DNA from: Luteolibacter sp. Y139
GTDB taxonomy: Bacteria > Verrucomicrobiota > Verrucomicrobiia > Verrucomicrobiales > Akkermansiaceae
Length of the DNA: 64,000 nt
Direction: 5' to 3'
NCBI RefSeq assembly: GCF_038066715.1
Contig: NZ_JBBUKT010000003.1
Location: 248,001-312,000, forward strand
The notes under the pieces are model-generated. The model made no database searches and was not told where the DNA came from. It saw nothing but the letters and a program-made list of their open reading frames with translations. The translations under genes and the position numbers were made by a program. Numbering within the stretch: the stretch's first letter is position 1; every line of letters starts with the position of its first letter. Below are positions 1 to 64,000 of this stretch, piece after piece.

Positions 1-512
1 GGATTCATCGACTGGACAAACGTCACGCCGGAGAAGGCAAGTAACCCGCTAGCCACAAAAGCAAGACCCAGCCAAATCATCGATTTGGGAGCGAACTCCC
101 GGATCGCCAATAGCGCCAGCCCGTAGTGGAGGATCCAGAAACAGGCGGCGAAAAACTCGCCGTTCGCGAGTCCATACTTGAGATACAGAAGACCGACAAA
201 CCCACCGACGACCAGGGACGGCAGCGCTCCGCGCAACGCCACTTTCAGCCCGTGCGACCACAGCGAACGGCCGTGGGCTTGGGAAATCCGCAGCAGTTGC
301 CACAACGCAAACAACAGCACGATCGCCAGGCCGCCGAGCCAAATGCCCCCCCATCTCCACCCATGACGATTCTCCGACATCCAGCCGGCCGCCAGCGACA
401 TCGCCCCACCTACCAAGGCAGCTTCACCGGACAGTGCGCGGAAGATCGTCGCGCGTTCCATCATCGTTCGGATCACCCGCAATTGTTCCGCGGCTTCCTG
501 GTGGGTCGTCAT
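1..512 (-). CDS. Membrane protein of unknown function, 3' end outside the window
   Basis: The reading frame starts at an ATG at 512 (MTTHQEAAEQLRVIRTMMER) and stays open to the window edge, giving about 170 residues of an incomplete protein. After a charged N-terminus there are at least four hydrophobic stretches, for example around GGIWLGGLAIVLLFALW and FFAACFWILHYGLALLAI, so it is a polytopic inner-membrane protein. The start QLRVIRTMMERAT followed by alternating helices resembles conserved hypothetical membrane proteins that I recall from Verrucomicrobia and Acidobacteria, but I cannot give a function. It lies 79 bp downstream of the astacin-like gene on the same strand and could be the last gene of that series. 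Confidence 0.7.
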   Translation of the reverse strand, partial: MTTHQEAAEQLRVIRTMMERATIFRALSGEAALVGGAMSLAAGWMSENRHGWRWGGIWLGGLAIVLLFALWQLLRISQAHGRSLWSHGLKVALRGALPSLVVGGFVGLLYLKYGLANGEFFAACFWILHYGLALLAIREFAPKSMIWLGLAFVASGLLAFSGVTFVQSMN

Positions 513-591
513 GCGCCTTGCTTTGCCATGCAAAGCGTATCCTTCACAAGCGTTCTTCACCAGCATCGCTGAATTTATTCAGCCCGCAGGC

Positions 592-3474
592 CTAGGGTCC
601 GGCGGCCACCCGGAAAAATCGTCTCTGCCCGGACGCAGGGAGCGTCACCGCCATCGTCCCGCCCGTCCCATACAAATGAATCGCCTCGGAAGCCCACGGA
701 CCGGCCAAGTTGGCAGCCGCATCGACCCGATAGGTCTGGCCGAGGACGGAAGGAAACGAAACGGTGAAGTCGCTGCCACTCCGCTGACCAGCGGCAAACA
801 AGCGGCTCGCGAAATTGCGCGGCGCAGTGCCCGCCAGGAACTCGTCCAGATTTGAAAACCCGTCGCCATCGAAGTCCAGGGCCGCATCCGCAGCATTGGC
901 AGAGCTCAATCCCGGGATCGTGCTCTCGTAGGCATTCGGCAACCCATCGCCATCGCTGTCCGTGGTGGTCACCGTCACGCCGTTGGAAAAGTCCGAAGTC
1001 CCGCCCCCACCGCGAGCCGTGGCAGTGATCACCTGGCCGGCGGAAACCGGCACAGGAAGTACGAGATTGATCGTAGCCACCCCCGCACCATTCGCCGTGA
1101 CACTACCGCTTCCGATGAAACGCTTGCCGGATATCGGAAAGGCACTCTCTGAAGAAAAGACTTCGAGCACGTAGCTGGCATTCGCCGCTCCATTCAGCGA
1201 GCCGCTCACCTGCGTCGTCACGCCCAGCGTTGCCGAGGCCAGCACCGGTGCCAGTTGGCCACCGTTCAAGCTGTTCACCGTGATCCCCCGCCAGCCATTT
1301 CCATAAATCGAATTCCGCGAGAACTCATGGCCCCCGGTGCCCGCATCGTAGAGCACGATCCCGCTGCTCGCGTTACCCGCGATCACATTGGCGGCACCAG
1401 CATCACTGCCACCGATGAAGCAGGACTGGGCCCCATTCTGGATCGCGATGCCATTGAACTGGTTCGTGAACGAAAGCGCCCCCGTGGCCGTCGGCCCGAT
1501 CCGATTGTTGCGCACGAAATTCCCGTGAGTCGCTGCATCCGCGATCAATACACCCACACTGGCATTCCCGGAAACCAGGTTGCCGCTGCCCGGCCCATCG
1601 CCAAGCTTGTTGGCACTACAGCCACCCGTTAGATAAACTCCGGCGAAGCCATTGGCCAGCGCCCCTGTGCCCGCCGCATTCGTCCCGATGAAATTCCCCA
1701 CCGCGAGATTGTCCGTGGTGCCCGCATCTCCGAAAGCAAGACCCACCGTCCCATTGCCGGAGCAAAGATTGCCTTCGAGCCGGTTGCCGGTCGCGCCTTG
1801 GAAGACCGTCAAACCCGCAAAGCCATTCGCCACGGCCGCTGTCCCCGCTGCATTCGTCCCGGCGCGATTTCCCTTCACCACATTTCCCGTAGTCCCGCTC
1901 CCACCGAGCCGCAGGCCTTCCGAGACATTCCCGGAAAACACATTGCCCTCGATCAAATTGTTAGAAGCCCCGCTGATCACATAGCCACCGGCGAAGCTGT
2001 TAGGCACCGCCGCATTTCCCGTCACATCGGTGCCGATCCAATTCCCGCGCACCGTGTTGTTAGACACACCGGCACCCGTCAGCCACAGACCGGCGGAAGT
2101 ATTTCCCGAAATCAAATTCCCCACCGTCGTGCTTCCGATCACCTGATCATGCGCCCCACCGGTGACGATCACTCCCCCGGCACCGTTCGCCCTCGCAGCA
2201 GTCCCCGCCGGATTGGTCCCGATATAGTTGCCCAGCACCTGATTCCCGGAGGTGCCACTGCCCGACATCCAGATCCCATACTCGCCGTTTCCGGAGAGAA
2301 CGTTCCGCTCCGCGTAGGTCGTGCCGCCAATGGTATTCCCACTCGCCCCGTCCGTGATCTGGACCCCTTGCTTCACATTCGGCGCCGCATTTCCCGCCGC
2401 ATTCAGCCCGATCCAACAGCCCGACACCGCATTTCCCGTCGCATCCGGCAGCTCCATCACAATCCCGCACCATGGGAAACGAATGATCCCCAGCCCCTTC
2501 ACCCGGCACCCCGATTCGCGGATCAGGAAACCCGGGGCCTCTCCCGACTCCACCGGCATCGCCGAGCCATCGAGAAACACCACCGGCTGCCCCGCAAAGC
2601 CCGGCTGCGTGGTCGCATCAATGACCACCCCATCCGTCGCCAGCGGCGGCAGGAAAGCCGTCGGCTTGATCGTGAAAGTGCCCGCGCTGTAGCCCGGATC
2701 GCTCGTCGGAATGTCGAACGTCACCGGCGTGCCGGGATGATCCTCCGCGTAGTAAATCGCCGCCCGCAGGCTGCCCGCCCCTCCATCCGCCGTGGTGGTC
2801 ACCACCGCCGACGGAGCCACCGCCGGCGGCCCATACAGGAAAGCCATCACCGCCCGGTCACCGGGACTCAGCGCCTGGTTCCCCAGCCGCGGCTGGAATT
2901 TCGAATAACCCGGCTTCACCTGGATCGTGTCCAGCACCCCCGGCTGCACTGACAGCAGGTCGCGGCCATAGTGCATCACCGACTCGAAGTCATACGGCCC
3001 GTAGGTCGTAGTCCCCGCCGCCACTGCGAAAAGAGCCTCGTTCCCCGGCACGATATTCCCCGTCAGGACTTGGATGTAAGTCCCCCGGTCCGGCCGCTGG
3101 TGCTCGTGCTCCAGACCGAAGGAGTGGCCCATCTCGTGGCAGATCTGCGCGCGCGTCAGGCTATTGATCTCCACCACCTGCGGCTGGCTGCCCGACGCCC
3201 GGTTCGGCCCCTGCGGATCATACTTGAAGAGCACATACTGCGTCTGGGCCGTCCTCGGCACGAACTGCACATTCGCCGCCAGCTCATACTCGCGCAGCCC
3301 GGACAAGTAGATCGCCCGTTGCGGGGCGGACACGCCGGCATCGAAGACATAGGGAACCACGCCCCCCGGCCACGGCACATTGCCGGGAGAGATCGTACTC
3401 GGATACAGCCCGCCAAACGCAAGGGTGGCGGACCAAAGGAAGAGCAACGCAGGAATTCCTGCGCGGGGGGTCAT
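592..3474 (-). CDS. Secreted astacin-family (M12A) metalloprotease fused to a right-handed beta-helix
   Basis: This 960-residue protein begins with a signal peptide (MTPRAGIPALLFLWSATLAFGG). The zinc site is the astacin signature HEMGHSFGLEHEHQRPDR, with H113, E114, H117 and H123, and the Met-turn SVMHYG lies near residue 167. From about 220 to 740 there are repeating GN.V.GN.IGTN turns typical of a parallel beta-helix (NosD or pectate-lyase-like fold). Two Asp-rich calcium sites (DSDGDGLPNAYE, DFDGDGFSNLDE) follow near 839-880. The last 70 residues form the small beta-domain shared by several proteins here, ending RRFFRVAAGP. It is probably a cell-surface or released endopeptidase. Family knowledge supports the peptidase call, but the role of the helix is unknown. 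Confidence 0.88.
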   Translation of the reverse strand: MTPRAGIPALLFLWSATLAFGGLYPSTISPGNVPWPGGVVPYVFDAGVSAPQRAIYLSGLREYELAANVQFVPRTAQTQYVLFKYDPQGPNRASGSQPQVVEINSLTRAQICHEMGHSFGLEHEHQRPDRGTYIQVLTGNIVPGNEALFAVAAGTTTYGPYDFESVMHYGRDLLSVQPGVLDTIQVKPGYSKFQPRLGNQALSPGDRAVMAFLYGPPAVAPSAVVTTTADGGAGSLRAAIYYAEDHPGTPVTFDIPTSDPGYSAGTFTIKPTAFLPPLATDGVVIDATTQPGFAGQPVVFLDGSAMPVESGEAPGFLIRESGCRVKGLGIIRFPWCGIVMELPDATGNAVSGCWIGLNAAGNAAPNVKQGVQITDGASGNTIGGTTYAERNVLSGNGEYGIWMSGSGTSGNQVLGNYIGTNPAGTAARANGAGGVIVTGGAHDQVIGSTTVGNLISGNTSAGLWLTGAGVSNNTVRGNWIGTDVTGNAAVPNSFAGGYVISGASNNLIEGNVFSGNVSEGLRLGGSGTTGNVVKGNRAGTNAAGTAAVANGFAGLTVFQGATGNRLEGNLCSGNGTVGLAFGDAGTTDNLAVGNFIGTNAAGTGALANGFAGVYLTGGCSANKLGDGPGSGNLVSGNASVGVLIADAATHGNFVRNNRIGPTATGALSFTNQFNGIAIQNGAQSCFIGGSDAGAANVIAGNASSGIVLYDAGTGGHEFSRNSIYGNGWRGITVNSLNGGQLAPVLASATLGVTTQVSGSLNGAANASYVLEVFSSESAFPISGKRFIGSGSVTANGAGVATINLVLPVPVSAGQVITATARGGGGTSDFSNGVTVTTTDSDGDGLPNAYESTIPGLSSANAADAALDFDGDGFSNLDEFLAGTAPRNFASRLFAAGQRSGSDFTVSFPSVLGQTYRVDAAANLAGPWASEAIHLYGTGGTMAVTLPASGQRRFFRVAAGP

Positions 3475-3506
3475 GGGGGGATTTTACGGCAAGGCGGACG
3501 GCAAGT

Positions 3507-3788
3507 CTATTTCCCGCCTTCGTAGTGGGTGGACAGGTGCCGGAAGCCGTCATTGTATCCCCAGAGATACTCGTTGCGATGGGCACTCGGCAGGGTCCGG
3601 TCCTCATTGATGTGAGGATCGTAGGCCAGGCCGTAGAGCCGATCGCCGCTGCCGTCGACCTGGCCGCGGTAGTAGGCATCGTGCTGGCTGTAGCCGGCCG
3701 CCTGATAGCCGGGAGCGTAGGAAGTGGAACAAGACGTGCCGGCACAAACCAGAATCACGCCCAGTGGGACTAGGATGAACGTTTTCAT
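3507..3788 (-). CDS. Small predicted lipoprotein
   Basis: This 93-residue protein has a hydrophobic leader and a plausible lipobox ending at C20 (VCAGTSC), so it is probably lipid-anchored in the envelope. The mature part is rich in Tyr, His and Gly, with patterns such as YYRGQVDGSGDRLYGLAYDP and NEYLWGYNDGFRH. I do not recognise the family. It sits 32 bp upstream of the astacin-like gene on the same strand and 59 bp after the rhomboid gene, so these may be co-transcribed. The first lysine and long hydrophobic stretch support the chosen ATG. Confidence 0.7.
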   Translation of the reverse strand: MKTFILVPLGVILVCAGTSCSTSYAPGYQAAGYSQHDAYYRGQVDGSGDRLYGLAYDPHINEDRTLPSAHRNEYLWGYNDGFRHLSTHYEGGK

Positions 3789-3847
3789 AGCATCCTCCCT
3801 CTAACACCGGAATTCCCCCGGGTCGAGGGGCTTTTCAAACGGATGCC

Positions 3848-4525
3848 CTAGCGCTGATAGGCACCCCGGGGCTTCGGCGAGGCGAGGGCGGTGAGCAGCA
3901 GCCCCCCGACAAAGCCCCCGATGTGAGCGCCGTAGGCGACTCCCCCGCCCGCATGACCCGTCAGGGACGTGTAATCGAAAACCACCCCGATCACCCCCAT
4001 CATCGCCAGTTGTCCGGGCGGCACCGGGCGGGACATCGGCCAGATATGAGGCTCCGGCAGGTGCCAGCGGGTGGTCAGCCCCAAATAGGCACCCTCGAAT
4101 CCCATCACCGCCCCGGAAGCACCGAGCATGGGGACGAAATCCCCGGCATTCAGCACCACGTGGAAAATGCTCCCGCAAATGGCGGTGACGATGAAAATGA
4201 GGAACATCCACCGCACCCCGATCAGCTCCACCATCAGCGCGGCGAAGATCCACAGGAACAGCATGTTGTAGATCACGTGCTCCGCATTCGCATGCAGAAA
4301 GGCGCAGCTCAGGAGCGTCCCGAAGGCCTTGAAGTCACCCACCCCGGCAGTCCCGGCGCGCAGGCTCTGCCAGCTCTCCGTGATCTTGCCGGGCACCGCC
4401 ATGTAGGCGGCATACCACTCTGGCCCGCGGATCTCCTGAAACAGGTAGATGCCAAACATGACCCCGATCAGCCCGAGCAGCGGGCCCTGATCGCGGAAGA
4501 GTTGGCGCACGGCATCGTTTCGCAT
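3848..4525 (-). CDS. Rhomboid-family intramembrane serine protease
   Basis: This is a 225-residue polytopic membrane protein of the rhomboid (GlpG-like) family, which cleaves other proteins inside the membrane with a Ser-His dyad. Numbered from the ATG at 4525, the nucleophile is S138 in GASGAVMG, the partner is H201 in YGAHIGGFVGG, and N87 lies in the helix carrying HANAEHVIYN. The usual six transmembrane segments are visible. A longer version starting with GTG at 4585 would add 20 residues (MDCRFPHLLERRASAHGLRP) that look unlike a rhomboid N-terminus, so I prefer 4525, although no clear ribosome site supports either start. It lies 72 bp after the small secreted-protein gene on the same strand. 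Confidence 0.85.
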   Translation of the reverse strand: MRNDAVRQLFRDQGPLLGLIGVMFGIYLFQEIRGPEWYAAYMAVPGKITESWQSLRAGTAGVGDFKAFGTLLSCAFLHANAEHVIYNMLFLWIFAALMVELIGVRWMFLIFIVTAICGSIFHVVLNAGDFVPMLGASGAVMGFEGAYLGLTTRWHLPEPHIWPMSRPVPPGQLAMMGVIGVVFDYTSLTGHAGGGVAYGAHIGGFVGGLLLTALASPKPRGAYQR

Positions 4526-4597
4526 CGGCCGCAGACCATGGGCTGACGCCCTCCGCTCTAGCAAGTGCGGGAACCGGCAGTCCACCGCCGGCCGGAA

Positions 4598-5092
4598 TCA
4601 CCCGGGAATATCCACCCGCAAGCGGGCGAACAGCCTCGACCCGACGGCCAGCGTGCGCGGGATCTGCACCCGCACCCGGTCGACCGAGCCGCCGAAGAAA
4701 TTACCATCCTCGGCCACGGTTACTCCATCGACTCCCCCTTCAGCCTGGGTCCAGCCTGTCAGGTCGCTCCCATATTCCACGAAAGGATTGTAGGGAGCCG
4801 AGTCATCGCTGCGGCGGAACGAGAACGTCACGTAATCCTCATCCACGGTGATCGTCGGCAGCAGGCTGCTGGAGTCCGATCCCGGACCAGAAGGATCACC
4901 GCCAATGACGAATTCGATGCCGTTCGGGATCCCATCACCATCGGAATCCACCGCGGAACCCGCGCCGCTGATGCCATGGGTGGTTTCCCACACCCCGTAG
5001 GCGTCCTCCGGCGGAGCGCCGTGGACGAGGCAAAGCGGCACGAAGAGGCCGAACGCGAGCAAGCCGGTGCGCAGGGAGGATGGGGCTTTCAT
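4598..5092 (-). CDS. Small secreted protein with calcium-site stretch and common C-terminal domain
   Basis: This 164-residue protein has a signal peptide (MKAPSSLRTGLLAFGLFVPLCLVHGA), then YGVWETTHGISGAGSAVDSDGDGIPNGIEF, a DxDxDG calcium-site stretch of the TSP3 type. It ends with a beta-domain finishing SRLFARLRVDIPG. It is therefore nearly only the C-terminal module that closes much larger secreted proteins in this window, such as the ones at 592 and 53283. No catalytic domain is present. It may be a carrier or anchor domain on its own, or the remains of a larger gene; that is inference. It is transcribed away from the thioredoxin gene at 5332. Confidence 0.72.
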   Translation of the reverse strand: MKAPSSLRTGLLAFGLFVPLCLVHGAPPEDAYGVWETTHGISGAGSAVDSDGDGIPNGIEFVIGGDPSGPGSDSSSLLPTITVDEDYVTFSFRRSDDSAPYNPFVEYGSDLTGWTQAEGGVDGVTVAEDGNFFGGSVDRVRVQIPRTLAVGSRLFARLRVDIPG

Positions 5093-5331
5093 GGAGAGGA
5101 GAGGTTACGGGTGATCCCGGCTGAAACGCTCAGCACTCCCCGCCGGTTGCCCCTATCGAAGCGTTTTTTTGCCCGGTTCCCATAAAAGATTTTGTATGAC
5201 AACTTATCCTCCCTTCCTCGAAATACCAGACTTCCGACTTACGGAACTCCTTCACTCCCTGCGATCTCACGACAAAAATTTGAATCGCTGCCGGATTTTC
5301 GACGTTATAGAGGGTCACTCGTTATCAAACC

Positions 5332-5847
5332 ATGAAAGCTATCCCCGCCCTCGTTGCGCTCATCGCGCTCGCCCTCCCCGGTTTTGCCGCGGACAAGAAG
5401 GACAAGTCCGCAGCCTCCGTGCCGGACGCCTCGGTCAGCAAGGTCCAGTGGACCGAAGTCGTCAACGGAGCACCCTTCGATAAGGAAGGCCTCGCCGGCA
5501 AGGTCGTCGTCGTCGAGGAGTGGGGCGTGCACTGCGGCCCCTGCATTGCCAGCCTGCCGGAAATGGCCAAGCTCGCGAAGCGCTATGACAAGAAGGGCCT
5601 CGTGGTCGTCGGCCTCGAGCGCCAGCAGGGCAGCAAGGATGAGATCATGAAGCTCATCAAGCCGGCCCGCGTCGAGTACCCGGTGATGGCCGGCGGCTCC
5701 AGCGGCGTCGCCAGCGAAGGCATCCCGCACGCCTGCGTCTTCGGCACCGATGGCAAGCTCCTCTGGCACGGCCACCCGGCCGACGGTGCCTTCGAGGACG
5801 CCGTGAAGGACGCCCTCAAGGCCGTGGCCAAGCCCGCCGCCAAGTAA
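5332..5847 (+). CDS. Exported TlpA/thioredoxin-like protein
   Basis: This 171-residue protein has a signal peptide (MKAIPALVALIALALPGFA) and a thioredoxin fold with the redox motif CGPC in EEWGVHCGPCIASLPEM. The cis-proline region reads GIPHACVFG. The pattern matches TlpA/ResA-type periplasmic thiol-disulfide proteins, which keep cysteines or cytochrome c apoproteins reduced. The usual W before the CGPC region is conserved, with GVH in place of the more common A-x-W/T-W-C spacing. No cytochrome maturation genes are adjacent, so the substrate is unknown. It is probably a single-gene transcript because an intrinsic terminator follows 24 bp after the stop. Confidence 0.88.
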   Translation: MKAIPALVALIALALPGFAADKKDKSAASVPDASVSKVQWTEVVNGAPFDKEGLAGKVVVVEEWGVHCGPCIASLPEMAKLAKRYDKKGLVVVGLERQQGSKDEIMKLIKPARVEYPVMAGGSSGVASEGIPHACVFGTDGKLLWHGHPADGAFEDAVKDALKAVAKPAAK

Positions 5848-5871
5848 TCAGTCCGGCCCCTGTTCTTTCCA

Positions 5872-5905
5872 AACGCCGCTCCGGTCACGCCGGGCGGCGT
5901 TTTTT
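5872..5905 (+). terminator. Rho-independent terminator after the TlpA-like gene
   Basis: Arms AACGCCGC (5872-5879) and GCGGCGTT (5894-5901) pair perfectly. The loop itself contains CCGG/CCGG, and a run of T follows to 5905. It lies just downstream of the stop codon at 5847. Confidence 0.85.
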
Positions 5906-5950
5906 CGTGCCGCGGTCCGGGCCGGAAATTGATATCTGGGTCCGCCTCCC

Positions 5951-6694
5951 ATGCCCACCGACCCTGAGAACAATCCCTATCTGCCGCCGGCATCCGATCC
6001 CACCGCGCCGGAAGCTCCGGCCAACACCACCGGGGGAGAGCCCGACTCGCGCATCAAGGACCCGCGCAGCTGGGGCTGGGCCGCGATTACCTTCATCTGG
6101 ATCTTCTGCCTGACCTTGACCCTGCAATGGTTCACTCCCCCGCACCCCGTGTGGGAGGCGATCGTGACGCTTGCGATCGGTATCAGCGTCACCGCGTCGG
6201 TCATCAGCTACCTCGGCTGGCTCCACCTCATCATCACCAATGCGAAGACCATCCATCCGGGCTCGAAGATCTCGCACGGCTGGGCCATCGGCAGCTACTT
6301 CATCCCCTTGGTGAACTGGATCTTTCCGCCAATGATCATGAAGGAAATCGCCGACGCGACCTTCCGGCAGCGCACGCCCCGCGCCCTCGTCTACATCGTG
6401 GTCGTCTGGTGGGGTTCCTTCGTCGTCTCGGGTCTCCTTCGGAAATTCATGCCTCCTTCCCCTCTCTATACGGCCACCATCTGGATCCCCGGCATCTGCG
6501 TGGCCTGGCTGATCATTCGCATCAGTCTCAGGCAATTGGATTGGCGTAACGAAGGACTGCCCGTCCCCCTCCAACCCATGGTGATGCCGGGCAGCGGCCC
6601 GCGACCGGTCGCCGCCACACGCATCCCGGGCCCCGTCAATCGCCCCGCTCCCGCGGAAAACCTCCCCGTGATTCCGGATTCGGAAACCGAATAG
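5951..6694 (+). CDS. DUF4328 membrane protein
   Basis: This 247-residue protein has a proline-rich cytoplasmic start (MPTDPENNPYLPPASDP), four hydrophobic helices and a proline-rich tail. The DUF4328 core is visible as the stretch with NAKTIHPGSKISHGWAIGSYFIPLVNWIFPP followed by MKEIADAT. In this family a soluble residue pattern WaiG.yfiP..n...P sits between helices. The function of DUF4328 is unknown. It is followed 24 bp later by a second DUF4328 gene on the same strand, and both begin with a similar NPYxxP motif, so they are probably co-transcribed paralogues. Confidence 0.8.
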   Translation: MPTDPENNPYLPPASDPTAPEAPANTTGGEPDSRIKDPRSWGWAAITFIWIFCLTLTLQWFTPPHPVWEAIVTLAIGISVTASVISYLGWLHLIITNAKTIHPGSKISHGWAIGSYFIPLVNWIFPPMIMKEIADATFRQRTPRALVYIVVVWWGSFVVSGLLRKFMPPSPLYTATIWIPGICVAWLIIRISLRQLDWRNEGLPVPLQPMVMPGSGPRPVAATRIPGPVNRPAPAENLPVIPDSETE

Positions 6695-6718
6695 CTGCCC
6701 CCTCATTCCCTTCCACTC

Positions 6719-7516
6719 ATGGATCCCGAGGAGAAAGAGCTCAATCCCTACGCCGCTCCAGCCGCTATCGAAGCTCCGGCAGCTGAGGCCACTCCGGACG
6801 TCGCCAGCCAATACCGTCTCTATCGCGACAATCGCACGCTCGCCGCTTGGCTTGTGGGCCTGCTGGTCTTAGGCGCCCTCGTCAATCTCGCGCGAGGCGG
6901 GCTCCACCTCGCCTACACCCTCACCGCCTTCGCCGCAGATCAGAAGCGGGTGAAGATGATCGAGGGCATCATGAACGGCCTCGGCTTTGTCATGTTCGCC
7001 TGCATGATCGTTTTCGGCATATGGATCGTCCGCTCGGCGAAAAACGCGTGGCTCTTCGCCGAAGTCGCCCGCTTCCGTAAGCGGGTCGATTTCCAAGTGC
7101 AGCAGACTTACTTGCAGGACACCCCAGGCTGGGCCGTGGGCTGGTACTTCATTCCCATCGCCAACCTGTGGAAGCCCTTCGTGGCGATGCGCGACATCGT
7201 TCGCGCGTCCACGATGCGCGAAGGCCTGCCAAGTTTCCTACTGCCTACCTGGTGGACCTTGTGGATCCTCTGCAATTTGGCCGACAACTCGCCGCAGATC
7301 CTCAACAACCCCAGTTTCGAGTGGAGCGCCACCTTCCTCGCGGCGGCATCGGCAGGTGTGCCTGGAGTCCAAATCGCGCTACACCTCATCGCGATTGTGC
7401 TGGTCCGCGCGGTCACCGCCCTGCAGACCGACACCGCCGCGGCCATGGCGGCAGCCACGCCCGCGGACCCGCTACCGTCACGCCCCCGCCGCGCGCGGCT
7501 TCCCCGCCAAGAATAG
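6719..7516 (+). CDS. DUF4328 membrane protein, second tandem copy
   Basis: This 265-residue protein starts with an acidic, proline-rich segment (MDPEEKELNPYAAPAA). The helices and DUF4328 signature are clear: QDTPGWAVGWYFIPIANLWKPF then MRDIVRAS and LPTWWTLWILCNLADN. It is clearly paralogous to the gene just upstream, sharing NPYxxP at the start and GWAxGxYFIPxxN in the core. Its last 39 bp overlap the end of the ClC gene on the opposite strand. The role is unknown; the paired arrangement suggests a complex of two related subunits, which is inference. Confidence 0.8.
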   Translation: MDPEEKELNPYAAPAAIEAPAAEATPDVASQYRLYRDNRTLAAWLVGLLVLGALVNLARGGLHLAYTLTAFAADQKRVKMIEGIMNGLGFVMFACMIVFGIWIVRSAKNAWLFAEVARFRKRVDFQVQQTYLQDTPGWAVGWYFIPIANLWKPFVAMRDIVRASTMREGLPSFLLPTWWTLWILCNLADNSPQILNNPSFEWSATFLAAASAGVPGVQIALHLIAIVLVRAVTALQTDTAAAMAAATPADPLPSRPRRARLPRQE

Positions 7517-9262
7517 CAGCACGTCCGCCCGCGCGATCGCCCCGAGGAAAGTCCCGTCCGGCTTGGTCACCGGCAGCCGCTCCATTTCCGCCCGGCTGAA
7601 GAATTCCAGCGCCTCGCCCATCGTCTGGTCCGGGGCACAGCGCGGCACGTCCTCGTGCATCACATCGCGGGCGATCAGCAGCGATTCCAGCTCCGGCTGA
7701 TCGAGATAGGGCTTGATGTCGTGCAGCGAAATCACCCCGGCCAGGTGCTCTCCATCCACCACATGCAGCGAATCCCGGCGGCTCTGCAGGAAAGCCCGCG
7801 CCACCTCGCCGAACGATGCATTCGGGGAAAGAACCGCCGCATCCTTCGCCACCAGGTCGCCCACCTTGAGCGTCGCCAGATGTTGCGCGACGATCACCGC
7901 GCCCTTCCGCTCCAGTGCCTCGCCATAAAGCGGCCGCACCCCCATCGCCCGGCACAGGTAATACCCCGCCCCGCTGGCAACCACCGCCGGCAGGATCACC
8001 TGATAGTTCAAGGTCAGCTCGAATAGCATCAGGATCGCCATCACCGGCGCACCCGTCGATGCCGCCAGGAATGCCCCCATCCCCACCAGCGCGAATGCCT
8101 CCGGGTGCAGTCCCGCACCCGGTGCCACCACCGAGGCCAGCACCCCGAGCAGATAGCCGATCGCCGCCCCCGTGAAGAGCGTGGGCGTAAACACCCCGCC
8201 GACCGCCCCGGAGCCGAAGGTCGCGCTCGTCGCCACCACCTTGCACACCAGCGTCACCGCCAGGATCTGCCAGGCCCCGGGACCATGCAGCACCGAGAAC
8301 ACCAGCGCCCGCCCGTTCCCCGCCACCTCGGGGTGAAACCAAGCCAAGCCACCCACCACCAGTCCTCCCAGCGCCAGCCGCGCCGGTGCCGGCAGCTTCA
8401 ACCGCGAAAACGCCATCTCGCCCGCCTTCAGCAGCCACAAGAACACCGGCACCAGCAACCCACTCACCAAGCCCAGCCCCAGATACCACAGCAGCTCCAG
8501 ATTCGACTGCAGCGTGATCGCCGGCGCGGCGTAAAGCGCCTCCGCCCCGTAGTGCGAGCGCGTCACCAGCACCGCCACCACCGAGGCGATCACCAGCGGC
8601 CCGAAGGCCTCCATCGCCAACGAGCCGAGCACGATCTCCGCCACGAAGAACGCTCCCGCGATCGGCGCATTGTAAGCACTCGCGATCCCCGCCGCCGCCC
8701 CGCACGCCACCAGCTGCCGCTTTTGCGCCAGCGGAAATGCCCGCCACCGCCCGAACAGTGACGCAGCCAGCGATGACAACTGCACCAGCGGACCCTCCCG
8801 CCCAATCGAAGCTCCGGACGCGGCCGAAAACCACGCAGAGACCGATTTGATCAAGCTCACCCGCACCGCCAGATTCCCGTCTCCCACCACCACGGCTTCC
8901 ATGTAGTCGGTCGAGTGCGCCGCCGTCTTGTAGCGGCTGCCGAACCACAACGTGATCCCCGCCAGCAAGCCGCCCAGCGTCGGCACCAGCAGCCGCTGCC
9001 ACGGCTCCATCGCCCGGAAGCTCTCCACATAGCCCTCGGCCGGACTCTCGCCATGGCCGGTGAAAACCCGGTGCAGCCACTCCGTCGCCTCCTTGAAGCC
9101 GATCGAAGTCCACGCCCCCGCGAATCCGATCACCGCCGCCCAGAACAAAGTCGCCTGCCACTCGTTGAAGTGGAAGCGCTCGCCCCACCAGATCCGCAGC
9201 CGCACCAGCCGGCGGGTGCCGGTTCCCAAGTTCGTGCTGCTGCTGCCCGCCCCCGTGCTCAT
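7478..9262 (-). CDS. ClC-family chloride channel/antiporter with C-terminal CBS pair
   Basis: This 594-residue ClC protein moves Cl- across the membrane, in many bacterial members in exchange for H+. The gating glutamate E156 lies in GREGP, and the conserved GGVFTP element is present near residue 355. The usual GSGIP selectivity loop is replaced by AAHSTDYMEAV (114-124), a variant I believe occurs in related CBS-bearing bacterial ClCs. The last about 140 residues are two CBS domains (VGDLVAKDAAVLSPNASF and ARDVMHEDVPRCAPDQTM), which usually bind nucleotides and regulate transport. The ATG lies one base after the stop of the EIIA gene (TGAcATG) with GGAGGG as ribosome site inside that gene, so the two are translationally coupled. 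Confidence 0.92.
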   Translation of the reverse strand: MSTGAGSSSTNLGTGTRRLVRLRIWWGERFHFNEWQATLFWAAVIGFAGAWTSIGFKEATEWLHRVFTGHGESPAEGYVESFRAMEPWQRLLVPTLGGLLAGITLWFGSRYKTAAHSTDYMEAVVVGDGNLAVRVSLIKSVSAWFSAASGASIGREGPLVQLSSLAASLFGRWRAFPLAQKRQLVACGAAAGIASAYNAPIAGAFFVAEIVLGSLAMEAFGPLVIASVVAVLVTRSHYGAEALYAAPAITLQSNLELLWYLGLGLVSGLLVPVFLWLLKAGEMAFSRLKLPAPARLALGGLVVGGLAWFHPEVAGNGRALVFSVLHGPGAWQILAVTLVCKVVATSATFGSGAVGGVFTPTLFTGAAIGYLLGVLASVVAPGAGLHPEAFALVGMGAFLAASTGAPVMAILMLFELTLNYQVILPAVVASGAGYYLCRAMGVRPLYGEALERKGAVIVAQHLATLKVGDLVAKDAAVLSPNASFGEVARAFLQSRRDSLHVVDGEHLAGVISLHDIKPYLDQPELESLLIARDVMHEDVPRCAPDQTMGEALEFFSRAEMERLPVTKPDGTFLGAIARADVLLFLAGKPRAAGA

Positions 9263-9263
9263 G

Positions 9264-9698
9264 TCATCCCTCCAGGATCGACCGGAAAGAAGCCTCGTCC
9301 GCTGCCCCCATCAAGTCCGCCACGATCTTCGGATCCCTCAGCCGTCGCGCCAGGGCCGCCGTCATCGCCAGATACTCCGCGATCCGGTCCGGCGGCACCC
9401 CGAACAGAAACACCAGCGACACCGCCGTCCCGCTGAAATCCACCGGCTCCCGACATCGCGCCGCCGCGAACACGATCTCCGACACCGCCCCCGTCCGCGC
9501 ATGCGGCAGCGCGATCCCGCACCCTAACAAGGGCGGATTGATCTTCTGCCGCTCCAGCACCGCGCCAATGAAAGCCGCATGGTCGCGAATGCCAGCCTTG
9601 CCCTCTAACAATCCCGCCACCGACCGGATCGCCTGCTCTTCCCCGCCCGCCTCCAGATCGAGGGTGATCGGAGACTCGGGCGGCAGGTAAGACGGCAT
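9264..9698 (-). CDS. PTS EIIA type-2 (fructose/nitrogen class) domain protein
   Basis: This 144-residue protein is a stand-alone EIIA domain of the PtsN/FruA class. The phosphoryl-accepting histidine is H66 in GCGIALPHARTGAV, and VSLVFLFGVPP plus the terminal helices match the family. Such proteins receive a phosphate from HPr and often regulate rather than transport; PtsN of enterobacteria controls potassium systems. Here it directly precedes and is coupled to the ClC gene, so a regulatory partnership with chloride transport is a reasonable inference. No HPr or EI is in the window. A GAGGA sequence precedes the ATG. Confidence 0.9.
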   Translation of the reverse strand: MPSYLPPESPITLDLEAGGEEQAIRSVAGLLEGKAGIRDHAAFIGAVLERQKINPPLLGCGIALPHARTGAVSEIVFAAARCREPVDFSGTAVSLVFLFGVPPDRIAEYLAMTAALARRLRDPKIVADLMGAADEASFRSILEG

Positions 9699-9755
9699 TC
9701 CTCATCCAACAGGTCCACCCCCTCCAGTGGCCACCAAAAAGCACGACGTTGTGTC

Positions 9756-10613
9756 TCAGCGCGCCCGGTCCACCCGCACCAGCGTGAGCCAGCTCTTGCC
9801 AGTCGGCTTGGCATCCTTGCCGCGCGGCGCTTCCTGCACGGATTTGATCCGCCACTGGTCCTCCCGCAGCCGGACAATGCCATTGGTCCGGGTCGTTGAG
9901 AACGCGGGCATCTCGATCATGAGATCGTCCGCACCATAGGAGATCATTCCCACAAGCGCCACGTTCTCAAAGGAAACGCTCACGTCCCACGTCTTCTTCT
10001 CCGCCTCCACCGGCTGAACGGCCGCTTCAAGGGTCTCACCCGTGTTCCGGGTTTCGAAAGACGTCGGGACCGCGTATTTCCCCGCCGACTCCAGCCATCG
10101 CTCCCACGCTGGATTGCCCTTCTTCGCATCCTTCGGATCGATGCCGGCGGGTGGCGTTTCCGGCGGCTCGTATTCAGTCGGATAGATGAACTCCAGGACC
10201 GACTCGTCCGTCGTCCGCGACTTCTCGTCAGTGGACGAAACCAGCGAGTGAAGGAGGGACGCGGCGGGATCTGCGAGCAGCTCCTTTCGCAACACCTCCA
10301 GCTCATCGGAGCCGTGCACAGCATCCAGCCGGGCCGCCAGCACCTTGGTTTCCATCTCCCAGACCTCGAAGCGGACTTGTAGCGACGCCCGGGTTTCCTT
10401 CCCGCGGTTGACTGGAATCTTCACCACCGTCTCCGGTGGCCCTCCGACAGCGAATGGATCCGTTTCCACCGGCCCCTCGGGGACATCGGTATCTTCCGGC
10501 GCCATTTCCGGCCCCGGCTTCGCGGGCGGGGCAGCTTCAGGCTTCGCCTCCTGTCCAGTGGCTGCGGCAAGTCCCAGCAGCCACCCCAGCAACAACATCG
10601 TTCGGATTTTCAT
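9756..10613 (-). CDS. Secreted or periplasmic protein of unknown function
   Basis: This 285-residue protein is read from an ATG at 10613, which begins a signal peptide (MKIRTMLLLGWLLGLAAATG); a longer frame to 10709 adds charged residues without signal character. After the leader comes a Pro/Glu-rich linker (EAKPEAAPPAKPGPEMAPEDT), then an alpha/beta domain with ETRASLQVRFEVWEMETKVLAARLDAV. The C-terminal half (SVSFENVALVGMISYGADD) looks like a beta-rich domain. I do not recognise a family. It is on the same strand as the EIIA-ClC pair, 57 bp upstream of the EIIA start. Confidence 0.7.
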   Translation of the reverse strand: MKIRTMLLLGWLLGLAAATGQEAKPEAAPPAKPGPEMAPEDTDVPEGPVETDPFAVGGPPETVVKIPVNRGKETRASLQVRFEVWEMETKVLAARLDAVHGSDELEVLRKELLADPAASLLHSLVSSTDEKSRTTDESVLEFIYPTEYEPPETPPAGIDPKDAKKGNPAWERWLESAGKYAVPTSFETRNTGETLEAAVQPVEAEKKTWDVSVSFENVALVGMISYGADDLMIEMPAFSTTRTNGIVRLREDQWRIKSVQEAPRGKDAKPTGKSWLTLVRVDRAR

Positions 10614-10751
10614 GATCAAAAGGGGGAGACTGACTAAACGCAGCGACCGCTTTCCGCATTCATTCCCGTGCGAAAAAAATCGCGCGCCGTCAGATCCGAC
10701 CAAGCTCATCTCAAGGGGCCAAGGACGCGCACCTCAGGCTCTTGTTCCGAT

Positions 10752-10776
10752 CTTTGCGTCCTTTGCGCTCTTTGCG
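10752..10776. repeat. Three CTTTGCG heptamers at 9-bp spacing
   Basis: CTTTGCG occurs at 10752, 10761 and 10770, about 80-100 bp upstream of kbl and followed by an AT-rich GTTAATTTT stretch. Similar CTTTGC(G) strings are, from memory, common in PVC intergenic DNA. The function is unknown; a promoter-region role is possible. Confidence 0.5.
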
Positions 10777-10855
10777 GTTAATTTTCCAAATCCGCAAATC
10801 CCCTGCGCATCATTCGCGTTCCCTCACCCTCAATCCCTGCTAGACCAACCCCGCC

Positions 10856-12055
10856 ATGTTCTCCGACGCGCTCGCCAGCCACCTCCGCACGACGCTTTCC
10901 GAAATCGAAGCCGCCGGCCTCTACAAGCGCGAGCGCCTCATCGACTCGACCCAGAACTCCACCGTCCGCCTCAAGGACGGCCGCGAGGTCATCAACATGT
11001 GCGCCAACAACTACCTCGGCCTCGCCGATCACCCCGAGGTCGTCGCCGCCGCCAAGGCCTCCCTCGACCGCTGGGGCTTCGGCATGGCCAGCGTCCGCTT
11101 CATCTGCGGCACCCAGACCCTCCACAAGCAGCTCGAGGAAACCATCAGCCGCTTCCTCGGCACCGAGGATACCATTCTCTACCCCAGCTGTTTCGACGCG
11201 AATGGCGGCCTCTTCGAAGTCCTCCTCACCGAGGAAGACGCTGTCATTTCCGACTCCCTCAATCACGCCTCCATCATCGACGGCGTCCGCCTCTGCAAGG
11301 CCAAGCGCTTCCGCTACGCCAACAACGACATGGCCGACCTCGAAGCCCAGCTCCAGGCCGCCGATGCCGCCGGCGCACGCTTCAAGCTGATCACCACCGA
11401 TGGCGTCTTCTCCATGGACGGTATCATCTGCAATCTCGCCGCCGTCCACGCCCTCGCCGAGAAATACAACGCCCTCGTCCACTTCGACGACTGCCACGCC
11501 ACCGGCTTCCTCGGCGCACGCGGCCGCGGCACCCACGAGCACTGCGGCCTCTTCGGCAAGATCGACGTCACCACCGGCACCCTCGGCAAGGCCCTCGGCG
11601 GCGCATCCGGCGGCTACACCTCTGGCAAGAAGGAGATCATCGACCTCCTCCGCCAGCGCTCCCGCCCCTACCTCTTCTCGAACACCATCGCCCCGCCCAT
11701 CGTCGCAGCATCGATCAAGGTCTTCGAAATGCTCGAAGCCTCCACCGAACTCGCCGACCGCGTGAAGTCGAACACTGACTACTTCCGCAACGCCATGGCC
11801 ACCACCGGCTTCACCATCGCCGGCAAGGACCACCCGATCTCTCCCGTCATGCTCGGCGATGCCGCCCTCTCCCAGAAGTTCGCCGACAAGTTGTTAGAGA
11901 AAGGCGTCTACGCCATCGGCTTCTTCTACCCCGTCGTCGCCCAGGGCAAAGCCCGCATCCGCACCCAGATCAGCGCCGCCCATACGAAGGAGCAGCTCGA
12001 CAAGGGCATCGCAGCCTTCGTCGCCACCGGTAAGGAGCTGGGAGTAATTTCGTGA
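10856..12055 (+). CDS. kbl: Glycine C-acetyltransferase (2-amino-3-ketobutyrate CoA ligase)
   Basis: This 399-residue PLP enzyme of the alpha-oxoamine synthase family joins glycine and acetyl-CoA to 2-amino-3-oxobutyrate, or runs the reverse step of threonine breakdown. Full-length family features are present: [30 protein letters not shown], the cofactor-contacting [12 protein letters not shown] (D211, D212, H214) and the Schiff-base lysine K245 in [13 protein letters not shown]. Length and motifs match E. coli Kbl closely. The usual partner threonine dehydrogenase (tdh) is not adjacent in the window. The small membrane-protein gene at 12099 follows on the same strand. Confidence 0.95.
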
Positions 12056-12098
12056 TGTTGTGAATGGGGGTGCGGGTTTGCCCGTTCAAGCAACCGCC

Positions 12099-12566
12099 AT
12101 GCTTCGCGCCTTCTTTCGTTCGCGCATCTGTTGGCTCGGGATTCCCGGCTTCCTGTTCTTCCTCTGGGCATGGCAGGAATCCGGACACTACGACACCGGA
12201 GCGGAGATCCGGATCGAAAACCGGGGACGCGTGTATGTCCGCCAGCGAGGCGGAGAGGTCATGTGGTACTGGTTCTGGAACAGCCCCGAAATGGACCGCG
12301 GGTCAACCCGGCACCACCCGCTGTTCAAGGTCGTCAGACGCGAGACTCCGGAGGATACCTTGCCGGCATTGGGTTGGTTCGGATTCTGGTTCCCCAAGCC
12401 CTTCCACCACACCCATCAGGTCTACGTCGATCTTCCGGGACGTGGTTGTTCGGTCTTCATCGTCTCCCACTGGCTTCTGTTGATCGCCTACTCGGCAAGC
12501 TGGGGTGCCTTCTTCCTTTGGCGGCAGAGACGCAAAAAACGCCTCAGTTCACCGACAAGCTCTTGA
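12099..12566 (+). CDS. Small membrane protein of unknown function
   Basis: The protein has 155 residues from the ATG at 12099 (MLRAFFRSRICWLGIPGFLFFLWAW). A GTG at 12060 would add 13 residues that weaken the membrane start, so I prefer 12099. There is one transmembrane helix at the N-terminus and one near the C-terminus (VFIVSHWLLLIAYSASWGAFFLW), with a soluble region rich in Trp, Phe and Arg between them, followed by a basic tail RRKKRLSS. No family is recognised. Its end overlaps the convergent EF-hand gene by 23 bp. Confidence 0.65.
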   Translation: MLRAFFRSRICWLGIPGFLFFLWAWQESGHYDTGAEIRIENRGRVYVRQRGGEVMWYWFWNSPEMDRGSTRHHPLFKVVRRETPEDTLPALGWFGFWFPKPFHHTHQVYVDLPGRGCSVFIVSHWLLLIAYSASWGAFFLWRQRRKKRLSSPTSS

Positions 12567-13002
12567 ACCAAGTCACCACGAATTTGGTGGGCAGGATGTC
12601 CTTCAGCACCTTGACGAACTCGCCCGCCTTCACGAACTCATCGCCATTCAAGTCGAGGCCCGGGAAGGTCACGATGTCCGGGAGCTGGGGATCGCTGGGA
12701 AGCGAGGTGCGCGCCACAAACCACTCGAACAGATCGATGCTGTTATCGTGGTCATTGTCGAAGTAGTCGAAGAACGCATCGGCGACCGCCTGCAAATCGG
12801 CCACATTGCCCTGACCGCCATTCTTGGCCTTGGTCAAGGTCTTCAATAGCGCAGCGAACTCGGTCCGGCTGATGACCTCGTCATTATCGGTGTCGGCCTT
12901 GTCGAATTTCTTCACCTCCGCCTTCGTCGGGCTGATCAAGCCGGCGGAAGCAGTGGCGGAGGAAAGGGCGATGATAAGGAGGGGGAGAAGCGTGAATTTC
13001 AC
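12544..13002 (-). CDS. Exported EF-hand calcium-binding protein
   Basis: Three EF-hand loops are visible: DTDNDEVISRTE, DNDHDNSIDLFE and DLNGDEFVKAGE, each with acidic residues at positions 1, 3, 5 and 12. A signal peptide (VKFTLLPLLIIALSSATASAG) begins at a GTG at 13002, giving about 152 residues. The frame is open to a TTG at 13056, but that stretch is charged and would bury the signal. The protein probably binds calcium outside the cytoplasm. It is the last in a minus-strand series after the TPR-like gene, separated by 70 bp. Confidence 0.8.
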   Translation of the reverse strand: MKFTLLPLLIIALSSATASAGLISPTKAEVKKFDKADTDNDEVISRTEFAALLKTLTKAKNGGQGNVADLQAVADAFFDYFDNDHDNSIDLFEWFVARTSLPSDPQLPDIVTFPGLDLNGDEFVKAGEFVKVLKDILPTKFVVTWFKSLSVN

Positions 13003-13072
13003 CGGTCTACGCTGACGGCTCAGGTCCCTCGGCGACAAGCCCGAATCATCGTGCAAAGCGCGCCAGACTCTC

Positions 13073-14158
13073 TCACCTCTGCGGATGCTTCTCTAACATC
13101 CATTCGTTCGCGGCGTTCTCACCAAAGAGCTTCACTCGGTCGAAGTAGAGCTGCCAGTCGCCTTCCGGCACCGCGGAATCCTTCATCAGCTCTGCGACCT
13201 GATTCGTTCTGCCAACGAGGAGTTCCTTCTGCTGCTTGAGTTCTTCCAGGCGGGCAGTCGCCTCTTCCGACTCGAGACCCTTGAGGGCTTCTTTCTCGAC
13301 CACCGTTCCCACCAGGAAGTCCACGAGGCGTCCACCTTCCTGAAGCTGCCGCGCCATTCCGATTTGGATTTCGCGCAGGGATTCCACGGACTGGTCATCT
13401 CCCGCGGCCTGATAGTCTTTCCGCATGTCCCGCATCCCGTCGGCGAGGGTGCGAAATTGCAGCAGCAGCGACTTGCTGCCTCCAGAGAGGGCCATCAGTT
13501 TCGCCTGCGCGGGCGTGAGCCCGGAAGCAAGGTAAGCCTCCTCGTCATTTTGAGTGGAGGCGTTCGTGAAATCATTGACCGGCTTCCCCACAGACTTTTG
13601 CAGTTCCTCCAGCGCCTCCTGCTTCCTGCCCAGCGCCAGAAGCGAGCGTGCCGCCATGCAGTTTCCGAGCGCATTGGTCGGATCCACCCGCTTGAGATTC
13701 TCCAGGATGGCCAGCCGCTTCTCCGCATCCTGCACCTGTGAAAGGCTCGTCATGAGGACCTGCGGATGATCCGGAAATCTCTCCAAGGCCTCCTTGAGAT
13801 AAGCATCATCTCCACCCAACCGGAACGCCGAAAGAAGCGAATCCACGCTGCGATTGCTCGCGTTCACGAAAGCTTCGACCTGTTCCTTGGTGAGGATTCG
13901 CTCAGGAGGCCCTTCTCCCATGACCAAGGCCGCGAGTTCCCTGAAGGAGCGCTTGCTTCGCCCGGCCGCCCGATTCCGATCCCGATCCACTTTGGAGGAA
14001 GGGGATGCCGAACCAACCGGCCTCGCTGGAGCGGAGTCATTCGTCCCGGCCGAAGACGCTGGAGCCCGGTCCCTCGACTGCATCAACACCAATACCAACA
14101 CCAGCAGGACCGCGATCGCGATCCATCCGGCGGCTTTCTTTGGCGAAGGCATTGGCAT
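13073..14158 (-). CDS. Single-pass membrane protein with TPR-like helical region
   Basis: The ATG at 14158 is preceded by AAGGGA and gives 361 residues. There is one N-terminal membrane helix (GWIAIAVLLVLVLVLMQS) and a Ser/Pro/Arg-rich linker to about residue 75. A helical domain follows, with TPR-like repeats such as LAILENLKRVDPTNALGNCM and LLALGRKQEALEELQKS. The C-terminal half is coiled-coil-like (ARLEELKQQKELLVGRTNQV). It probably acts as an envelope scaffold facing the periplasm; no enzyme motif is seen. Close relatives of unknown role occur, as far as I recall, in Verrucomicrobia. Confidence 0.7.
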   Translation of the reverse strand: MPMPSPKKAAGWIAIAVLLVLVLVLMQSRDRAPASSAGTNDSAPARPVGSASPSSKVDRDRNRAAGRSKRSFRELAALVMGEGPPERILTKEQVEAFVNASNRSVDSLLSAFRLGGDDAYLKEALERFPDHPQVLMTSLSQVQDAEKRLAILENLKRVDPTNALGNCMAARSLLALGRKQEALEELQKSVGKPVNDFTNASTQNDEEAYLASGLTPAQAKLMALSGGSKSLLLQFRTLADGMRDMRKDYQAAGDDQSVESLREIQIGMARQLQEGGRLVDFLVGTVVEKEALKGLESEEATARLEELKQQKELLVGRTNQVAELMKDSAVPEGDWQLYFDRVKLFGENAANEWMLEKHPQR

Positions 14159-14213
14159 CCATTCCCTTGCTAACAGATCCGCCCGGCGGGCAAAGCCGAA
14201 TCCCAAGGGATCC

Positions 14214-14537
14214 TCAAAGCACCCTCCCTTGATAGCGGACCATGAATTCCTTCGCCCACGCCATCTCCGGAAGCGCCAGCAGCCGCTTGGAAATCGATCT
14301 TACCATCTCGTCCGGATAGTCCCGGTGGAATCTGACGTCGATCATTCCCGGCGTAATTGTCGCCGCCATCGCATTCCCGCGATAGTCGTCCTCATAGGAC
14401 ACCCCTTCCTGCTTCACGTCACGATGCTGGATCGTGCCGGGAAAGAACACGGCGGCCGAAGAATTCAGCACGCACTTCACGAAATACCCCTCCGCAGCGA
14501 GGTAGGGCGAAAGGGATTCCAAACCGAAAACCTTCAT
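14214..14537 (-). CDS. Conserved small protein, unknown function, likely co-transcribed with response regulator
   Basis: This 107-residue soluble protein (MKVFGLESLSPYLAAEGYFV) has no signal peptide. Motifs such as NSSAAVFFPGTIQHRDVKQEG and YEDDYRGNAMAATITPGMID suggest a compact alpha/beta fold. I do not recognise a family. Its ATG lies 7 bp after the stop of the response-regulator gene on the same strand, so it is probably translated from the same message and may be a small partner of that two-component system, which is inference. Confidence 0.7.
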   Translation of the reverse strand: MKVFGLESLSPYLAAEGYFVKCVLNSSAAVFFPGTIQHRDVKQEGVSYEDDYRGNAMAATITPGMIDVRFHRDYPDEMVRSISKRLLALPEMAWAKEFMVRYQGRVL

Positions 14538-14544
14538 GGAGCGA

Positions 14545-15201
14545 TCAAACCCTCGGCCTCCCTAACACCTCCACCGCCTGCATCGCCGCCGCATTCCGGT
14601 TCTCCACGCCAAGCTTCTCAAAGATGTTCCCCATGTGCTGCTTCACCGTCTTCTCGCTCATCCCGAGGATGCCGGCCACGTCGCCATTGCTCTTCCCCTG
14701 CGCCACCCACAGCAGCACCTCCGCCTCGCGGTTGGTCAGGCCCATCCCAGTCAGTGGCTCGTGACTGGAGTAGTCGGGATTGAATCCCCCACCATTCGCC
14801 GCCGCGGCGGCCTGGACCCTTGCCTCGATCGCCTCTGCCCGCGCAAGCCGCGCTTCCACCGCAGCCAGCAGATCCTCCCGCACCACCGGCTTCACGAGGT
14901 AATCATCCGCCCCGAAATTCATGCCGATCCGGATGTCGGTCTTGTCGCTGCGGGCGGTCAGGAAAATGAACGGCAGCGTCGCCGTCGCATCCTCCCCACG
15001 CAGCGTCTGCACCACCCCGTGACCATCCATTTCCGGCATCATCACATCACAGATCACCAGGTCCGGACGCTTCTGCCGCGCGGTCTCCACGCCCACCCGG
15101 CCATTCTCCGCCGTGAATACCTCGTAGCCCTCCATTTCCAGCATCAGGGCGATATTCCGCCGCATCGGGGCCTGGTCTTCGATGACAAGAATGCGCTTCA
15201 T
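14545..15201 (-). CDS. Response regulator with LuxR-type HTH (NarL class)
   Basis: The protein has 218 residues from the ATG at 15201. The receiver domain has the acidic pocket E8/D9, phospho-acceptor D52 in VICDVMMPEMDG, T82 and K104. A linker of alanines precedes the LuxR helix-turn-helix (LTNREAEVLLWVAQGKSNGDVAGILGMSEKTVKQHMGNIFEKLG), so it is a DNA-binding transcription regulator. A GTG at 15228 could extend it by nine residues. The likely sensor kinase is at 15715-17349, same strand but separated by a globin gene on the opposite strand. Confidence 0.92.
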   Translation of the reverse strand: MKRILVIEDQAPMRRNIALMLEMEGYEVFTAENGRVGVETARQKRPDLVICDVMMPEMDGHGVVQTLRGEDATATLPFIFLTARSDKTDIRIGMNFGADDYLVKPVVREDLLAAVEARLARAEAIEARVQAAAAANGGGFNPDYSSHEPLTGMGLTNREAEVLLWVAQGKSNGDVAGILGMSEKTVKQHMGNIFEKLGVENRNAAAMQAVEVLGRPRV

Positions 15202-15247
15202 AGGGAGAGGAGACGCGGCATCCTGCACGAAATACGTGAAAAGACCA

Positions 15248-15263
15248 TCCGACTAAAGTCGGA
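15248..15263. repeat. Short palindrome TCCGAC-TAAA-GTCGGA
   Basis: A perfect 6-bp inverted repeat lies between the divergent response-regulator and globin genes. A near-identical element (TCCGAC-CAAA-GTCGGA) occurs at about 22009-22024, and a degenerate one at about 20055, both upstream of the beta-helix genes. It could be a regulator site or an interspersed repeat. Confidence 0.5.
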
Positions 15264-15298
15264 GTGCCGGAATTCGCGTTCCGTGCGACCATGGGCGC

Positions 15299-15718
15299 GT
15301 GTTGGATCCCGAACAAAAGCACCGCCTGCGCAAGACCTTCGCCCTCGTGGAACGCCAGTCCCACGTCGCCGCCCTGGTCTTCTACCAGCGCCTGTTCGAG
15401 CTCAACCCCATGCTCCGCCCCCTCTTCAAAACCGACATCGAACTCCAGGCCGCGAAGCTGATGGAAATGCTCTCCACCGCCCTGAGCCTGCTGGAAAAGC
15501 CGGAGGAGCTGACGGAAACCCTGGAAGAACTGGGGGCCCGCCACGTCGCCTACGGCGTGAAGACCGAGCACTACGACACGGTCGGCGAGGCTCTGTTAGC
15601 CATGCTTTCGTCCGTGCTCGGCAAGGACTTCAACGCCGACGCCCGCAAGGCATGGACCGAGCTCTACCTGCTCATCGCCTCCACCATGCTCCGCGGCGCG
15701 GCACGGGTCAGCCACTAG
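15299..15718 (+). CDS. Bacterial globin (single-domain, flavohemoglobin-like)
   Basis: This 139-residue globin binds heme. The proximal histidine is H82 in GARHVAYGVKTEHYDTVGEALL, a stretch shared with Vitreoscilla-type haemoglobin and flavohemoglobin globin domains. Distal-pocket candidates are Y29 in LVFYQRLFELNP and Q50. It lacks the reductase part, so it could bind, sense or scavenge O2 or NO. The start is a GTG at 15299 (or TTG at 15302) without an obvious ribosome site. It is flanked by a two-component system: divergent from the regulator, and sharing its CTAG stop with the kinase in the convergent direction. Confidence 0.88.
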   Translation: MLDPEQKHRLRKTFALVERQSHVAALVFYQRLFELNPMLRPLFKTDIELQAAKLMEMLSTALSLLEKPEELTETLEELGARHVAYGVKTEHYDTVGEALLAMLSSVLGKDFNADARKAWTELYLLIASTMLRGAARVSH

Positions 15719-17349
15719 GCGAACACCGGCAGCCGCACCGTGAAGGCGGTGCCGTCACCGGTCTCCGAAATGAAGCCGATGCTGCCGCCGTGCAGTTCCA
15801 CGCAGCGCTTGGTGATCAGCAAGCCAAGGCCACTTCCCTGGATCTCCCCGACATTGCCCGCCCGCTGGAATGCCTCGAACATCCGGGACTGATCATCCCC
15901 GGGAATCCCGATCCCGCGATCCTTCACCACGAACTCCGCCGCATCGCCATCGCGCCGCACGCGGAATTCCACCGGGCTGCCGGCAGGCGAGTATTTCGCC
16001 GCGTTCGATAGCAGGTTGGAGAAGATGTGGCGCAGCAGCGGCTCATCCGCCGTCGCCCCGGCGAGATCGTTTTCGAAGGTCATCTCCACCGGGCACCGTC
16101 GCACCGTGGCCGACTGCGATTCATCGGTCAGCTTCAGGCACAGCGCCTCCAGATCCAGCGGCACCGGCGAAAAGGTCAGCTTGCCCGCATCCGCACGACC
16201 GAGCACCAGCACCTGCTCCATCAGCGCCCCCATCCGCCGCGTGGCACTGTGGATGTCCTCGAACAATTCTAACCGCCTCGCCTCATCCAGCCTATCAAAG
16301 TAATTCCGCAGCAGTTCCACCGCCGACATGATGATCCCCAGCGGCGTCCGGAACTCGTGCGACACGATCGACGTGAAGCGCGAGCGCAGCTCATTCAGCT
16401 CCCGCTCATTCTCCAGTGCCCGGCGAATGGTCTCTTCCGTACGGCGTTGCTCGGTTCGGTCCGTCACCGCCGCAATGACGCTCGCGCCCTTCCCCGGCAC
16501 GCGGGCCAGATGGACCGAGCACGGAATCTCCCGCCCGTCGCCACTGCGATGGACCCAGTCGAAATACGGCGTCTCACCGCCCAGCGCCTGGGAAATCTTC
16601 TCGCGCGCCGCGTCCATGCTCAAGCGGCCATCCGGCTGATACTCCGGGCTGAAATCCGCCGGCCCACCGGCCAGCAATGAAGTACGATCCACACCGTAGA
16701 AGCGCAGCGCGCTCTCATTCGCATCCGTGAATCGCCCCGTCTCCATGTCCACCACCACCGTCGGCGTCGGCGTGTGCTCGATCACCTGGCGATAGCGCGC
16801 CTCGCTCTCGCGCAGCGCAACCTCCCCGCGCTGGCGTTCATCAATCTCCACCGCCAGCGCGATCCATTGCGCCACGTAGCGCGCGAAGTCCACTTCCTGC
16901 GCTGTCCACTCGCGCGGGCCGCCGACATGCTCATGGCACACCACCCCGAAGAGCCGGCCATGACGATGCACCGGCGCATCCAGCATCGCGCCGATTCCCA
17001 GCGGCGTGAAATAGATGTCATGGAACTCGGCCAGCCGCGGATCGCTCATCGTATCGCTCGCCACGATCAGGTTCGATCCCTCGTGAAGCGCCGCGAAGTA
17101 GGTGGGAAACGTATCCGCCTCCAGCACCAGCGGCTCACTGTCATGGGTCCCGCTGGAGAGCAGGAACTGCATCTCCCTGCGGATCGCGCGGCCATCGGGA
17201 TCCAGGCTCCAATAACCCACCCGCTCCACATTCAGGCTGGCAGCACTGCGTTGCAGCAGCTCGCGCAGCATGTCCTTCAAGGGCACCACGCCGATCCGCT
17301 CGATCAAGGTATCGAGCTGCTCGCTGGAAGGTCGTAAGGGCGCAGTCAT
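15715..17349 (-). CDS. GAF-PAS sensor histidine kinase
   Basis: The protein has 544 residues from the ATG at 17349. No membrane helix is seen, so it is cytoplasmic. Domains in order are a GAF domain (about 20-170), a PAS domain (about 185-305, YRQVIEHTPTPTVVVD), and HisKA with the phospho-acceptor H331 in SIVSHEFRTPLGII. The ATPase domain has N-box NLLSNAAKYSP, G1 DRGIGIP and G2 GSGLGLL. The kinase probably phosphorylates the regulator at 14545-15201. The globin gene lies between the two on the other strand and its stop codon overlaps this one. A longer frame to 17493 exists but carries no domain. Confidence 0.92.
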   Translation of the reverse strand: MTAPLRPSSEQLDTLIERIGVVPLKDMLRELLQRSAASLNVERVGYWSLDPDGRAIRREMQFLLSSGTHDSEPLVLEADTFPTYFAALHEGSNLIVASDTMSDPRLAEFHDIYFTPLGIGAMLDAPVHRHGRLFGVVCHEHVGGPREWTAQEVDFARYVAQWIALAVEIDERQRGEVALRESEARYRQVIEHTPTPTVVVDMETGRFTDANESALRFYGVDRTSLLAGGPADFSPEYQPDGRLSMDAAREKISQALGGETPYFDWVHRSGDGREIPCSVHLARVPGKGASVIAAVTDRTEQRRTEETIRRALENERELNELRSRFTSIVSHEFRTPLGIIMSAVELLRNYFDRLDEARRLELFEDIHSATRRMGALMEQVLVLGRADAGKLTFSPVPLDLEALCLKLTDESQSATVRRCPVEMTFENDLAGATADEPLLRHIFSNLLSNAAKYSPAGSPVEFRVRRDGDAAEFVVKDRGIGIPGDDQSRMFEAFQRAGNVGEIQGSGLGLLITKRCVELHGGSIGFISETGDGTAFTVRLPVFA

Positions 17350-17472
17350 GGGAAGTTGAAGGCCGCACTTAGCGGAAGCACCGCGCGCCGTGAATCCCAT
17401 TCCGCGGCACCACACCGCCTCCGTCCGAAGTCGTATGCAGAAGCCCCCGGAAACACGGGAAACCCCGGCGGA

Positions 17473-17482
17473 GGTCCTATTC
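17473..17482 (+). promoter_or_regulatory. GGTCCTATTC motif, copy 1
   Basis: The decamer lies 59 bp upstream of the ATG of the beta-strand repeat gene. The same decamer stands upstream of both beta-helix genes (20109, 22062). It may be a promoter element or operator; function is inferred only from position and repetition. Confidence 0.45.
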
Positions 17483-17540
17483 CGCAAATCCACAACTCAT
17501 GGGATGAAGGCAGCACACCAATCGAATTTCTCCTCCAGCC

Positions 17541-18776
17541 ATGAAAACACTTCTCGCTCTTCTCTTCACCGCCCTGGCGGTCTGCGCCAATGCCGGCACC
17601 CACGTCTGGTCGGGTGCGGGTGCCAACGCCTATTGGAACACTGCCGGCAACTGGTCCTCCGGCGGCGTGCCTGTCGCTGGCGAGGCCGCCCCGGTGAAGC
17701 TCATCTTCCCCGCCAACGCCACTTCCCGCACCAGCATGCTGAATATCGCCAACCTCAAGATCGACTCCATCGAGGTGGACCTCACCAGCGGGAGCTACAC
17801 TTTCCCGACGGCAGGAACGTCCATCACCTTCACCGGTGCGGCAGGCGACAATTTCAAGGTGACCGGAAACTCGAGCAGCGTAACCTGGCAGCCAGGCATC
17901 AACCTCCAGTCGACCTGCCGCTTTAACGTCTTGGTCAGTCCCGCCTACGCCGATTTCCAAGGCGTGATTTCCGGCAACGGCGGCATCGTGAAGACCGGCA
18001 ACGGCGACTTGAAGTTTTCCATCGGCGCTGTGGCGAATACCTTCACCGGCACGCTGCGGCTGGAGCAGGGCGATATTCTCTTGGAAAAGGCGGCGGGCAT
18101 TGCCTGCTTCGGAGGCAAACTTGAAATCGTCGCTGGCACTTGCACGGTCCGCCAATCCCAACAGATCCCCGCCAATGCGGTGGTCGAAATCCTCGGTGGC
18201 ACCCTGGCGGCCGCTGGCAACACCACCTTCACGCAGACGCTCAACAATGTGACGATGGGCGGCGATAGCCGCATCAACGCAAACGTGAACGGCAACATCA
18301 CTTTCGGCGGAACCTTGGATTTCGTGAATGATGCCACTACCAGTCCCACCATTTCTACCGCGAGCACCGGAACCCTCTCCTTCGGCGGCGGTACTCGCAC
18401 CCTATACCTGCCGCACCCCGATTCCTACCTGGAAGTCTATGCCGTGATCGGTGACGGCCCGACCGCTACCAGCCTTGTGAAGACCGGTGCCGGCTATCTG
18501 AAGCTCCTGTCGGCCAACACCTTCTCCGGAACCATGGAGGTTAAGGAAGGCGAGCTTGATATCGCGAATCCGAATGGACTCGGCAGTACCGCCAAGGGCA
18601 CCACCGTGCGCGCCGGCGCCACCCTGATCCTGAACTCTACCATGACCCTCCCTGCCGGAGAAACCATTACGCTGGAAGGCGATCTCGAGCCCGCAATGCA
18701 GCGGAGCTGCCCGGCCCGGTCGTGCTCGGCGGCACTCCATCCATTCATGCCGCCTACGGCTTCCCGCTCAAGCTGA
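17541..18776 (+). CDS. Autotransporter-associated beta-strand repeat protein, 5' part (frameshifted gene)
   Basis: The first part of a gene encodes a signal peptide (MKTLLALLFTALAVCANAG), THVWSGAGANAYWNTAGNW, and repeats of the type GNGGIVKTGNGDLKFS...NTFTGTLRLEQGDILL, which are autotransporter-associated beta-strand repeats. Good coding sequence runs to about residue 380 (GETITLEGD). The last about 30 residues (EPAMQRSCPARSCSAAL...) are unlike the family. In the overlapping frame the sequence continues as LPGPVVLGGTPSIHAAYGFP into the next entry. A one-base indel near 18683-18705, or a sequencing error, therefore separates the two halves. The intact protein would be about 800 residues, secreted or surface-attached. 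Confidence 0.75.
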   Translation: MKTLLALLFTALAVCANAGTHVWSGAGANAYWNTAGNWSSGGVPVAGEAAPVKLIFPANATSRTSMLNIANLKIDSIEVDLTSGSYTFPTAGTSITFTGAAGDNFKVTGNSSSVTWQPGINLQSTCRFNVLVSPAYADFQGVISGNGGIVKTGNGDLKFSIGAVANTFTGTLRLEQGDILLEKAAGIACFGGKLEIVAGTCTVRQSQQIPANAVVEILGGTLAAAGNTTFTQTLNNVTMGGDSRINANVNGNITFGGTLDFVNDATTSPTISTASTGTLSFGGGTRTLYLPHPDSYLEVYAVIGDGPTATSLVKTGAGYLKLLSANTFSGTMEVKEGELDIANPNGLGSTAKGTTVRAGATLILNSTMTLPAGETITLEGDLEPAMQRSCPARSCSAALHPFMPPTASRSS

Positions 18777-19954
18777 CCGGTGTCATCTCCGGCAGTCCTT
18801 CACAGGTCACCATCAAGGCCGGCGGCGCGGTCGAATGGAGCGGCAGCCAGGGCAACACCTACACCGGCATCGTCAAGGTCGACCTCAGCTCCGAACTCGT
18901 CCTTAAGAAGACCGCGGGGCAAGCCGTCACCGGCCCGGTCGAAATGGGTGGAGGCAAGCTCACCCTGGGAGCATCCAATCAGATCGCCGATACGGCACCG
19001 GTGTGGTTTTCAGGAAACGGCGTGTTCAACGTCAACGGCTACTCGGAGACCGTTTTAACCGTCTACGGAAGTGTGACTGCCGCGCTCGTGCTCGGCGATG
19101 GAACGCTGACGCTGGCCGGCAACAGCACCAACCAGCTCGGCTCCGCCGCACAACAGGTCCGGATCCAAGGCAGCCCGCTTTCCTCGATTCACAAGAAAGG
19201 CACCGGCACTTGGACCGTCTATCGCGGTGACTATCCGGTGGGAGGAGATCAATCGACTGCACTCTACGTGGAAGCCGGAAAAGTGCAGCTGCAGGTCAAT
19301 TGGCAAGGCTCCATCTTCCTCACCGGCGGCACCTTGGAAGGCAATGCCATCACCGGCTCGATCACCAACAACGGCGGCACGCTCAACCTCACCACCCTCC
19401 AGCCCAAGGGCGTCACCACCCCCGGCACCGGCGGCACCCTCGCCTGCAATATCAATAGCGAAGTCCCCGGCACCGGCTTCGGCCGCCTACAGGTCACCGG
19501 CACCGTCAACCTCACCGGCCTCACCCTGAACCTCGCGCTGAACTACCAGCCCCTGAACAACGAGACCTTCACCATCATCGACAACGATAGCAACGACGCC
19601 GTCACCGGCATCTTCAATGGCATGCCCGAAGGATCCACCATCTACGCCGGCGGCCAGCCCTTCAAGATCACCTACAAGGGCGGCTCCGGAGCCAACGATG
19701 TGGTGCTGCTCTTCACCGGTATTGGCGCACCTGACCCGCAGATCACCCTGGTCCGCCCTCAACCCGATGGCACCGTCCGCATCGACGTTTCATGGCAGCC
19801 ATCCAAGACCCTGACCCTGGAACGCGGCGTCAATGGAGGCCTCGCCCAATGGACCACCGCGAAAAGCGTGACGCTCGATGGGCAGGGCAAGGCAACCGTA
19901 TTCGTCTCAGCTGGCGGTACTAAGCGGGAGTTCTTCCGCCTGCGAACGAATTGA
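18722..19954 (+). CDS. Autotransporter-associated beta-strand repeat protein, 3' part (frameshifted gene)
   Basis: This is the second part of the gene beginning at 17541, in a different frame; the GTG at 18722 is only the first possible start and is probably not used. Repeats continue (GVISGSPSQVTIKAGGAVEWSG, NTYTGIVKVDLSSELVLKKT). A tail region follows (NLTGLTLNLALNYQPLNNETFTIIDND, then GSGANDVVLLFTGIGAPDPQITLV), and the common C-terminal domain ends REFFRLRTN. The last 270 bp plus the following terminator are duplicated at 21353-21692. Either the gene is broken in this strain or the assembly has an indel. Confidence 0.72.
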   Translation: MLGGTPSIHAAYGFPLKLTGVISGSPSQVTIKAGGAVEWSGSQGNTYTGIVKVDLSSELVLKKTAGQAVTGPVEMGGGKLTLGASNQIADTAPVWFSGNGVFNVNGYSETVLTVYGSVTAALVLGDGTLTLAGNSTNQLGSAAQQVRIQGSPLSSIHKKGTGTWTVYRGDYPVGGDQSTALYVEAGKVQLQVNWQGSIFLTGGTLEGNAITGSITNNGGTLNLTTLQPKGVTTPGTGGTLACNINSEVPGTGFGRLQVTGTVNLTGLTLNLALNYQPLNNETFTIIDNDSNDAVTGIFNGMPEGSTIYAGGQPFKITYKGGSGANDVVLLFTGIGAPDPQITLVRPQPDGTVRIDVSWQPSKTLTLERGVNGGLAQWTTAKSVTLDGQGKATVFVSAGGTKREFFRLRTN

Positions 19955-19982
19955 AGCACATCTCGTAGAGACGACCTCGCCG

Positions 19983-20019
19983 CATGCGACCATGGCTCCT
20001 CATGGTCGCATGTTTTTTT
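19983..20019 (+). terminator. Rho-independent terminator after the beta-strand repeat gene
   Basis: Perfect 12-bp arms CATGCGACCATG (19983-19994) and CATGGTCGCATG (20001-20012) surround a 6-nt loop, followed by seven T. A second copy lies exactly 1,672 bp downstream. Confidence 0.9.
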
Positions 20020-20108
20020 CACGAGGGACTCACTGCTTCGGCTTCCACGCCAGCCTCCGACCAAAGTTGGACGCCAGGCCCTCTTCAAACGGCATCCCCT
20101 CCGTCCGT

Positions 20109-20118
20109 GGTCCTATTC
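20109..20118 (+). promoter_or_regulatory. GGTCCTATTC motif, copy 2, in a duplicated upstream region
   Basis: It lies 80 bp upstream of the first beta-helix gene. About 100 bp around it (20053-20151) match 22007-22104 closely, including CTCTTCAAACGGCAT and CCGTTAGACATCGTG. Conservation between paralogues suggests a promoter region. Confidence 0.5.
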
Positions 20119-20197
20119 ACGGAAACGCAACGGTCCGTTAGACATCGTGTCATCGCCAGGACGACCCCCGATCAAAAAAACTCAATCATCCAATACC

Positions 20198-21262
20198 ATG
20201 AAGACCATCGCTCTCCTCCCCTTCGCCGCTCTCATCACCACCACCAGCGTGCACGCCCAGGGCCCGCTTACCCCGCCACCTGGTGCACCGGCCCCTCTGA
20301 TGAAGTCACTCGATCAAGTCGAAGCCCGCACCCCGCTTGTCGCCGGCCAAGCGGGCGTCACCATTGATGCCAATGGCGGCATCACCATCAGCCAATCGGG
20401 CAGCTACTACCTCACCGGAAACCTCACCCTCACCACGCCAGGAGTGAATGGCATCACCATCAGCACCAGCCATGTCACCCTGGACCTGAATGGATTCACC
20501 CTGACTAACGTCACCGGAAGCGGCGGCAATGCCGTGCTGATCACCGCCGGCAACGTCACCGTCCGGAATGGCATGATCCGCGGCGGCACCACTCTCTCCG
20601 GCAGCACGTTCACGGCTGCCGGATGGAACGACGGCATCACCGCGACCACGCCTTATCCCAATCTCGTCGTCGAAGGCGTCGAGGTCTCCGGCGTTCGGAA
20701 TAACGGAATCTATCTCTGTTATGAAGGCACCCGCATCGAGCGGTGCTCCGTCACCACGGTGGGCGCCACCGGTCTCTTTGCCAGTTTGGTTTCCTCCAGC
20801 ACCGCTCGCAAAACCGGCGCCATCGCGATCCTGGCATCCTCGGATCCCAGTTCGGCCGCCGTCTCCGATTGCTTCGCTGAAACCGTCTCGCCAACGCAGG
20901 AGGGAATTTCCGCATCCGATGGAGCCGTCAGCAATAGCAGGGGTATTGCCGTGGGAGGCCCTGGTATCTCTGCGGAAACCGCTACCAACTGCTACGGCAC
21001 CAGTGGGTCCGGCACTGGCCTCATTGCCAACGTCGCCACCTGCTGCCACGGAGTCAGCATTTCGGGAGTGGGCATCACTGGCATCACCCTCATGAATTGC
21101 TACGGACAGAGTGTTACGGGATCCTTCGGAATCTCGGGCACCATGGCCACCAGCTGTGTCGCCAGCCGGGCTGGCGGCGTGGCCCTCTCGGTGGTCACCG
21201 CCAATGGCTGCCATACCTTGTCGGGCACCGTCACGGCGACCAACAAATACAACATGCCGTGA
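20198..21262 (+). CDS. Secreted right-handed beta-helix protein, paralogue 1
   Basis: This 354-residue protein has a signal peptide (MKTIALLPFAALITTTSVHA) and the N-terminal motif PPPGAPAPLMKSLDQVEARTPL, which I associate with many Verrucomicrobia secreted proteins. A parallel beta-helix follows, with turns such as SGSYYLTGNLTL, VTLDLNGFTL, VTVRNGMIRGG and VEGVEVSGVRNNGIYL. The later part is rich in Cys, Ser and Gly (ATNCYGTSGSGTGLIANVAT). It ends ATNKYNMP. No catalytic residues are recognised; adhesion or carbohydrate binding is possible. The gene at 22149 is a paralogue with the same start and end and a duplicated upstream region. An upstream GTG frame from 20147 adds no signal and was not used. 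Confidence 0.82.
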   Translation: MKTIALLPFAALITTTSVHAQGPLTPPPGAPAPLMKSLDQVEARTPLVAGQAGVTIDANGGITISQSGSYYLTGNLTLTTPGVNGITISTSHVTLDLNGFTLTNVTGSGGNAVLITAGNVTVRNGMIRGGTTLSGSTFTAAGWNDGITATTPYPNLVVEGVEVSGVRNNGIYLCYEGTRIERCSVTTVGATGLFASLVSSSTARKTGAIAILASSDPSSAAVSDCFAETVSPTQEGISASDGAVSNSRGIAVGGPGISAETATNCYGTSGSGTGLIANVATCCHGVSISGVGITGITLMNCYGQSVTGSFGISGTMATSCVASRAGGVALSVVTANGCHTLSGTVTATNKYNMP

Positions 21263-21294
21263 ACTGAATGGCCAAACCTCCACTCCATACGGCC

Positions 21295-21626
21295 ATGAAG
21301 CTCTTCCCGCTCTCCCATCTCGCCTCCTTCGCCTGCGCCGGTTTCTTGCTAGCGGCTCCGGAGCCAACGATGTGCTGCTGCTCTTCGTGGGAGTCGGCGC
21401 ACCCGACCCACAGATCACCCTCGTTCGCCCTCAACCCGATGGCACCGTGCGCATCGACGTCTCCCGGCAACCCTCCAAGACCCTCACGCTGGAGCGCGGC
21501 GTCAATGGAAGCCTCGCCCAATGGACCACCGCAAAGAGCGTGACGCTCGATGGACAAGGCAAGGCAACCGTCTTCGTCACAGCAGGCGGCACTCCGCGGG
21601 AATTCTTCCGCCTGCGAACGAACTGA
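21295..21626 (+). pseudogene. Chimeric remnant: signal peptide of one gene joined out of frame to the tail of another
   Basis: An ATG at 21295 starts MKLFPLSHLASFACAGFLL, almost identical to the start of the gene at 23132. From 21353 the DNA is instead a copy of 19681-20019, the 3' end of the beta-strand repeat gene plus its terminator. The copied tail is intact in another frame (GSGANDVLLLFVGVGAPDPQ to REFFRLRTN, stop at 21626) than the signal peptide, so no proper protein is made. The frame from the ATG runs into an unrelated Cys/Ser-rich peptide. This marks the joint of a tandem duplication. Confidence 0.75.
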
Positions 21627-21654
21627 AGCAGATCTCATAGCGACGACCTCACCG

Positions 21655-21692
21655 CATGCGACCATGGCTCCCCATGGTCGCATGTTTCTTTT
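21655..21692 (+). terminator. Duplicated copy of the CATGCGACCATG terminator
   Basis: Arms CATGCGACCATG (21655-21666) and CATGGTCGCATG (21673-21684), a 6-nt loop and a T-rich TTTCTTTT tail. It is identical in stem to the terminator at 19983. Confidence 0.85.
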
Positions 21693-21813
21693 CACGGATG
21701 ACTCGCCGCTTCAAGGCAACGCCCTGCACCTTCTCGACAGCTACCGCCTCCTCAAAGTCAAAGGCACCACTGCCTCCTTCCGCTGGCAGCCCGCCGCGTC
21801 CTGACTCAAAGGG

Positions 21814-21834
21814 GTGTCGAAGTTCCGGCGACAC
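21814..21834. repeat. Degenerate copy of the GTGTCGACG palindrome
   Basis: It has the same GGGGTGTCGA-GTTCC-CGACAC layout as the copies at 24975, 41429 and 47932. Only the outer six bases of each arm pair (GTGTCG/CGACAC). It lies just after the stop codon of the remnant reading frame. Confidence 0.6.
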
Positions 21835-21847
21835 GGCTCCATCGTAG

Positions 21848-21868
21848 CGGAACGACTACGTCGTTCCG
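21848..21868. repeat. Palindrome CGGAACGAC-TAC-GTCGTTCCG
   Basis: Perfect 9-bp arms with a 3-nt loop, 14 bp after the degenerate palindrome. It has the same geometry as the other intergenic palindromes of the window but a different sequence. Confidence 0.65.
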
Positions 21869-22061
21869 GCGGTGCGCACTCCGTTGGAAAATCGCCACCC
21901 GCAACTCTCCCTGCGTTCCCGCTTCGCCGTTTGTGAAGATGTGCTCATGAGGAGACGCACCGGCACTTGGCTGAAGCGCCACGCGACATGGATCTATCCA
22001 CGCTAGCCTCCGACCAAAGTCGGACAACAGAGCCTCTTCAAACGGCATTCCCTCCGTCCGT

Positions 22062-22071
22062 GGTCCTATTC
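22062..22071 (+). promoter_or_regulatory. GGTCCTATTC motif, copy 3
   Basis: It lies 78 bp upstream of the second beta-helix gene, within a stretch nearly identical to the one before paralogue 1. The preceding TCCGAC-CAAA-GTCGGA palindrome (about 22009) is also part of the conserved block. Confidence 0.5.
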
Positions 22072-22148
22072 ACAGAAATCTAACCGTCCGTTAGACATCG
22101 TGGCGTCACGACGACAACCCCAATCCAATCCTCAATCATCCAAACACC

Positions 22149-23099
22149 ATGAAGACCACCGTTCTCCTCCCGCTTGCCGCCCTCATCGCCACCGCCACCG
22201 TGCACGGCCAAGGCTCCCTCACTCCGCCGCCCGGCGCACCGGCACCCGTGATGAAGTCACTCAATCAAATCGAAGCGCGCACCCCGCTGGTCGCCGGACA
22301 AGCCGGCGTTACCGTCGCCCCCACCGGCGAGATCACCATTACCACCTCGGGCAGCTACTATCTCACAGGCAACCTCATCACCACCGGCACGACCTCCTGT
22401 ATCAATGTCGGCACTTACAACGTCACCCTTGACCTGAACGGCTTCACCGTCAGCCGCACCACGGGGACTGAAGTCAACACCGCAGGCATTCTCATTTCCG
22501 GCGCTGACAACCAAACCGTCACGATACGGAATGGCTTCATCATCGGCGGTGGCGTCGCCGCGGGATTCGCAGCCGCAATCGACACGCTCGACGGCTTCGA
22601 AGGAAACGTCCATGTGGACAATGTCCATTGCTCGAAAGTGCGCTCCGGCATCATCCTGAACTACGACGAAGCCAGGAACTCGGTTCGCAACTGCTCCGTG
22701 GAAACATCCGGAGGCGAAGGCATCCGCGCCGAGCTCGTGTCCGACTGCACGGTGCGCGACACCGTGGGCACCGGCATCTTCGGCCAATCGGTCTCCAACT
22801 GCCACGTGGTGCAATCCTCGTCCACCTATGCGGGATCTGCCATCGACTACAACAACTCGTCAGGCTCGGTCGTGAGCAACTGCTACGCGATCTCCTACGC
22901 AGCGTATGGAATCCGCGCCTACACGGTCACCAACAGCTATGCGCGGACTACCACTGGCACTGCGGCTATCAGCGCCACGGTGGCAACTCAATGCGTCGCA
23001 CGACGCGTTGGCGGAAATGCGATCAGTGTCACCACCGCGGTCGGCTGCCACGCGCTGGACGGGGCTGTCGTCGCCACCAACAAATACAACATGCCGTGA
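22149..23099 (+). CDS. Secreted right-handed beta-helix protein, paralogue 2
   Basis: This 316-residue protein has a signal peptide (MKTTVLLPLAALIATATVHG), the PPPGAPAPVMKSLNQIEARTPL motif, and beta-helix turns (SGSYYLTGNLIT, VTLDLNGFTV, VTIRNGFIIGG, VDNVHCSKVRSGIIL). It ends with ATNKYNMP like paralogue 1. The middle is more diverged than the ends, suggesting an older duplication or selection on the exposed face. The upstream block, start and end are shared with the gene at 20198. The next gene (23132) follows after 32 bp, so the two are probably co-transcribed. Confidence 0.82.
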   Translation: MKTTVLLPLAALIATATVHGQGSLTPPPGAPAPVMKSLNQIEARTPLVAGQAGVTVAPTGEITITTSGSYYLTGNLITTGTTSCINVGTYNVTLDLNGFTVSRTTGTEVNTAGILISGADNQTVTIRNGFIIGGGVAAGFAAAIDTLDGFEGNVHVDNVHCSKVRSGIILNYDEARNSVRNCSVETSGGEGIRAELVSDCTVRDTVGTGIFGQSVSNCHVVQSSSTYAGSAIDYNNSSGSVVSNCYAISYAAYGIRAYTVTNSYARTTTGTAAISATVATQCVARRVGGNAISVTTAVGCHALDGAVVATNKYNMP

Positions 23100-23131
23100 G
23101 CCGGATCGCTGAACCCTCACTTCACACGGCC

Positions 23132-24037
23132 ATGAAACTCTTCCCGCTCTCCCACCTCACCTCCTTCGCCTGCGCCAGCCTCTTGTTAATGGCACCCGCC
23201 AGCGCTGCCACCTCCACCATCGATGCTTCCACGCACTACGCCTGGTCTGCCAACACCGGCTGGATCGATTTCCTCCCGGATGCCGACCGCGGATTCCGCT
23301 TCGGCGAGTTCAGCTGCGCCGGTTGGCTCTGGTCGCCCAATATCGGCTGGATCGACTGCGGCGACGGCACCCCCGCCAACAGTATCAACTACGCCAACAA
23401 TAGTAACACCGACTACGGCGTGAACCACTACGGAACCGGCGACCTCTACGGCATGGCCTGGAGTCCTAACACCGGCTGGATCAATTTCGGCTGGGCCACC
23501 CTCGATCCCGGCAATGCCAACCGTCCCCGCGTCGACCTCGTCACCGGCGAGTTCACCGGCTACGCATGGAGCGCCAACTGCGGATGGATCTCGCTGGCTG
23601 GCGTGAAGACCACCCGCATGGAAGTCATCGATACCGACGGCGACGGCATTTCCGATGCCTTCGAAATGGCCTACGCCGGCAACCTCACCACGCTCGCCGC
23701 AAACCACGATCAGGATGCCGATGGCTTCTCCGACGTGGATGAGTATGAATCGATGACCAATCCCTTCGATCCCTCGAATTTCTTCCGGGTCACCAAGGTC
23801 GAGCAGGCCAGCGCGGACGGCAGCGCGACCAAGCTCACCTGGACCAGCGCACCCAATCGCCGCTACGTCGTGGAGCACTCCAATGACATGGGCACGTCCA
23901 CGAAATGGCACGTATCAGCGCTGGATCCCGCACAATTCACGGCGGACTCCGGCGACTTCACCACCCGCACCACGCTGGATGTCGCCGCCGTGAGACGCTT
24001 CTTCCGCGTGAAGTCGGTGATCCCGCTCCAGCCATAA
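23132..24037 (+). CDS. Secreted protein with four W-x-x-N-x-GWI repeats and common C-terminal domain
   Basis: The protein has 301 residues from the ATG at 23132, with a signal peptide (MKLFPLSHLTSFACASLLLMAPASA). Four short repeats follow: YAWSANTGWIDF, GWLWSPNIGWIDCG, YGMAWSPNTGWINFG and YAWSANCGWISL. Then come calcium-site stretches DTDGDGISDAFE and DQDADGFSDVDEY, and the beta-domain ending RRFFRVKSVIPLQP. The repeats have the look of a small ligand-binding beta-fold; the ligand is unknown. A truncated copy of its first 19 codons lies at 21295. The frame is open far upstream (22628) through the preceding gene, which is only a shadow. Confidence 0.8.
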   Translation: MKLFPLSHLTSFACASLLLMAPASAATSTIDASTHYAWSANTGWIDFLPDADRGFRFGEFSCAGWLWSPNIGWIDCGDGTPANSINYANNSNTDYGVNHYGTGDLYGMAWSPNTGWINFGWATLDPGNANRPRVDLVTGEFTGYAWSANCGWISLAGVKTTRMEVIDTDGDGISDAFEMAYAGNLTTLAANHDQDADGFSDVDEYESMTNPFDPSNFFRVTKVEQASADGSATKLTWTSAPNRRYVVEHSNDMGTSTKWHVSALDPAQFTADSGDFTTRTTLDVAAVRRFFRVKSVIPLQP

Positions 24038-24056
24038 GGAAATTGTCGATGGCGCC

Positions 24057-24088
24057 GGGGAGGCCACCGTGCCAAGGTGGTCCTCCCC
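24057..24088 (+). promoter_or_regulatory. Strong hairpin directly before the start codon at 24093
   Basis: GGGGAGGCCACC (24057-24068) pairs with GGTGGTCCTCCCC (24076-24088) with one bulged base and a 7-nt loop, ending 4 bases before the ATG. It would hide a ribosome site. It lacks a T run, so it is not a typical terminator. Confidence 0.5.
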
Positions 24089-24092
24089 CGCC

Positions 24093-24971
24093 ATGTTCCC
24101 GTCCTTCAAATCCGGCATCGCATGGGCCTTGGCCATCATGCCGCTGCATGCAGAAGTGCTGGAGACGAACTTCGAGTCCGGCTTCGGCCCGTGGACACCG
24201 CTGTTCTCCGGAACCTGGGAGATCCAGAACCAAAGCGGCAATCACGTCGCCGCGCTCACCGTGGCCGGAGTCAATCGCCCGCCGGTGCGCAGGCCCCAGG
24301 CCTACCTTTTCCTGAATGGCTACTCGTGGACCGACTGCACCTTCACCGTGCATGCCAAGACCCTCGAACCCGCCGCCACCACCACTCGCGATGTCGTCCT
24401 CATCTTCGGCTACGCGGACGATACCCACTACTACTACGCCCACACCTCCAGCAAAGCGGACGCCATTCACACCGTGATCATGAAAGTGGCCGGCACCCAG
24501 CGCGCCACCATTCACCTCGAAGCGAATCCCACCCCCGCCCTCAATGGCAACTGGCAGACCATCCGCGTCGAACACGCCGCCACCGGCACCATCCGCGTCT
24601 TCGTCGATAACATGGTCACCCCACGCCTCACCGCCAATGACACCACCTACCCCGCCGGAGCCCTCGCCTTCGGCTCCTTCGACGACCGCGCCCTCTTCGA
24701 CGACGTCTCGATCTCCGGAACCGACATCCCCGTAACGGCTCCAAAAGTCTCTCTGGAAAAACACGGCAACAACGAACTCACCCTGAGCTACCCCACGCAA
24801 AAGGGCCTCTCCTATCAGCTCCTCTCCGGCAGCAACCTCTCCTCCCTCACTCCTCTAACAACAGCCACCGCAGGCTCGGGCAGCATGGAAACCCGCCCCG
24901 TCATCCTAGCCGAAGCTCCCTACCGTTTCTTCCAAGTGCTCACCACCCACCCCCTGCTGGCGCAGCCTTAA
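24093..24971 (+). CDS. Secreted concanavalin/LamG-like domain protein
   Basis: The protein has 292 residues from the ATG at 24093, with a short signal (MFPSFKSGIAWALAIMPLHA). A jelly-roll domain (about 20-210) has the pattern EIQNQSGNHVAAL, FLNGYSWTDCTFTVHAKT, YYYAHTSSKADAIHTVIMKV, GNWQTIRVEH and VFVDNMVTPRL. This resembles the glycan-binding or DUF1080-like folds of PVC secreted proteins. The last about 75 residues form a diverged version of the shared tail (YRFFQVLTTHPLLAQP). No catalytic call is made. A GTG at 24069 is an alternative start but falls inside a stable hairpin. Confidence 0.72.
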   Translation: MFPSFKSGIAWALAIMPLHAEVLETNFESGFGPWTPLFSGTWEIQNQSGNHVAALTVAGVNRPPVRRPQAYLFLNGYSWTDCTFTVHAKTLEPAATTTRDVVLIFGYADDTHYYYAHTSSKADAIHTVIMKVAGTQRATIHLEANPTPALNGNWQTIRVEHAATGTIRVFVDNMVTPRLTANDTTYPAGALAFGSFDDRALFDDVSISGTDIPVTAPKVSLEKHGNNELTLSYPTQKGLSYQLLSGSNLSSLTPLTTATAGSGSMETRPVILAEAPYRFFQVLTTHPLLAQP

Positions 24972-24974
24972 GGG

Positions 24975-24995
24975 GTGTCGACGTTCCGTCGACGC
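24975..24995. repeat. GTGTCGACG palindrome, copy after the stop codon at 24971
   Basis: The repeat starts immediately after TAA as GGGGTGTCGACG-TTC-CGTCGAC; seven inner base pairs are intact and the outer two have changed. It lies between convergent genes. Confidence 0.7.
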
Positions 24996-25009
24996 GTCTC
25001 CTATCACGC

Positions 25010-26293
25010 TCACACCGCCCACCGGTAAAGCGCCCCCGCCAAAGTCGCCGTCATCAGCGTCGCCATCGTCCCCGCCAGCACCGCCTTGAAACCCAGCGCC
25101 GCAATCGTCGGCCGCTGCCCCGGCGCAATACCACCGGTCCCCCCAAGCTGGATCCCGATCGAAGCAAAGTTCGCAAACCCGCACAGCGCGAAGGTCGCGA
25201 TGAAAATCGTCCTCGGACTCAGCACCCCCGTACTCTTGAGTTCCCCGAGCTGAAGGTACGCCATGAACTCGGTGAAGACCAGCTTGGTGCCAATCAATGC
25301 CCCCACTTTCGGAGCATCCGCCCAGTCAATGCCGATGATCCATGCGACCGGCGCGAACACAAAACCCAGCAACACATCCAGCGACAACTGGGGATAGTCG
25401 AAGATCCCGCCCACCCACTTCAGGCAGCCATTCAGCAGGCCGGCGAACGCCACGAACGCGATCAGCATCGCCCCCACATTCGCCGCCAGCTTCAGCCCCT
25501 CCGAAGTGCCGGTCGCAAGCGCATCAAGCGCATTGGCACCCAGCGTGTCCTTCGGCACATGCAGCGAGTCATCGATCGGCTCCGTTTGCGGGATCAGCAG
25601 CTTCGCCACCACCAGCGAGGCTGGCGCGCCCATGAAGGACGCACACATCAGGAACTTGGCGAAGGCAACCTGCTGGGCTCTGTCCTGCCCGCCCAAAAAC
25701 CCGATGTAGGCCACCAGCACCCCACCGGCGATCGTCGCCATCCCGCCCGTCATCAGCGCGAAGATCTCGCTGCGATTCATCCGGTCGATGTAGGGCTTGA
25801 TCATCAGCGGCGACTCCGTCTGCCCCAGGAAAATCTCCGCCGCCGCGGCCAGTGATTCAGCCCCGGACAGCTTCATGAATTTCTTGCTCACCCAGGCAAA
25901 GGCCCACACCACCTTTTGCAGGAAGCCCACATAGTACAGCAGCGAGCACAGCGCGGAAAAGAACACGATCGTGGGTAACACCTGGAACGCGAAGACGAAC
26001 CCTCCCTTGCCCCCGATCACCCGGTCCATCGTGCTGCGCTCCGCCAGCTCGCCGAAGACGAACTTGGACCCCTCGATCGAGAAATCGGTGATCCAGACGA
26101 AGAACTCCGCCACCGCGTTGAAAACATCGCTGCCCCCGGGCACCACTAGGAAGCACAGCGCCAGGATCATCTGCAATCCCAGCCCGCCACCCACCAGCTT
26201 CCAGTCGATCGCCTTCCGGTTCTCCGAGCAAAGCACGCCGATTCCGATAAGGCTGGCAATGCCGAGCACGGCGCGGAGGAGGTCTGTTAGCAT
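25010..26293 (-). CDS. Concentrative nucleoside transporter (CNT/NupC family)
   Basis: The protein has 427 residues from the ATG at 26293, with AAGGA upstream. Many membrane helices are visible together with the family signatures [12 protein letters not shown] and [24 protein letters not shown] proteins import nucleosides with H+ or Na+. The full family length is present. It is divergent from RNase HI (93 bp between starts). A much longer open frame upstream to 26767 runs through the RNase H gene on the opposite strand and is a shadow. Confidence 0.93.
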
Positions 26294-26386
26294 CGTGGTC
26301 CTTCTATCAGCAAGAGACGGGCCGGAAAGCCGGAAGAAAACATTGCATCCGGCGGGCCGCCGCCTACCCCTTGCGCCCCATTCTGC

Positions 26387-26851
26387 ATGAAACGCGTGGT
26401 CATCCATACCGACGGCGCCTGCAAGGGCAATCCCGGCCCTGGAGGTTACGGAATCGTCATGGTCTGCGGCCGCCACCGGCTGGAGCTCTCGAAGGGCTAC
26501 ACCCGCACCACCAACAACCGCATGGAACTCCTCGCCACCATCGTGGCGCTGGAAGCTCTCAAGGAGCCGTGCGAAATCGAGCTCCTGTCCGACTCCCGCT
26601 ACGTCATCGACGCGATGACCAAGAACTGGATCAAGGGCTGGAAGGCCAAGGGGTGGAAAACCGCCTCTAATGGCCCGGTGAAAAACAAGGACCTCTGGCT
26701 CCGCCTTTCCGCCGCCGCCGAGGTCCACAAGGTCACCTGGAAGTGGCTCCGCGGCCACGCCGGCCACAAGGAAAACGAACGCTGCGACGTCCTCGCCGTC
26801 ACCGCCGCCACCGGCCGCGGCCTGCTGGAAGACGCCGGCTTCGAGGGCTGA
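26387..26851 (+). CDS. rnhA: Ribonuclease HI
   Basis: This 154-residue protein removes RNA from RNA-DNA hybrids. All acidic metal ligands are present: D9 in [17 protein letters not shown]47 in [10 protein letters not shown]69 in [10 protein letters not shown] and D134 in NERCDVLA, together with H124/H127 of the flexible loop. Length and order match E. coli RNase HI, including the basic protrusion [17 protein letters not shown]. It converges with the kinase-like gene, with 3 bp between the stops. Confidence 0.96.
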
Positions 26852-26854
26852 CCC

Positions 26855-28165
26855 TCAGCCATCCGCCAACTCATGCGAGAGCCCGCGGGCGAGCACCGCG
26901 ATCTTTTGCAGCTCGTGCTGGCACTGGTCATAGCGCGCCCGCAAGGGCCCCGGCGGACAACTCTCGCGCGCGATCTCCCAACGCATCGATTCAGCGACGA
27001 GTTCCTGCGCCAACACATCGTGCAGATAAGACGAAAAGTCATCGCGCGCCGCAGGCAGCCCACCCGCCCACGTATTGTGCACCAGCGACGCGAACGAACC
27101 CGCATTCGCCGATACCGGCAGCAAATCCGGCCGCCGCGCCGTGATCAGCTCCAGACTGGAGGAACCCGTCACCCGCAGCACCACCGGCCGCGACAGCAAG
27201 GCCACCAAACCCAGCTCCAGCCAATGCAGCGGATCCACTTCCCCGTGCCAGGAAACCCGGCAGCGCACCCGATCCGCAGACGGCTCCGTTTCCACCACCT
27301 CGCCCGCCCCGATGTGCCGCAGCTCGGTCTCAAGCCACTCCGGAAACTTCGTCAAATCATCCGGCGCACGCCGCTCCACCGGCAGCCGCGACTCGATCCA
27401 CCCGGCAGCCAGCGGCCATTCCGAAAAAACCACTTCCAGACCGCCGAACCGCTCCACCCGCTCCTGCCACCGGCCGATGATTTCCTCCGCCCGGCCCGGG
27501 CTCACTCCGCGGTCGACGCGGCTGCCGGCCAGCAGCCACTCCCACAGCGTGCGGCTCGGCAGCGGCAGCCGGAACTCGATCACCGTGCCCTCGATCGGAT
27601 GCACCAGCACCTCTCCCCCGCAGCGCGCCATCCGCCGCCGCATCGTGTCCATGCCGATCCCTCCGGCCTTCGTGGGTGAAATTCCGCGCCCATTGTCGGC
27701 CACCGTCACCGCACAGCCCTTTTGCCACGGAACCATCAGCACCTCGATGCGGCCGGCCACCGCATGCTTCATCGCATTTCCGATCGCCTCACGCACCGCC
27801 AGATAGAGCTGGCGCGATGCCTCACGGCCGATGTCCGGCACCTTGCCAATCCGCTTCAGTGACACCTCGCCGCCGCCGCGCGTGAAGCCCTGCAGCTTCA
27901 CCTCCCAGCCGTGCCACGCTTGATCGAGCGATTCCACCGCTCCCGCGTGATCGGTCGCCGCGAAGCTCTCGCTCACCGAGGCGAAGACGTTTTCCAAAGA
28001 CTGCCGCGAGCCCTCGGGAATCTCCGCCCGCGGATGATTCACGCGTTCCACCAGAGCCTCCAGCGGCGAGATGACTTCACGCCGGATCCGCTCGCTGACA
28101 CGAGAGCCATCCCATGCTCCATCCCGCCGGCGGAATGGCATCCAGTGGTCGAAGGGATCGCTCAT
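26855..28165 (-). CDS. Histidine-kinase-like protein with ATPase domain first and HisKA_3-like segment at the C-terminus
   Basis: The protein has 436 residues from the ATG at 28165. Residues about 100-203 form a NarX/DegS-type HATPase domain: N-box REAIGNAMKHA (N130), G1 ADNGRGI (D157), then GGIGMDTMRRRMARCGG. The segment before it (21-95) resembles a dimerisation helix pair without a histidine (ERIRREVISPLEALVERV). After an unrecognised middle region (205-370), residues 378-436 look like a HisKA_3 dimerisation domain with H382-D383 in SSYLHDVLAQELVAES and a second helix KIAVLARGLSHEL. Usual kinases place this before the ATPase. No transmembrane helix is seen. It follows a FadL-type gene by 7 bp, so they are probably co-transcribed. 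Confidence 0.75.
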   Translation of the reverse strand: MSDPFDHWMPFRRRDGAWDGSRVSERIRREVISPLEALVERVNHPRAEIPEGSRQSLENVFASVSESFAATDHAGAVESLDQAWHGWEVKLQGFTRGGGEVSLKRIGKVPDIGREASRQLYLAVREAIGNAMKHAVAGRIEVLMVPWQKGCAVTVADNGRGISPTKAGGIGMDTMRRRMARCGGEVLVHPIEGTVIEFRLPLPSRTLWEWLLAGSRVDRGVSPGRAEEIIGRWQERVERFGGLEVVFSEWPLAAGWIESRLPVERRAPDDLTKFPEWLETELRHIGAGEVVETEPSADRVRCRVSWHGEVDPLHWLELGLVALLSRPVVLRVTGSSSLELITARRPDLLPVSANAGSFASLVHNTWAGGLPAARDDFSSYLHDVLAQELVAESMRWEIARESCPPGPLRARYDQCQHELQKIAVLARGLSHELADG

Positions 28166-28172
28166 GCTTGGA

Positions 28173-29384
28173 CTACCAGAACCATCGTAAGCCGGCCGCG
28201 AAGCCGTGGGCATGATACGTCAGCTTGCCATCGGCACTGGCCCCCGAGGGCAAGGCCGGCGCGCTGCCAGTGATCTGGCGCGGTTCGCCGTAGCCATACT
28301 GATAGGTGAACTCCGCCGCCCAGCACTCCGTGCGGTAGCCGGTGCCCAGGCTGAAGACATGGAGATCCACATCCGGCAGGCGCGGGTTGAAAGTCGAATC
28401 AGGCGTCGTCTTCTCGGAGAACCAATAGCCGCCGCCCACCCACCAGCCCGAGTCCCACTTGCGGGTTACACCGGCCATGATGATGTAGCTGTCCTCCCAA
28501 TTCATCGGCTCCACGATGTTGCCGCCCGGTTGCTCCAGCACGAAGTTGTCGAAGGACGACCAGTCATTGAACGTCACGTCCACCTCGAAGAGCCACTTCT
28601 CATTCGGCGTCCACGAGTAGCCGGCCGTCGCCTCCAGCGGGAACTCCAGTTCGGACTGCACCGGTCCCACCGTCGCGCTCGGTGAGGGCACCCGCAGCAC
28701 CACGGTCTCCTTGCCCTTGTAGGTGATGGGCGACCAGTAGCGCACCGTGCCGCCAATGTGATGACCTTCGAAGGGTTCCCACTCGAAACCACCGCCGACG
28801 CCCCATCCATTGCCATCGCCCTCCACCGAAAACGTATCGCCGGGAACGAAGATCCCGCGGTTGATATCAGCCGTGCTTTTCACCGCGCTGCCGGAAATGC
28901 CCAGACGGAAATTCGGCGTCACCTCGAATCCCAGCGCCGCCGTGCCTGCCATGAATAGCAACTCTGTGTCCGTCGCATAGCCGCGCAGCGGCGAGTTGTC
29001 CGGCCATTCGTTCTTCTGGCCGAAGGGAGAATAAAGTCCCAGTCCCAGCGACACCCGGTCATTCAGCGGAGTCGAGGCAAAGGCACTGGCCGCGACCGCC
29101 GGACCGTCCTTCAGATCGGTATGACCACCCGCGCCGGTATGGGAGACCTTGTAGTCGAGCACATATCCGTTCAGCAGCAGGTCGGAGCCCTCGCCCGTTC
29201 CAAGCATCGCCGGGTTGTAGTAAACGGCGGACGCATTCCCATTCGACGCCACCCCTGCATTTCCACGTGCAAGAACCTCGGGATCATGATAGGTGAACTC
29301 GATGCCAAGCCCGTAACCGCGGCTGGCTAACACCGCCGAACATGCCAGCCCGACGCGAATCACTTGGGAGGAGGTAAAACTCAT
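28173..29384 (-). CDS. FadL/OmpP1-family outer-membrane transport protein
   Basis: This 403-residue protein has a signal peptide (MSFTSSQVIRVGLACSAVLASRGYG) and FadL landmarks: an early GNASAVYYNPAML segment, LGLGLYSPFGQKNEWP and many amphipathic beta-strands ending in an aromatic C-terminus (GLRWFW) typical for outer-membrane barrels. Such proteins let hydrophobic compounds such as fatty acids or aromatics cross the outer membrane. The specific substrate is unknown. The kinase-like gene at 28165 begins 7 bp after this stop. A 17-bp palindrome lies 50 bp upstream of the ATG. Confidence 0.88.
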   Translation of the reverse strand: MSFTSSQVIRVGLACSAVLASRGYGLGIEFTYHDPEVLARGNAGVASNGNASAVYYNPAMLGTGEGSDLLLNGYVLDYKVSHTGAGGHTDLKDGPAVAASAFASTPLNDRVSLGLGLYSPFGQKNEWPDNSPLRGYATDTELLFMAGTAALGFEVTPNFRLGISGSAVKSTADINRGIFVPGDTFSVEGDGNGWGVGGGFEWEPFEGHHIGGTVRYWSPITYKGKETVVLRVPSPSATVGPVQSELEFPLEATAGYSWTPNEKWLFEVDVTFNDWSSFDNFVLEQPGGNIVEPMNWEDSYIIMAGVTRKWDSGWWVGGGYWFSEKTTPDSTFNPRLPDVDLHVFSLGTGYRTECWAAEFTYQYGYGEPRQITGSAPALPSGASADGKLTYHAHGFAAGLRWFW

Positions 29385-30003
29385 CTCACAAGTGTTCCTA
29401 ACACGGGTTTTTACGCAAGGGCCAGTCGCGCCTTATGGGAGATTCTCCCATGCCATGTCGGGCATCATCCCGATAGCGCTACGTAATTTTACTTCGGATG
29501 CTGCCCACGACTCGGGTTCGCCCTCCCAGACCTGATCCGCGCATGAACCGCCCCATCCAGAAAAGTCCCGCTCTTCTCCCCTCCCAGGGACTCTCTTCCT
29601 TGGCTGGATCGGCTCATGCGCTCCCTTTCACGCCCCCCCTCGGATGAAACGATTCGATTCAACCGGAGCACCTGGCCCCGGTCCGGCATCCCCCAGCCGG
29701 ACCGGAGCCAAGCCGGGCGACCAGCGATCCCTCCCCATCCCCCTGTCCCCCCCGCTGTTCCGTTGGCTCTCGCGACCGCTTTGCTCCGCATGGGGCTACC
29801 TCCCCGGCCTGCTGGGGCTCACCCAAGGAGCCCCCGGCATGGCCGAAAAGCCTCGCCCGCCTGAAGATTTCCGGCCCTGACGTTTCGGTGGGGTTCCGTG
29901 GCCGAGTCACTGCTCATGACCGGCGACCACGGGATTGCCACCCGCCGGGGGTGCGCTAAGCCGGTCCTCCCGGCCTGCGCACTCCCGGTGAGCTGGGCCA
30001 GCC
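29385..30003. other. Non-coding region between the FadL-type gene and the delta-60 gene
   Basis: No convincing gene is seen; short open frames here are Pro-rich and lack ribosome sites. The region contains the ATGGGAGA palindrome (29435), GTGTT-CCT-AACAC just before the FadL start, and a perfect 10-bp hairpin (CCGGTCCGGC at 29678-29687 with GCCGGACCGG at 29696-29705). The section 29580-29870 is unusually C-rich. Confidence 0.5.
29435..29451. promoter_or_regulatory. 17-bp perfect palindrome upstream of the FadL-type gene
   Basis: ATGGGAGA-T-TCTCCCAT is symmetric around a central base and lies 50 bp upstream of the ATG at 29384. Size and position fit a dimeric regulator's operator. Confidence 0.5.
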
Positions 30004-33000
30004 TCACGGTGCTGAAACGCTCAACCGCAGGAAGAGCGCCTCCTTGCCCGCCATCGGCACGCTGAACGTATGCTGCGGAGCCACGCCCGTATCAGTCACG
30101 GGGATCCACGTGGTCAGGTCCTCACTCCACTCCCCACCGTAAGTGACGCCACTGACACCGGCAGGTTGAGTAAAGGAAATCACGAAATCCTCTCCCACGC
30201 GCTGGGCTTGGGGAAGCAGCCCGGAATCCGCCACGGCCGGGTTCAGCCCGAAGGCATACTCGATCAGGTTCACCACGCCGTCCTTGTCGAAATCGGAGCT
30301 GTCCGCGCCACTGCCGGTATTTGCCGGAGAGCCAAAATGAGCCTGCCGCCAGCTTGCCAGGGGAGTGGCATAGTCACCGAAGGCGATCACCGTCTCCACC
30401 AAGCCGGAACTGCTGTTTTCAGAGCCACCCCATGTCCGCCCGCGGGCGCGCAGCAGCCCCCCGGAGGGAAGACTCAAACCAGTGAGCTGCCAATTCGCCG
30501 AACTGCCCACGCGAACGGCATTGCCCAGCGGGCTATAGCTGACGCCTCCATTCGTGCTCAGCTCGATCGAGACACGCGAAACCTCAGGCGAACTTCCGCC
30601 GCGCAGCCAATTCACCTGCGTCGTACCGGCAACCTCCAGGGACTGCGTCGCAACGTCGTTGAGTAACCGGGCAAACAGGAACCGCAGTGTGCTTGGTCCA
30701 GCGTGGTTGGGTTGCAACAGGGCAAACTCGCCACCGATCAGAACCCGTCCGTCCGCTTGCAAGGCAATGCCGTAGACGTTCATATTCGCGCCGGGATCGA
30801 AGTTCCTGTCTGGCGTGCCATCGGCATTGAGTCTGGCGATGGGACCGACCGAGAGGCCATAAGCCGCGCCATTGGGCTGCAAATAGGAAAACGAGCCGCA
30901 CAGCAGCAGCTTGCCATCCGCCTGCAATGTCATGCCGTAGACGTAGCCGTTCGCCTTCGGATCGAAGCCTCCATCCAGAGTCCCGTCCGGATTCACCCGC
31001 CCGATGCAATTGCGTGATGTCGGTGAGGCCGCGCCATTGGGCTGCAGCGTGGTGAACACGCCGCCGAGCAACACCTTGCCATCCGGTTGCAGGGCGATGC
31101 TGATGAGGGCTTCGTTCGCATTGGGATTGAAGCCCGCGTCCAACGTCCCATCGGCATTTACCCGCGCGATCCGGTTTCGCGTGGTAGCCGTGGCCGCGCC
31201 ATTGGGTTGCAGCGTGGTGAATCCGCCGCCGAGCAGCACCTTGCCATCCGGCTGCAATGCCACGCTGTTGATGTAGGCATTCGACTTGGGATCGAAGCCG
31301 GCATCCAGCGTTCCATCCACATTCACCCGTGCAATGCGTTGTCTCGTCGTGGCAGTGGCTGCACCGTTGGGCTGCAGCGTGGTGAAATAGCCCGCGAGCA
31401 GCACCTTGCCATCCGGCTGGATCACAATGCTTCGCACATAACTGTTCGTCTTGGGATCAAATCCCGTGTCCAGCGTGCCATCGGCATTGAGCCGCGCGAT
31501 GCGCTGTCTCGTCGTCGGAGTGGCCGCGCCGTTGGGCTGGAGCGCCGTGAACCAACCGCCCAACAACACCTTGCCATCGTCCTGCAACGCCACGGTGAAA
31601 ACCCTGTCGTTGGCATTGGGATCGAAGCCGGCGTCCAGCGTCCCGTCTGCATTGAGCCGGGCGATGTTGTTGCGCGGCACACCGAGCACGGAGGTGAAGG
31701 TCCCCCCGATGATGATCTTCCCGTCAGGCTGGACCACCACCGCATTCACGGTGCTGCCCAGAATATTGGCATCCAGGGGATCGAGATCGCCCGATCCCGC
31801 CGCGGCGCGGGTGATCGTCACCATATAGTCTTTGGTCGTCGTGCCATCCTGCGCGGTCACGCGAACGTCCACGACATTCACTCCCACACCCAGCGCCAAG
31901 TCCCCCGTGGCACTGCCGGAGTCGACTGGGGTGAAGCTTCCGCCATTCAAACTCACCGCGATGCTGGCGTTGACCTCCGCTTTCGTCGGAGTGACGGAGA
32001 GGCTGATCTCGCCAAAGGGCCGGCTGACCGCATAGTCGGTCACGGAAGTGGAAAAGGCCGGTGTCAACGTGCCCGCACTGATGCTCAAGGCCGAGAGATC
32101 GGCATTGTTGGAAATGAAGCCCGTTCCCTGGAGGTTGAAGCTGAAATGGCCTTCATCCGCATCGTTGGTGTCAAAGGTCACCACGGCTTCGCGCAAACCA
32201 ACCGCACTGGCGTCAAACGTGATCGCAAAGGTCGCGCCGCGGCTCGCGTCAACCAGCACCGCGGGCTGCTGGCTCACGGTGAAGTCCGCGGCATCCGGTC
32301 CACTGATGGTCACTTGGCTCAGGGTCAGGTCGGCGGTTCCGGTATTGGCGATCGTGAAGACGCGGGTGCGGGTGCGCGTGGATGCCGCCCCGAAGACCGT
32401 GACGCTGCCGAAGTCCGTGTGATTGGAGAGATCCGGAAAAGCGGCACCATTCGGGATGCTCACGCCGTTGCCCGTGACGTGGATTTCAGGCGCGGCGGCC
32501 ACGCCGAAATTCGTCACGGTCCCCACGAAGCCCGCGGACGTACCATGATAGCCGCCCACAGTACGACCCCGCGCGCGAATCTGCCCACTAGGCAATGGAA
32601 GACCGGTCAATTCCCAGCCGCCGCTGATGCGCGTGCCTGCACCGAGGAGCGTATAACTGGTGCCATGGTCGGTCGACAGTTCGAAGCTTACCTCTTCCAC
32701 TTCCGGAGAAGTACCACTGCGGAGCCACTGGATGCGGTTGCCACCATCGATCGTCAGGCTCTGTGCCGCAGGCCCGTTGAGAATCCGGGCAAGGCCTGTG
32801 CGCGCAAAACCCGCAACCTCTCCGTTGGGACGCAGCTTGAAGAAAGTACCGCCTAGCAGCACCTTCCCATCCTCCTGGGAGGCGATGCTGTAAACGTAGC
32901 TGTCCGGGTTGGGATCGAAATCGATGTCCAGCGCGCCATCCGCGCCCAGCCGGGCGATCCGGTTTCGAGTGGTGGCCGTTGCCGCCCCGTTCGGTTGGAG

Positions 33001-36000
33001 TGAGGTGAACTCCCCGCCTACCAGCACCTTGCCGTCGACTTGGAGCGCCATGCTGATCACATTGCCGTTCAGGCTGGGATCAAATCCTGCGTCCACCGTG
33101 CCGTCGGCATGCAGCCGCGCCATCCGCTTGCGGTTCGTGGCTGTAGGCATTCCGTTCGGCTGGAGCGTCGTGAACCGGCCGCCTAACAGCACCTTGCCAT
33201 CCGCCTGTAGCGCCAGGCTGCTGACTTCGTCGTTCGCGTTAGGATCGAAGCTCAAGTCGAGCGTTCCGTCGGCATTCACCCGCGCAATGCGGTTGCGCGT
33301 GGTGGCGGCACCCGCGCCATTGGGCTGGAGTGTGGTGAAAAGGCCACCTAACAGCACCTTGCCATCCTTCTGCAACGCCGCGGCGTTGACGTCGAAATTG
33401 GCATTGGGGTTAAAGCTCGCATCCAGGGTCCCATCCGCGTGTACCCGGGCGATGTGGTTTCGGGAGACCGGCACGCTCGCTCCATTCGGCTGCAGGGTGG
33501 TGAACCTGCCACCCAGCAAGATCCGTCCGTCCGGCTGTGGCACCACGGTGTAGAGGATGTCGTTCGCGTTCGGATCGAATCCTGCGTCCAGCGTCCCGTC
33601 CGTATTCACGCGTGCGATCCGGTTCCGGGTGGTGGGCGCTTCCGCCCCGTTCGGCTGCAAGGTGGTGAAAACTCCGCTCAGCAGCACCTTGCCATCCGCC
33701 TGCAACGCCACATTTTCGACGTAGTTGTTCGCGTTCGGATCAAAGTTCGCATCGAGCGTGTCGTCGGCATTGATCCGGGCGACGCGATTCCGGGGCACTC
33801 CCAGCACGGAAGTGAAGGACCCCACGATGATCAGCTTGCCATCCGGTTGCAGGGCCTTGGCAAACACCAGGCCCATATTCAAATCCAGGGAATCTAGCGA
33901 ACCTTCGATCGCGCCGGCGCGGGTGATCGTCACGGTGTACGTCTTGGTCGTCGTGCCGTTTTGCGCGATCACTTGCACGTTCACCGTATTCGGGCCGGCA
34001 TTCAGCGCCAGTGGACCGGACGCACTTCCCGAAGCGACGGTCGTGTAGCTGCCGCCGTTGAGCCGGACGGAGATGCTGGCATTGATCTCCGCCTTCGTTG
34101 GCGTGATCGTCACGTTGGTGACCTCATGCGGGACATTGGCGGTATAGGTCGTGGTGGCACTGGAAAAAACCGGTGCCAATGTGCCGTCACTGAGACTCAG
34201 CGCGGAAAGGTTCGCATTGGTGGCGGCGAGGCCCGTGCCTTGGACGCTGAAGCTGAAGGGATTTTCATCCTCATCATTGCTCGCGAGGTTCACCACCGCA
34301 CTTCGGGCACCCATGACCGTGGGCGAGAAAGCCACGGTGAATGTTGCCGTTGCTCCCGGCGCGAGTGTCGTCACTGCGGGCTGACCGAGTATGAAGTCCC
34401 CTGGCGCAGCACCGGCCATGCTCAGTTCCAAGCCGGTTAGATCAGCCACGCCCGTATTCTTGATCGTGAAAGTTTGGGCCACGCTGGTGACGCCGACTGC
34501 AGTCGAAGCGAACGACACCGTGCCGACGCCGTTCAACCGCTCGTCCACCGCAGCGGCGCTGGCACCCGTGAAGACAGCCACCTCGGGACGCGCGGTGAGA
34601 TTGCTGAAGCTCAAGACTGACTCGGCCAGACCGCCCGTGCTGCCATTTCCATCGCTGGTCACCCCCCGCGCCCGGATCATGCCGCTGGTGGGCAAGGTCA
34701 GGCCTTGGATTTGCCATGACGGGGTGGCGGCCAGCCGGACCCCCGCGCCCAGCGTGGTCCATAGCGCTCCCCCATCCGTGCTCAGTTCAAAGCTCACGCG
34801 TGAGAACTCGGGAGCGCTTCCTCCACGGGTCCAACCGATCTGATTCGTCGTCGGCACGCTGAGAACCTGCGTGGCCGGGTCATTGAGAAGCCGGGCGAAT
34901 CCCGCTCGCGGGGTGGACGTTGCCGCACCGTTGGGTCGCAGGGAGGTGAAACCTCCGCCCAGCAGGATCTTGCCATCCGCTTGCAGCGCGACGCATCCCG
35001 TGGAACTGCTCGCATTGGGGTTGAAACCAGCGTCCAGCGTTCCATTGGGAAAGAGCCGGGCAATGTAGTTTCGCGGGATGCCCCGGACAGAGGTGAAAAA
35101 GCCTGCGATCAGGATCTTCCCGTCCGTCTGAATGGCCATGCTGTAAGCCCGGCCGCCGCTCACGCCGGGACTGAACGAAAAGTCCTGGGTGCCACTGGCA
35201 TTCAGCCGTGCCATGCCGAAGCTGTCGCCGCCGACGAGAATCTTCCCGTCAGCCTGGACCGCGATGCTATTGACGGTGCTCCCGATGGCGGAAGTGAAGG
35301 TCGTATCCACCGTGCCGTTGGTATTGAGCCGCGCGCAACCCGTCTTTGATGATCCTCCGATGCTGGCGAAATCGCCTGCCACCAGGATCTTCCCGTCCCC
35401 CTGCATTGCGAGCGTATAGACATCGAAGGTCACGCTCCCGACAGAGAAACCCGAATCAAGGGTGCCATCCGCATTGAGCCGCGCCACCCGGTTGCGGGTG
35501 GTCGCCGTGGCCGCGCCGTTTGGCTGAAAGGTGCTGAACCTGCCCACCACCACGATCTTCCCGTCCGCTTGCACCGTCATGCTCAGGACTTCCTTGTCCG
35601 CGTTGGGATCAAAGCCCGTGTCGAGCGTGCCATCCTGATAAAGCCGGGCGATCCCGCGGCGCGTCACGACCGGCCCCGAAGGGTCCGGCTGCAGGGTGGT
35701 GAAGAAGCCCCCGACCAGGATTTTCCCGTCCGCCTGTACCACGATGCTTTCGACCGTGTTGTTGGCATTCGGATTGAAGCCGCTGTCCAAGGTCCCGTCC
35801 TCATTGAGCCGGGCAATCTTGTTTCGCGGCACTCCCAGCACCGAGGTAAAGCTTCCTCCAAGGAGGATCTTGCCGTCCGGCTGGACCACCGCGGTCAATG
35901 GCGTACCGCCGCCAAGCGGGGCGTCAAGCGGGTCGAGATCTCCCGGCGCCGCATGAAGAACCGAAGTCCCCAGCAAGAGCGCGACAAAGAAAAAGATCAG

Positions 36001-36033
36001 AGCCAATAGGCGGGGGACATCCCATGTTTTCAT
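30004..36033 (-). CDS. Giant secreted delta-60 repeat protein (three 7-repeat blocks)
   Basis: The protein has 2,009 residues from the ATG at 36033, with a signal peptide (LLALIFFFVALLLGTSVLHA). It has three blocks of delta-60 repeats (core ALQPDGKVLLGGxFTTLQPNG...RIARVNADGTLDAGFDPNAN) near residues 30-385, 705-1075 and 1395-1750; I count seven DGK/DGR-centred units in each. Between blocks lie an HYD-type/choice-of-anchor-D domain (VFTIANTGTADLTLSQVTI...) and a cadherin-like beta-sandwich (NADLSALSISAGTLTPAFS...YTVTITRA). The C-terminus carries DFDKDGVVNLIEYAFGLNP and ends LFLRLSVSAP. Seven-unit blocks suggest beta-propellers. It is probably a cell-surface protein; the ligand is unknown. A TTG at 36042 is a less likely start. 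Confidence 0.85.
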   Translation of the reverse strand: MKTWDVPRLLALIFFFVALLLGTSVLHAAPGDLDPLDAPLGGGTPLTAVVQPDGKILLGGSFTSVLGVPRNKIARLNEDGTLDSGFNPNANNTVESIVVQADGKILVGGFFTTLQPDPSGPVVTRRGIARLYQDGTLDTGFDPNADKEVLSMTVQADGKIVVVGRFSTFQPNGAATATTRNRVARLNADGTLDSGFSVGSVTFDVYTLAMQGDGKILVAGDFASIGGSSKTGCARLNTNGTVDTTFTSAIGSTVNSIAVQADGKILVGGDSFGMARLNASGTQDFSFSPGVSGGRAYSMAIQTDGKILIAGFFTSVRGIPRNYIARLFPNGTLDAGFNPNASSSTGCVALQADGKILLGGGFTSLRPNGAATSTPRAGFARLLNDPATQVLSVPTTNQIGWTRGGSAPEFSRVSFELSTDGGALWTTLGAGVRLAATPSWQIQGLTLPTSGMIRARGVTSDGNGSTGGLAESVLSFSNLTARPEVAVFTGASAAAVDERLNGVGTVSFASTAVGVTSVAQTFTIKNTGVADLTGLELSMAGAAPGDFILGQPAVTTLAPGATATFTVAFSPTVMGARSAVVNLASNDEDENPFSFSVQGTGLAATNANLSALSLSDGTLAPVFSSATTTYTANVPHEVTNVTITPTKAEINASISVRLNGGSYTTVASGSASGPLALNAGPNTVNVQVIAQNGTTTKTYTVTITRAGAIEGSLDSLDLNMGLVFAKALQPDGKLIIVGSFTSVLGVPRNRVARINADDTLDANFDPNANNYVENVALQADGKVLLSGVFTTLQPNGAEAPTTRNRIARVNTDGTLDAGFDPNANDILYTVVPQPDGRILLGGRFTTLQPNGASVPVSRNHIARVHADGTLDASFNPNANFDVNAAALQKDGKVLLGGLFTTLQPNGAGAATTRNRIARVNADGTLDLSFDPNANDEVSSLALQADGKVLLGGRFTTLQPNGMPTATNRKRMARLHADGTVDAGFDPSLNGNVISMALQVDGKVLVGGEFTSLQPNGAATATTRNRIARLGADGALDIDFDPNPDSYVYSIASQEDGKVLLGGTFFKLRPNGEVAGFARTGLARILNGPAAQSLTIDGGNRIQWLRSGTSPEVEEVSFELSTDHGTSYTLLGAGTRISGGWELTGLPLPSGQIRARGRTVGGYHGTSAGFVGTVTNFGVAAAPEIHVTGNGVSIPNGAAFPDLSNHTDFGSVTVFGAASTRTRTRVFTIANTGTADLTLSQVTISGPDAADFTVSQQPAVLVDASRGATFAITFDASAVGLREAVVTFDTNDADEGHFSFNLQGTGFISNNADLSALSISAGTLTPAFSTSVTDYAVSRPFGEISLSVTPTKAEVNASIAVSLNGGSFTPVDSGSATGDLALGVGVNVVDVRVTAQDGTTTKDYMVTITRAAAGSGDLDPLDANILGSTVNAVVVQPDGKIIIGGTFTSVLGVPRNNIARLNADGTLDAGFDPNANDRVFTVALQDDGKVLLGGWFTALQPNGAATPTTRQRIARLNADGTLDTGFDPKTNSYVRSIVIQPDGKVLLAGYFTTLQPNGAATATTRQRIARVNVDGTLDAGFDPKSNAYINSVALQPDGKVLLGGGFTTLQPNGAATATTRNRIARVNADGTLDAGFNPNANEALISIALQPDGKVLLGGVFTTLQPNGAASPTSRNCIGRVNPDGTLDGGFDPKANGYVYGMTLQADGKLLLCGSFSYLQPNGAAYGLSVGPIARLNADGTPDRNFDPGANMNVYGIALQADGRVLIGGEFALLQPNHAGPSTLRFLFARLLNDVATQSLEVAGTTQVNWLRGGSSPEVSRVSIELSTNGGVSYSPLGNAVRVGSSANWQLTGLSLPSGGLLRARGRTWGGSENSSSGLVETVIAFGDYATPLASWRQAHFGSPANTGSGADSSDFDKDGVVNLIEYAFGLNPAVADSGLLPQAQRVGEDFVISFTQPAGVSGVTYGGEWSEDLTTWIPVTDTGVAPQHTFSVPMAGKEALFLRLSVSAP

Positions 36034-36168
36034 GATAGACAAAGCGACAGCAAGGACGTCGCTAAGATAAACCGCACCGGCCCGCTAGATATTTCGCCCG
36101 AAGAAGCTGACACATGACCGCGCGCCACACCGCAAGGTCACGCTGCTTTACCCGTGACACCGGCAAGA

Positions 36169-37539
36169 TCAGATCACGCTGCCGTAAAGCGTGAAGCCGG
36201 TGCTCTCCTCCACGCGAATGTCGAGGAACTGCCCGGTCAACTTGTGCACATCCCCGTCGAAGATCAGGATCTTGTTCGTCCCCGTGCGCCCCGTCAGCCG
36301 CTGCTTGTTGGTCTTGGACGGCCCTTCACAGAGAACCTGCTGCACCGTCCCCACCAGCGCTTGATGCTTCGCCTTGGCGATTTCGTTGACCACATCCAGC
36401 AGCCGCTGGTTGCGCTCTTCCTTCACCCGCTCCGGAAGCTGGCCGTCCATCTCCGCGGCCGGCGTGTCCTTCCGCTTCGAGTAGCGGAACACGAACGCAT
36501 TGTCGAATTGCAGCCGCTCCACGGTATCCACCGTCGCCTGGAAGTCTTCCTCTTCTTCACCCGGAAAGCCCACGATGATGTCCGTCGTGATCGCGATTCC
36601 CGGCCGCGCCGCCTTCATCTTCTCGCAGATCTCCACGAACTTCTCGTTCTTGTACGGCCGGCGCATCGCTTTCAGGATGCGGTCCGAACCGCTCTGCATC
36701 GGGAAGTGGATGTGCGAGCACAGCTTCGGCAGATAGGTGAACGCCGCCACCAGGTCATCGCGATAGCCGATCGGATGCGGTGAGGTAAAGCGGATGCGCT
36801 CGATGCCATCCACCGCGTGCACCGCCTCTAACAACTGCACGAAGGGTGACTTGCCATCGACCTTCTCGAACTCGGTCCGGCCGTAAAGATTCACGATCTG
36901 CCCGAGCAGCGTGATCTCCTTCACCCCGTGGTCGCGCAGGCGCTTCACCTCATCCACGATCTCGGCAATCGGCCGGCCGCGTTCCTTGCCGCGCGTGTCC
37001 GGCACGATGCAGAAGGAGCAACGCATGTTGCAGCCCTGCATGATCGACACGAAGGCCGAGGCATTGAGCTCCTTCGGAATGTGATCGCGGATCGTATTCT
37101 GCGAACCCGCTTCCTCTTCCACGTCACAGACACTCTCACCCGTCAGCGAGAGCTCCAGCTCGTCCATCCGGCGATGCAGGCGCCGCTGCAGGATGGTGTC
37201 CACGTAGTCGAAAACCTTGTGATACTTTTGGGTCCCCACCACCACGTCAAGGTGCGGGATCCGCTCGAAGAGCTCCGGCCCGCGGCTCTGCGCCATGCAG
37301 CCCATGAAGCCGAAGACCACGTGCGGCTTGTTCCGGCGGTAGCTGCCCATGCTGCCCATCTTGCCGAGCGCCTTCTGCTCCGCTTGGTCGCGCACCGAGC
37401 AGGTGTTTACCAGAATCGCGTCGGCGTCTGTCTCGTCGCCGGTGACCGTGTAGCCACCCTCGGTGAACATCTGCGCGACCTGTTCGGAGTCGCGCTCGTT
37501 CATCTGGCAACCGTAGGTGCGTATGAAAACCTTGGGCAT
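36169..37539 (-). CDS. miaB: tRNA-2-methylthio-N6-dimethylallyladenosine synthase MiaB
   Basis: This 456-residue radical-SAM methylthiotransferase modifies A37 of tRNAs that read U-starting codons. The N-terminal MTTase domain has C11, C47 and C81 for one iron-sulfur cluster. The radical SAM motif CNMRCSFC gives C170, C174 and C177 for the second. A C-terminal TRAM domain (about 390-456) contains VQQVLCEGPSKTNKQRLTGRTGTNKILIF. GQIVNLYG, where most MiaB have GQNVNSY, is slightly unusual. Length and order fit the family. It is divergent from the PEP-CTERM gene. Confidence 0.94.
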   Translation of the reverse strand: MPKVFIRTYGCQMNERDSEQVAQMFTEGGYTVTGDETDADAILVNTCSVRDQAEQKALGKMGSMGSYRRNKPHVVFGFMGCMAQSRGPELFERIPHLDVVVGTQKYHKVFDYVDTILQRRLHRRMDELELSLTGESVCDVEEEAGSQNTIRDHIPKELNASAFVSIMQGCNMRCSFCIVPDTRGKERGRPIAEIVDEVKRLRDHGVKEITLLGQIVNLYGRTEFEKVDGKSPFVQLLEAVHAVDGIERIRFTSPHPIGYRDDLVAAFTYLPKLCSHIHFPMQSGSDRILKAMRRPYKNEKFVEICEKMKAARPGIAITTDIIVGFPGEEEEDFQATVDTVERLQFDNAFVFRYSKRKDTPAAEMDGQLPERVKEERNQRLLDVVNEIAKAKHQALVGTVQQVLCEGPSKTNKQRLTGRTGTNKILIFDGDVHKLTGQFLDIRVEESTGFTLYGSVI

Positions 37540-37649
37540 GAGTGGGTGGCTGGGGCGCGGACGCTAGCGCCTGCGCCGGGGGATTCAAGGCGGGAGAAAA
37601 CGTAGGCCTTCAACCCAAAAGCGGGCCGGAGCGTGCGAAATTCAATCCG

Positions 37650-37712
37650 AACAACTTTAAAAATGCTGAAATTTAATATTTTCCACTGATCGGCTTTATG
37701 TAAGTAATCGCT
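37650..37712 (+). promoter_or_regulatory. AT-rich segment upstream of the PEP-CTERM gene
   Basis: This is a locally AT-rich stretch (TTTAAAAATGCTGAAATTTAA and following) in a GC-rich window, 45-107 bp upstream of the ATG at 37757. It is likely promoter DNA; no exact -35/-10 pair is claimed. Confidence 0.35.
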
Positions 37713-37756
37713 AGGGGTTCTCCACCCCCTGTTGCAGTTCTCTCCCTCTTCTCCCC

Positions 37757-38617
37757 ATGAAGTTCTTCCCCTGCCTTGTCGCAGGCATCGCACTCGCGTG
37801 TCCTGATGCTCGTGCCACGGTCCTCAACCTGACGAATACCACCGTCGCCGGCAACGCGCCGAACACGATGGTGAGCACCACCGGCAGCACCTTCCGCGGC
37901 GGCTGGCTCAATGGTGCCCTGTACCGCGACCCCTCGGTGGACGGCAGCTCGGGTTCCGGCGTCTTTCGCGACCTTTACCGGGTTTCCCCGCCAAACGGGA
38001 ACGGCAACGTCATCGAGAACGGCTACAACCGGCCGGGCGTCATGGATAGCTCGGTGCCAAACGGCTTCGACCCCTACCTCAAGTTCGGCGAACTGATCCA
38101 AGACGCCTCCCAGAGCAGCTACATCTTCGTCATCGACATCAACGAGGCGAACAATGCCACCGACCGCTACCTCTCGGTGGACGACATCAAGATCTGGGTC
38201 GGCGGCACCACGGATCCGTCCCCGCTGCCCACCACGCTCTCGGGCATGATGACCCAGCTCGGCGTGCCGGCCTACGACATGAATCCCTCCGGCCAGCAGA
38301 ATTTCGTGATGCTGGATGCCACCCTCTCCAGCGGCAGCGGCAGCGGCGACTTGTTCCTGTTCGTGCCGAAAAGCTTCTTCCCGGCGAACACGAATCCGAA
38401 CGCCAACATCTTCATCTACACCAAGATGGGCAGCTATACCGGAGCCCCCGGCTTCGGCGCGGGTTCCACCCAAGAGCAGGTCTCGATTCCCGGCAAATCC
38501 ATCGTCGGCAACTCCACGACCAGCACCATCCAGTCCGGCCTGCCATCCGTTCCCGAGCCCTCCACCATGGTGGCCTTGCTGGCCGGCGGCCTGCTCGCCT
38601 TCCGCCGCCGTCGTTAG
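37757..38617 (+). CDS. PEP-CTERM exported protein
   Basis: This 286-residue protein has a signal peptide (MKFFPCLVAGIALACPDARA) and a classic PEP-CTERM tail: VPEPSTMVALLAGGLLAFRRRR, meaning the PEP motif, one membrane helix and a basic end. Exosortase cuts such proteins and sorts them to the surface, often with exopolysaccharide. The body (RGGWLNGALYRDPSVDG, SYIFVIDINEANNA, YLSVDDIKIWVGG) is a beta-rich domain without recognised catalytic residues. No exosortase or EPS gene is nearby, so the sorting enzyme must be elsewhere in the genome. The gene has its own AT-rich upstream region and is probably monocistronic. Confidence 0.88.
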   Translation: MKFFPCLVAGIALACPDARATVLNLTNTTVAGNAPNTMVSTTGSTFRGGWLNGALYRDPSVDGSSGSGVFRDLYRVSPPNGNGNVIENGYNRPGVMDSSVPNGFDPYLKFGELIQDASQSSYIFVIDINEANNATDRYLSVDDIKIWVGGTTDPSPLPTTLSGMMTQLGVPAYDMNPSGQQNFVMLDATLSSGSGSGDLFLFVPKSFFPANTNPNANIFIYTKMGSYTGAPGFGAGSTQEQVSIPGKSIVGNSTTSTIQSGLPSVPEPSTMVALLAGGLLAFRRRR

Positions 38618-38650
38618 AAAGCCGTCAAAAACGGCAGGAACGCAAGGTAG

Positions 38651-38671
38651 GGACGGCTCTCCGAGCCGTCC
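38651..38671. repeat. Palindrome GGACGGCTC-TCC-GAGCCGTCC
   Basis: Perfect 9-bp arms with a 3-nt loop, 34 bp after the stop of the PEP-CTERM gene and between convergent genes. It has the same geometry as the palindromes at 21848, 41429 and 47932. It could act as a terminator-like or interspersed element. Confidence 0.65.
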
Positions 38672-38746
38672 GGCTTCTGGCGGCCCGCCTCAACTTCCCG
38701 CCGTCTAGCCATCTCTTCGGCGGAAGTTCCCCGCGACTTCTGATCT

Positions 38747-39319
38747 TCAGAGCGCCGCCGCCACCTTCCGGATCGCTTCCGGATAAAGCCGGTGCTCCTC
38801 CACCTGAATCCGCTGGTGAAGCGTCTCCGCGGTATCGTCCGCTAATACCGGCACCTTCGCCTGCAAAATGACCGGCCCGGTATCCATGCCATCGTCCACA
38901 TAGTGGACCGTGCAACCGGACTCGCTCACCTTCGCCTCCACCGCCTGCTTCCAAGCCGCCACCCCCGGAAACGCCGGCAATAGCGCCGGGTGGATGTTCA
39001 GAATCCGGTTCGGGAAAGCCTCCAGCAGCGGTGCCTTCACCAGCCGCATGAAGCCAGCCAGACAGATGATGTCCACGCCCGCGGCCTTCAGGGCAGCCAC
39101 CGTCTCAAGCTGCGCCTCCTCCGGAAACTTCGTCTTGAAGCCCCGGCAATCGATCAGCCCCGTCGGAATGCCCGCCTTCTTCGCCCGCTCCAGGATGTAG
39201 CCATCCGGATTGTCCGAAAGCACCAGCACGATCTCCGCCTCAAGCGTCCCCGCCGCGATCGCATCGAGGATCGCTTGCATGTTCGAGCCGGAACCAGAGC
39301 CGAGGATGCCGAGACGCAT
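38747..39319 (-). CDS. purN: Phosphoribosylglycinamide formyltransferase PurN
   Basis: This 190-residue enzyme transfers a formyl group from 10-formyl-tetrahydrofolate to GAR in purine synthesis. The start MRLGILGSGSGSNMQAI is typical. Catalytic residues are N108 and H110 in NIHPALLPAFPG and D146 in DDGMDTGPVILQ. The phosphate loop GSGSGSN is present. Upstream in-frame starts at 39337 and 39361 would add residues that the family does not have. No other pur gene is adjacent. Confidence 0.94.
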   Translation of the reverse strand: MRLGILGSGSGSNMQAILDAIAAGTLEAEIVLVLSDNPDGYILERAKKAGIPTGLIDCRGFKTKFPEEAQLETVAALKAAGVDIICLAGFMRLVKAPLLEAFPNRILNIHPALLPAFPGVAAWKQAVEAKVSESGCTVHYVDDGMDTGPVILQAKVPVLADDTAETLHQRIQVEEHRLYPEAIRKVAAAL

Positions 39320-39415
39320 GCGCGGAGAAAGGACCATCCCGCCCGATCTTCCAAACTTCAAATTCCGGATTTCGCCAGTAACTTTCAGGGATCCAGAAGC
39401 GCGGGATCCCCGATT

Positions 39416-40234
39416 TCATGTGCCCGGTCTGACTGGCGGAAAGCGTGGCACCCGGGAACGAGATTCCTTCGGCCAAAAGTAGCCGACGACCCGGGCTGGC
39501 TCCCCCGCGAACAGAATCGTCGTTTCCAAAGGTGCACCTGCGTAAGCCGTGCCGATGCGCACCGCGAAGGCCCCGCCTCCAAAGTCCTTTGCCTGAAGCC
39601 GGATCGCGAACTCCTCGTCATCCCACATCGGATCCGGAGGGCTTGCTTGCTGCTCCTCGGCCCAAGGGGCATAGGCCTTGAGCAATCGTTGTCCTTGAGG
39701 GACCTTACGGGATTTGCTGCCCACCAGGATCTCGCCCTTGTTGAAGTCAGCCACCTTGACCCATTCCGCCTCGGGCCAAGGACCACGCAACACCTCTTCG
39801 TCCGGGTAAGGCCCTGACGGGGTGCCTTTCATCGGCCCGAACACCGAGACACAGCCTCGCAGCACGAAATTATGCCAGTCGTCGCCCAGCCACTCGCTGC
39901 CATCGACCACGCATCCCCCACCGATCTTGGGCAATCGCGTCTCCCGATCCAGATTGAATGAGCCCGGGCCAGGCAAGCCGTGAAAATGAAGGGCAGCCGT
40001 GCCGCGGAAATAGCCAGTCACCGGCAGTATGGCCGTCAGCACCAGCGGATTCACCAGACCGAAAACCAAGCTCCATCCCTTGCTTCGTCGCCAGAAATAG
40101 ACCGCGAGGAAAAACGGCGCAACGGCCCCCAGAAACGACAGCGGACCCAGCCCCATAACCAGCCAGCAAGCGGCAAACGCGACGACCGCCCAGACCGCCA
40201 TAAACCGTTTCCTCGGTTCCTCCATTCCGATCAT
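39416..40234 (-). CDS. Membrane protein of unknown function
   Basis: This 272-residue protein (ATG at 40234; a second ATG at 40225 is equally possible) has three N-terminal hydrophobic helices (VWAVVAFAACWLVMGLGPLSFLGAV, FFLAVYFW, WSLVFGLVNPLVLTAILPVTGYF). A soluble domain of about 180 residues follows, with GGGCVVDGSEWLGDDWHNFVLRG and WDDEEFAIRLQAKDFGGGAFAVRIG. The soluble part may face the periplasm. I do not recognise a family. It is followed on the same strand by purN, but the 96-bp gap does not prove an operon. Confidence 0.68.
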   Translation of the reverse strand: MIGMEEPRKRFMAVWAVVAFAACWLVMGLGPLSFLGAVAPFFLAVYFWRRSKGWSLVFGLVNPLVLTAILPVTGYFRGTAALHFHGLPGPGSFNLDRETRLPKIGGGCVVDGSEWLGDDWHNFVLRGCVSVFGPMKGTPSGPYPDEEVLRGPWPEAEWVKVADFNKGEILVGSKSRKVPQGQRLLKAYAPWAEEQQASPPDPMWDDEEFAIRLQAKDFGGGAFAVRIGTAYAGAPLETTILFAGEPARVVGYFWPKESRSRVPRFPPVRPGT

Positions 40235-40316
40235 CTAGCGCAGCCGTGCGCGGAACTCAATCCACCGTTCACTTGGCACTTGGAACTTCAGGGGCAGCCC
40301 GCTAGGCGATACGCCC

Positions 40317-41417
40317 ATGCACGACGCCCGTATCGATCTGCTTGCCCGTCAGCTCATCCGCTACTCCACCTCGCTGAAAAAAGGGGAGAAGGTGCTCATT
40401 GATCTCTACGACGTCCCGGACTCGATCGGCCTGGCCCTGATCCGCGAGACGCGTGCCAAGGGAGCCTTTCCTTTCCTCCGCATCCACAGCTCCCGCCTCA
40501 CCCGCGAGATGCTCCAGGGCGCTGAGGACACGCAGTATCAGATCCTCGCGAAGCATTGGCTTGCCGAGATGAAGGACATGGACGCCTACATCGCCGTCCG
40601 CGGCAGCCACAACATCGCCGAAAGCAGCGACGTCCCGGCGACCAACATGAAGCTCGCCATGAAGCACTTACGCGCGGTCATCGACCACCGGGTGAAGAAG
40701 ACCAAGTGGTGCGTGCTGCGCTGGCCGACCCCATCCATGGCCCAGCAGGCCGGCATGAGCACCGAGGCCTTCGAGGACTTTTACTTCAAGGTCTGCCTCG
40801 TCGACTACAAGAGCCTGCTCCCCGCCGCCAACGCGCTGAAGAAGCTGATGGAAGCCACCGACGAGGTCCACATCACCGGCCCGGGCACCGACCTGAAATT
40901 CTCGATCAAGGGCATCCCCGCCATCGTCTGCGCCGGCACCGCGAACATCCCGGACGGCGAGGTCTTCACCGCGCCGGTGAAGGACTCCGTGAACGGCGTT
41001 ATTTCCTACAATGCCCCGACCATCTATCAGGGCATCCCCTTCGACTCCATCAAGCTGACCTTCGAAAAGGGCAAGGTCGTGAAGGCCGAGTCACCCGGGA
41101 AGAACAAGGAGATCAACAAGATCCTCGATAGCGACCCCGGCGCTCGCTACATCGGCGAATTCGCCCTCGGCTACAATGCCGCCATCAAGCACCCGATGCG
41201 CGACATCCTCTTCGACGAGAAGATCGGCGGCTCCTTCCACTTCACGCCCGGCCAGGCCTACGAGGAAGCCGACAATGGCAACCGCTCGCAAGTCCATTGG
41301 GACATGGTCAATATCCAGCGCAAGGACTACGGCGGCGGCGAAATCCGCTTCGACGGCAAGGTCATCCGCAAGGACGGCGTCTTCCTCCCGAAGGCCCTCG
41401 CCAAGCTGAACGGGTAA
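40317..41417 (+). CDS. M29-family metallo-aminopeptidase
   Basis: This 366-residue protein belongs to the AmpS/AmpT/PepS group of two-metal aminopeptidases. Metal ligands expected for the family are present: E215 in [12 protein letters not shown]281 in [11 protein letters not shown]308 in [12 protein letters not shown], and H327 and D329 in VHWDM. The N-terminal domain ([18 protein letters not shown]...) is also typical. It removes N-terminal residues from peptides in the cytoplasm. The gene stands alone; a double hairpin follows its stop. Confidence 0.92.
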
Positions 41418-41428
41418 GGCGTTAAGGG

Positions 41429-41473
41429 GTGTCGACGTTCCGTCGACACGGTGTGGGCGGCACCGCCCACACC
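41429..41473. repeat. GTGTCGACG palindrome joined to a second 11-bp palindrome
   Basis: A perfect copy of the GTGTCGACG-TTC-CGTCGACAC element (41429-41449) is directly followed by GGTGTGGGCGG-CA-CCGCCCACACC (41450-41473). It sits between the convergent aminopeptidase and permease genes and could stop transcription from both sides. Confidence 0.7.
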
Positions 41474-41483
41474 CTCATCGACC

Positions 41484-42467
41484 TCACCCCGCCGCACCCG
41501 GCATCGGTGGCGGCGGAGCTCCCGCGCCCGGCATATTCGGCGCGGGCGGCTTCACCCACGCCGGAGCCTTCGGCGTCGCATCCGCGTAGATGCCCACCAA
41601 GGCCATCCCGATCAGCCCGACAAAGCCAGCCCAGCCCGCCGTCATCGCCGTGGCCATGCCAATGACAAACGGCGTGAACACCAGCAAGCCGATGACCATG
41701 TAGCTCGGCTTCACCTCATACGCGTGGATCACCAGTCGCAGCCGCGAGCGTGCCAGTGCCAGCCCCAGCAGTGTGAAGCAGATCACCACGGCCACCGCAT
41801 TGATGTGGTAGAAAACCCCGCAGCCGTCCGGCCGCCCGACATTGGCCGACGCCGCGAGCGGAATCCCACCGCCAAGCGCCATCGAGCCGGTAAAGAGGAT
41901 CATCACCCCGATCCGCGCCAGCAGCCCCTTGAAGGAGGAAGCACCGATCGCCCCGGCACACATCATCGCCGACAGGCCGATCACCGTCAGCGAGCAGGCG
42001 ATCTCCCGGACGAACTCAATCGCGCCGACGTTGTAGCGAACGATGACATACGGCAGCAGCGAAATGAACGTGAGCACGCACAGGCCCCACAACGTGAAAA
42101 ACTTCCCGCGGACCACCCTCCAGCGGTTCAGCTTGGTCAGCAGCAGCAGCTCGTGGTTTCCCTCCTCCAGCTCCTGGCCCATCAGCACCAGCCCGCCCAG
42201 CGGCATGATCACCGCGCAGACCAGGGTCACCCCGATCCAGAACCAGCCCGACTGGACCAGCATCGCCACATTCAGCATGCCGGTGTACTTCTCGTAGGAG
42301 TAGGTGCTATCCGTCTGGAACTCGATGATCAGCGCCACGATCGCGAGCACCTGGATGCCCAGGAAAGGATAGACGAAACTCGCCCGCCGCATGTTCTGGC
42401 GCAGCTCCTTGACGAGCATCGCACCGAAGCGGTCGGGCAGGTCGTTGGCAGCTTCCACGCTGCGCAT
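41484..42467 (-). CDS. ABC-2-type permease-like membrane protein
   Basis: This 327-residue protein has a soluble start (NDLPDRFGAMLVKELRQNMRRASFVYPFLGIQ) like ABC-2 permeases, then about seven membrane helices, and a Pro/Gly/Ala-rich tail (PNMPGAGAPPPPMPGAAG). The segment GQELEEGNHELLLLTKLNRWRVVRGKFFTLWG is characteristic of ABC-2 transporters of the gliding/copper type. No ATP-binding gene is adjacent, so the partner ATPase is elsewhere or the protein has another role. The substrate is unknown. Confidence 0.75.
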   Translation of the reverse strand: MRSVEAANDLPDRFGAMLVKELRQNMRRASFVYPFLGIQVLAIVALIIEFQTDSTYSYEKYTGMLNVAMLVQSGWFWIGVTLVCAVIMPLGGLVLMGQELEEGNHELLLLTKLNRWRVVRGKFFTLWGLCVLTFISLLPYVIVRYNVGAIEFVREIACSLTVIGLSAMMCAGAIGASSFKGLLARIGVMILFTGSMALGGGIPLAASANVGRPDGCGVFYHINAVAVVICFTLLGLALARSRLRLVIHAYEVKPSYMVIGLLVFTPFVIGMATAMTAGWAGFVGLIGMALVGIYADATPKAPAWVKPPAPNMPGAGAPPPPMPGAAG

Positions 42468-42553
42468 GATTGCCAGCCGGACACGCCGGGCAAGCCGGAG
42501 TTCATGAAGAATTGGTGATGCGCCGCCCGGCCGGATATGCTATCAGCCCGATC

Positions 42554-42889
42554 ATGGCGGACCTTGTTGGATGGACCCTTCTGGCTGCAGCACCCGCCAC
42601 ATTCAGTGGCGAGCCTTCGACGACGGCTGACCTCGTCGGATGGATCCTGCTAGGGCTCTTCGCCGGGGCCATCGCACGGCGCGTGATGCCGGGCGAGGAA
42701 AAGGGCGGCTGCTTCGTCACCATCGTGCTCGGTATCCTCGGAGCCGTGATCGGCGGCTGGATCGGCCGGAACATCGGCTTCCTCCCGGACAATAACCCCG
42801 GCGACTGGCTGCCCTCGCTCGGCTCCATCGTCACCGCCACCGTCGGCACCATGGTCCTGCTGGCCCTGTGGAAGTTCCTGAGAAAGTAG
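42554..42889 (+). CDS. GlsB/YeaQ/YmgE-family small membrane protein
   Basis: The protein has 111 residues from the ATG at 42554. Three short hydrophobic, Gly-rich helices show the family pattern LLGLFAGAIARRVMPGEEKGGCF, TIVLGILGAVIGGWIGR and the final GTMVLLALWKFLRK. Members are called transglycosylase-associated or stress-response proteins, but their activity is not firmly known. The phrase DLVGW.LL occurs twice near the start. A longer frame from 42470 has no membrane character at its start. It converges with the GspF-like gene, with 7 bp between. Confidence 0.85.
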   Translation: MADLVGWTLLAAAPATFSGEPSTTADLVGWILLGLFAGAIARRVMPGEEKGGCFVTIVLGILGAVIGGWIGRNIGFLPDNNPGDWLPSLGSIVTATVGTMVLLALWKFLRK

Positions 42890-42896
42890 CTGCCGG

Positions 42897-43883
42897 TCAT
42901 TCCCCCAGTATATCCTCGTACTGCTGGAACTGCCCCATGTAGAACCGGATGATCGTCCACCCGACGAAAAGCAGCACCGCGAAATACAGCCCCTTCGAGA
43001 TCATCCCCGCGGCCATCTTGGAGCTCCGGGCAGCGTCCTCCTGATAGACCGCGGACCAGCGGGCCAGGTCCTTGTCGAGGCTGCCCGCCTCCTCGGCGGT
43101 GGCATACGAGCGGGCGAAAGCCGGCGGAAATGCGCCACAGGACATCATCGTGGGGCCGAGCGGACCGCCACCCTTCAAAACCTCCCCAAGCTGCTTCCCT
43201 GCCGCCAAGATGGTCGCGCTGTGGGAAGCCTCGCTGGAGGTTGCCACCGTCTCATTCATCGAAAGCCCGGCCAGCAGGCAGGTGTGATAGACCTTCGTGA
43301 AGCGCGCCATCGCCATCGCCCGGCGCGCACCGCCGATCACCGGGATGCGCCGCAGCACCGCATCCACAGCCGTGCTGGCCGAGGCGTTCTTCAACAACGC
43401 CTTGCCCACCACCCACACCACAAAGCCCGCCCCATACAGCGCCACCAACGCGACCAAGAAATCCACCGCCATCTCGCCGAAGCTGGCCCCGCTGCCCAGC
43501 CCGGGCGCGAGAATGCCCACGAAAAGCCCCAGGTGCAGCAGAAACGCCGGATACACCATCGCTCCCCAGAACTCCTTGCGCGCGGACGCCAGCATCCCGA
43601 AGTAGTCCGCCAGGTGCTGGAAGGCCGGAGCCAGTCGCCCGCCACGCTCGCCCGCGCCGATGATGCTGCGCTCCAGCGACGTGATCACCCCGGGCCCGAA
43701 CGCCTCGGTGATCGATTTGCCCGCTTCCAGATCGCGGTCCATCTCACGCAACAGCTCGGCCTGATTTGCCGGCGGCCGAGTATCAAGCATCGCCCGGCCC
43801 GCGTCGCGGATGCCAAAGCCAGCCTCAAGGAGCTTGGCGATCTCGGTGTAAAAGAGGTGCTTCTGCGCGGCGGAAAATGCCAT
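42897..43883 (-). CDS. GspF/PilC-like type II secretion membrane protein
   Basis: The protein has 328 residues from the ATG at 43883; a GTG at 43892 is possible. It shows the GspF double-domain pattern: a first helical domain (LLEAGFGIRDAGRAMLD...GAGERGGRLAPAFQHLADYF), two membrane helices, a second domain (TCLLAGLSMNETVATSSEAS...SYATAEEAGSLDKDLARW) and a last membrane helix. In type II secretion or type IV pili this is the inner-membrane platform. It is shorter than canonical 400-residue GspF. No other secretion or pilus gene is nearby. Confidence 0.82.
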   Translation of the reverse strand: MAFSAAQKHLFYTEIAKLLEAGFGIRDAGRAMLDTRPPANQAELLREMDRDLEAGKSITEAFGPGVITSLERSIIGAGERGGRLAPAFQHLADYFGMLASARKEFWGAMVYPAFLLHLGLFVGILAPGLGSGASFGEMAVDFLVALVALYGAGFVVWVVGKALLKNASASTAVDAVLRRIPVIGGARRAMAMARFTKVYHTCLLAGLSMNETVATSSEASHSATILAAGKQLGEVLKGGGPLGPTMMSCGAFPPAFARSYATAEEAGSLDKDLARWSAVYQEDAARSSKMAAGMISKGLYFAVLLFVGWTIIRFYMGQFQQYEDILGE

Positions 43884-43929
43884 GGGTTTCACCCGAATCT
43901 GGCACGCCTAACGACGATGGAAAGGTGAT

Positions 43930-45753
43930 TCACTCCTTCATCCCCTCACCGAGGAAAAACGACGGATGCGGCGGCTTGTTGTAGGCGACATTCTGCCACG
44001 CAACGGAAAGCCGGTACTGCGGATCGTGCATCAACGTCACCAGCCGGTGCTCGGTGGGAATCGTCGTCGTGTAGAGCCTCAGCGATTTCCCGTCCGGCCC
44101 GGGCAGCAGCAACTCCTCCCGCCAATCCCCTAACAAGTCCGCCGCGAGATTCGGCCGGAATCCCGCAAAACGCCCGCGCCCACCCGGCATCTCCGCCGAG
44201 AAGATCTTCTCCTCCCGGCCTTCTTCCCACTTCCACTTGAAGATCGAGGACCGGTCATAAATCTCCCGCAGCAAATCCCCATCCCACCAGATCACCCAAT
44301 CCGAGCCGCGCGGATGCGGCCCGATTTCCTCCCCGCGAATCGTTCTCAACGCAGTCGGACCACCCCACACCTCCGCACCCGGATGCCGCGGATCAATGTC
44401 CGCCACGATGCCATTGCCAAAATCCACACCGGGACTGTGGCTCCACAGCACGCTGCCGGTGCGCGCATCGTGCAGTCCCGCGCCGGGCGTCTTCAGGGCG
44501 ACCGTCTCCTCCTCATTCTCGGTGATCAGGTACAGCTCCTTGCCCGGCCGCTCGGGATCGAAGTCACCCACATGCAGCGCGTCCCCGTGACGACGGCCGG
44601 TCGAGTAGAGGCCCTTGCCATCGTCATCGATGGTCATCGCCTGATAGATGATCTCGTCCTTCCCATCGTCATCCACATCCGCGACCGACAGCGCATGCCC
44701 GCCCATTCCGGAATAAGGCGAGGCATCCTTGAACGGCGGCTTGCTGACACCGCTATCGAAAACCCAGCGCGACTTCAGCTCACCACCGTGCCAGTCCCAC
44801 GCCGCCAAAACCGTGCGCCCATAAACGCCACGCGTCATCACCAGGCTCGGATGGACGCCATCCAGATAGGCCACACACGCGAGGAACCGGTCACAACGGT
44901 TGCCATAGCTGTCATTGCCACCATTCCCACCGATGCCGCCCCAGCCATCGATCGGGTCGCGGCCGGGAATGAAATCCACCGTCTTCAATGCGGCACCCGT
45001 TTTCCCATCGAAGACCGTCAGAAATTCCGGCCCGGTTAGAATCCGCCCGTAGCGCTGGGTCCCCCTCTCTTGGTTCCGCCAATCCTTCGTCGCGTCACCG
45101 ATGATCTTCCCCGTGCCGTCCTTCGTCCCATCCGCCGTCTTGCATGCCAGCTCCGCACAGCCATCACCGTCCAAGTCGTAGACCATGAACTGCGTATAGT
45201 GCTCACCCTCGCGGATATTGATGCCCAGGTCGATCCGCCACAGCCGGGTCCCGTCCATCTTGTAGGCGTCCAGCACCGGCGTGCCGGTGATGCCCGCAAA
45301 GGAATTGTCCTGCCCGCGCGAGGCCTGGTGCACGATGATCTCGTACTCGCCATCCCCATCCAGGTCCGCGACCGAGGCATCGTGCGGCCGGTAGCCCTCG
45401 ATCGGCTGGATCGGGATCTCGATGAAGTTCTTCTCCAGCACCTTCGCCGGCTTCGAGGAAGGAGCCTCCTTCCCGTCGACGACCGGGCGGACAACATACG
45501 CCTCCGTCTTCCCGGCCTCGCGGTCGACCAGATTGGTCGCGCCCGTCAGCGGCTCCGGGTTGACCCGCTCGTCCTTGCCCTCGACCCGCCGATAGAGATT
45601 GAAAGCCGCTCCCTTGGGATCATCCCCCAGCAAGCGCCAGCCCGCATAAACCGATCCATCCGCCTGCCGCACGGCCACCAGCCCGCGGTCGAGTTTTTCC
45701 ATGGGCCGGGCATGAAGGGGCAGCAGCAAGCCGATGAGGAGGAGGCACTTCAT
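43930..45753 (-). CDS. Rhamnogalacturonan lyase, polysaccharide lyase family 11
   Basis: The protein has 607 residues from the ATG at 45753, with a signal peptide (MKCLLLIGLLLPLHA). The start MEKLDRGLVAVRQADGSVYAGWRLLGDDP and the eight-bladed propeller strings (DASVADLDGDGEYEIIV, VYDLDGDGCAELACKTADGT, SVADVDDDGKDEIIYQAM, GIVADIDPRHPGAEVWG, AADLLGDWREELLL) match PL11, the YesW/YesX group. These enzymes cut rhamnogalacturonan I of pectin by beta-elimination with bound calcium. It is exported to the periplasm or outside. No other pectin genes are adjacent. The long open frame upstream to 46107 is a shadow over the next gene. Confidence 0.93.
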   Translation of the reverse strand: MKCLLLIGLLLPLHARPMEKLDRGLVAVRQADGSVYAGWRLLGDDPKGAAFNLYRRVEGKDERVNPEPLTGATNLVDREAGKTEAYVVRPVVDGKEAPSSKPAKVLEKNFIEIPIQPIEGYRPHDASVADLDGDGEYEIIVHQASRGQDNSFAGITGTPVLDAYKMDGTRLWRIDLGINIREGEHYTQFMVYDLDGDGCAELACKTADGTKDGTGKIIGDATKDWRNQERGTQRYGRILTGPEFLTVFDGKTGAALKTVDFIPGRDPIDGWGGIGGNGGNDSYGNRCDRFLACVAYLDGVHPSLVMTRGVYGRTVLAAWDWHGGELKSRWVFDSGVSKPPFKDASPYSGMGGHALSVADVDDDGKDEIIYQAMTIDDDGKGLYSTGRRHGDALHVGDFDPERPGKELYLITENEEETVALKTPGAGLHDARTGSVLWSHSPGVDFGNGIVADIDPRHPGAEVWGGPTALRTIRGEEIGPHPRGSDWVIWWDGDLLREIYDRSSIFKWKWEEGREEKIFSAEMPGGRGRFAGFRPNLAADLLGDWREELLLPGPDGKSLRLYTTTIPTEHRLVTLMHDPQYRLSVAWQNVAYNKPPHPSFFLGEGMKE

Positions 45754-45946
45754 GACGTATGGGAGGAAACCCGCCGGCCGTTTCTTCCACGCCTTACCCC
45801 TTCGGGGGATGGGGACGCGATGGCGTAGCCCGGCGGCAAAAGGTTCGACAACCTCCATCCTCATCCCTTCATCTTCCCCCATGCAATGGATTTCCACGCT
45901 GGCAGGCACCGGCCCGCCGGGCACCCCCGACTTGTGAGACGGACCG

Positions 45947-47122
45947 ATGGCCATCCCCCTCCAGCCTGAAATCCTGATCGCCCATCCCTGGATGGGCCGC
46001 GGCGGTTCCGAAGCGACCGCCATGTGGGCATTGCACGCCCTGCAAGACCGCGCCCGAGTGACCTTTGCCACCGCCTCGCCGGTCGATTGGGCCGATCTGA
46101 ATGCCACCTACGGCACCCGCGTTTCTCCCGAAAAGGTCGCCCTGCTCTCCGCGCCGCGGCTACCCGGCGTGAATACCGGCACCGTGGTGGCCTTCTGGCA
46201 GCGGGCGTGGTTCGAACGCTTTTGCCGCACCCAGGGCACCAAGTTCGACGCCTGCATCAGCGCCTACAATCCCATCCGCTTCGGCAAGCGCGCCATCCAG
46301 CTCATCGGCGACTTCAGCTTCGACGAGAAATGCCGGCTTGCCCTCTACCCGACCGCCACCGGCCAAGCGCATCACCGCCCGTCCTTCGTCCGGCAGGCGT
46401 ACCTCTCGATCGGCGAGCACCTCGCCGGCCGCCACGATGAGCCGGCCTTCGCTCCGGATGATCTCGTGGTCGCGAATTCCCAATGGACCTCCACGCGCCT
46501 CCGGGAGCACTTCCCTCTGGACCGCGTCCCGGTGCTCTTTCCCCCGTCGTCACCGCTTGGCCTGGAAAACTCCAAGCGCGAGCCTCTCGGCTTCGTGGCC
46601 ATGAGCCGCATCACGCCGGAAAAGGAAATCGAGTCCATCCTCACCATCCTCGACCGGGTCCGTGCTGCCGGACGACCCGCGACTCTCGACCTGCTCGGTA
46701 AAATCGGCGACGACAGCTACTCGCGGCGCATCCGCCGGATGGTCCGCGAACGCCAGGAGTGGGTGCGGACCCCCGGCTTCCTCGGGCCACGGGAAAAGAC
46801 CGCGCTCTTTTCGACGCGCTCGTTCGGTCTCCATGCCTGCCGCGTGGAAGCCTTCGGCATCGCAGTCGCCGAAATGGCCGCCGCTGGCCTGATTCCCTTC
46901 GTGCCTGCCGAAGGCGCAACGCGGGAAATCGCGGCCGACGAGTCGCTCGTCTACCGGAATCCCGACGACGCGGCTGCCAGGATCCTCGCCGTGCTCGATC
47001 AACCGGACTCCCACGCCCCGCTGCGACGGTCTCTGCGCGAAAATGTCGAACGCTTCGCCCCGGAGCACTTCAGCGTGCGACTGGTCGAGATCGTGCAGGA
47101 TTTCCTCGGCCGGCCGATCTAA
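45947..47122 (+). CDS. Glycosyltransferase, GT-B fold, GT4-like
   Basis: This 391-residue soluble protein of the GT-B type has an N-terminal acceptor domain (ILIAHPWMGRGGSEATAMWALHAL) and a C-terminal nucleotide-sugar domain with GFVAMSRITPEKEIESILTIL, LDLLGKIGDDSYSRRIRRM and the family's E-x7-E region HACRVEAFGIAVAEMAAAG. It transfers a sugar from an activated donor to an unknown acceptor in the cytoplasm. It ends 14 bp before a PIG-L deacetylase gene on the same strand, so the pair probably acts on the same glycan or glycolipid. Confidence 0.87.
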   Translation: MAIPLQPEILIAHPWMGRGGSEATAMWALHALQDRARVTFATASPVDWADLNATYGTRVSPEKVALLSAPRLPGVNTGTVVAFWQRAWFERFCRTQGTKFDACISAYNPIRFGKRAIQLIGDFSFDEKCRLALYPTATGQAHHRPSFVRQAYLSIGEHLAGRHDEPAFAPDDLVVANSQWTSTRLREHFPLDRVPVLFPPSSPLGLENSKREPLGFVAMSRITPEKEIESILTILDRVRAAGRPATLDLLGKIGDDSYSRRIRRMVRERQEWVRTPGFLGPREKTALFSTRSFGLHACRVEAFGIAVAEMAAAGLIPFVPAEGATREIAADESLVYRNPDDAAARILAVLDQPDSHAPLRRSLRENVERFAPEHFSVRLVEIVQDFLGRPI

Positions 47123-47136
47123 CGATCCAAGTCGCC

Positions 47137-47928
47137 ATGTGGAGCAAGCTTTCCCAGCGCCTCACCGATCCTCTCTTCTACCGCAAGCGCTGGCTCCAGC
47201 TTCTGCGCCCCCTGCGACCACCGCGGGCACCGCGACCGGTGACGCTTGATTCGCTGTTAGAATCCGGCGGCCCCGTCCTCGCGGTCTTCGCCCATCCCGA
47301 TGACGAGCTCTTCGCCTCCTGCCTGCTCTGCGAACTCGCGGCGCGAAAAGTCCCATTCCATCTCATCTGCCTGACCCGCGGCGAAGGTGGCATCACCGGC
47401 GGCATGACCCGTGAGGAACTCGGACAAATCCGTGAAGCCGAGCTGCGTGCCTCCGCCGCCGCGCTCGGTGCTGCCTCCGTCGAGTTCCTGGACTACCTCG
47501 ATCCTCTCGGTCTGGCCCACCGCACCTTTGCTCCTGACGTTTCGCCCGAAGACCTCGCGGCACGGCTGAAGGCCCTGTTAGAAAAACACCGCCCCTCGAT
47601 CATTCTCACCCACGGCAGCGGCGGCGAATACTGGCATCCAGCACATTTGCTCGCCCATCGCGCGGTCTTTCTCGCCTCGGAAGGCAAGCACGACATCCTC
47701 ACCATCCACGCTTGGCAGGATTCTCATGCCCTTCCCGGCATGCTGAATCGCGACGATCCCGCCGATCTCGTCATCGATGGCACTCCGCATCGCACCCAGC
47801 GCCTCGCCGCCTTCCGCGCTCACGTCTCACAACGCGACTACTTCGCCGGCCACGGCGGATCCTTGGAGGGCTACGTCGATCTCAGCGCGAAGGAAGCCTT
47901 CCGGCACTACCCCCGCGCAAGCGGATAA
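47137..47928 (+). CDS. PIG-L/LmbE-family deacetylase
   Basis: The protein has 263 residues from the ATG at 47137. The zinc motif AHPDDE is near residue 53, and a second His pair lies in EYWHPAHLLAHRAVF. The family removes N-acetyl groups from GlcNAc-linked lipids or thiol precursors. The start was set at the ATG after the glycosyltransferase stop, since the open frame upstream is a shadow of that gene. With the preceding glycosyltransferase it could make a deacetylated amino-sugar product, which is inference. A palindrome begins right after its stop. Confidence 0.87.
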   Translation: MWSKLSQRLTDPLFYRKRWLQLLRPLRPPRAPRPVTLDSLLESGGPVLAVFAHPDDELFASCLLCELAARKVPFHLICLTRGEGGITGGMTREELGQIREAELRASAAALGAASVEFLDYLDPLGLAHRTFAPDVSPEDLAARLKALLEKHRPSIILTHGSGGEYWHPAHLLAHRAVFLASEGKHDILTIHAWQDSHALPGMLNRDDPADLVIDGTPHRTQRLAAFRAHVSQRDYFAGHGGSLEGYVDLSAKEAFRHYPRASG

Positions 47929-47931
47929 GGG

Positions 47932-47952
47932 GTGTCGACGTTCCGTCGACAC
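47932..47952. repeat. GTGTCGACG palindrome, perfect copy after the deacetylase
   Basis: Nine-base arms GTGTCGACG and CGTCGACAC with loop TTC directly follow TAAGGG at the stop codon (47928) and lie 6 bp before the end of the convergent GH13 gene. Confidence 0.75.
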
Positions 47953-47958
47953 GAACGG

Positions 47959-50900
47959 TCATTCGGCCTCCTCAACCCTTACACGGTAGAACCTCTTCTC
48001 ACCGCTGGCCGGAACGGAAATCATCGAATTTGCCCCAACCGCTTCCAACGGAGCACCGGTATCCGTCCATGATCCATCCGCCAGCGTGGTGCTCGTCTCC
48101 AGCTGATACGTGAACCCCGCGACGCTGGAAAAGCTCACCTCCACATTCCCGCCGTTCCGCGAAACATCCGTCACCCGGAACACCGAAGCCGCACTCAACG
48201 GATTCGTCCCCGCTGCCTGCTCATCCGCATTGCTCTCCCCATCGCCGTCCTGATCACCGGCAGCCGAAAGAAGCTGGACCGCCGTAGTCGTCGAACCGGG
48301 ATTCGGTGCCCCCGCATCGCTCTGGCCGGGAGAAGCGGAAGAAATACCCGCCGCGCTGATGGCAGTGATCCGCGCGCGGTAGATCTCCCCGGCCATGCCA
48401 TTGAACGTGTATTGCGGACTGGTCACGGTAGCGGAAGATACCGGATCGCCGTCACCATCGAACACTTCCACCAGCCACGAGCCGACATTGTCGTCCGGCC
48501 CTGCATTGGACACCCATGTGAAGGTCCCTGAACTACCAATTTCGTAGTAATTCGCCAGCGGCGCGGGAGACGGCGGCGGGGTGACGTCGTAGAGCTTCAA
48601 ATACTGAGCCTCGAAGGGACGCTGGTTCCACGCCGCATCAGCAGGGTTGGCGGAGGTGTCCATCGTCGGCACCTTGTTGAGCACCACAAGGAACCCATTG
48701 TTCTTCAACTGTGTGCCGGTGTAGCCCGCACCCCATTGCCAGGAATTGCGACGGCCGCTCATCCCGATGCCCGCATTGAGATAGGCCGCGATGTTCTTCA
48801 CGTTATACGTGCGGCCATCCTTGATCCCCAGCAACGGCGCGAGACCTGATGGCACCTTGAAGTTGTCCTGCTGGTTGTTCGCACGATCGAGATTGGCAAA
48901 TGCCATCACCACGTCGCTGAAGGCAGGCGAGGCATTGGCAGTTTCATACTTCGCAATCGCATGGACTTTGGTGTTGTTGCCATCGCCATCCAGGAACCAT
49001 CGGTTCGAAGCCCGCAGAGCCGGACTCGATCCACGCGCCGCACCCATGCCCGCATAGACCGGATACAGCTGGTCGTTGCCAAAATTCGCATCCGTCCAGA
49101 TCGGCTGCATCGAGTTGAACCGCTTGAAGTGCGGGATCTGCTTCCCGAAATTCAGCTCGTAGTGGTCGTAGCCATAGGTGGCGGAGATCCCGAGTTCCTG
49201 GCCCGGGAAAATCATCGGCACCCCATCCATCGAACCCGCCACGCTGAAGCGGATCAGCGCTTCCCACGGGTCATTGTAGTTCGCTTCGTCATGCGAGGTG
49301 TTGTTGATCAAGACGAGACCTTGCCCGTAGGCATTCCGCCGGCTCTCGAAGATGTTCCGGTAGTCGCTCTTGGTCGTGGCACTCGCCAGCGGAAAGACGA
49401 TGTTCTCGTTGAGAATGTCGAAGTGGCGGTTCGAACGATAGGTCACCGCGCCGCCATCGAGCGATTCGCTCATCATCACGAAGTTCCACTTCTTCGAGCG
49501 GGCCACGTTGATGATGTACTCCCAGCACTGCGGCGGCAGTCCCTGGCCGAAGTCGCAGCGCAGGCCATCAATGCCGCGCGCGTCCCACGCATAGCGCTGC
49601 GCTGTCGTCAGGCCGGGCTCGGTCGAGCTGTTCCGGTTCTGCCCTGCTGGCCGCGTCTTCTCCAGCCAGTGCGTGCCGTAACGGGCGAAGTACTGCCACA
49701 CGCGCCGCGTCACATTCTTCTGCTGGGCGCCTTGCACGAAGTCATTCGCCGTCCAATCGCTATCGGTCGCATCGAACCAATCACCTTCGCTGGTGTAGCT
49801 TGAACGCTCCGGCTCGCTGTCGGTTTCCACCAACGCATCATAGCGGCCGAAGAAAACATCCTTCACATCGTTCCACTTCCCGAAGTCAAAACGATCCGGT
49901 CCCGGCGCAATGGTCGCCGCACTCGATGCCCGGTTGCCATAATTCCCCGCAGCCGAGAAGAAGCGCGCCTCGCGATTGCGGATCTCATCCGTCTTGGCCC
50001 ACGTCTGGCCATCGGGCTGGAACAGGCTCACGCCCGCATCGGCGAGCTCGACGTCATAAGCCGTGTGATTGAACGGCGCATCCAGCATGATGCCCACCGT
50101 CTTTGCATCCGCCGCGCTCACAAAATTCTGCCACGCCGTCATCGCCGCATCGCGGTTCGTCTGGCTGAGCAAGTCGGCATTGTTGAAAGGACTGCCGCTG
50201 AAGTTCTTCGTGAAGATCGGGCTGACCTCGAAGAAGTTCTTCACCGCATACGGACTCCCAGGCTCATAAGGCGGGTTGCCACTGCCCCATCCGCCGAACG
50301 GCTCGCGGCCATCGCGCGCCGGTGGATGGATCGGCTGGAACCACAGCCAGTTCGCACCGAGCGACTTCAGGTAGTCGAGATCCCAGTGGTTCGCTCCATT
50401 GTGAGGCGCGCCGGGAGCATTGTGCATGTCCTCGAGGGTCGAGCGCGTTTCAAAGGTATCACCCGACGCCTCGATGTTCAGCACGTTGACCTCATAGAGC
50501 GTGATGTTCCGCGCATCCTTCGGCGACACGGTGATGGCATGGTCACGGCGGTTCGCGGCAACGTTCGTGTACCACCGCCAATTCGGATCCCCGGAAACCT
50601 TCCACCGCGCGGTGAGCCGGTAAGCGCCTGTCTTCTCCGCCGGCAAGGTCAGCGTGTAGGTGCCCGCTCCAGCGGACGTCATCGTGTAGGCCTTGAAGTA
50701 GTTCGAGTCATCGCCAGCCACCAGTGTCGATCCATCCGGTCCGCTCACGCCATCCGGATAACCGTCGCCATCCGCATCGATGTCCGCGCGGTCGCGACGG
50801 TTCAGGTTCGTGTAGATCTCCGCAGCCGTGACGTTCGCCTCACCCGGCTGGAAGGAAATGCCCAGCGGAATCGAATCACCGGCGATCTCATCCACGAACA

Positions 50901-51855
50901 ACTTGCTCGCCGTGTAGTTGCCATCGGCCCCATTGATGGTGAGCGTCGGCTGCCCGACCATGCCGTTCTGATAGATGAAGACCGCATTGTTGGTGCCCGC
51001 GATGTGATCCGCGAATTTCTCGTCGTTCGTCTCCGGATTCCACAGCCCGATCTTGTACTTCACCTGCGCGCCCAGCGGCAGGCCATTCAACACATTGGGC
51101 AAAGTCCCGCGCCACACGGCGGCGTTGCCATTCCCGCTGGGATCTCCCTCCGTGCCATCGAAGGCCATCGCCACTGCGGTGCTCGTGCCACCTGCCACAC
51201 CAAGCGCACCACCCGGCGTGGTCCCATCCGTCGTGTAGTAGACCGCACCCGCCGTCGCCCATCGCGAGGCCAGCGAATTGTCCGGCCCGATGTAGCCGGT
51301 CTTGGCGCGAATCTGGATATCGTTGCCCGCAATCGTCCGGTTGTTCGCGTGATAAATCCATCCCGGCCGGTTGCGGATCGAGAAAGGCGACGCCTGCGCA
51401 GTCGCCTCGGTCGTCGTGGTCGAGGAAGCGTTGTCCTTGCCGTAAAGGTAAGTCGTTTCCGGACTCCCGCCGCTGAAGGTGGTGCGGACGTAATATTCGA
51501 TCACATCCGTCGCCGCGATTCCCGTCGTGGGAATCACCGCCTTCCAATACTGGTTCTGGTCATTCCCGCTCCCGGGGAAATTCGAGTAAAAACCCAGCGC
51601 CACCGGTTGCCAGCTCCCGGGCGAACCCCCGCGTGGCACGGTGCGGTAGAACAGCGTGCCTCCGTTCTGGTTCCCTCCGGCCCCGTTGTTCTTGAAGAAG
51701 CCTTGGTAGACCGTGGTGTCGGTCGCCTTCACCTCGTAAACCGGATCCCGCATCGTCTTTCCGATCTGCGACTCATTGACCGACGCCAGATGCCAGACAT
51801 TGGCTGGCGCCGCGCAAAGCACCGGCGCCAGCAGCAGGAAGAAAAGGGCTTTCAT
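47959..51855 (-). CDS. Large secreted GH13 alpha-amylase-family enzyme
   Basis: The protein has 1,298 residues from the ATG at 51855, with a signal peptide (MKALFFLLLAPVLCAAPA). N-terminal beta-domains extend to about residue 450. The catalytic (beta/alpha)8 barrel follows from about 450 to 960. GH13 motifs are DAPFNH (D592, H597), GIDGLRCDF with nucleophile D768, MSESLDGG with acid/base E797, and NTSHDE (H855, D856). The C-terminus has an Fn3-like domain, DQDGDGESNADEQAAG and the shared tail ending KRFYRVRVEEAE. It probably hydrolyses alpha-glucans outside the cell; exact specificity cannot be read. The open frame to 52233 lacks a signal and is not used. Confidence 0.9.
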   Translation of the reverse strand: MKALFFLLLAPVLCAAPANVWHLASVNESQIGKTMRDPVYEVKATDTTVYQGFFKNNGAGGNQNGGTLFYRTVPRGGSPGSWQPVALGFYSNFPGSGNDQNQYWKAVIPTTGIAATDVIEYYVRTTFSGGSPETTYLYGKDNASSTTTTEATAQASPFSIRNRPGWIYHANNRTIAGNDIQIRAKTGYIGPDNSLASRWATAGAVYYTTDGTTPGGALGVAGGTSTAVAMAFDGTEGDPSGNGNAAVWRGTLPNVLNGLPLGAQVKYKIGLWNPETNDEKFADHIAGTNNAVFIYQNGMVGQPTLTINGADGNYTASKLFVDEIAGDSIPLGISFQPGEANVTAAEIYTNLNRRDRADIDADGDGYPDGVSGPDGSTLVAGDDSNYFKAYTMTSAGAGTYTLTLPAEKTGAYRLTARWKVSGDPNWRWYTNVAANRRDHAITVSPKDARNITLYEVNVLNIEASGDTFETRSTLEDMHNAPGAPHNGANHWDLDYLKSLGANWLWFQPIHPPARDGREPFGGWGSGNPPYEPGSPYAVKNFFEVSPIFTKNFSGSPFNNADLLSQTNRDAAMTAWQNFVSAADAKTVGIMLDAPFNHTAYDVELADAGVSLFQPDGQTWAKTDEIRNREARFFSAAGNYGNRASSAATIAPGPDRFDFGKWNDVKDVFFGRYDALVETDSEPERSSYTSEGDWFDATDSDWTANDFVQGAQQKNVTRRVWQYFARYGTHWLEKTRPAGQNRNSSTEPGLTTAQRYAWDARGIDGLRCDFGQGLPPQCWEYIINVARSKKWNFVMMSESLDGGAVTYRSNRHFDILNENIVFPLASATTKSDYRNIFESRRNAYGQGLVLINNTSHDEANYNDPWEALIRFSVAGSMDGVPMIFPGQELGISATYGYDHYELNFGKQIPHFKRFNSMQPIWTDANFGNDQLYPVYAGMGAARGSSPALRASNRWFLDGDGNNTKVHAIAKYETANASPAFSDVVMAFANLDRANNQQDNFKVPSGLAPLLGIKDGRTYNVKNIAAYLNAGIGMSGRRNSWQWGAGYTGTQLKNNGFLVVLNKVPTMDTSANPADAAWNQRPFEAQYLKLYDVTPPPSPAPLANYYEIGSSGTFTWVSNAGPDDNVGSWLVEVFDGDGDPVSSATVTSPQYTFNGMAGEIYRARITAISAAGISSASPGQSDAGAPNPGSTTTAVQLLSAAGDQDGDGESNADEQAAGTNPLSAASVFRVTDVSRNGGNVEVSFSSVAGFTYQLETSTTLADGSWTDTGAPLEAVGANSMISVPASGEKRFYRVRVEEAE

Positions 51856-52239
51856 GAGGGCTTTAGACAAGAAACGCCGCGGCAAGCGGCGGATCAATGG
51901 GTTTCGAGGCTGCCGCCCGACAGGTCGGATTCGGAGAGCTACCGGAAGATGTCGGTCGGCCGGATGGGGTTTAGTCCCCGAAAGCACCCGCGGCGTGTCG
52001 TTCAGCGGCAAATAAGCGCCCCTCCGAAAATTTCTGTCGGCTTTGCCCCCGGGAAGACGCCTCCCGGTAGACGGTGGCCCAAACCCCCACCGTCGAAACC
52101 CCTGCTTAATCAATTTCGGGAAGAAAGACGGAAATGTTGGGTTCGTTTCCGTCCTGAGGGTCCCTGAGAGAGGCCGGGGGGCTCCGCCGTTAAATCGCGG
52201 AACCCTCCGGCCGAATTTTCCTGAATAACCCACGACCCA
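51856..52239 (+). other. Structured leader between the GH13 gene and the PA14/DUF1080 unit
   Basis: In 384 bp without a gene, at least four hairpins can form: CCGGGA/TCCCGG (52049-52067), GACGGTGG/CCACCGTC (52070-52094), GACGGAAA/TTTCCGTC (52127-52153), and a 16-position stem with one mismatch and one G-U pair (52172-52187 with 52197-52212) followed by AATTTT. The last ends 27 bp before the ATG at 52240 and resembles a terminator or attenuator. A cis-regulatory RNA on the plus strand is plausible. A smaller hairpin (CGCCGC/GCGGCG, 51875-51891) lies before the GH13 start. Confidence 0.5.
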
Positions 52240-53295
52240 ATGACTGCTCCTTCCAGAAACCCCTTCTCCCGGAGGCTACCGTGGGCGGCGCTGCTGCTCT
52301 TGCCGCTTCTGGCGACCCCCTCCCCGGCAGTGGGTCCAGTCCGCGGGCGCGACCCATGGGCCTTCCGGCTGACCTTGGAAAACAAGACGCGGATGCTGGT
52401 GGCGGCCCTCCGCTCCGATCTCTGGGTGGCCTACAATCCGGCAAACGGCACGCTGCACAAGGTGTGGAACGGCGGGATCCAGTTCCGCGGCAAGGTCTGG
52501 GACTTCGGCCAGCAAAACTCGGCCACCACCGGGACGACCTACCACTTGCTGAAAAAGGCGTTCCTGTTTTCCGCGACCAACGAAACGATCATCCCCGCCG
52601 GTTGGTCGGCGACCGGAATCACCACCGGCACCTCGTGGAACCTCTCCACCGCCGCGGGGACGATGCTCGTCTCCCCCGCAGCCGACCTGCGGAATTACGA
52701 TAACGTGATGCTCTCCTACCAGACCCCGGGCGGAGACAACCGGCTGCTGGTGGATGTCTCGAATGACAACGGCGCGACGTGGACCGCTCAGCAGTGGATG
52801 TCGATCGACGCCCCGGCAGCAGACGGGAACATGAAATTGGTCGAGGTCAACGGGCAGGCGGTGAAGGTCCGCTTCCGCCGCAATACCACCGGCTCCACCG
52901 CCACACTCGGAGATGTGCTGCTTTTCGGCGACTACCGTGCCTGGACCATGCAGACCGGCGGAAGCCCGGTCGCCATCAAGGTCGATTGGCGCGGCTACAA
53001 GCTGATCAACCACACCGATGGCATCGTGGTCCGCTACGACATGGTGCTGCCAGGCGGCGCACGCGTCGGCATCGAGGAACGCCCTGAGGCGATGACCGGG
53101 GCAAAATTGCAGCGGAAGTTCACGATCACCGGCATGCCTGCGAGCTCGCGCCTGTCGCTTGAAATCGATGGCAATGGCTATCAGGCCACCCACGCGGTGA
53201 CCGGCGCGACGGCACTCCGCACCGAAGCCGGCGCGACCTTCCTGGATTTCACCACCAACGGTGACGCAACCCTCGAGACCACATGGACTCCTTGA
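52240..53295 (+). CDS. Secreted beta-domain protein with DPWAFR-type N-terminal module
   Basis: This 351-residue protein has a signal peptide (PWAALLLLPLLATPSPA). The segment RDPWAFRLTLENKTRMLVAALRSDLWVAYNPANGTLHKVWNGGIQFRGKVWD is a module that I recall at the start of larger PVC and Bacteroidetes proteins with PA14, cytochrome c or DUF1080 domains. The middle part (about 95-235) is a jelly-roll-like insertion (NNDNVMLSYQTPGGDN region). The C-terminal part (RYDMVLPGGARVGIEERPE) is beta-rich. No CxxCH heme site is present. Its last 13 bases overlap the next gene, so both are produced together and probably act together at the surface. Confidence 0.75.
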   Translation: MTAPSRNPFSRRLPWAALLLLPLLATPSPAVGPVRGRDPWAFRLTLENKTRMLVAALRSDLWVAYNPANGTLHKVWNGGIQFRGKVWDFGQQNSATTGTTYHLLKKAFLFSATNETIIPAGWSATGITTGTSWNLSTAAGTMLVSPAADLRNYDNVMLSYQTPGGDNRLLVDVSNDNGATWTAQQWMSIDAPAADGNMKLVEVNGQAVKVRFRRNTTGSTATLGDVLLFGDYRAWTMQTGGSPVAIKVDWRGYKLINHTDGIVVRYDMVLPGGARVGIEERPEAMTGAKLQRKFTITGMPASSRLSLEIDGNGYQATHAVTGATALRTEAGATFLDFTTNGDATLETTWTP

Positions 53296-56200
53296 TTCGA
53301 TTCGGTGCAGTCCTGGCCTGCTGTTTTGCAGGAGCCGTAGCCCAAACAACACCGGCGTTGAAACCCGGCGTCACGGTCTGGGTCTACGACACCGGCGCGG
53401 AAATGCGCGAGCTGCCGGTGCTGGTGGACGGCCAGACGCCGAACGTCTCGGCGGATTTCAATACCATCGATTTCAGCACCCCGTGGGCGAGCACCTATGG
53501 CCCCCCGCTGGCCGAGCACTACATCGGCCACGCCTGGGGACGCATGGCGATCACGACCGGCGGCACCTATGAATTCCGCCTGACCAGTGATGATGGCGCG
53601 AAGTGGTTCCTCGGCGACGACGCGGCACTGGTCATCGACAATAACCAAGCCGGCACCAACACCAAGACCGCCACGCTGAACCTGCTGCCCGGGACTATCC
53701 GATACTACATCGATTTCTACCAAAACACGGGCTCCTCGAAACTCCTGCTCGAGTGGAAACCACCGGGTGCCAGCGCCTTCGAAGTCGTCCCCGCCGGCGT
53801 GCTTCAGACCGAGGACGGCCTGACGCAGGTCACATCACCTGGACTCAAGAACTACTACTATCAGGACGGCGAAGGCGGCACTGCCGGCGGCCCGGGCGAT
53901 GGACGTCCACTGGTCGGCGTGCACCCGAGCTTCGATCTGGTGAATTTCCGGCCCGCGAATTTCCACCCGGCGGTGGGCGGGCTCGATTTCCTGCCGGATG
54001 GTCGTCTTGCGGTCTCCACCTGGGACTCGACGGGCGCAGTCTATCTGCTGGATCACCTCGACAATCCGGCCGCGGTCACCGTGCATCGCTTCGCGGAAGG
54101 CCTCGGCGAGCCGCTCGGGCTCAAGGTCATCGATGGCATCATCCACGTGAGCCAGAAGCAGGAGGTCACCAAGTTGATCGACCTCGATGGCGACGACGTG
54201 GCGGACGAATACCAAGCCGTCGCCCACGGCTGGCCGGCCTCGTTCAACTACCACGAGTTCACCTTCAATCTGGTGCCGAAGGATGGCTTCCTGTGGGTGA
54301 CCACCTCGGTGCCGCTGCGAAATGGCAGTACCGCGTATTTGCCCGGCTCGAAAGGCTCATTTCCCGTGCCGAATGGCCCCGGGTCCCTGTTGAAGATCGA
54401 TCCGGTGGCAAGGACCTGGCAGGCCGTGGCCAGTGGCCTGCGCACGCCGAATGGTCTCGTCGCCGGCATGGACGGCGAGCTTTTCGCGGGAGACAACCAG
54501 GGTGACTGGCTGCCTTCATCGAAGATCAATCACCTCCAGCCCGGGAACTACTATGGTCATCGTGAAAACCCGGATGACACCCGCGCCTACACGCGTCCGG
54601 CGCTGTGGTTGCCACACGGGGAGATTTCGAACTCTCCCGCCCAGCCAACCTTGATCCCCACCGGCATCTATGCCGGGCAAATGCTATTCGCCGAGCTCAC
54701 CCACGGCGGCGTGAACCGGGTCTTCATGGAAAAGGTCCGCGGCGAGTATCAAGGCGCCGTCTTCCAATTCACCCAGGGACTCGAGTCCGGCATGAGCCGC
54801 CTCGTCTGGGGCCCGGATGGCTCGCTCTACGTCGGCGGCCTCGGTGCCGGCGGCAACTGGAACTGGAAGAACACCACCTACGGCCTGCAGCGCCTGCGGC
54901 CGAATGGCAAGGTGACCTTCGAGATGAAGAGCATGCGCGCACGCGCCGATGGCTTCATCGTCGAGTTCACCCAGCCGGTGCCCTTCTCGGTGGCAGCCAT
55001 CCCGGGGAACTACGTGCTCCAGCAGTATCGCTACATCCCCACCTCCACCTATGGCGGGCCGAAGAGCGACGTGGAAACGCTGACCGCGACCCGGGTGGAC
55101 GTTTCGCTGGATCGCCGCAAGGTCTTCATCAAGATCCCCGGCCTCAAGGAAGACCATGTGGTCGCGCTTCGCCTGAAGGATTTCATGAACGACGCCCACG
55201 TCGCGCCGTGGGCGACCGAAGGATGGTATACCCTGAACCTCCTGCCCACCACCATGGGCGCGGACTTCGTGCCGATGGATCCCCCCGCCGAGCCCACCGC
55301 CCCGGTGCCTCTCCCGGGAGCCGCGATCTATGAAGGGGAGACCGCCACCCGTGTGGGACCCGTGGTCGCTTCCGGGAACGCAGGATTCACCGGCACCGGC
55401 TTCGCCGACTACGGCACCGCCATTGGCGAGACGCTCACTTGGAACATCACCGCCGACCAAGCGGGCCCGCACTGGATTTCCTTCCGCTACGCCAATGGCA
55501 CCACCACCAACCGGCCGCTCTCTCTATCCGTGAATGGCACCGTGGTGAATTCCAGCATCCCCTTCGGACCCTCGGGCACCGTCTGGACCTCCTGGATCTA
55601 CACCGACGGAATCAGCGTCAACCTCGTGGAAGGCCAGAATACGATCCGCCTGACCAGCACCATCACCAACGGCCCGAACATCGATCACCTCTACGTCTGC
55701 GGCCCGCCCGCCGCGGCCCCACCCGGAGCCGTGATGCTTTTCGACGGCACCGCTGCCTCCCTGACCAACAACTGGCGGCGCGACGCAAACAACGGCGCTC
55801 CCTCGTGGGGCGTCGCTGCGGGCGCCATGGGCGTGGCGATCAATCCGGCCCCGAACGACATCTCGACCATCGCTGGCTTCCGGGACTTCAAGCTTCACCT
55901 CGAATGGCTGTCGCCACCCGGCGGCACCGGCCAGGAAGCAGGCAATTCCGGCGTGAAACTCCAGCGCAGCTACGAGCTGCAAATCCTCAACACTCCGATC
56001 AGCCAATCCCTGCAAAACGATCTGGCCGGTTCCTTCTACCTGCAAAAGCAAGCCGACGTGAACGCCAGCCTCGGTGCGGGCGCATGGCAAAGCTACGATG
56101 TCGATTTCACCGCCGCCCGTTGGAACGGCGCGGTGAAGACCGCCGACGCCCGCGCCACTGTTCGCTGGAACGGCATGCTGGTGCATAACAATGTCGCAAT

Positions 56201-56768
56201 TCCCGGCGCCACGGGAGAGTCTCCCGCTGAAGCCCCCGGGCTCCTACCCATCGTCCTCCAGGCCCACTCCAGCAGTGCCAGCGGTCCGGTTCGCTTCCGC
56301 AACATCTGGGTCATTCCGAAAGTGAGCCCTCAGGAGAAGTGGCAAGCGTGGATCGACGGCAGCGGCCTCCAGGGAGCCCAGCAGGATCCAAATGCCGATC
56401 CCGATGGCGATGGCATGAAGAACCTCTGGGAATACGCCACCGGCGGCAGCGCGACGGCGGGAGACATCCTCACAACGACTGGCGATTCACGGACTCCGCG
56501 GATGACCATGTTCAACGACTCGGAAGAGAGCTACCTCGAGTTCACCTTCGTGCGACGCGCGGACTTCCTGGACCGCGGACTGGATTTCCGGATCGAAACT
56601 TCGTCGACCCTCGGTCCGGACTCATGGACCTTCCGCTCCTCAAGCCTCGTCGGTCCACCCGAACCCGTCGGCGACGGCACTCTTGAAAAAGTGACCCTCC
56701 GCGTGGATGAGCCGGTCTCCGGCAGCCCGCAGCTGTTTGCTCGCTTGAGAGCGGAGATGCAGGAGTGA
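53283..56768 (+). CDS. Secreted multidomain protein: PA14, six-bladed propeller, carbohydrate-binding and DUF1080 domains
   Basis: This 1,161-residue protein has a signal peptide (MDSLIRFGAVLACCFAGAVA). A PA14 domain (about 40-190) includes GTYEFRLTSDDGAKWFLGDD. A glucose/sorbosone-dehydrogenase-like propeller (about 210-545) includes GLDFLPDGRLAVSTW and ASGLRTPNGLVAGMDGELFAGDNQGDW. A CBM6/35-like domain (about 680-815) includes NGTVVNSSIPFGPSG and NTIRLTST. A DUF1080 (3-keto-disaccharide hydrolase-type) domain (about 820-1015) includes FRDFKLHLEWLSPPGG, NSGVKLQRSYELQILN and QAHSSSASGPVRFRNIWV. DPDGDGMKNLWEYATGG and the tail LFARLRAEMQE close the protein. It is likely a carbohydrate-active surface protein; the reaction is inferred from domains. 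Confidence 0.88.
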   Translation: MDSLIRFGAVLACCFAGAVAQTTPALKPGVTVWVYDTGAEMRELPVLVDGQTPNVSADFNTIDFSTPWASTYGPPLAEHYIGHAWGRMAITTGGTYEFRLTSDDGAKWFLGDDAALVIDNNQAGTNTKTATLNLLPGTIRYYIDFYQNTGSSKLLLEWKPPGASAFEVVPAGVLQTEDGLTQVTSPGLKNYYYQDGEGGTAGGPGDGRPLVGVHPSFDLVNFRPANFHPAVGGLDFLPDGRLAVSTWDSTGAVYLLDHLDNPAAVTVHRFAEGLGEPLGLKVIDGIIHVSQKQEVTKLIDLDGDDVADEYQAVAHGWPASFNYHEFTFNLVPKDGFLWVTTSVPLRNGSTAYLPGSKGSFPVPNGPGSLLKIDPVARTWQAVASGLRTPNGLVAGMDGELFAGDNQGDWLPSSKINHLQPGNYYGHRENPDDTRAYTRPALWLPHGEISNSPAQPTLIPTGIYAGQMLFAELTHGGVNRVFMEKVRGEYQGAVFQFTQGLESGMSRLVWGPDGSLYVGGLGAGGNWNWKNTTYGLQRLRPNGKVTFEMKSMRARADGFIVEFTQPVPFSVAAIPGNYVLQQYRYIPTSTYGGPKSDVETLTATRVDVSLDRRKVFIKIPGLKEDHVVALRLKDFMNDAHVAPWATEGWYTLNLLPTTMGADFVPMDPPAEPTAPVPLPGAAIYEGETATRVGPVVASGNAGFTGTGFADYGTAIGETLTWNITADQAGPHWISFRYANGTTTNRPLSLSVNGTVVNSSIPFGPSGTVWTSWIYTDGISVNLVEGQNTIRLTSTITNGPNIDHLYVCGPPAAAPPGAVMLFDGTAASLTNNWRRDANNGAPSWGVAAGAMGVAINPAPNDISTIAGFRDFKLHLEWLSPPGGTGQEAGNSGVKLQRSYELQILNTPISQSLQNDLAGSFYLQKQADVNASLGAGAWQSYDVDFTAARWNGAVKTADARATVRWNGMLVHNNVAIPGATGESPAEAPGLLPIVLQAHSSSASGPVRFRNIWVIPKVSPQEKWQAWIDGSGLQGAQQDPNADPDGDGMKNLWEYATGGSATAGDILTTTGDSRTPRMTMFNDSEESYLEFTFVRRADFLDRGLDFRIETSSTLGPDSWTFRSSSLVGPPEPVGDGTLEKVTLRVDEPVSGSPQLFARLRAEMQE

Positions 56769-56859
56769 GTTGTTGGGGCGCAGGTGTCCGGCCGCTGTCA
56801 GCCCTCTTATTTCCTCATACGAAAAGCCTCGGAACGAATGGCTTGAAGTCGAAAGTTGT

Positions 56860-57411
56860 ATGACTACTTTCGTCCCCGTGGACGGGGACGAGGAATTCTC
56901 CCATTATTCGGAGGACGACGTCCGTCGCCTCTACCCGATCCTTCGTGCCATGGCGGGAGAGCGCATGGCCTTCGAGCGGCCGGGGAATACCCTCCAGCCC
57001 ACCGCCCTGGCCCACGAGGCCTGGCTGCGCATGCGCTCGAATGGCGACCAGAGCTGGAAAAACACCGCGCACTTCTTCACCGCCGCCGCGGAAACCATGC
57101 GCCGCATCCTCATCGACCGAGCGCGGCGCCGGAAGCGCGTGAAGCACGCCGGCGACTTGGAGCGCGTGCCCATGACCGCTGCCGAAGACGAGGCTCAGGA
57201 CGAGGACGAACCCACGCTTCAGGTCAATGCGGCGCTGGAGAAACTGAAGAAAGTGAATCCTCCCCGGGCGCAGGTGGTGCTGCTGAAATTCTTCGGCGGC
57301 TTGACGAATCAGGAGGTCGCAGAAGAGATGGGCGTCACCGAGCGGACCGTGGAACGCTACTGGGCCTATTCAAAGACGTGGCTGTTCCGTGAAATTCGCG
57401 GGCAGCGCTGA
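56860..57411 (+). CDS. ECF-type RNA polymerase sigma factor, PVC group
   Basis: The protein has 183 residues from the ATG at 56860. Region 2 reads RLYPILRAMAGERMAFERPGNTLQPTALAHEAWLRM, then AHFFTAAAETMRRILIDRARRRKRVKHAG. Region 4 reads PPRAQVVLLKFFGGLTNQEVAEEMGVTERTVERYWAYSKTWLFREI. This is the sigma group found mainly in Planctomycetes, Verrucomicrobia and Acidobacteria next to Ser/Thr kinases. The kinase gene follows after 77 bp on the same strand. No anti-sigma factor is present, so the kinase may control sigma activity, which is inference. A strong hairpin lies in its first codons. Confidence 0.92.
   Translation: MTTFVPVDGDEEFSHYSEDDVRRLYPILRAMAGERMAFERPGNTLQPTALAHEAWLRMRSNGDQSWKNTAHFFTAAAETMRRILIDRARRRKRVKHAGDLERVPMTAAEDEAQDEDEPTLQVNAALEKLKKVNPPRAQVVLLKFFGGLTNQEVAEEMGVTERTVERYWAYSKTWLFREIRGQR
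56871..56890 (+). promoter_or_regulatory. Hairpin in the first codons of the sigma-factor gene
   Basis: CGTCCCCGT (56871-56879) pairs with ACGGGGACG (56882-56890), covering codons 4-11. It might slow translation of the sigma factor or simply result from the acidic coding sequence. Confidence 0.4.
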
Positions 57412-57488
57412 TTTTTGTCGGTTCCGGAGCTTGGAAATCGCCATCCTAAGAAACGCTTGAAGTTACTGCGACCACGGCGCGGAGAGCC

Positions 57489-59690
57489 ATGACGGAGACG
57501 ATAGATCCAGCTGACGAAGAAGAAACGGACTCGCTTGCCATCGAGAACGCGATCTTCGAGACGGCCATGCAGATCCCGGATCCGGTGCAGCGCCGTGAAT
57601 TTCTCGAGCGTACCTTTCACGGTGATCCTCTGGGGAAGGAGAGCATGGAGGAACTTCTTGGTCTGGCCGGCACTTCATCCGCCTTTTTCCTCGAGAGCCG
57701 TATGCGGACCGCGGAACTCGCGCAGGAGATCATCGACGAACTTCCCGCTGACAAATTCCCCGTTCCTTCGGAGCCAGCATCGTTGGGCGAAACCGAAGGT
57801 GCCACGATCGACCGCTACACGCTGCTGCGGAAGATCGGCGAAGGCGGTGTCGGAGAGATCTTCGAGGCGCAGCAGGAGGGCATGGTGCGCACCGTGGCGA
57901 TCAAGATCATCCGCAGCGGCATGGACACCGAGTCTGTCGTTTCACGCTTCGAGGCGGAACGCCAGACGCTGGAAATCATGGAGCACCCGAATATCGCGCG
58001 GGTGCTGGATGGCGGCAGGACCTTCCGCGGCCGCCCCTACTTCGTCATGGAGCTGGTCCGCGGGGCGCGGATCACCACCTTGTGCGAGACCCAGCAGCTC
58101 GACATCCCCAGCCGGCTGGAGCTCTTCATCGCCGTCTGCCAGGCGATCCAACACGCCCACCAGAAGGGCGTGGTTCACCGCGACATTAAACCTTCCAACA
58201 TCCTCGTCGAAAGCATCGACGGCACCTTTGTCCCGAAGGTCATCGACTTCGGCATCGCGAAGGCCATCCAGGGTTCACCACGCGTTCGCGCGGGCATCAC
58301 GCAGGTCGGCCAGTTCATCGGCACGCCTGCCTACATGAGCCCGGAGCAGATCGACATGGGCGGGATGGATATCGATACCCGCGCGGACATCTACAGCCTG
58401 GGAGCCTTGCTCTACGAGTTGCTCGCCGGGCGACCGCCATTCGATACCGAGCTGCTGCTGAAGAAAGGGATGACGGAACTGCGCCGCACCCTGATCGAGG
58501 ACAATCCACCGCTGCCCTCCGACGTCGCACGGACTCCGGCGGAAGAAGGCAAGGGAAACGCCTTGCCGGGCCCACGAGAAAAGTGGGCGAACGCGCTGCA
58601 TGGCGACCTCGACTGGATCGTCTTCAAGGCGATGGAGAAGGAGCGCAACCGCCGCTACCAGACGGTGAACAGCCTGGCGATGGACATCCGGCGCTACTTG
58701 CAGCACGAGCCAGTGATCGCACGCAAGCCGAGCCGCGGTTACTTCATGCGGAAGTTCTTCCAGCGGAACCGCGCGGCCTGCGTGCTCGGCGCATTGATGC
58801 TGGTCACGCTTGTTGCCGGCTTCGGCATCAGCACCGCACTCTACTTCAGGGAAAAAGACGCGCTCGCCGAGCAGGCTCGCCTCAAGCGGCAGGCCCAGGC
58901 GCGAGCGAATGTCTCGCGCGCTGCCATCCTGCTCAGCGAAGGCAATACCGCCGCAGCGGATCTCCTTCTCCGGCAAGACTCACTCGAATCGATCGAGGCA
59001 TCACCCGAAGCGGCCGAAGTGTTCCGTTCCCTTGGCCGTTGGAATGCGGTCTACGGCCGCTGGGATCAGGCGGCCTTGTGCTTCCGCATGATGAACGAGG
59101 CCAACCGGCTGGGGGACCGCACCAAGGTCATCGAGGGCATCGACCTCCTGATGACCGCTCCCGCTTACTTGGAAACCGGTGACACCAAGGCCTATGCTGA
59201 ATTCCGTACGGAAGCGCTCGATCGCTACGGTCCCGCGCAGAATGCGATGCAAGCGGAGCACCTGCTGAAGGTGTGCTTGTTGCAGCCAGCGGACCCGAAA
59301 ATGTTAGAGCGCCTGGAAAGCTCCGCGAAGGCGATCCGTGACTTCAAACCCGGGACGCCCGGCCTGCCCGATTGGAACTCGCTCTCGATGACGCTCTTCC
59401 ACTTCCGGAAGGGCAACTACGACGAAGCCATCAAAGAGGCGGACAAGGGCATGCACTTCAAGGACCCCTCCGGAAGCCGCATCGCCGCCATCCGGTGCAT
59501 CCTTGCGATGTCCCATTTTAAACGCGGCAGTGTCCCCGAAGCGCGCACCAACTTGGAGAAAGCGAAGGCCGATCTCCAACGCGTTGAATCCCAAATCGAT
59601 GACTCGGGATTCCCCCCGATCGGCACGTGGTTCGCGTGGGCGGTGGTGCGCATCCTGGTGCGCGAAGCCGACGCAATGATCGGTGTTTGA
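57489..59690 (+). CDS. Membrane-anchored Ser/Thr protein kinase
   Basis: This is a 733-residue protein. The kinase domain (about 110-415) has the Gly loop KIGEGGVGEIFEA, K139 in VAIKII, E157, catalytic HRDIKPSN (D232), DFG (253-255) and GTPAYMSPEQ. Before it lies a helical segment (about 15-100). After it, one membrane helix (ACVLGALMLVTLVAGFGISTALYF, about 430-453) leads to an extracytoplasmic helical region with TPR-like repeats (about 470-733). The overall form is the PknB-like kinase with sensor repeats common in PVC bacteria. It follows the ECF sigma gene and probably belongs to the same signalling unit. Confidence 0.93.
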   Translation: MTETIDPADEEETDSLAIENAIFETAMQIPDPVQRREFLERTFHGDPLGKESMEELLGLAGTSSAFFLESRMRTAELAQEIIDELPADKFPVPSEPASLGETEGATIDRYTLLRKIGEGGVGEIFEAQQEGMVRTVAIKIIRSGMDTESVVSRFEAERQTLEIMEHPNIARVLDGGRTFRGRPYFVMELVRGARITTLCETQQLDIPSRLELFIAVCQAIQHAHQKGVVHRDIKPSNILVESIDGTFVPKVIDFGIAKAIQGSPRVRAGITQVGQFIGTPAYMSPEQIDMGGMDIDTRADIYSLGALLYELLAGRPPFDTELLLKKGMTELRRTLIEDNPPLPSDVARTPAEEGKGNALPGPREKWANALHGDLDWIVFKAMEKERNRRYQTVNSLAMDIRRYLQHEPVIARKPSRGYFMRKFFQRNRAACVLGALMLVTLVAGFGISTALYFREKDALAEQARLKRQAQARANVSRAAILLSEGNTAAADLLLRQDSLESIEASPEAAEVFRSLGRWNAVYGRWDQAALCFRMMNEANRLGDRTKVIEGIDLLMTAPAYLETGDTKAYAEFRTEALDRYGPAQNAMQAEHLLKVCLLQPADPKMLERLESSAKAIRDFKPGTPGLPDWNSLSMTLFHFRKGNYDEAIKEADKGMHFKDPSGSRIAAIRCILAMSHFKRGSVPEARTNLEKAKADLQRVESQIDDSGFPPIGTWFAWAVVRILVREADAMIGV

Positions 59691-59708
59691 AGCAAAGCAG
59701 TATGACAA

Positions 59709-59735
59709 ATTTTCCCCGCCTGAGGGAAAATATAT
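59709..59735. promoter_or_regulatory. Inverted repeat ATTTTCCC / GGGAAAAT after the kinase gene
   Basis: Eight-base arms are separated by about 7 bases within an AT-rich stretch roughly 20 bp after the kinase stop. There is no clear T tail, so it may belong to the promoter region of the next gene or be a weak terminator. Confidence 0.35.
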
Positions 59736-59774
59736 GTCGGGTTGAACTAGGCGGAATCGCCTCTCGGAACTGAA

Positions 59775-59817
59775 GGCTGCCCCGTAGAGATCAGACGATC
59801 TCGGGGGCGGCTTTTTT
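59775..59817 (+). terminator. Rho-independent terminator before the giant repeat gene
   Basis: A GC-rich outer stem (GGCTGCCCC with GGGGGCGGC, imperfect) and a perfect inner stem GAGATC/GATCTC are followed by six T (to 59817). It ends the sigma-kinase transcript. Confidence 0.8.
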
Positions 59818-59845
59818 ACCCGCTAGATCCAACCCGAGAAACCTT

Positions 59846-62800
59846 GTGATCCAATCGAACTCTACCAAGCCGGGACTTATCCACGGCCTTGGCCTCGTCA
59901 GTATCGTCTTCCCACTAACGGCCTCCGCTCAATCGACATGGAATGGTGGCACCAGCGTCAACTGGAACGCCGCCGCCAACTGGAGCCCCGGCATTCCCGC
60001 CGCAGATGCGAACATCATCATCGCGGATACCACCACCAATGGTCTCACTCTCAATGATGGATCGCACTCGGTCGGCTCCATATCGGTGGGCACCACCGGC
60101 ACGCGAATCAGCGGGTTCACGCTTTCGACGACCACCGCCAATAACCTGACCATCAAGGGAGATGTCACCGCGGCGGGTAACTTCACCGCGGGCATTGGCC
60201 TGCGCTTCCGTGGAAACACCACGATCGCGACCAACCAAACCTGGCAAGTCGGCGGTCAAGCGGGCAACCAGCTCGATGACCGTGGATTGGCCATCAATGA
60301 AGTCGCCAGCAGCGGAGTCGCCGGCTCACTCACGCTGAATGCGAATCTCTCCAAGTCGGGCACCGGCCAGCTCACCATCGGCACCGTCACCGTCACCGGC
60401 GTGGGCGACATCAACGTCAACGAAGGCGCTCTCAAGCTCAATGCCGGCGGCTCCCTGCCACTGACCATCGGCACGGTCGGGACCGGCAAGATCGCCGTCA
60501 ACAACTCGGCCGCGCTGATCCTATCCCAGAACTCCGGCACCTTCGCCGTCACCCGTCCGATCCAGTTCAGCAACACTGCCAACCTCGTCACCGGCAGTGG
60601 AAGCAATAGCAAGACCGGCACGTTCGAGATCGCCTCGAACATCGCGTGGATCGGCACCAACCACACCATCACGAACAACCGCGACGCCAATAACTCCGGC
60701 CTCGTGAACTTCCGCCTCTCGGGCGTGATGTCCGGAACGGGTAACCTCAGCAAGGGCGGCCTCAGCGGACTCATCCTCTCCGGCACGGCAGCCAATACCC
60801 TCAGCGGAAACATCACCATCACCCAGGGCGAGCTCTCGCTCGATAAGACCGGCGTCATCGCCGTGCCCGGCAACATCACCGTCGCGGGTGGCACGCTCCG
60901 CATCAATCAGGCCAACCAGATCGCCGACGCCTCGGGCATCTCGGTGACCTCCGGTGCCATCGCCTACACCGCGGGCCGCGCCGAGACCATCGCCTCGCTG
61001 GCCATCAGCTCTGCCACCGCGTCTAACGTGTCCGGCCTCAACGTGACCGGTGCCACCACGCTCACCGGTGGCACCCATGACGTGAGTGCCAATCAGGCAT
61101 TCACCACCAGCAGCCTCGCCATCTCTAACAACGCCGGCCTCCGCCTCGCCGGTGATGTCGCCGGTGCCGCCACGGCCAACTCCGGAGCGGGCGGGCTGAA
61201 CTTGAACAGCGGCAAGCTGGTCTTCGAAAACAACACCGCCGCAGCCACCGGCCAGTTCAACCTCTCATCGGATCTCATCTCGACGGGTGCCAGCCAGTTC
61301 GTCGCGAACAACAACAACGGCTCACGCGTCATCAACCTCCAAGGAGCCTCCCGCGCGTTCACCATCAGCAGCGGCACTCTCGAAATCAGACCTGCCACCG
61401 AGGACGGCATCAACAGCGGACCTTCGCTTCAAAACGGCACCGTGGTGAAATCCGGCGCCGGCACGCTCGTCCTTTCCCAATCGACCTCCTCGGCTGACCT
61501 CTCGCTCACGGACGGCCCCGTTCAGGTCCGCTCTGAAGCAGGCGTCGGAAACTTCAACCAGTCCGGCGGCTCCCTGCTGATGGACATCGGCGGAGCAACT
61601 CCAGCCAAGCTCACCACCAGTGGCAACTTCTCCACGTCCGGTGGCACCATCGAGGTCTCCGCAGCGAACCTCGTCACCTTCACCGGCACCAGGGAACTCG
61701 TTCGCTACAATGGCAGCCTGACGGGAACTCCCGTCGTCAACATTCCCGCCGCCCTCGCGGGCAGCCGTGTGAATCCCGTGGTGAACTACGGCACTGGTAG
61801 TAATAGCGCCATCACCATCACCTCGACCGCACTTCCCATCGCACTGACGTGGAGCGGCTCGAATGGTGCCGTGTGGAACAACAACAGCACCGCCAACTTC
61901 AATGGCGGTCTCGAGAAGTTCTATCCGCTCGACTCCGTGACCTTCGGCGATGCGGCAGCGGCCAGCCTCTCCGTGGTGCTGAACACGCCCGTGTTCCCCA
62001 CCGACGTGGCCTTCAATCACGGCAACACCACCGCCACCTACACGCTGTCCGGCACCGGCAGCATCAGCGGAGCGACCAAGCTCACCAAGGACGGCACCGG
62101 CACGACCATCCTCGCCACCGACAACAACTACACCGGCATCACCAACGTCCTCGCCGGCACGTTGCAGGTCGGCAATGGCGGCCTCACCGGCAGCCTCGGC
62201 ACCGGCGCGGTCCAGGTGGCATCCGGAGCGAGTCTCAAGTTTGCCCGCAGTGGCTACGCCGTTGTCGGCAACTCCATCACTGGAGCCGGCATCATTGAAA
62301 ACAGCGGCCCGGGAACGGTCGCCCTCACCGCTAACAACGACGCCTTCCTCGGCGGCGTGACCGTCAGCGGCGGAACACTCCAAGTCGGCGACGGCGGCGA
62401 AACCGGCTCCCTCGGAACTGTTGCCGTTGAAGTTGCCTCCGGAGCCACCTTCGCCATCAAGCGCGGCGGAACGGTCATCCCGAACATCGCGAACAACATC
62501 TATGGGGACGGATCCGTCGCCCTCATCGGTGGCAGCGCAAACCTCACTTCCTTCAATAGCTACAGTGGTGGCGTGTCGGTATCGGATGGAGGCGTACTGC
62601 GCACCGCCTTTGACGGACCACTGGGTCTATCTCCCTCCGAACTCGTTCCAAACGCCGTCCGTCTCACGAACGGTGGCTTGAAGAACCTGGATTCGGATAC
62701 CGCTCTCGATCCCTTGCGCGGCATCGCCATCAGCGGCGAAGCCTACTTCACCGCCGGCTGGTCGAAGTCGCTGACCATCCCGGGCCCGATCTCCGGCACC

Positions 62801-64000
62801 GGCAACGTGTTCATCAACTACGATTCCGGAAAGGTCTACTTCACCAACGCCAACAACACCTGGAACGGCGCCCTGACGCTGGGTGGCATCAAGCCCGGAT
62901 TCACCGGTGCCACCGGCGGCATCCTTGAAGTCAATGGCATCACCAATGGCGGCGTCGCCGGACCGATTGGTGCCGGCTCCGCTGACCCGGCGAACCTCGT
63001 CTTCAACGGAGGTCGCCTAGTCTTCAATGACAGCCTCGCTACTGGAGCCAACACCACCGACCGCGGGTTCACCGTGCAGGGCAGCGGCACCATCGAAGTC
63101 ACTTCTCCGACCCTGACCATCACGGGCAAGGCAACGGGAACCGGTAACCTCACCAAGGCGGGAACCGGCAAGCTGGTTCTTGGCGGCAATAGCGACTTCA
63201 TCGGCGAGAAGATCATCTCCGCGGGTACGGTGGTGGCCAAGTCCACCACCGCGTTCGGCGATACCGGCTCCTTCGTGCGTTTCACCGGCACCACCGGCGT
63301 GCTCGATCTGGCCACGAACTCCAGCGTCGCCGCTTATCCGGTCACGATTCCGGCCGGAAGCTCGGGCACCATCCTCTCGGACGTGGCCACTCCCGGTCCA
63401 GGCATCACCCACGTGCTCGGCAATGCCGATCTCTCCACGGTGACCCTCAATGTCGCCGCAGGTGAGAACGTGGCCGGTGGCGATCCGCGCATCGCCTTGA
63501 CCAGCCTGGGCCTCGCCGCCGGAGCGGCTGGCACCACCACGCTGAATCCGACCACCGCGAACATCACCCTGGGCTCGGCTTCGATCTCGCCCGGCGGCAA
63601 TTTCGCCAAGACCCTGGCACTCGGCGGCACCGCCGTGGCCAACCAGGTGACCGGCTCCATCACCGACGGGCTCAACGTCCTCAGCTTGACCAAGGTCAAC
63701 AACAGCCTCTGGACGATCTCGGGTGACAGCACCTTCACCGGCAACGTGACAGTCGACGATGGCGTGCTTGTCGCGGCCCACACCAATGCCTTGGGAAGTG
63801 CCGCCAAGACCCTGATCATCGCCGGCGATGCTGCGACCAATCGCATCCCGGAGTTCCGCCTCACCGGTGGCATTTCTCCCACCGTGGCCAACGTGCAGAT
63901 CTCGGGTGCCGGGGAAAACAACCTGACCGGAGCACTGCGCAACATCTCGGGTGACAACACGCTGAATGTGACCACGCAGGTGACGATGAGAACCGGTAAC
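59846..64000 (+). CDS. Giant autotransporter-associated beta-strand repeat protein, 3' end outside the window
   Basis: The frame starts at a GTG at 59846 (MIQSNSTKPGLIHGLGLVSI...PLTASAQSTWNGG), which gives a signal peptide, and is open for 1,385 residues to the window end. The mature start STWNGGTSVNWNAAANWSPGIP is typical of this family. It is followed by repeated units such as LTKDGTGTTILATDNNYTGITNVLAGTLQVGNGG and GNLTKAGTGKLVLGGNSDF (autotransporter-associated beta-strand repeats, PF12951-like). Such proteins form long beta-helical stalks at the cell surface. Whether a barrel or another anchor ends it cannot be seen. The shorter paralogue at 17541 has the same architecture. Confidence 0.87.
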   Translation, partial: MIQSNSTKPGLIHGLGLVSIVFPLTASAQSTWNGGTSVNWNAAANWSPGIPAADANIIIADTTTNGLTLNDGSHSVGSISVGTTGTRISGFTLSTTTANNLTIKGDVTAAGNFTAGIGLRFRGNTTIATNQTWQVGGQAGNQLDDRGLAINEVASSGVAGSLTLNANLSKSGTGQLTIGTVTVTGVGDINVNEGALKLNAGGSLPLTIGTVGTGKIAVNNSAALILSQNSGTFAVTRPIQFSNTANLVTGSGSNSKTGTFEIASNIAWIGTNHTITNNRDANNSGLVNFRLSGVMSGTGNLSKGGLSGLILSGTAANTLSGNITITQGELSLDKTGVIAVPGNITVAGGTLRINQANQIADASGISVTSGAIAYTAGRAETIASLAISSATASNVSGLNVTGATTLTGGTHDVSANQAFTTSSLAISNNAGLRLAGDVAGAATANSGAGGLNLNSGKLVFENNTAAATGQFNLSSDLISTGASQFVANNNNGSRVINLQGASRAFTISSGTLEIRPATEDGINSGPSLQNGTVVKSGAGTLVLSQSTSSADLSLTDGPVQVRSEAGVGNFNQSGGSLLMDIGGATPAKLTTSGNFSTSGGTIEVSAANLVTFTGTRELVRYNGSLTGTPVVNIPAALAGSRVNPVVNYGTGSNSAITITSTALPIALTWSGSNGAVWNNNSTANFNGGLEKFYPLDSVTFGDAAAASLSVVLNTPVFPTDVAFNHGNTTATYTLSGTGSISGATKLTKDGTGTTILATDNNYTGITNVLAGTLQVGNGGLTGSLGTGAVQVASGASLKFARSGYAVVGNSITGAGIIENSGPGTVALTANNDAFLGGVTVSGGTLQVGDGGETGSLGTVAVEVASGATFAIKRGGTVIPNIANNIYGDGSVALIGGSANLTSFNSYSGGVSVSDGGVLRTAFDGPLGLSPSELVPNAVRLTNGGLKNLDSDTALDPLRGIAISGEAYFTAGWSKSLTIPGPISGTGNVFINYDSGKVYFTNANNTWNGALTLGGIKPGFTGATGGILEVNGITNGGVAGPIGAGSADPANLVFNGGRLVFNDSLATGANTTDRGFTVQGSGTIEVTSPTLTITGKATGTGNLTKAGTGKLVLGGNSDFIGEKIISAGTVVAKSTTAFGDTGSFVRFTGTTGVLDLATNSSVAAYPVTIPAGSSGTILSDVATPGPGITHVLGNADLSTVTLNVAAGENVAGGDPRIALTSLGLAAGAAGTTTLNPTTANITLGSASISPGGNFAKTLALGGTAVANQVTGSITDGLNVLSLTKVNNSLWTISGDSTFTGNVTVDDGVLVAAHTNALGSAAKTLIIAGDAATNRIPEFRLTGGISPTVANVQISGAGENNLTGALRNISGDNTLNVTTQVTMRTGN

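Follow-up and report, generated by a model that had tools for sequence, protein, structure and literature searches.

Described C-terminal sorting domains

In type IX secretion, the C-terminal sorting domain (CTD) is a beta-sandwich of about 70-100 residues; within one genome it forms the very end of many exported proteins that are otherwise unrelated. Verrucomicrobiota are important polysaccharide degraders, and little is known of how they move many proteins to the cell surface or hold them there. A second C-terminal class on exported proteins, PEP-CTERM (TIGR02595) with its exosortase (TIGR02602), consists of a short motif, a helix and a basic cluster. GlyGly-CTERM and PEP-CTERM are discussed in papers on C-terminal signals and the outer-membrane proteome (PMC3237569, PMC4960237), and no mention of the domain described here was found in the available portions of either. 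The recruitment of type II secretion substrates has been described as elusive (PMC7949064, available in part); according to the same text, loops 3 and 5 of the Fn3 domain of PelI/Pel3 are part of the type II secretion signal.

The tail domain considered here was recognized in the window, that is, the whole stretch of 64,000 nucleotides of Luteolibacter sp. Y139 DNA that was analysed (contig NZ_JBBUKT010000003.1, positions 248,001 to 312,000). Like the type IX CTD, it is an extreme C-terminal, beta-rich domain on Sec-exported proteins. It differs from the CTD in that it resembles a fibronectin type III (FN3) domain without strand G, has a calcium site in front of it, and belongs to Verrucomicrobiota. 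No publication naming the tail was found in a literature search of open-access journal papers.

Tails in the window

A preliminary description of this DNA reported the tail on eight secreted proteins. All eight are there, and on re-reading the sequence their C-termini match the letters and stops given for them, with no mismatch. A ninth and a tenth tail had been overlooked. The nine that lie within the window are as follows.

595..882, minus strand: calcium site and tail domain of ORF 592-3474, an astacin and beta-helix protein; ends RRFFRVAAGP
4601..4954, minus strand: calcium site and tail domain (LFARL type) of the short ORF 4598-5092; AlphaFold2 pLDDT 70.5
19727..19951, plus strand: tail domain without calcium site, in the frame-broken PATR protein 17541-19954; ends REFFRLRTN
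21399..21623, plus strand: the ninth tail, a near copy of that at 19727..19951; ends PREFFRLRTN, stop at 21626
23720..24034, plus strand: calcium site and tail domain of a protein with its likely start at 23132; PF18884 above cut-off
24744..24968, plus strand: tail domain without calcium site, ORF 24069-24971; ends YRFFQVLTTHPLLAQP
30007..30300, minus strand: calcium site and tail domain of the delta-60 repeat protein 30004-36042; ends LFLRLSVSAP
47962..48264, minus strand: calcium site and tail domain of a GH13-type protein with its likely start at 51855; ends KRFYRVRVEEAE
56400..56765, plus strand: calcium site and tail domain (LFARL type) of ORF 53283-56768

The tenth belongs to a gene that runs off the end of the window; its stop lies near contig position 312860 and its protein ends HLFVRLQATKN. 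When the last 130 residues of the eight original proteins are aligned, they show a beta-rich end and one invariant phenylalanine. A DxDxDG calcium site precedes the tail in six of the eight, as first described, that of the protein ending at 30004 being DFDKDG.

Two minor points concern the PATR region. The PATR (passenger-associated-transport-repeat) gene at 17541-19954 (plus strand) is split across two frames, with a break near 18.65-18.72 kb that a frameshift or a sequencing error could explain. The tails at 19727-19951 and 21399-21623 (plus strand) are near copies of each other, pointing to a recent duplication of adjoining genes.

Number and position of tails in the host genome

A profile made from the eight window tails (A1) gives at least 156 matches in the 7.1 Mb genome, a lower bound since 150 of 436 candidates were scored. 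A single tail used as the query gives 60. I examined 147 matches: 138 with their surrounding DNA, from the A1 and single-tail searches, and the nine in the window. Left out were 22 rows matching the calcium part only and two weak internal rows (C9:71706, E 0.26; C4:590754, E 0.98).

The profile carries no stop-codon information, yet at most 71 residues separate match and stop in 139 of the 147 matches examined, and 0-4 residues do so in 95 of the 147. The restriction to C-termini that had been claimed for the tail is borne out in this profile search, and a stop-blind profile that reaches C-termini is stronger evidence than motif counts. Eight matches are not terminal. In six of these the frame exceeds the fetched DNA, and in the others it continues for 177 and 218 residues after the match. 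Seven have the motif and count as internal copies, and in five the copy directly follows a signal peptide; the eighth, C6:164341, is without the motif and is probably not a family member. The 139 include one protein (C1:519622) with a 34-residue extension beyond the domain. With seven internal copies and this one extension among 147 examined matches, occurrence in the middle of proteins is uncommon, as had been expected of a terminal signal. The rare N-terminal copies are evidence against a tag restricted to the extreme end.

The tail domain spans about 75 residues. Conserved in the 139 terminal tails are a tryptophan (in 124 of them), a phenylalanine, F (123), a leucine (121) and an arginine, R (118). 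The pattern F.[RKHQ][VLIAFM] occurs in 118 tails; in 116 of these its F stands 7-12 residues before the end of the chain. In 127 of the 139, 3-8 residues follow the motif. Within the last 20 residues, F[FYALVIM][RQ][VL] is found in 83 of 139 tails and in none of 86 neighbouring ORFs. A looser pattern (130 of 139 tails, 31 of 86 neighbouring ORFs) is common by chance. Because the tails were chosen by a profile that contains the motif, this comparison with neighbouring ORFs is descriptive and is no independent test.

In 107 of the 139 tails a calcium site of the form D.D.DG..[ND]..E falls in the C-terminal 125 residues, and the other 32 lack this pattern there; matches to the calcium part alone also fall on frames that have no listed tail match. 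This segment resembles the bacterial TSP3 repeat (PF18884), which reaches it in four of the eight window proteins, above cut-off in one. The resemblance is to the joint only, and the tail itself differs. Below-cut-off NCBIfam matches (MtsD, Amuc_1099 family) reach the calcium segment as well and, in one protein, the start of the tail. Even at E up to 1, neither Pfam nor NCBIfam has a model that covers the tail of any of the eight window proteins. The tail would deserve a family model in both collections.

Comparison with type IX domains and PEP-CTERM

The preliminary description likened the tail to type IX domains and PEP-CTERM. As regards position the likeness stands, but on the tests applied here it does not extend to membership. 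Could the tail nonetheless be a known sorting class? Its position and its spread over unrelated exported proteins are alike, and the host genome has both an exosortase and 26 PEP-CTERM matches above cut-off. I consider it very improbable, however, as no NCBIfam or Pfam sorting-domain model finds any of the eight tails at E up to 1, SprA is without a match in the host genome, the tails lack a hydrophobic helix with a basic end behind it, and the places of PEP-CTERM and tail matches, compared by eye, do not coincide.

A type IX domain was rejected for want of both a model match and SprA. At E up to 1, the curated type IX sorting-domain models (NCBIfam and Pfam) find nothing in the eight window proteins, tail proteins beyond those eight having been scanned with Pfam only, and SprA/Sov (TIGR04189) gives 0 matches at E up to 1 in a host genome that is 96.7% complete. 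PEP-CTERM was rejected because the tails are without PEP motif, helix and basic cluster and because TIGR02595 matches elsewhere, away from the tails, on frames of 144 to 521 residues, whereas the tail sits mostly on larger proteins. The sole PEP-CTERM protein in the window is, as was noted, that at 37757-38617 (plus strand). The PEP-CTERM model also matches in seven of 14 control genomes, above cut-off in two.

Proteins that carry the tail

The N-terminal domains of the eight window proteins differ, in agreement with the preliminary description, wherever a Pfam or NCBIfam model matched: astacin in one case, delta-60 repeats in another, PA14/CBM35/3-keto-disaccharide hydrolase in a third. The match to a GH13-type alpha-amylase is marginal (22.5 bits, cut-off 22). 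No N-terminal family scored above cut-off in the proteins ending at 4598 and 24971 or in the fragment ending at 19954. A broader Pfam scan took in 29 tail proteins, the eight of the window and 21 drawn at random, frames of more than 2300 residues being excluded. It found astacin, GH13, GH76, sulfatase, rhamnogalacturonan lyase, sialate esterase and CotH domains, and also laminin-G, F5/8-C, Calx-beta, delta-60 and PATR; two of the 21 random draws had zero Pfam matches. Seven of the 21 are PATR proteins. PATR repeats are usually part of autotransporter passengers; here the chain ends in the tail, without a barrel.

Frequent occurrence on cytoplasmic proteins had been named as an observation that would speak against a sorting signal. 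None of the 29 is plainly cytoplasmic, although five are uninformative at the N-terminus and one has an Hcp-family match. By a home-made rule applied to the first 120 codons, 117 of 139 tail proteins have a signal-peptide-like start, and an internal stretch of the same proteins passes in three of 129 cases. Neighbouring ORFs pass in 38 of 86 cases and their internal control in four of 14, which shows the rule to be permissive and exported proteins to be frequent in the neighbourhood. Some of the 22 tail proteins that fail have an evident signal peptide by eye, or a late start.

The idea of a common last module on unrelated exported proteins thus holds on a larger scale than first described, with at least 138 terminal tails in the genome. 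A module found on well over 100 proteins of one genome would flag the surface or secreted proteome from sequence.

Predicted fold

The AlphaFold2 model of the tail of the GH13-type protein (47962..48264; pLDDT 92, pTM 0.79) is an FN3-like sandwich with FN3 structure matches, and its last strand, F, ends at residue 98 of 101. The fold, an FN3-like beta-sandwich without strand G, is well predicted, and in the model the conserved F-x-R-V/L is strand F. A model of the LFARL type (4601..4954) is moderate (pLDDT 70.5), with the main strands in the same order and again ending at F. Structure targets extend past the aligned end (3mpc 3..80 and 5j7k 6..75, for example). The tail shares predicted strand order and fold with the fibronectin type III domain (PF00041), but that domain has a strand G and the tail stops after F. 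A complete FN3 repeat was rejected because strand G is missing, from the internal copies as well. Searched to E 1, the Pfam model fn3 is not found in the eight window proteins, and its matches in two other tail proteins are located inside the protein. The tail is an FN3-like domain of unusual, G-less form that serves as a C-terminal module across a phylum. The preliminary description had raised the possibility of an Ig-like domain lacking positional constraint. The FN3-like fold fits that possibility and the strongly constrained position does not.

At the top of the structure comparison are the Fn3 domains of PelI/Pel3 (3b4n, 3b8y, 4u49, 4u4b), and FN3 domains make up the majority of the structure matches listed. 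Since the Z scores of other FN3 domains differ from theirs by no more than one unit, the PelI/Pel3 matches are insufficient to call the tail a type II signal. Unlike the tail, the PelI/Pel3 domain is seven-stranded and N-terminal, and its secretion signal is composed of loops and parts of the catalytic domain, whereas the signal proposed for the tail is an edge strand. No type IX structure is among the 50 structure matches listed, which excludes nothing.

Another view is that a calcium-stiffened terminal domain serves only to stabilise long exported proteins or to close them off, and has no partner in common. The small, confidently predicted sandwich beside calcium loops would suit such a cap or spacer, as would the length of the carriers (the median stop-to-stop frame is 1151 residues) and the presence of the domain between two calcium sites inside a protein. 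The view is nevertheless unlikely. It does not in itself account for the conserved F and R of the last strand, both of which seem to face outward, an open edge being improbable in a cap, or for the near-constant co-occurrence of the tail with secretion and exosortase genes, given below.

A possible localisation tag

As a tentative first choice, I infer that the tail is a C-terminal localisation tag for exported proteins that leave the periplasm folded. An N-terminal signal peptide would take the protein across the inner membrane by the Sec route. The protein would then fold in the periplasm around calcium, the calcium site acting as a stiff joint, and the G-less sandwich would expose an open edge strand and a patch of E/Q, R and F to a common partner. 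That partner would most likely be the type II secretion system, otherwise a surface receptor; the route is offered as a lead. The type II system is favoured because it moves folded proteins and is nearly always present in tail-rich genomes. By analogy, the Fn3 domain of PelI/Pel3 may serve as a precedent for FN3 loops within a type II signal (PMC7949064, available in part), and in a Verrucomicrobiota isolate the type II system has been suggested as the exporter of alginases (PMC13274419, also available in part). If the proposal is correct, the tail proteins would supply concrete candidate substrates for the type II system.

A bolder version is that the G-strand-less FN3 domain is the Verrucomicrobiota's own phylum-wide C-terminal sorting system, its open edge strand F, with the F-x-R-V/L, being recognised through strand addition by a partner of its own in the outer membrane or at the surface. 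I think this rather unlikely. If true, such a strand-addition system would be the Verrucomicrobiota counterpart of the type IX domains of Bacteroidota.

An alternative nearly as good as the tag is that the G-less FN3-like domain binds a polymer and so holds secreted proteins in place, either on the cell's own exopolysaccharide or on algal or plant polysaccharides. This is possible, if somewhat doubtful. Among the carriers are several polysaccharide enzymes (sulfatase, GH76, GH13-like, rhamnogalacturonan lyase), but others, such as the PATR and delta-60 proteins, are without an enzyme match. When the tail part is searched by sequence against solved structures, modules of a glucanase/chitosanase (E 7e-4 to 9e-3) outscore every FN3 domain (E 0.02 and up). 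The N-terminal copies are compatible with a binding module. RbmA of Vibrio, which has FnIII domains, binds exopolysaccharide, according to the available part of PMC5605196. However, no binding site for a ligand is known in the tail, and binding has no need of a fixed distance from the C-terminus, yet the F is held at 7-12 residues from the end in nearly every tail with the motif.

Tails and secretion genes across Verrucomicrobiota

Type II secretion genes are present in the host: GspG (above cut-off), GspJ, GspK and a GspD-like secretin (these below their cut-offs) are adjacent, and GspE and GspF were not identified in this cluster. The host has one exosortase (TIGR02602, above cut-off).

For the phylum, a profile of 40 rows (A2) was run on 288 genomes of 151 genera. 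At E up to 1e-5 it matches in 181 of the 288 genomes and 103 of the 151 genera. With at most 17 candidates scored per genome, tail counts are lower bounds; by these counts 107 genomes have 0 tails, 67 have 1-4, 20 have 5-8, and 94 have 9 or more. In the same order, and ignoring kinship, a GspG-like pseudopilin is present in 75/107, 51/67, 13/20 and 93/94 genomes, and an exosortase in 35/107, 44/67, 18/20 and 93/94. Both together occur in 92 of the 94 tail-rich genomes versus 21 of the 107 tail-less ones, again with kinship ignored. The control, cytochrome oxidase CtaD, is found in 23/107, 11/67, 3/20 and 52/94. As this control is weaker, the associations of GspG and exosortase exceed the level of one marker, kinship being ignored here too.

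Presence was called at E up to 1e-15 for GspG (232 genomes, 200 of them above the curated cut-off; the weaker matches may be other pseudopilins), at E up to 1e-15 for the exosortase EpsH (190 genomes, 131 above) and at E up to 1e-30 for CtaD (89 genomes, 44 above). An Akkermansia-like genus goes the other way: 17 of its 22 genomes have one to eight tail matches and none has GspG, which counts against a strict link to type II secretion. The exosortase counts bear on polymer binding as well. Exosortase genes have been linked to exopolysaccharide loci (PMC1569441, available in part), and their presence in 93 of 94 tail-rich against 35 of 107 tail-less genomes speaks for retention on a polymer.

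A scan of named genomes covered the best 80 of 147 confirmed loci: 64 full-length uncut matches, 15 partial ones and one cut. Of these best 80 of 147 loci, 74 are labelled Verrucomicrobiota or groups within it, with Haloferula, Prosthecobacter, Pelagicoccus, Pontiellaceae and Kiritimatiellales among the labelled taxa. Of the six remaining loci, two carry the label Proteobacteria and one each PVC group, unclassified, Cloacimonadota and Acidobacteria; the two genomes whose loci have the Proteobacteria label hold 9 and 12 matches, and the one with the Cloacimonadota-labelled locus holds 4. A plasmid collection that was also searched gave no tail match. The terminal position first described for the window recurs in these other genomes: among the best 80 of 147 loci, 60 of the 64 full-length matches are C-terminal. 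In 59 of the 64 the match ends at most 12 residues before the stop, and L197 is counted as the 60th because the match there read through its stop. The remaining four are three internal copies (L190, L213 and L214) and one match to the calcium part only (L217).

Two side observations may be added. The arrangement of calcium site, G-less FN3-like domain and second calcium site in a non-C-terminal position is seen at L190, L213 and L214 and, in the host genome, at C2:31373, C3:483805 and C13:45203, and in four of these six cases it sits near the N-terminus. In the host genome, the type II cluster (C2:67001-86000, L235) lies a few kilobases from a gene with an N-terminal copy of the tail domain (C2:80912).
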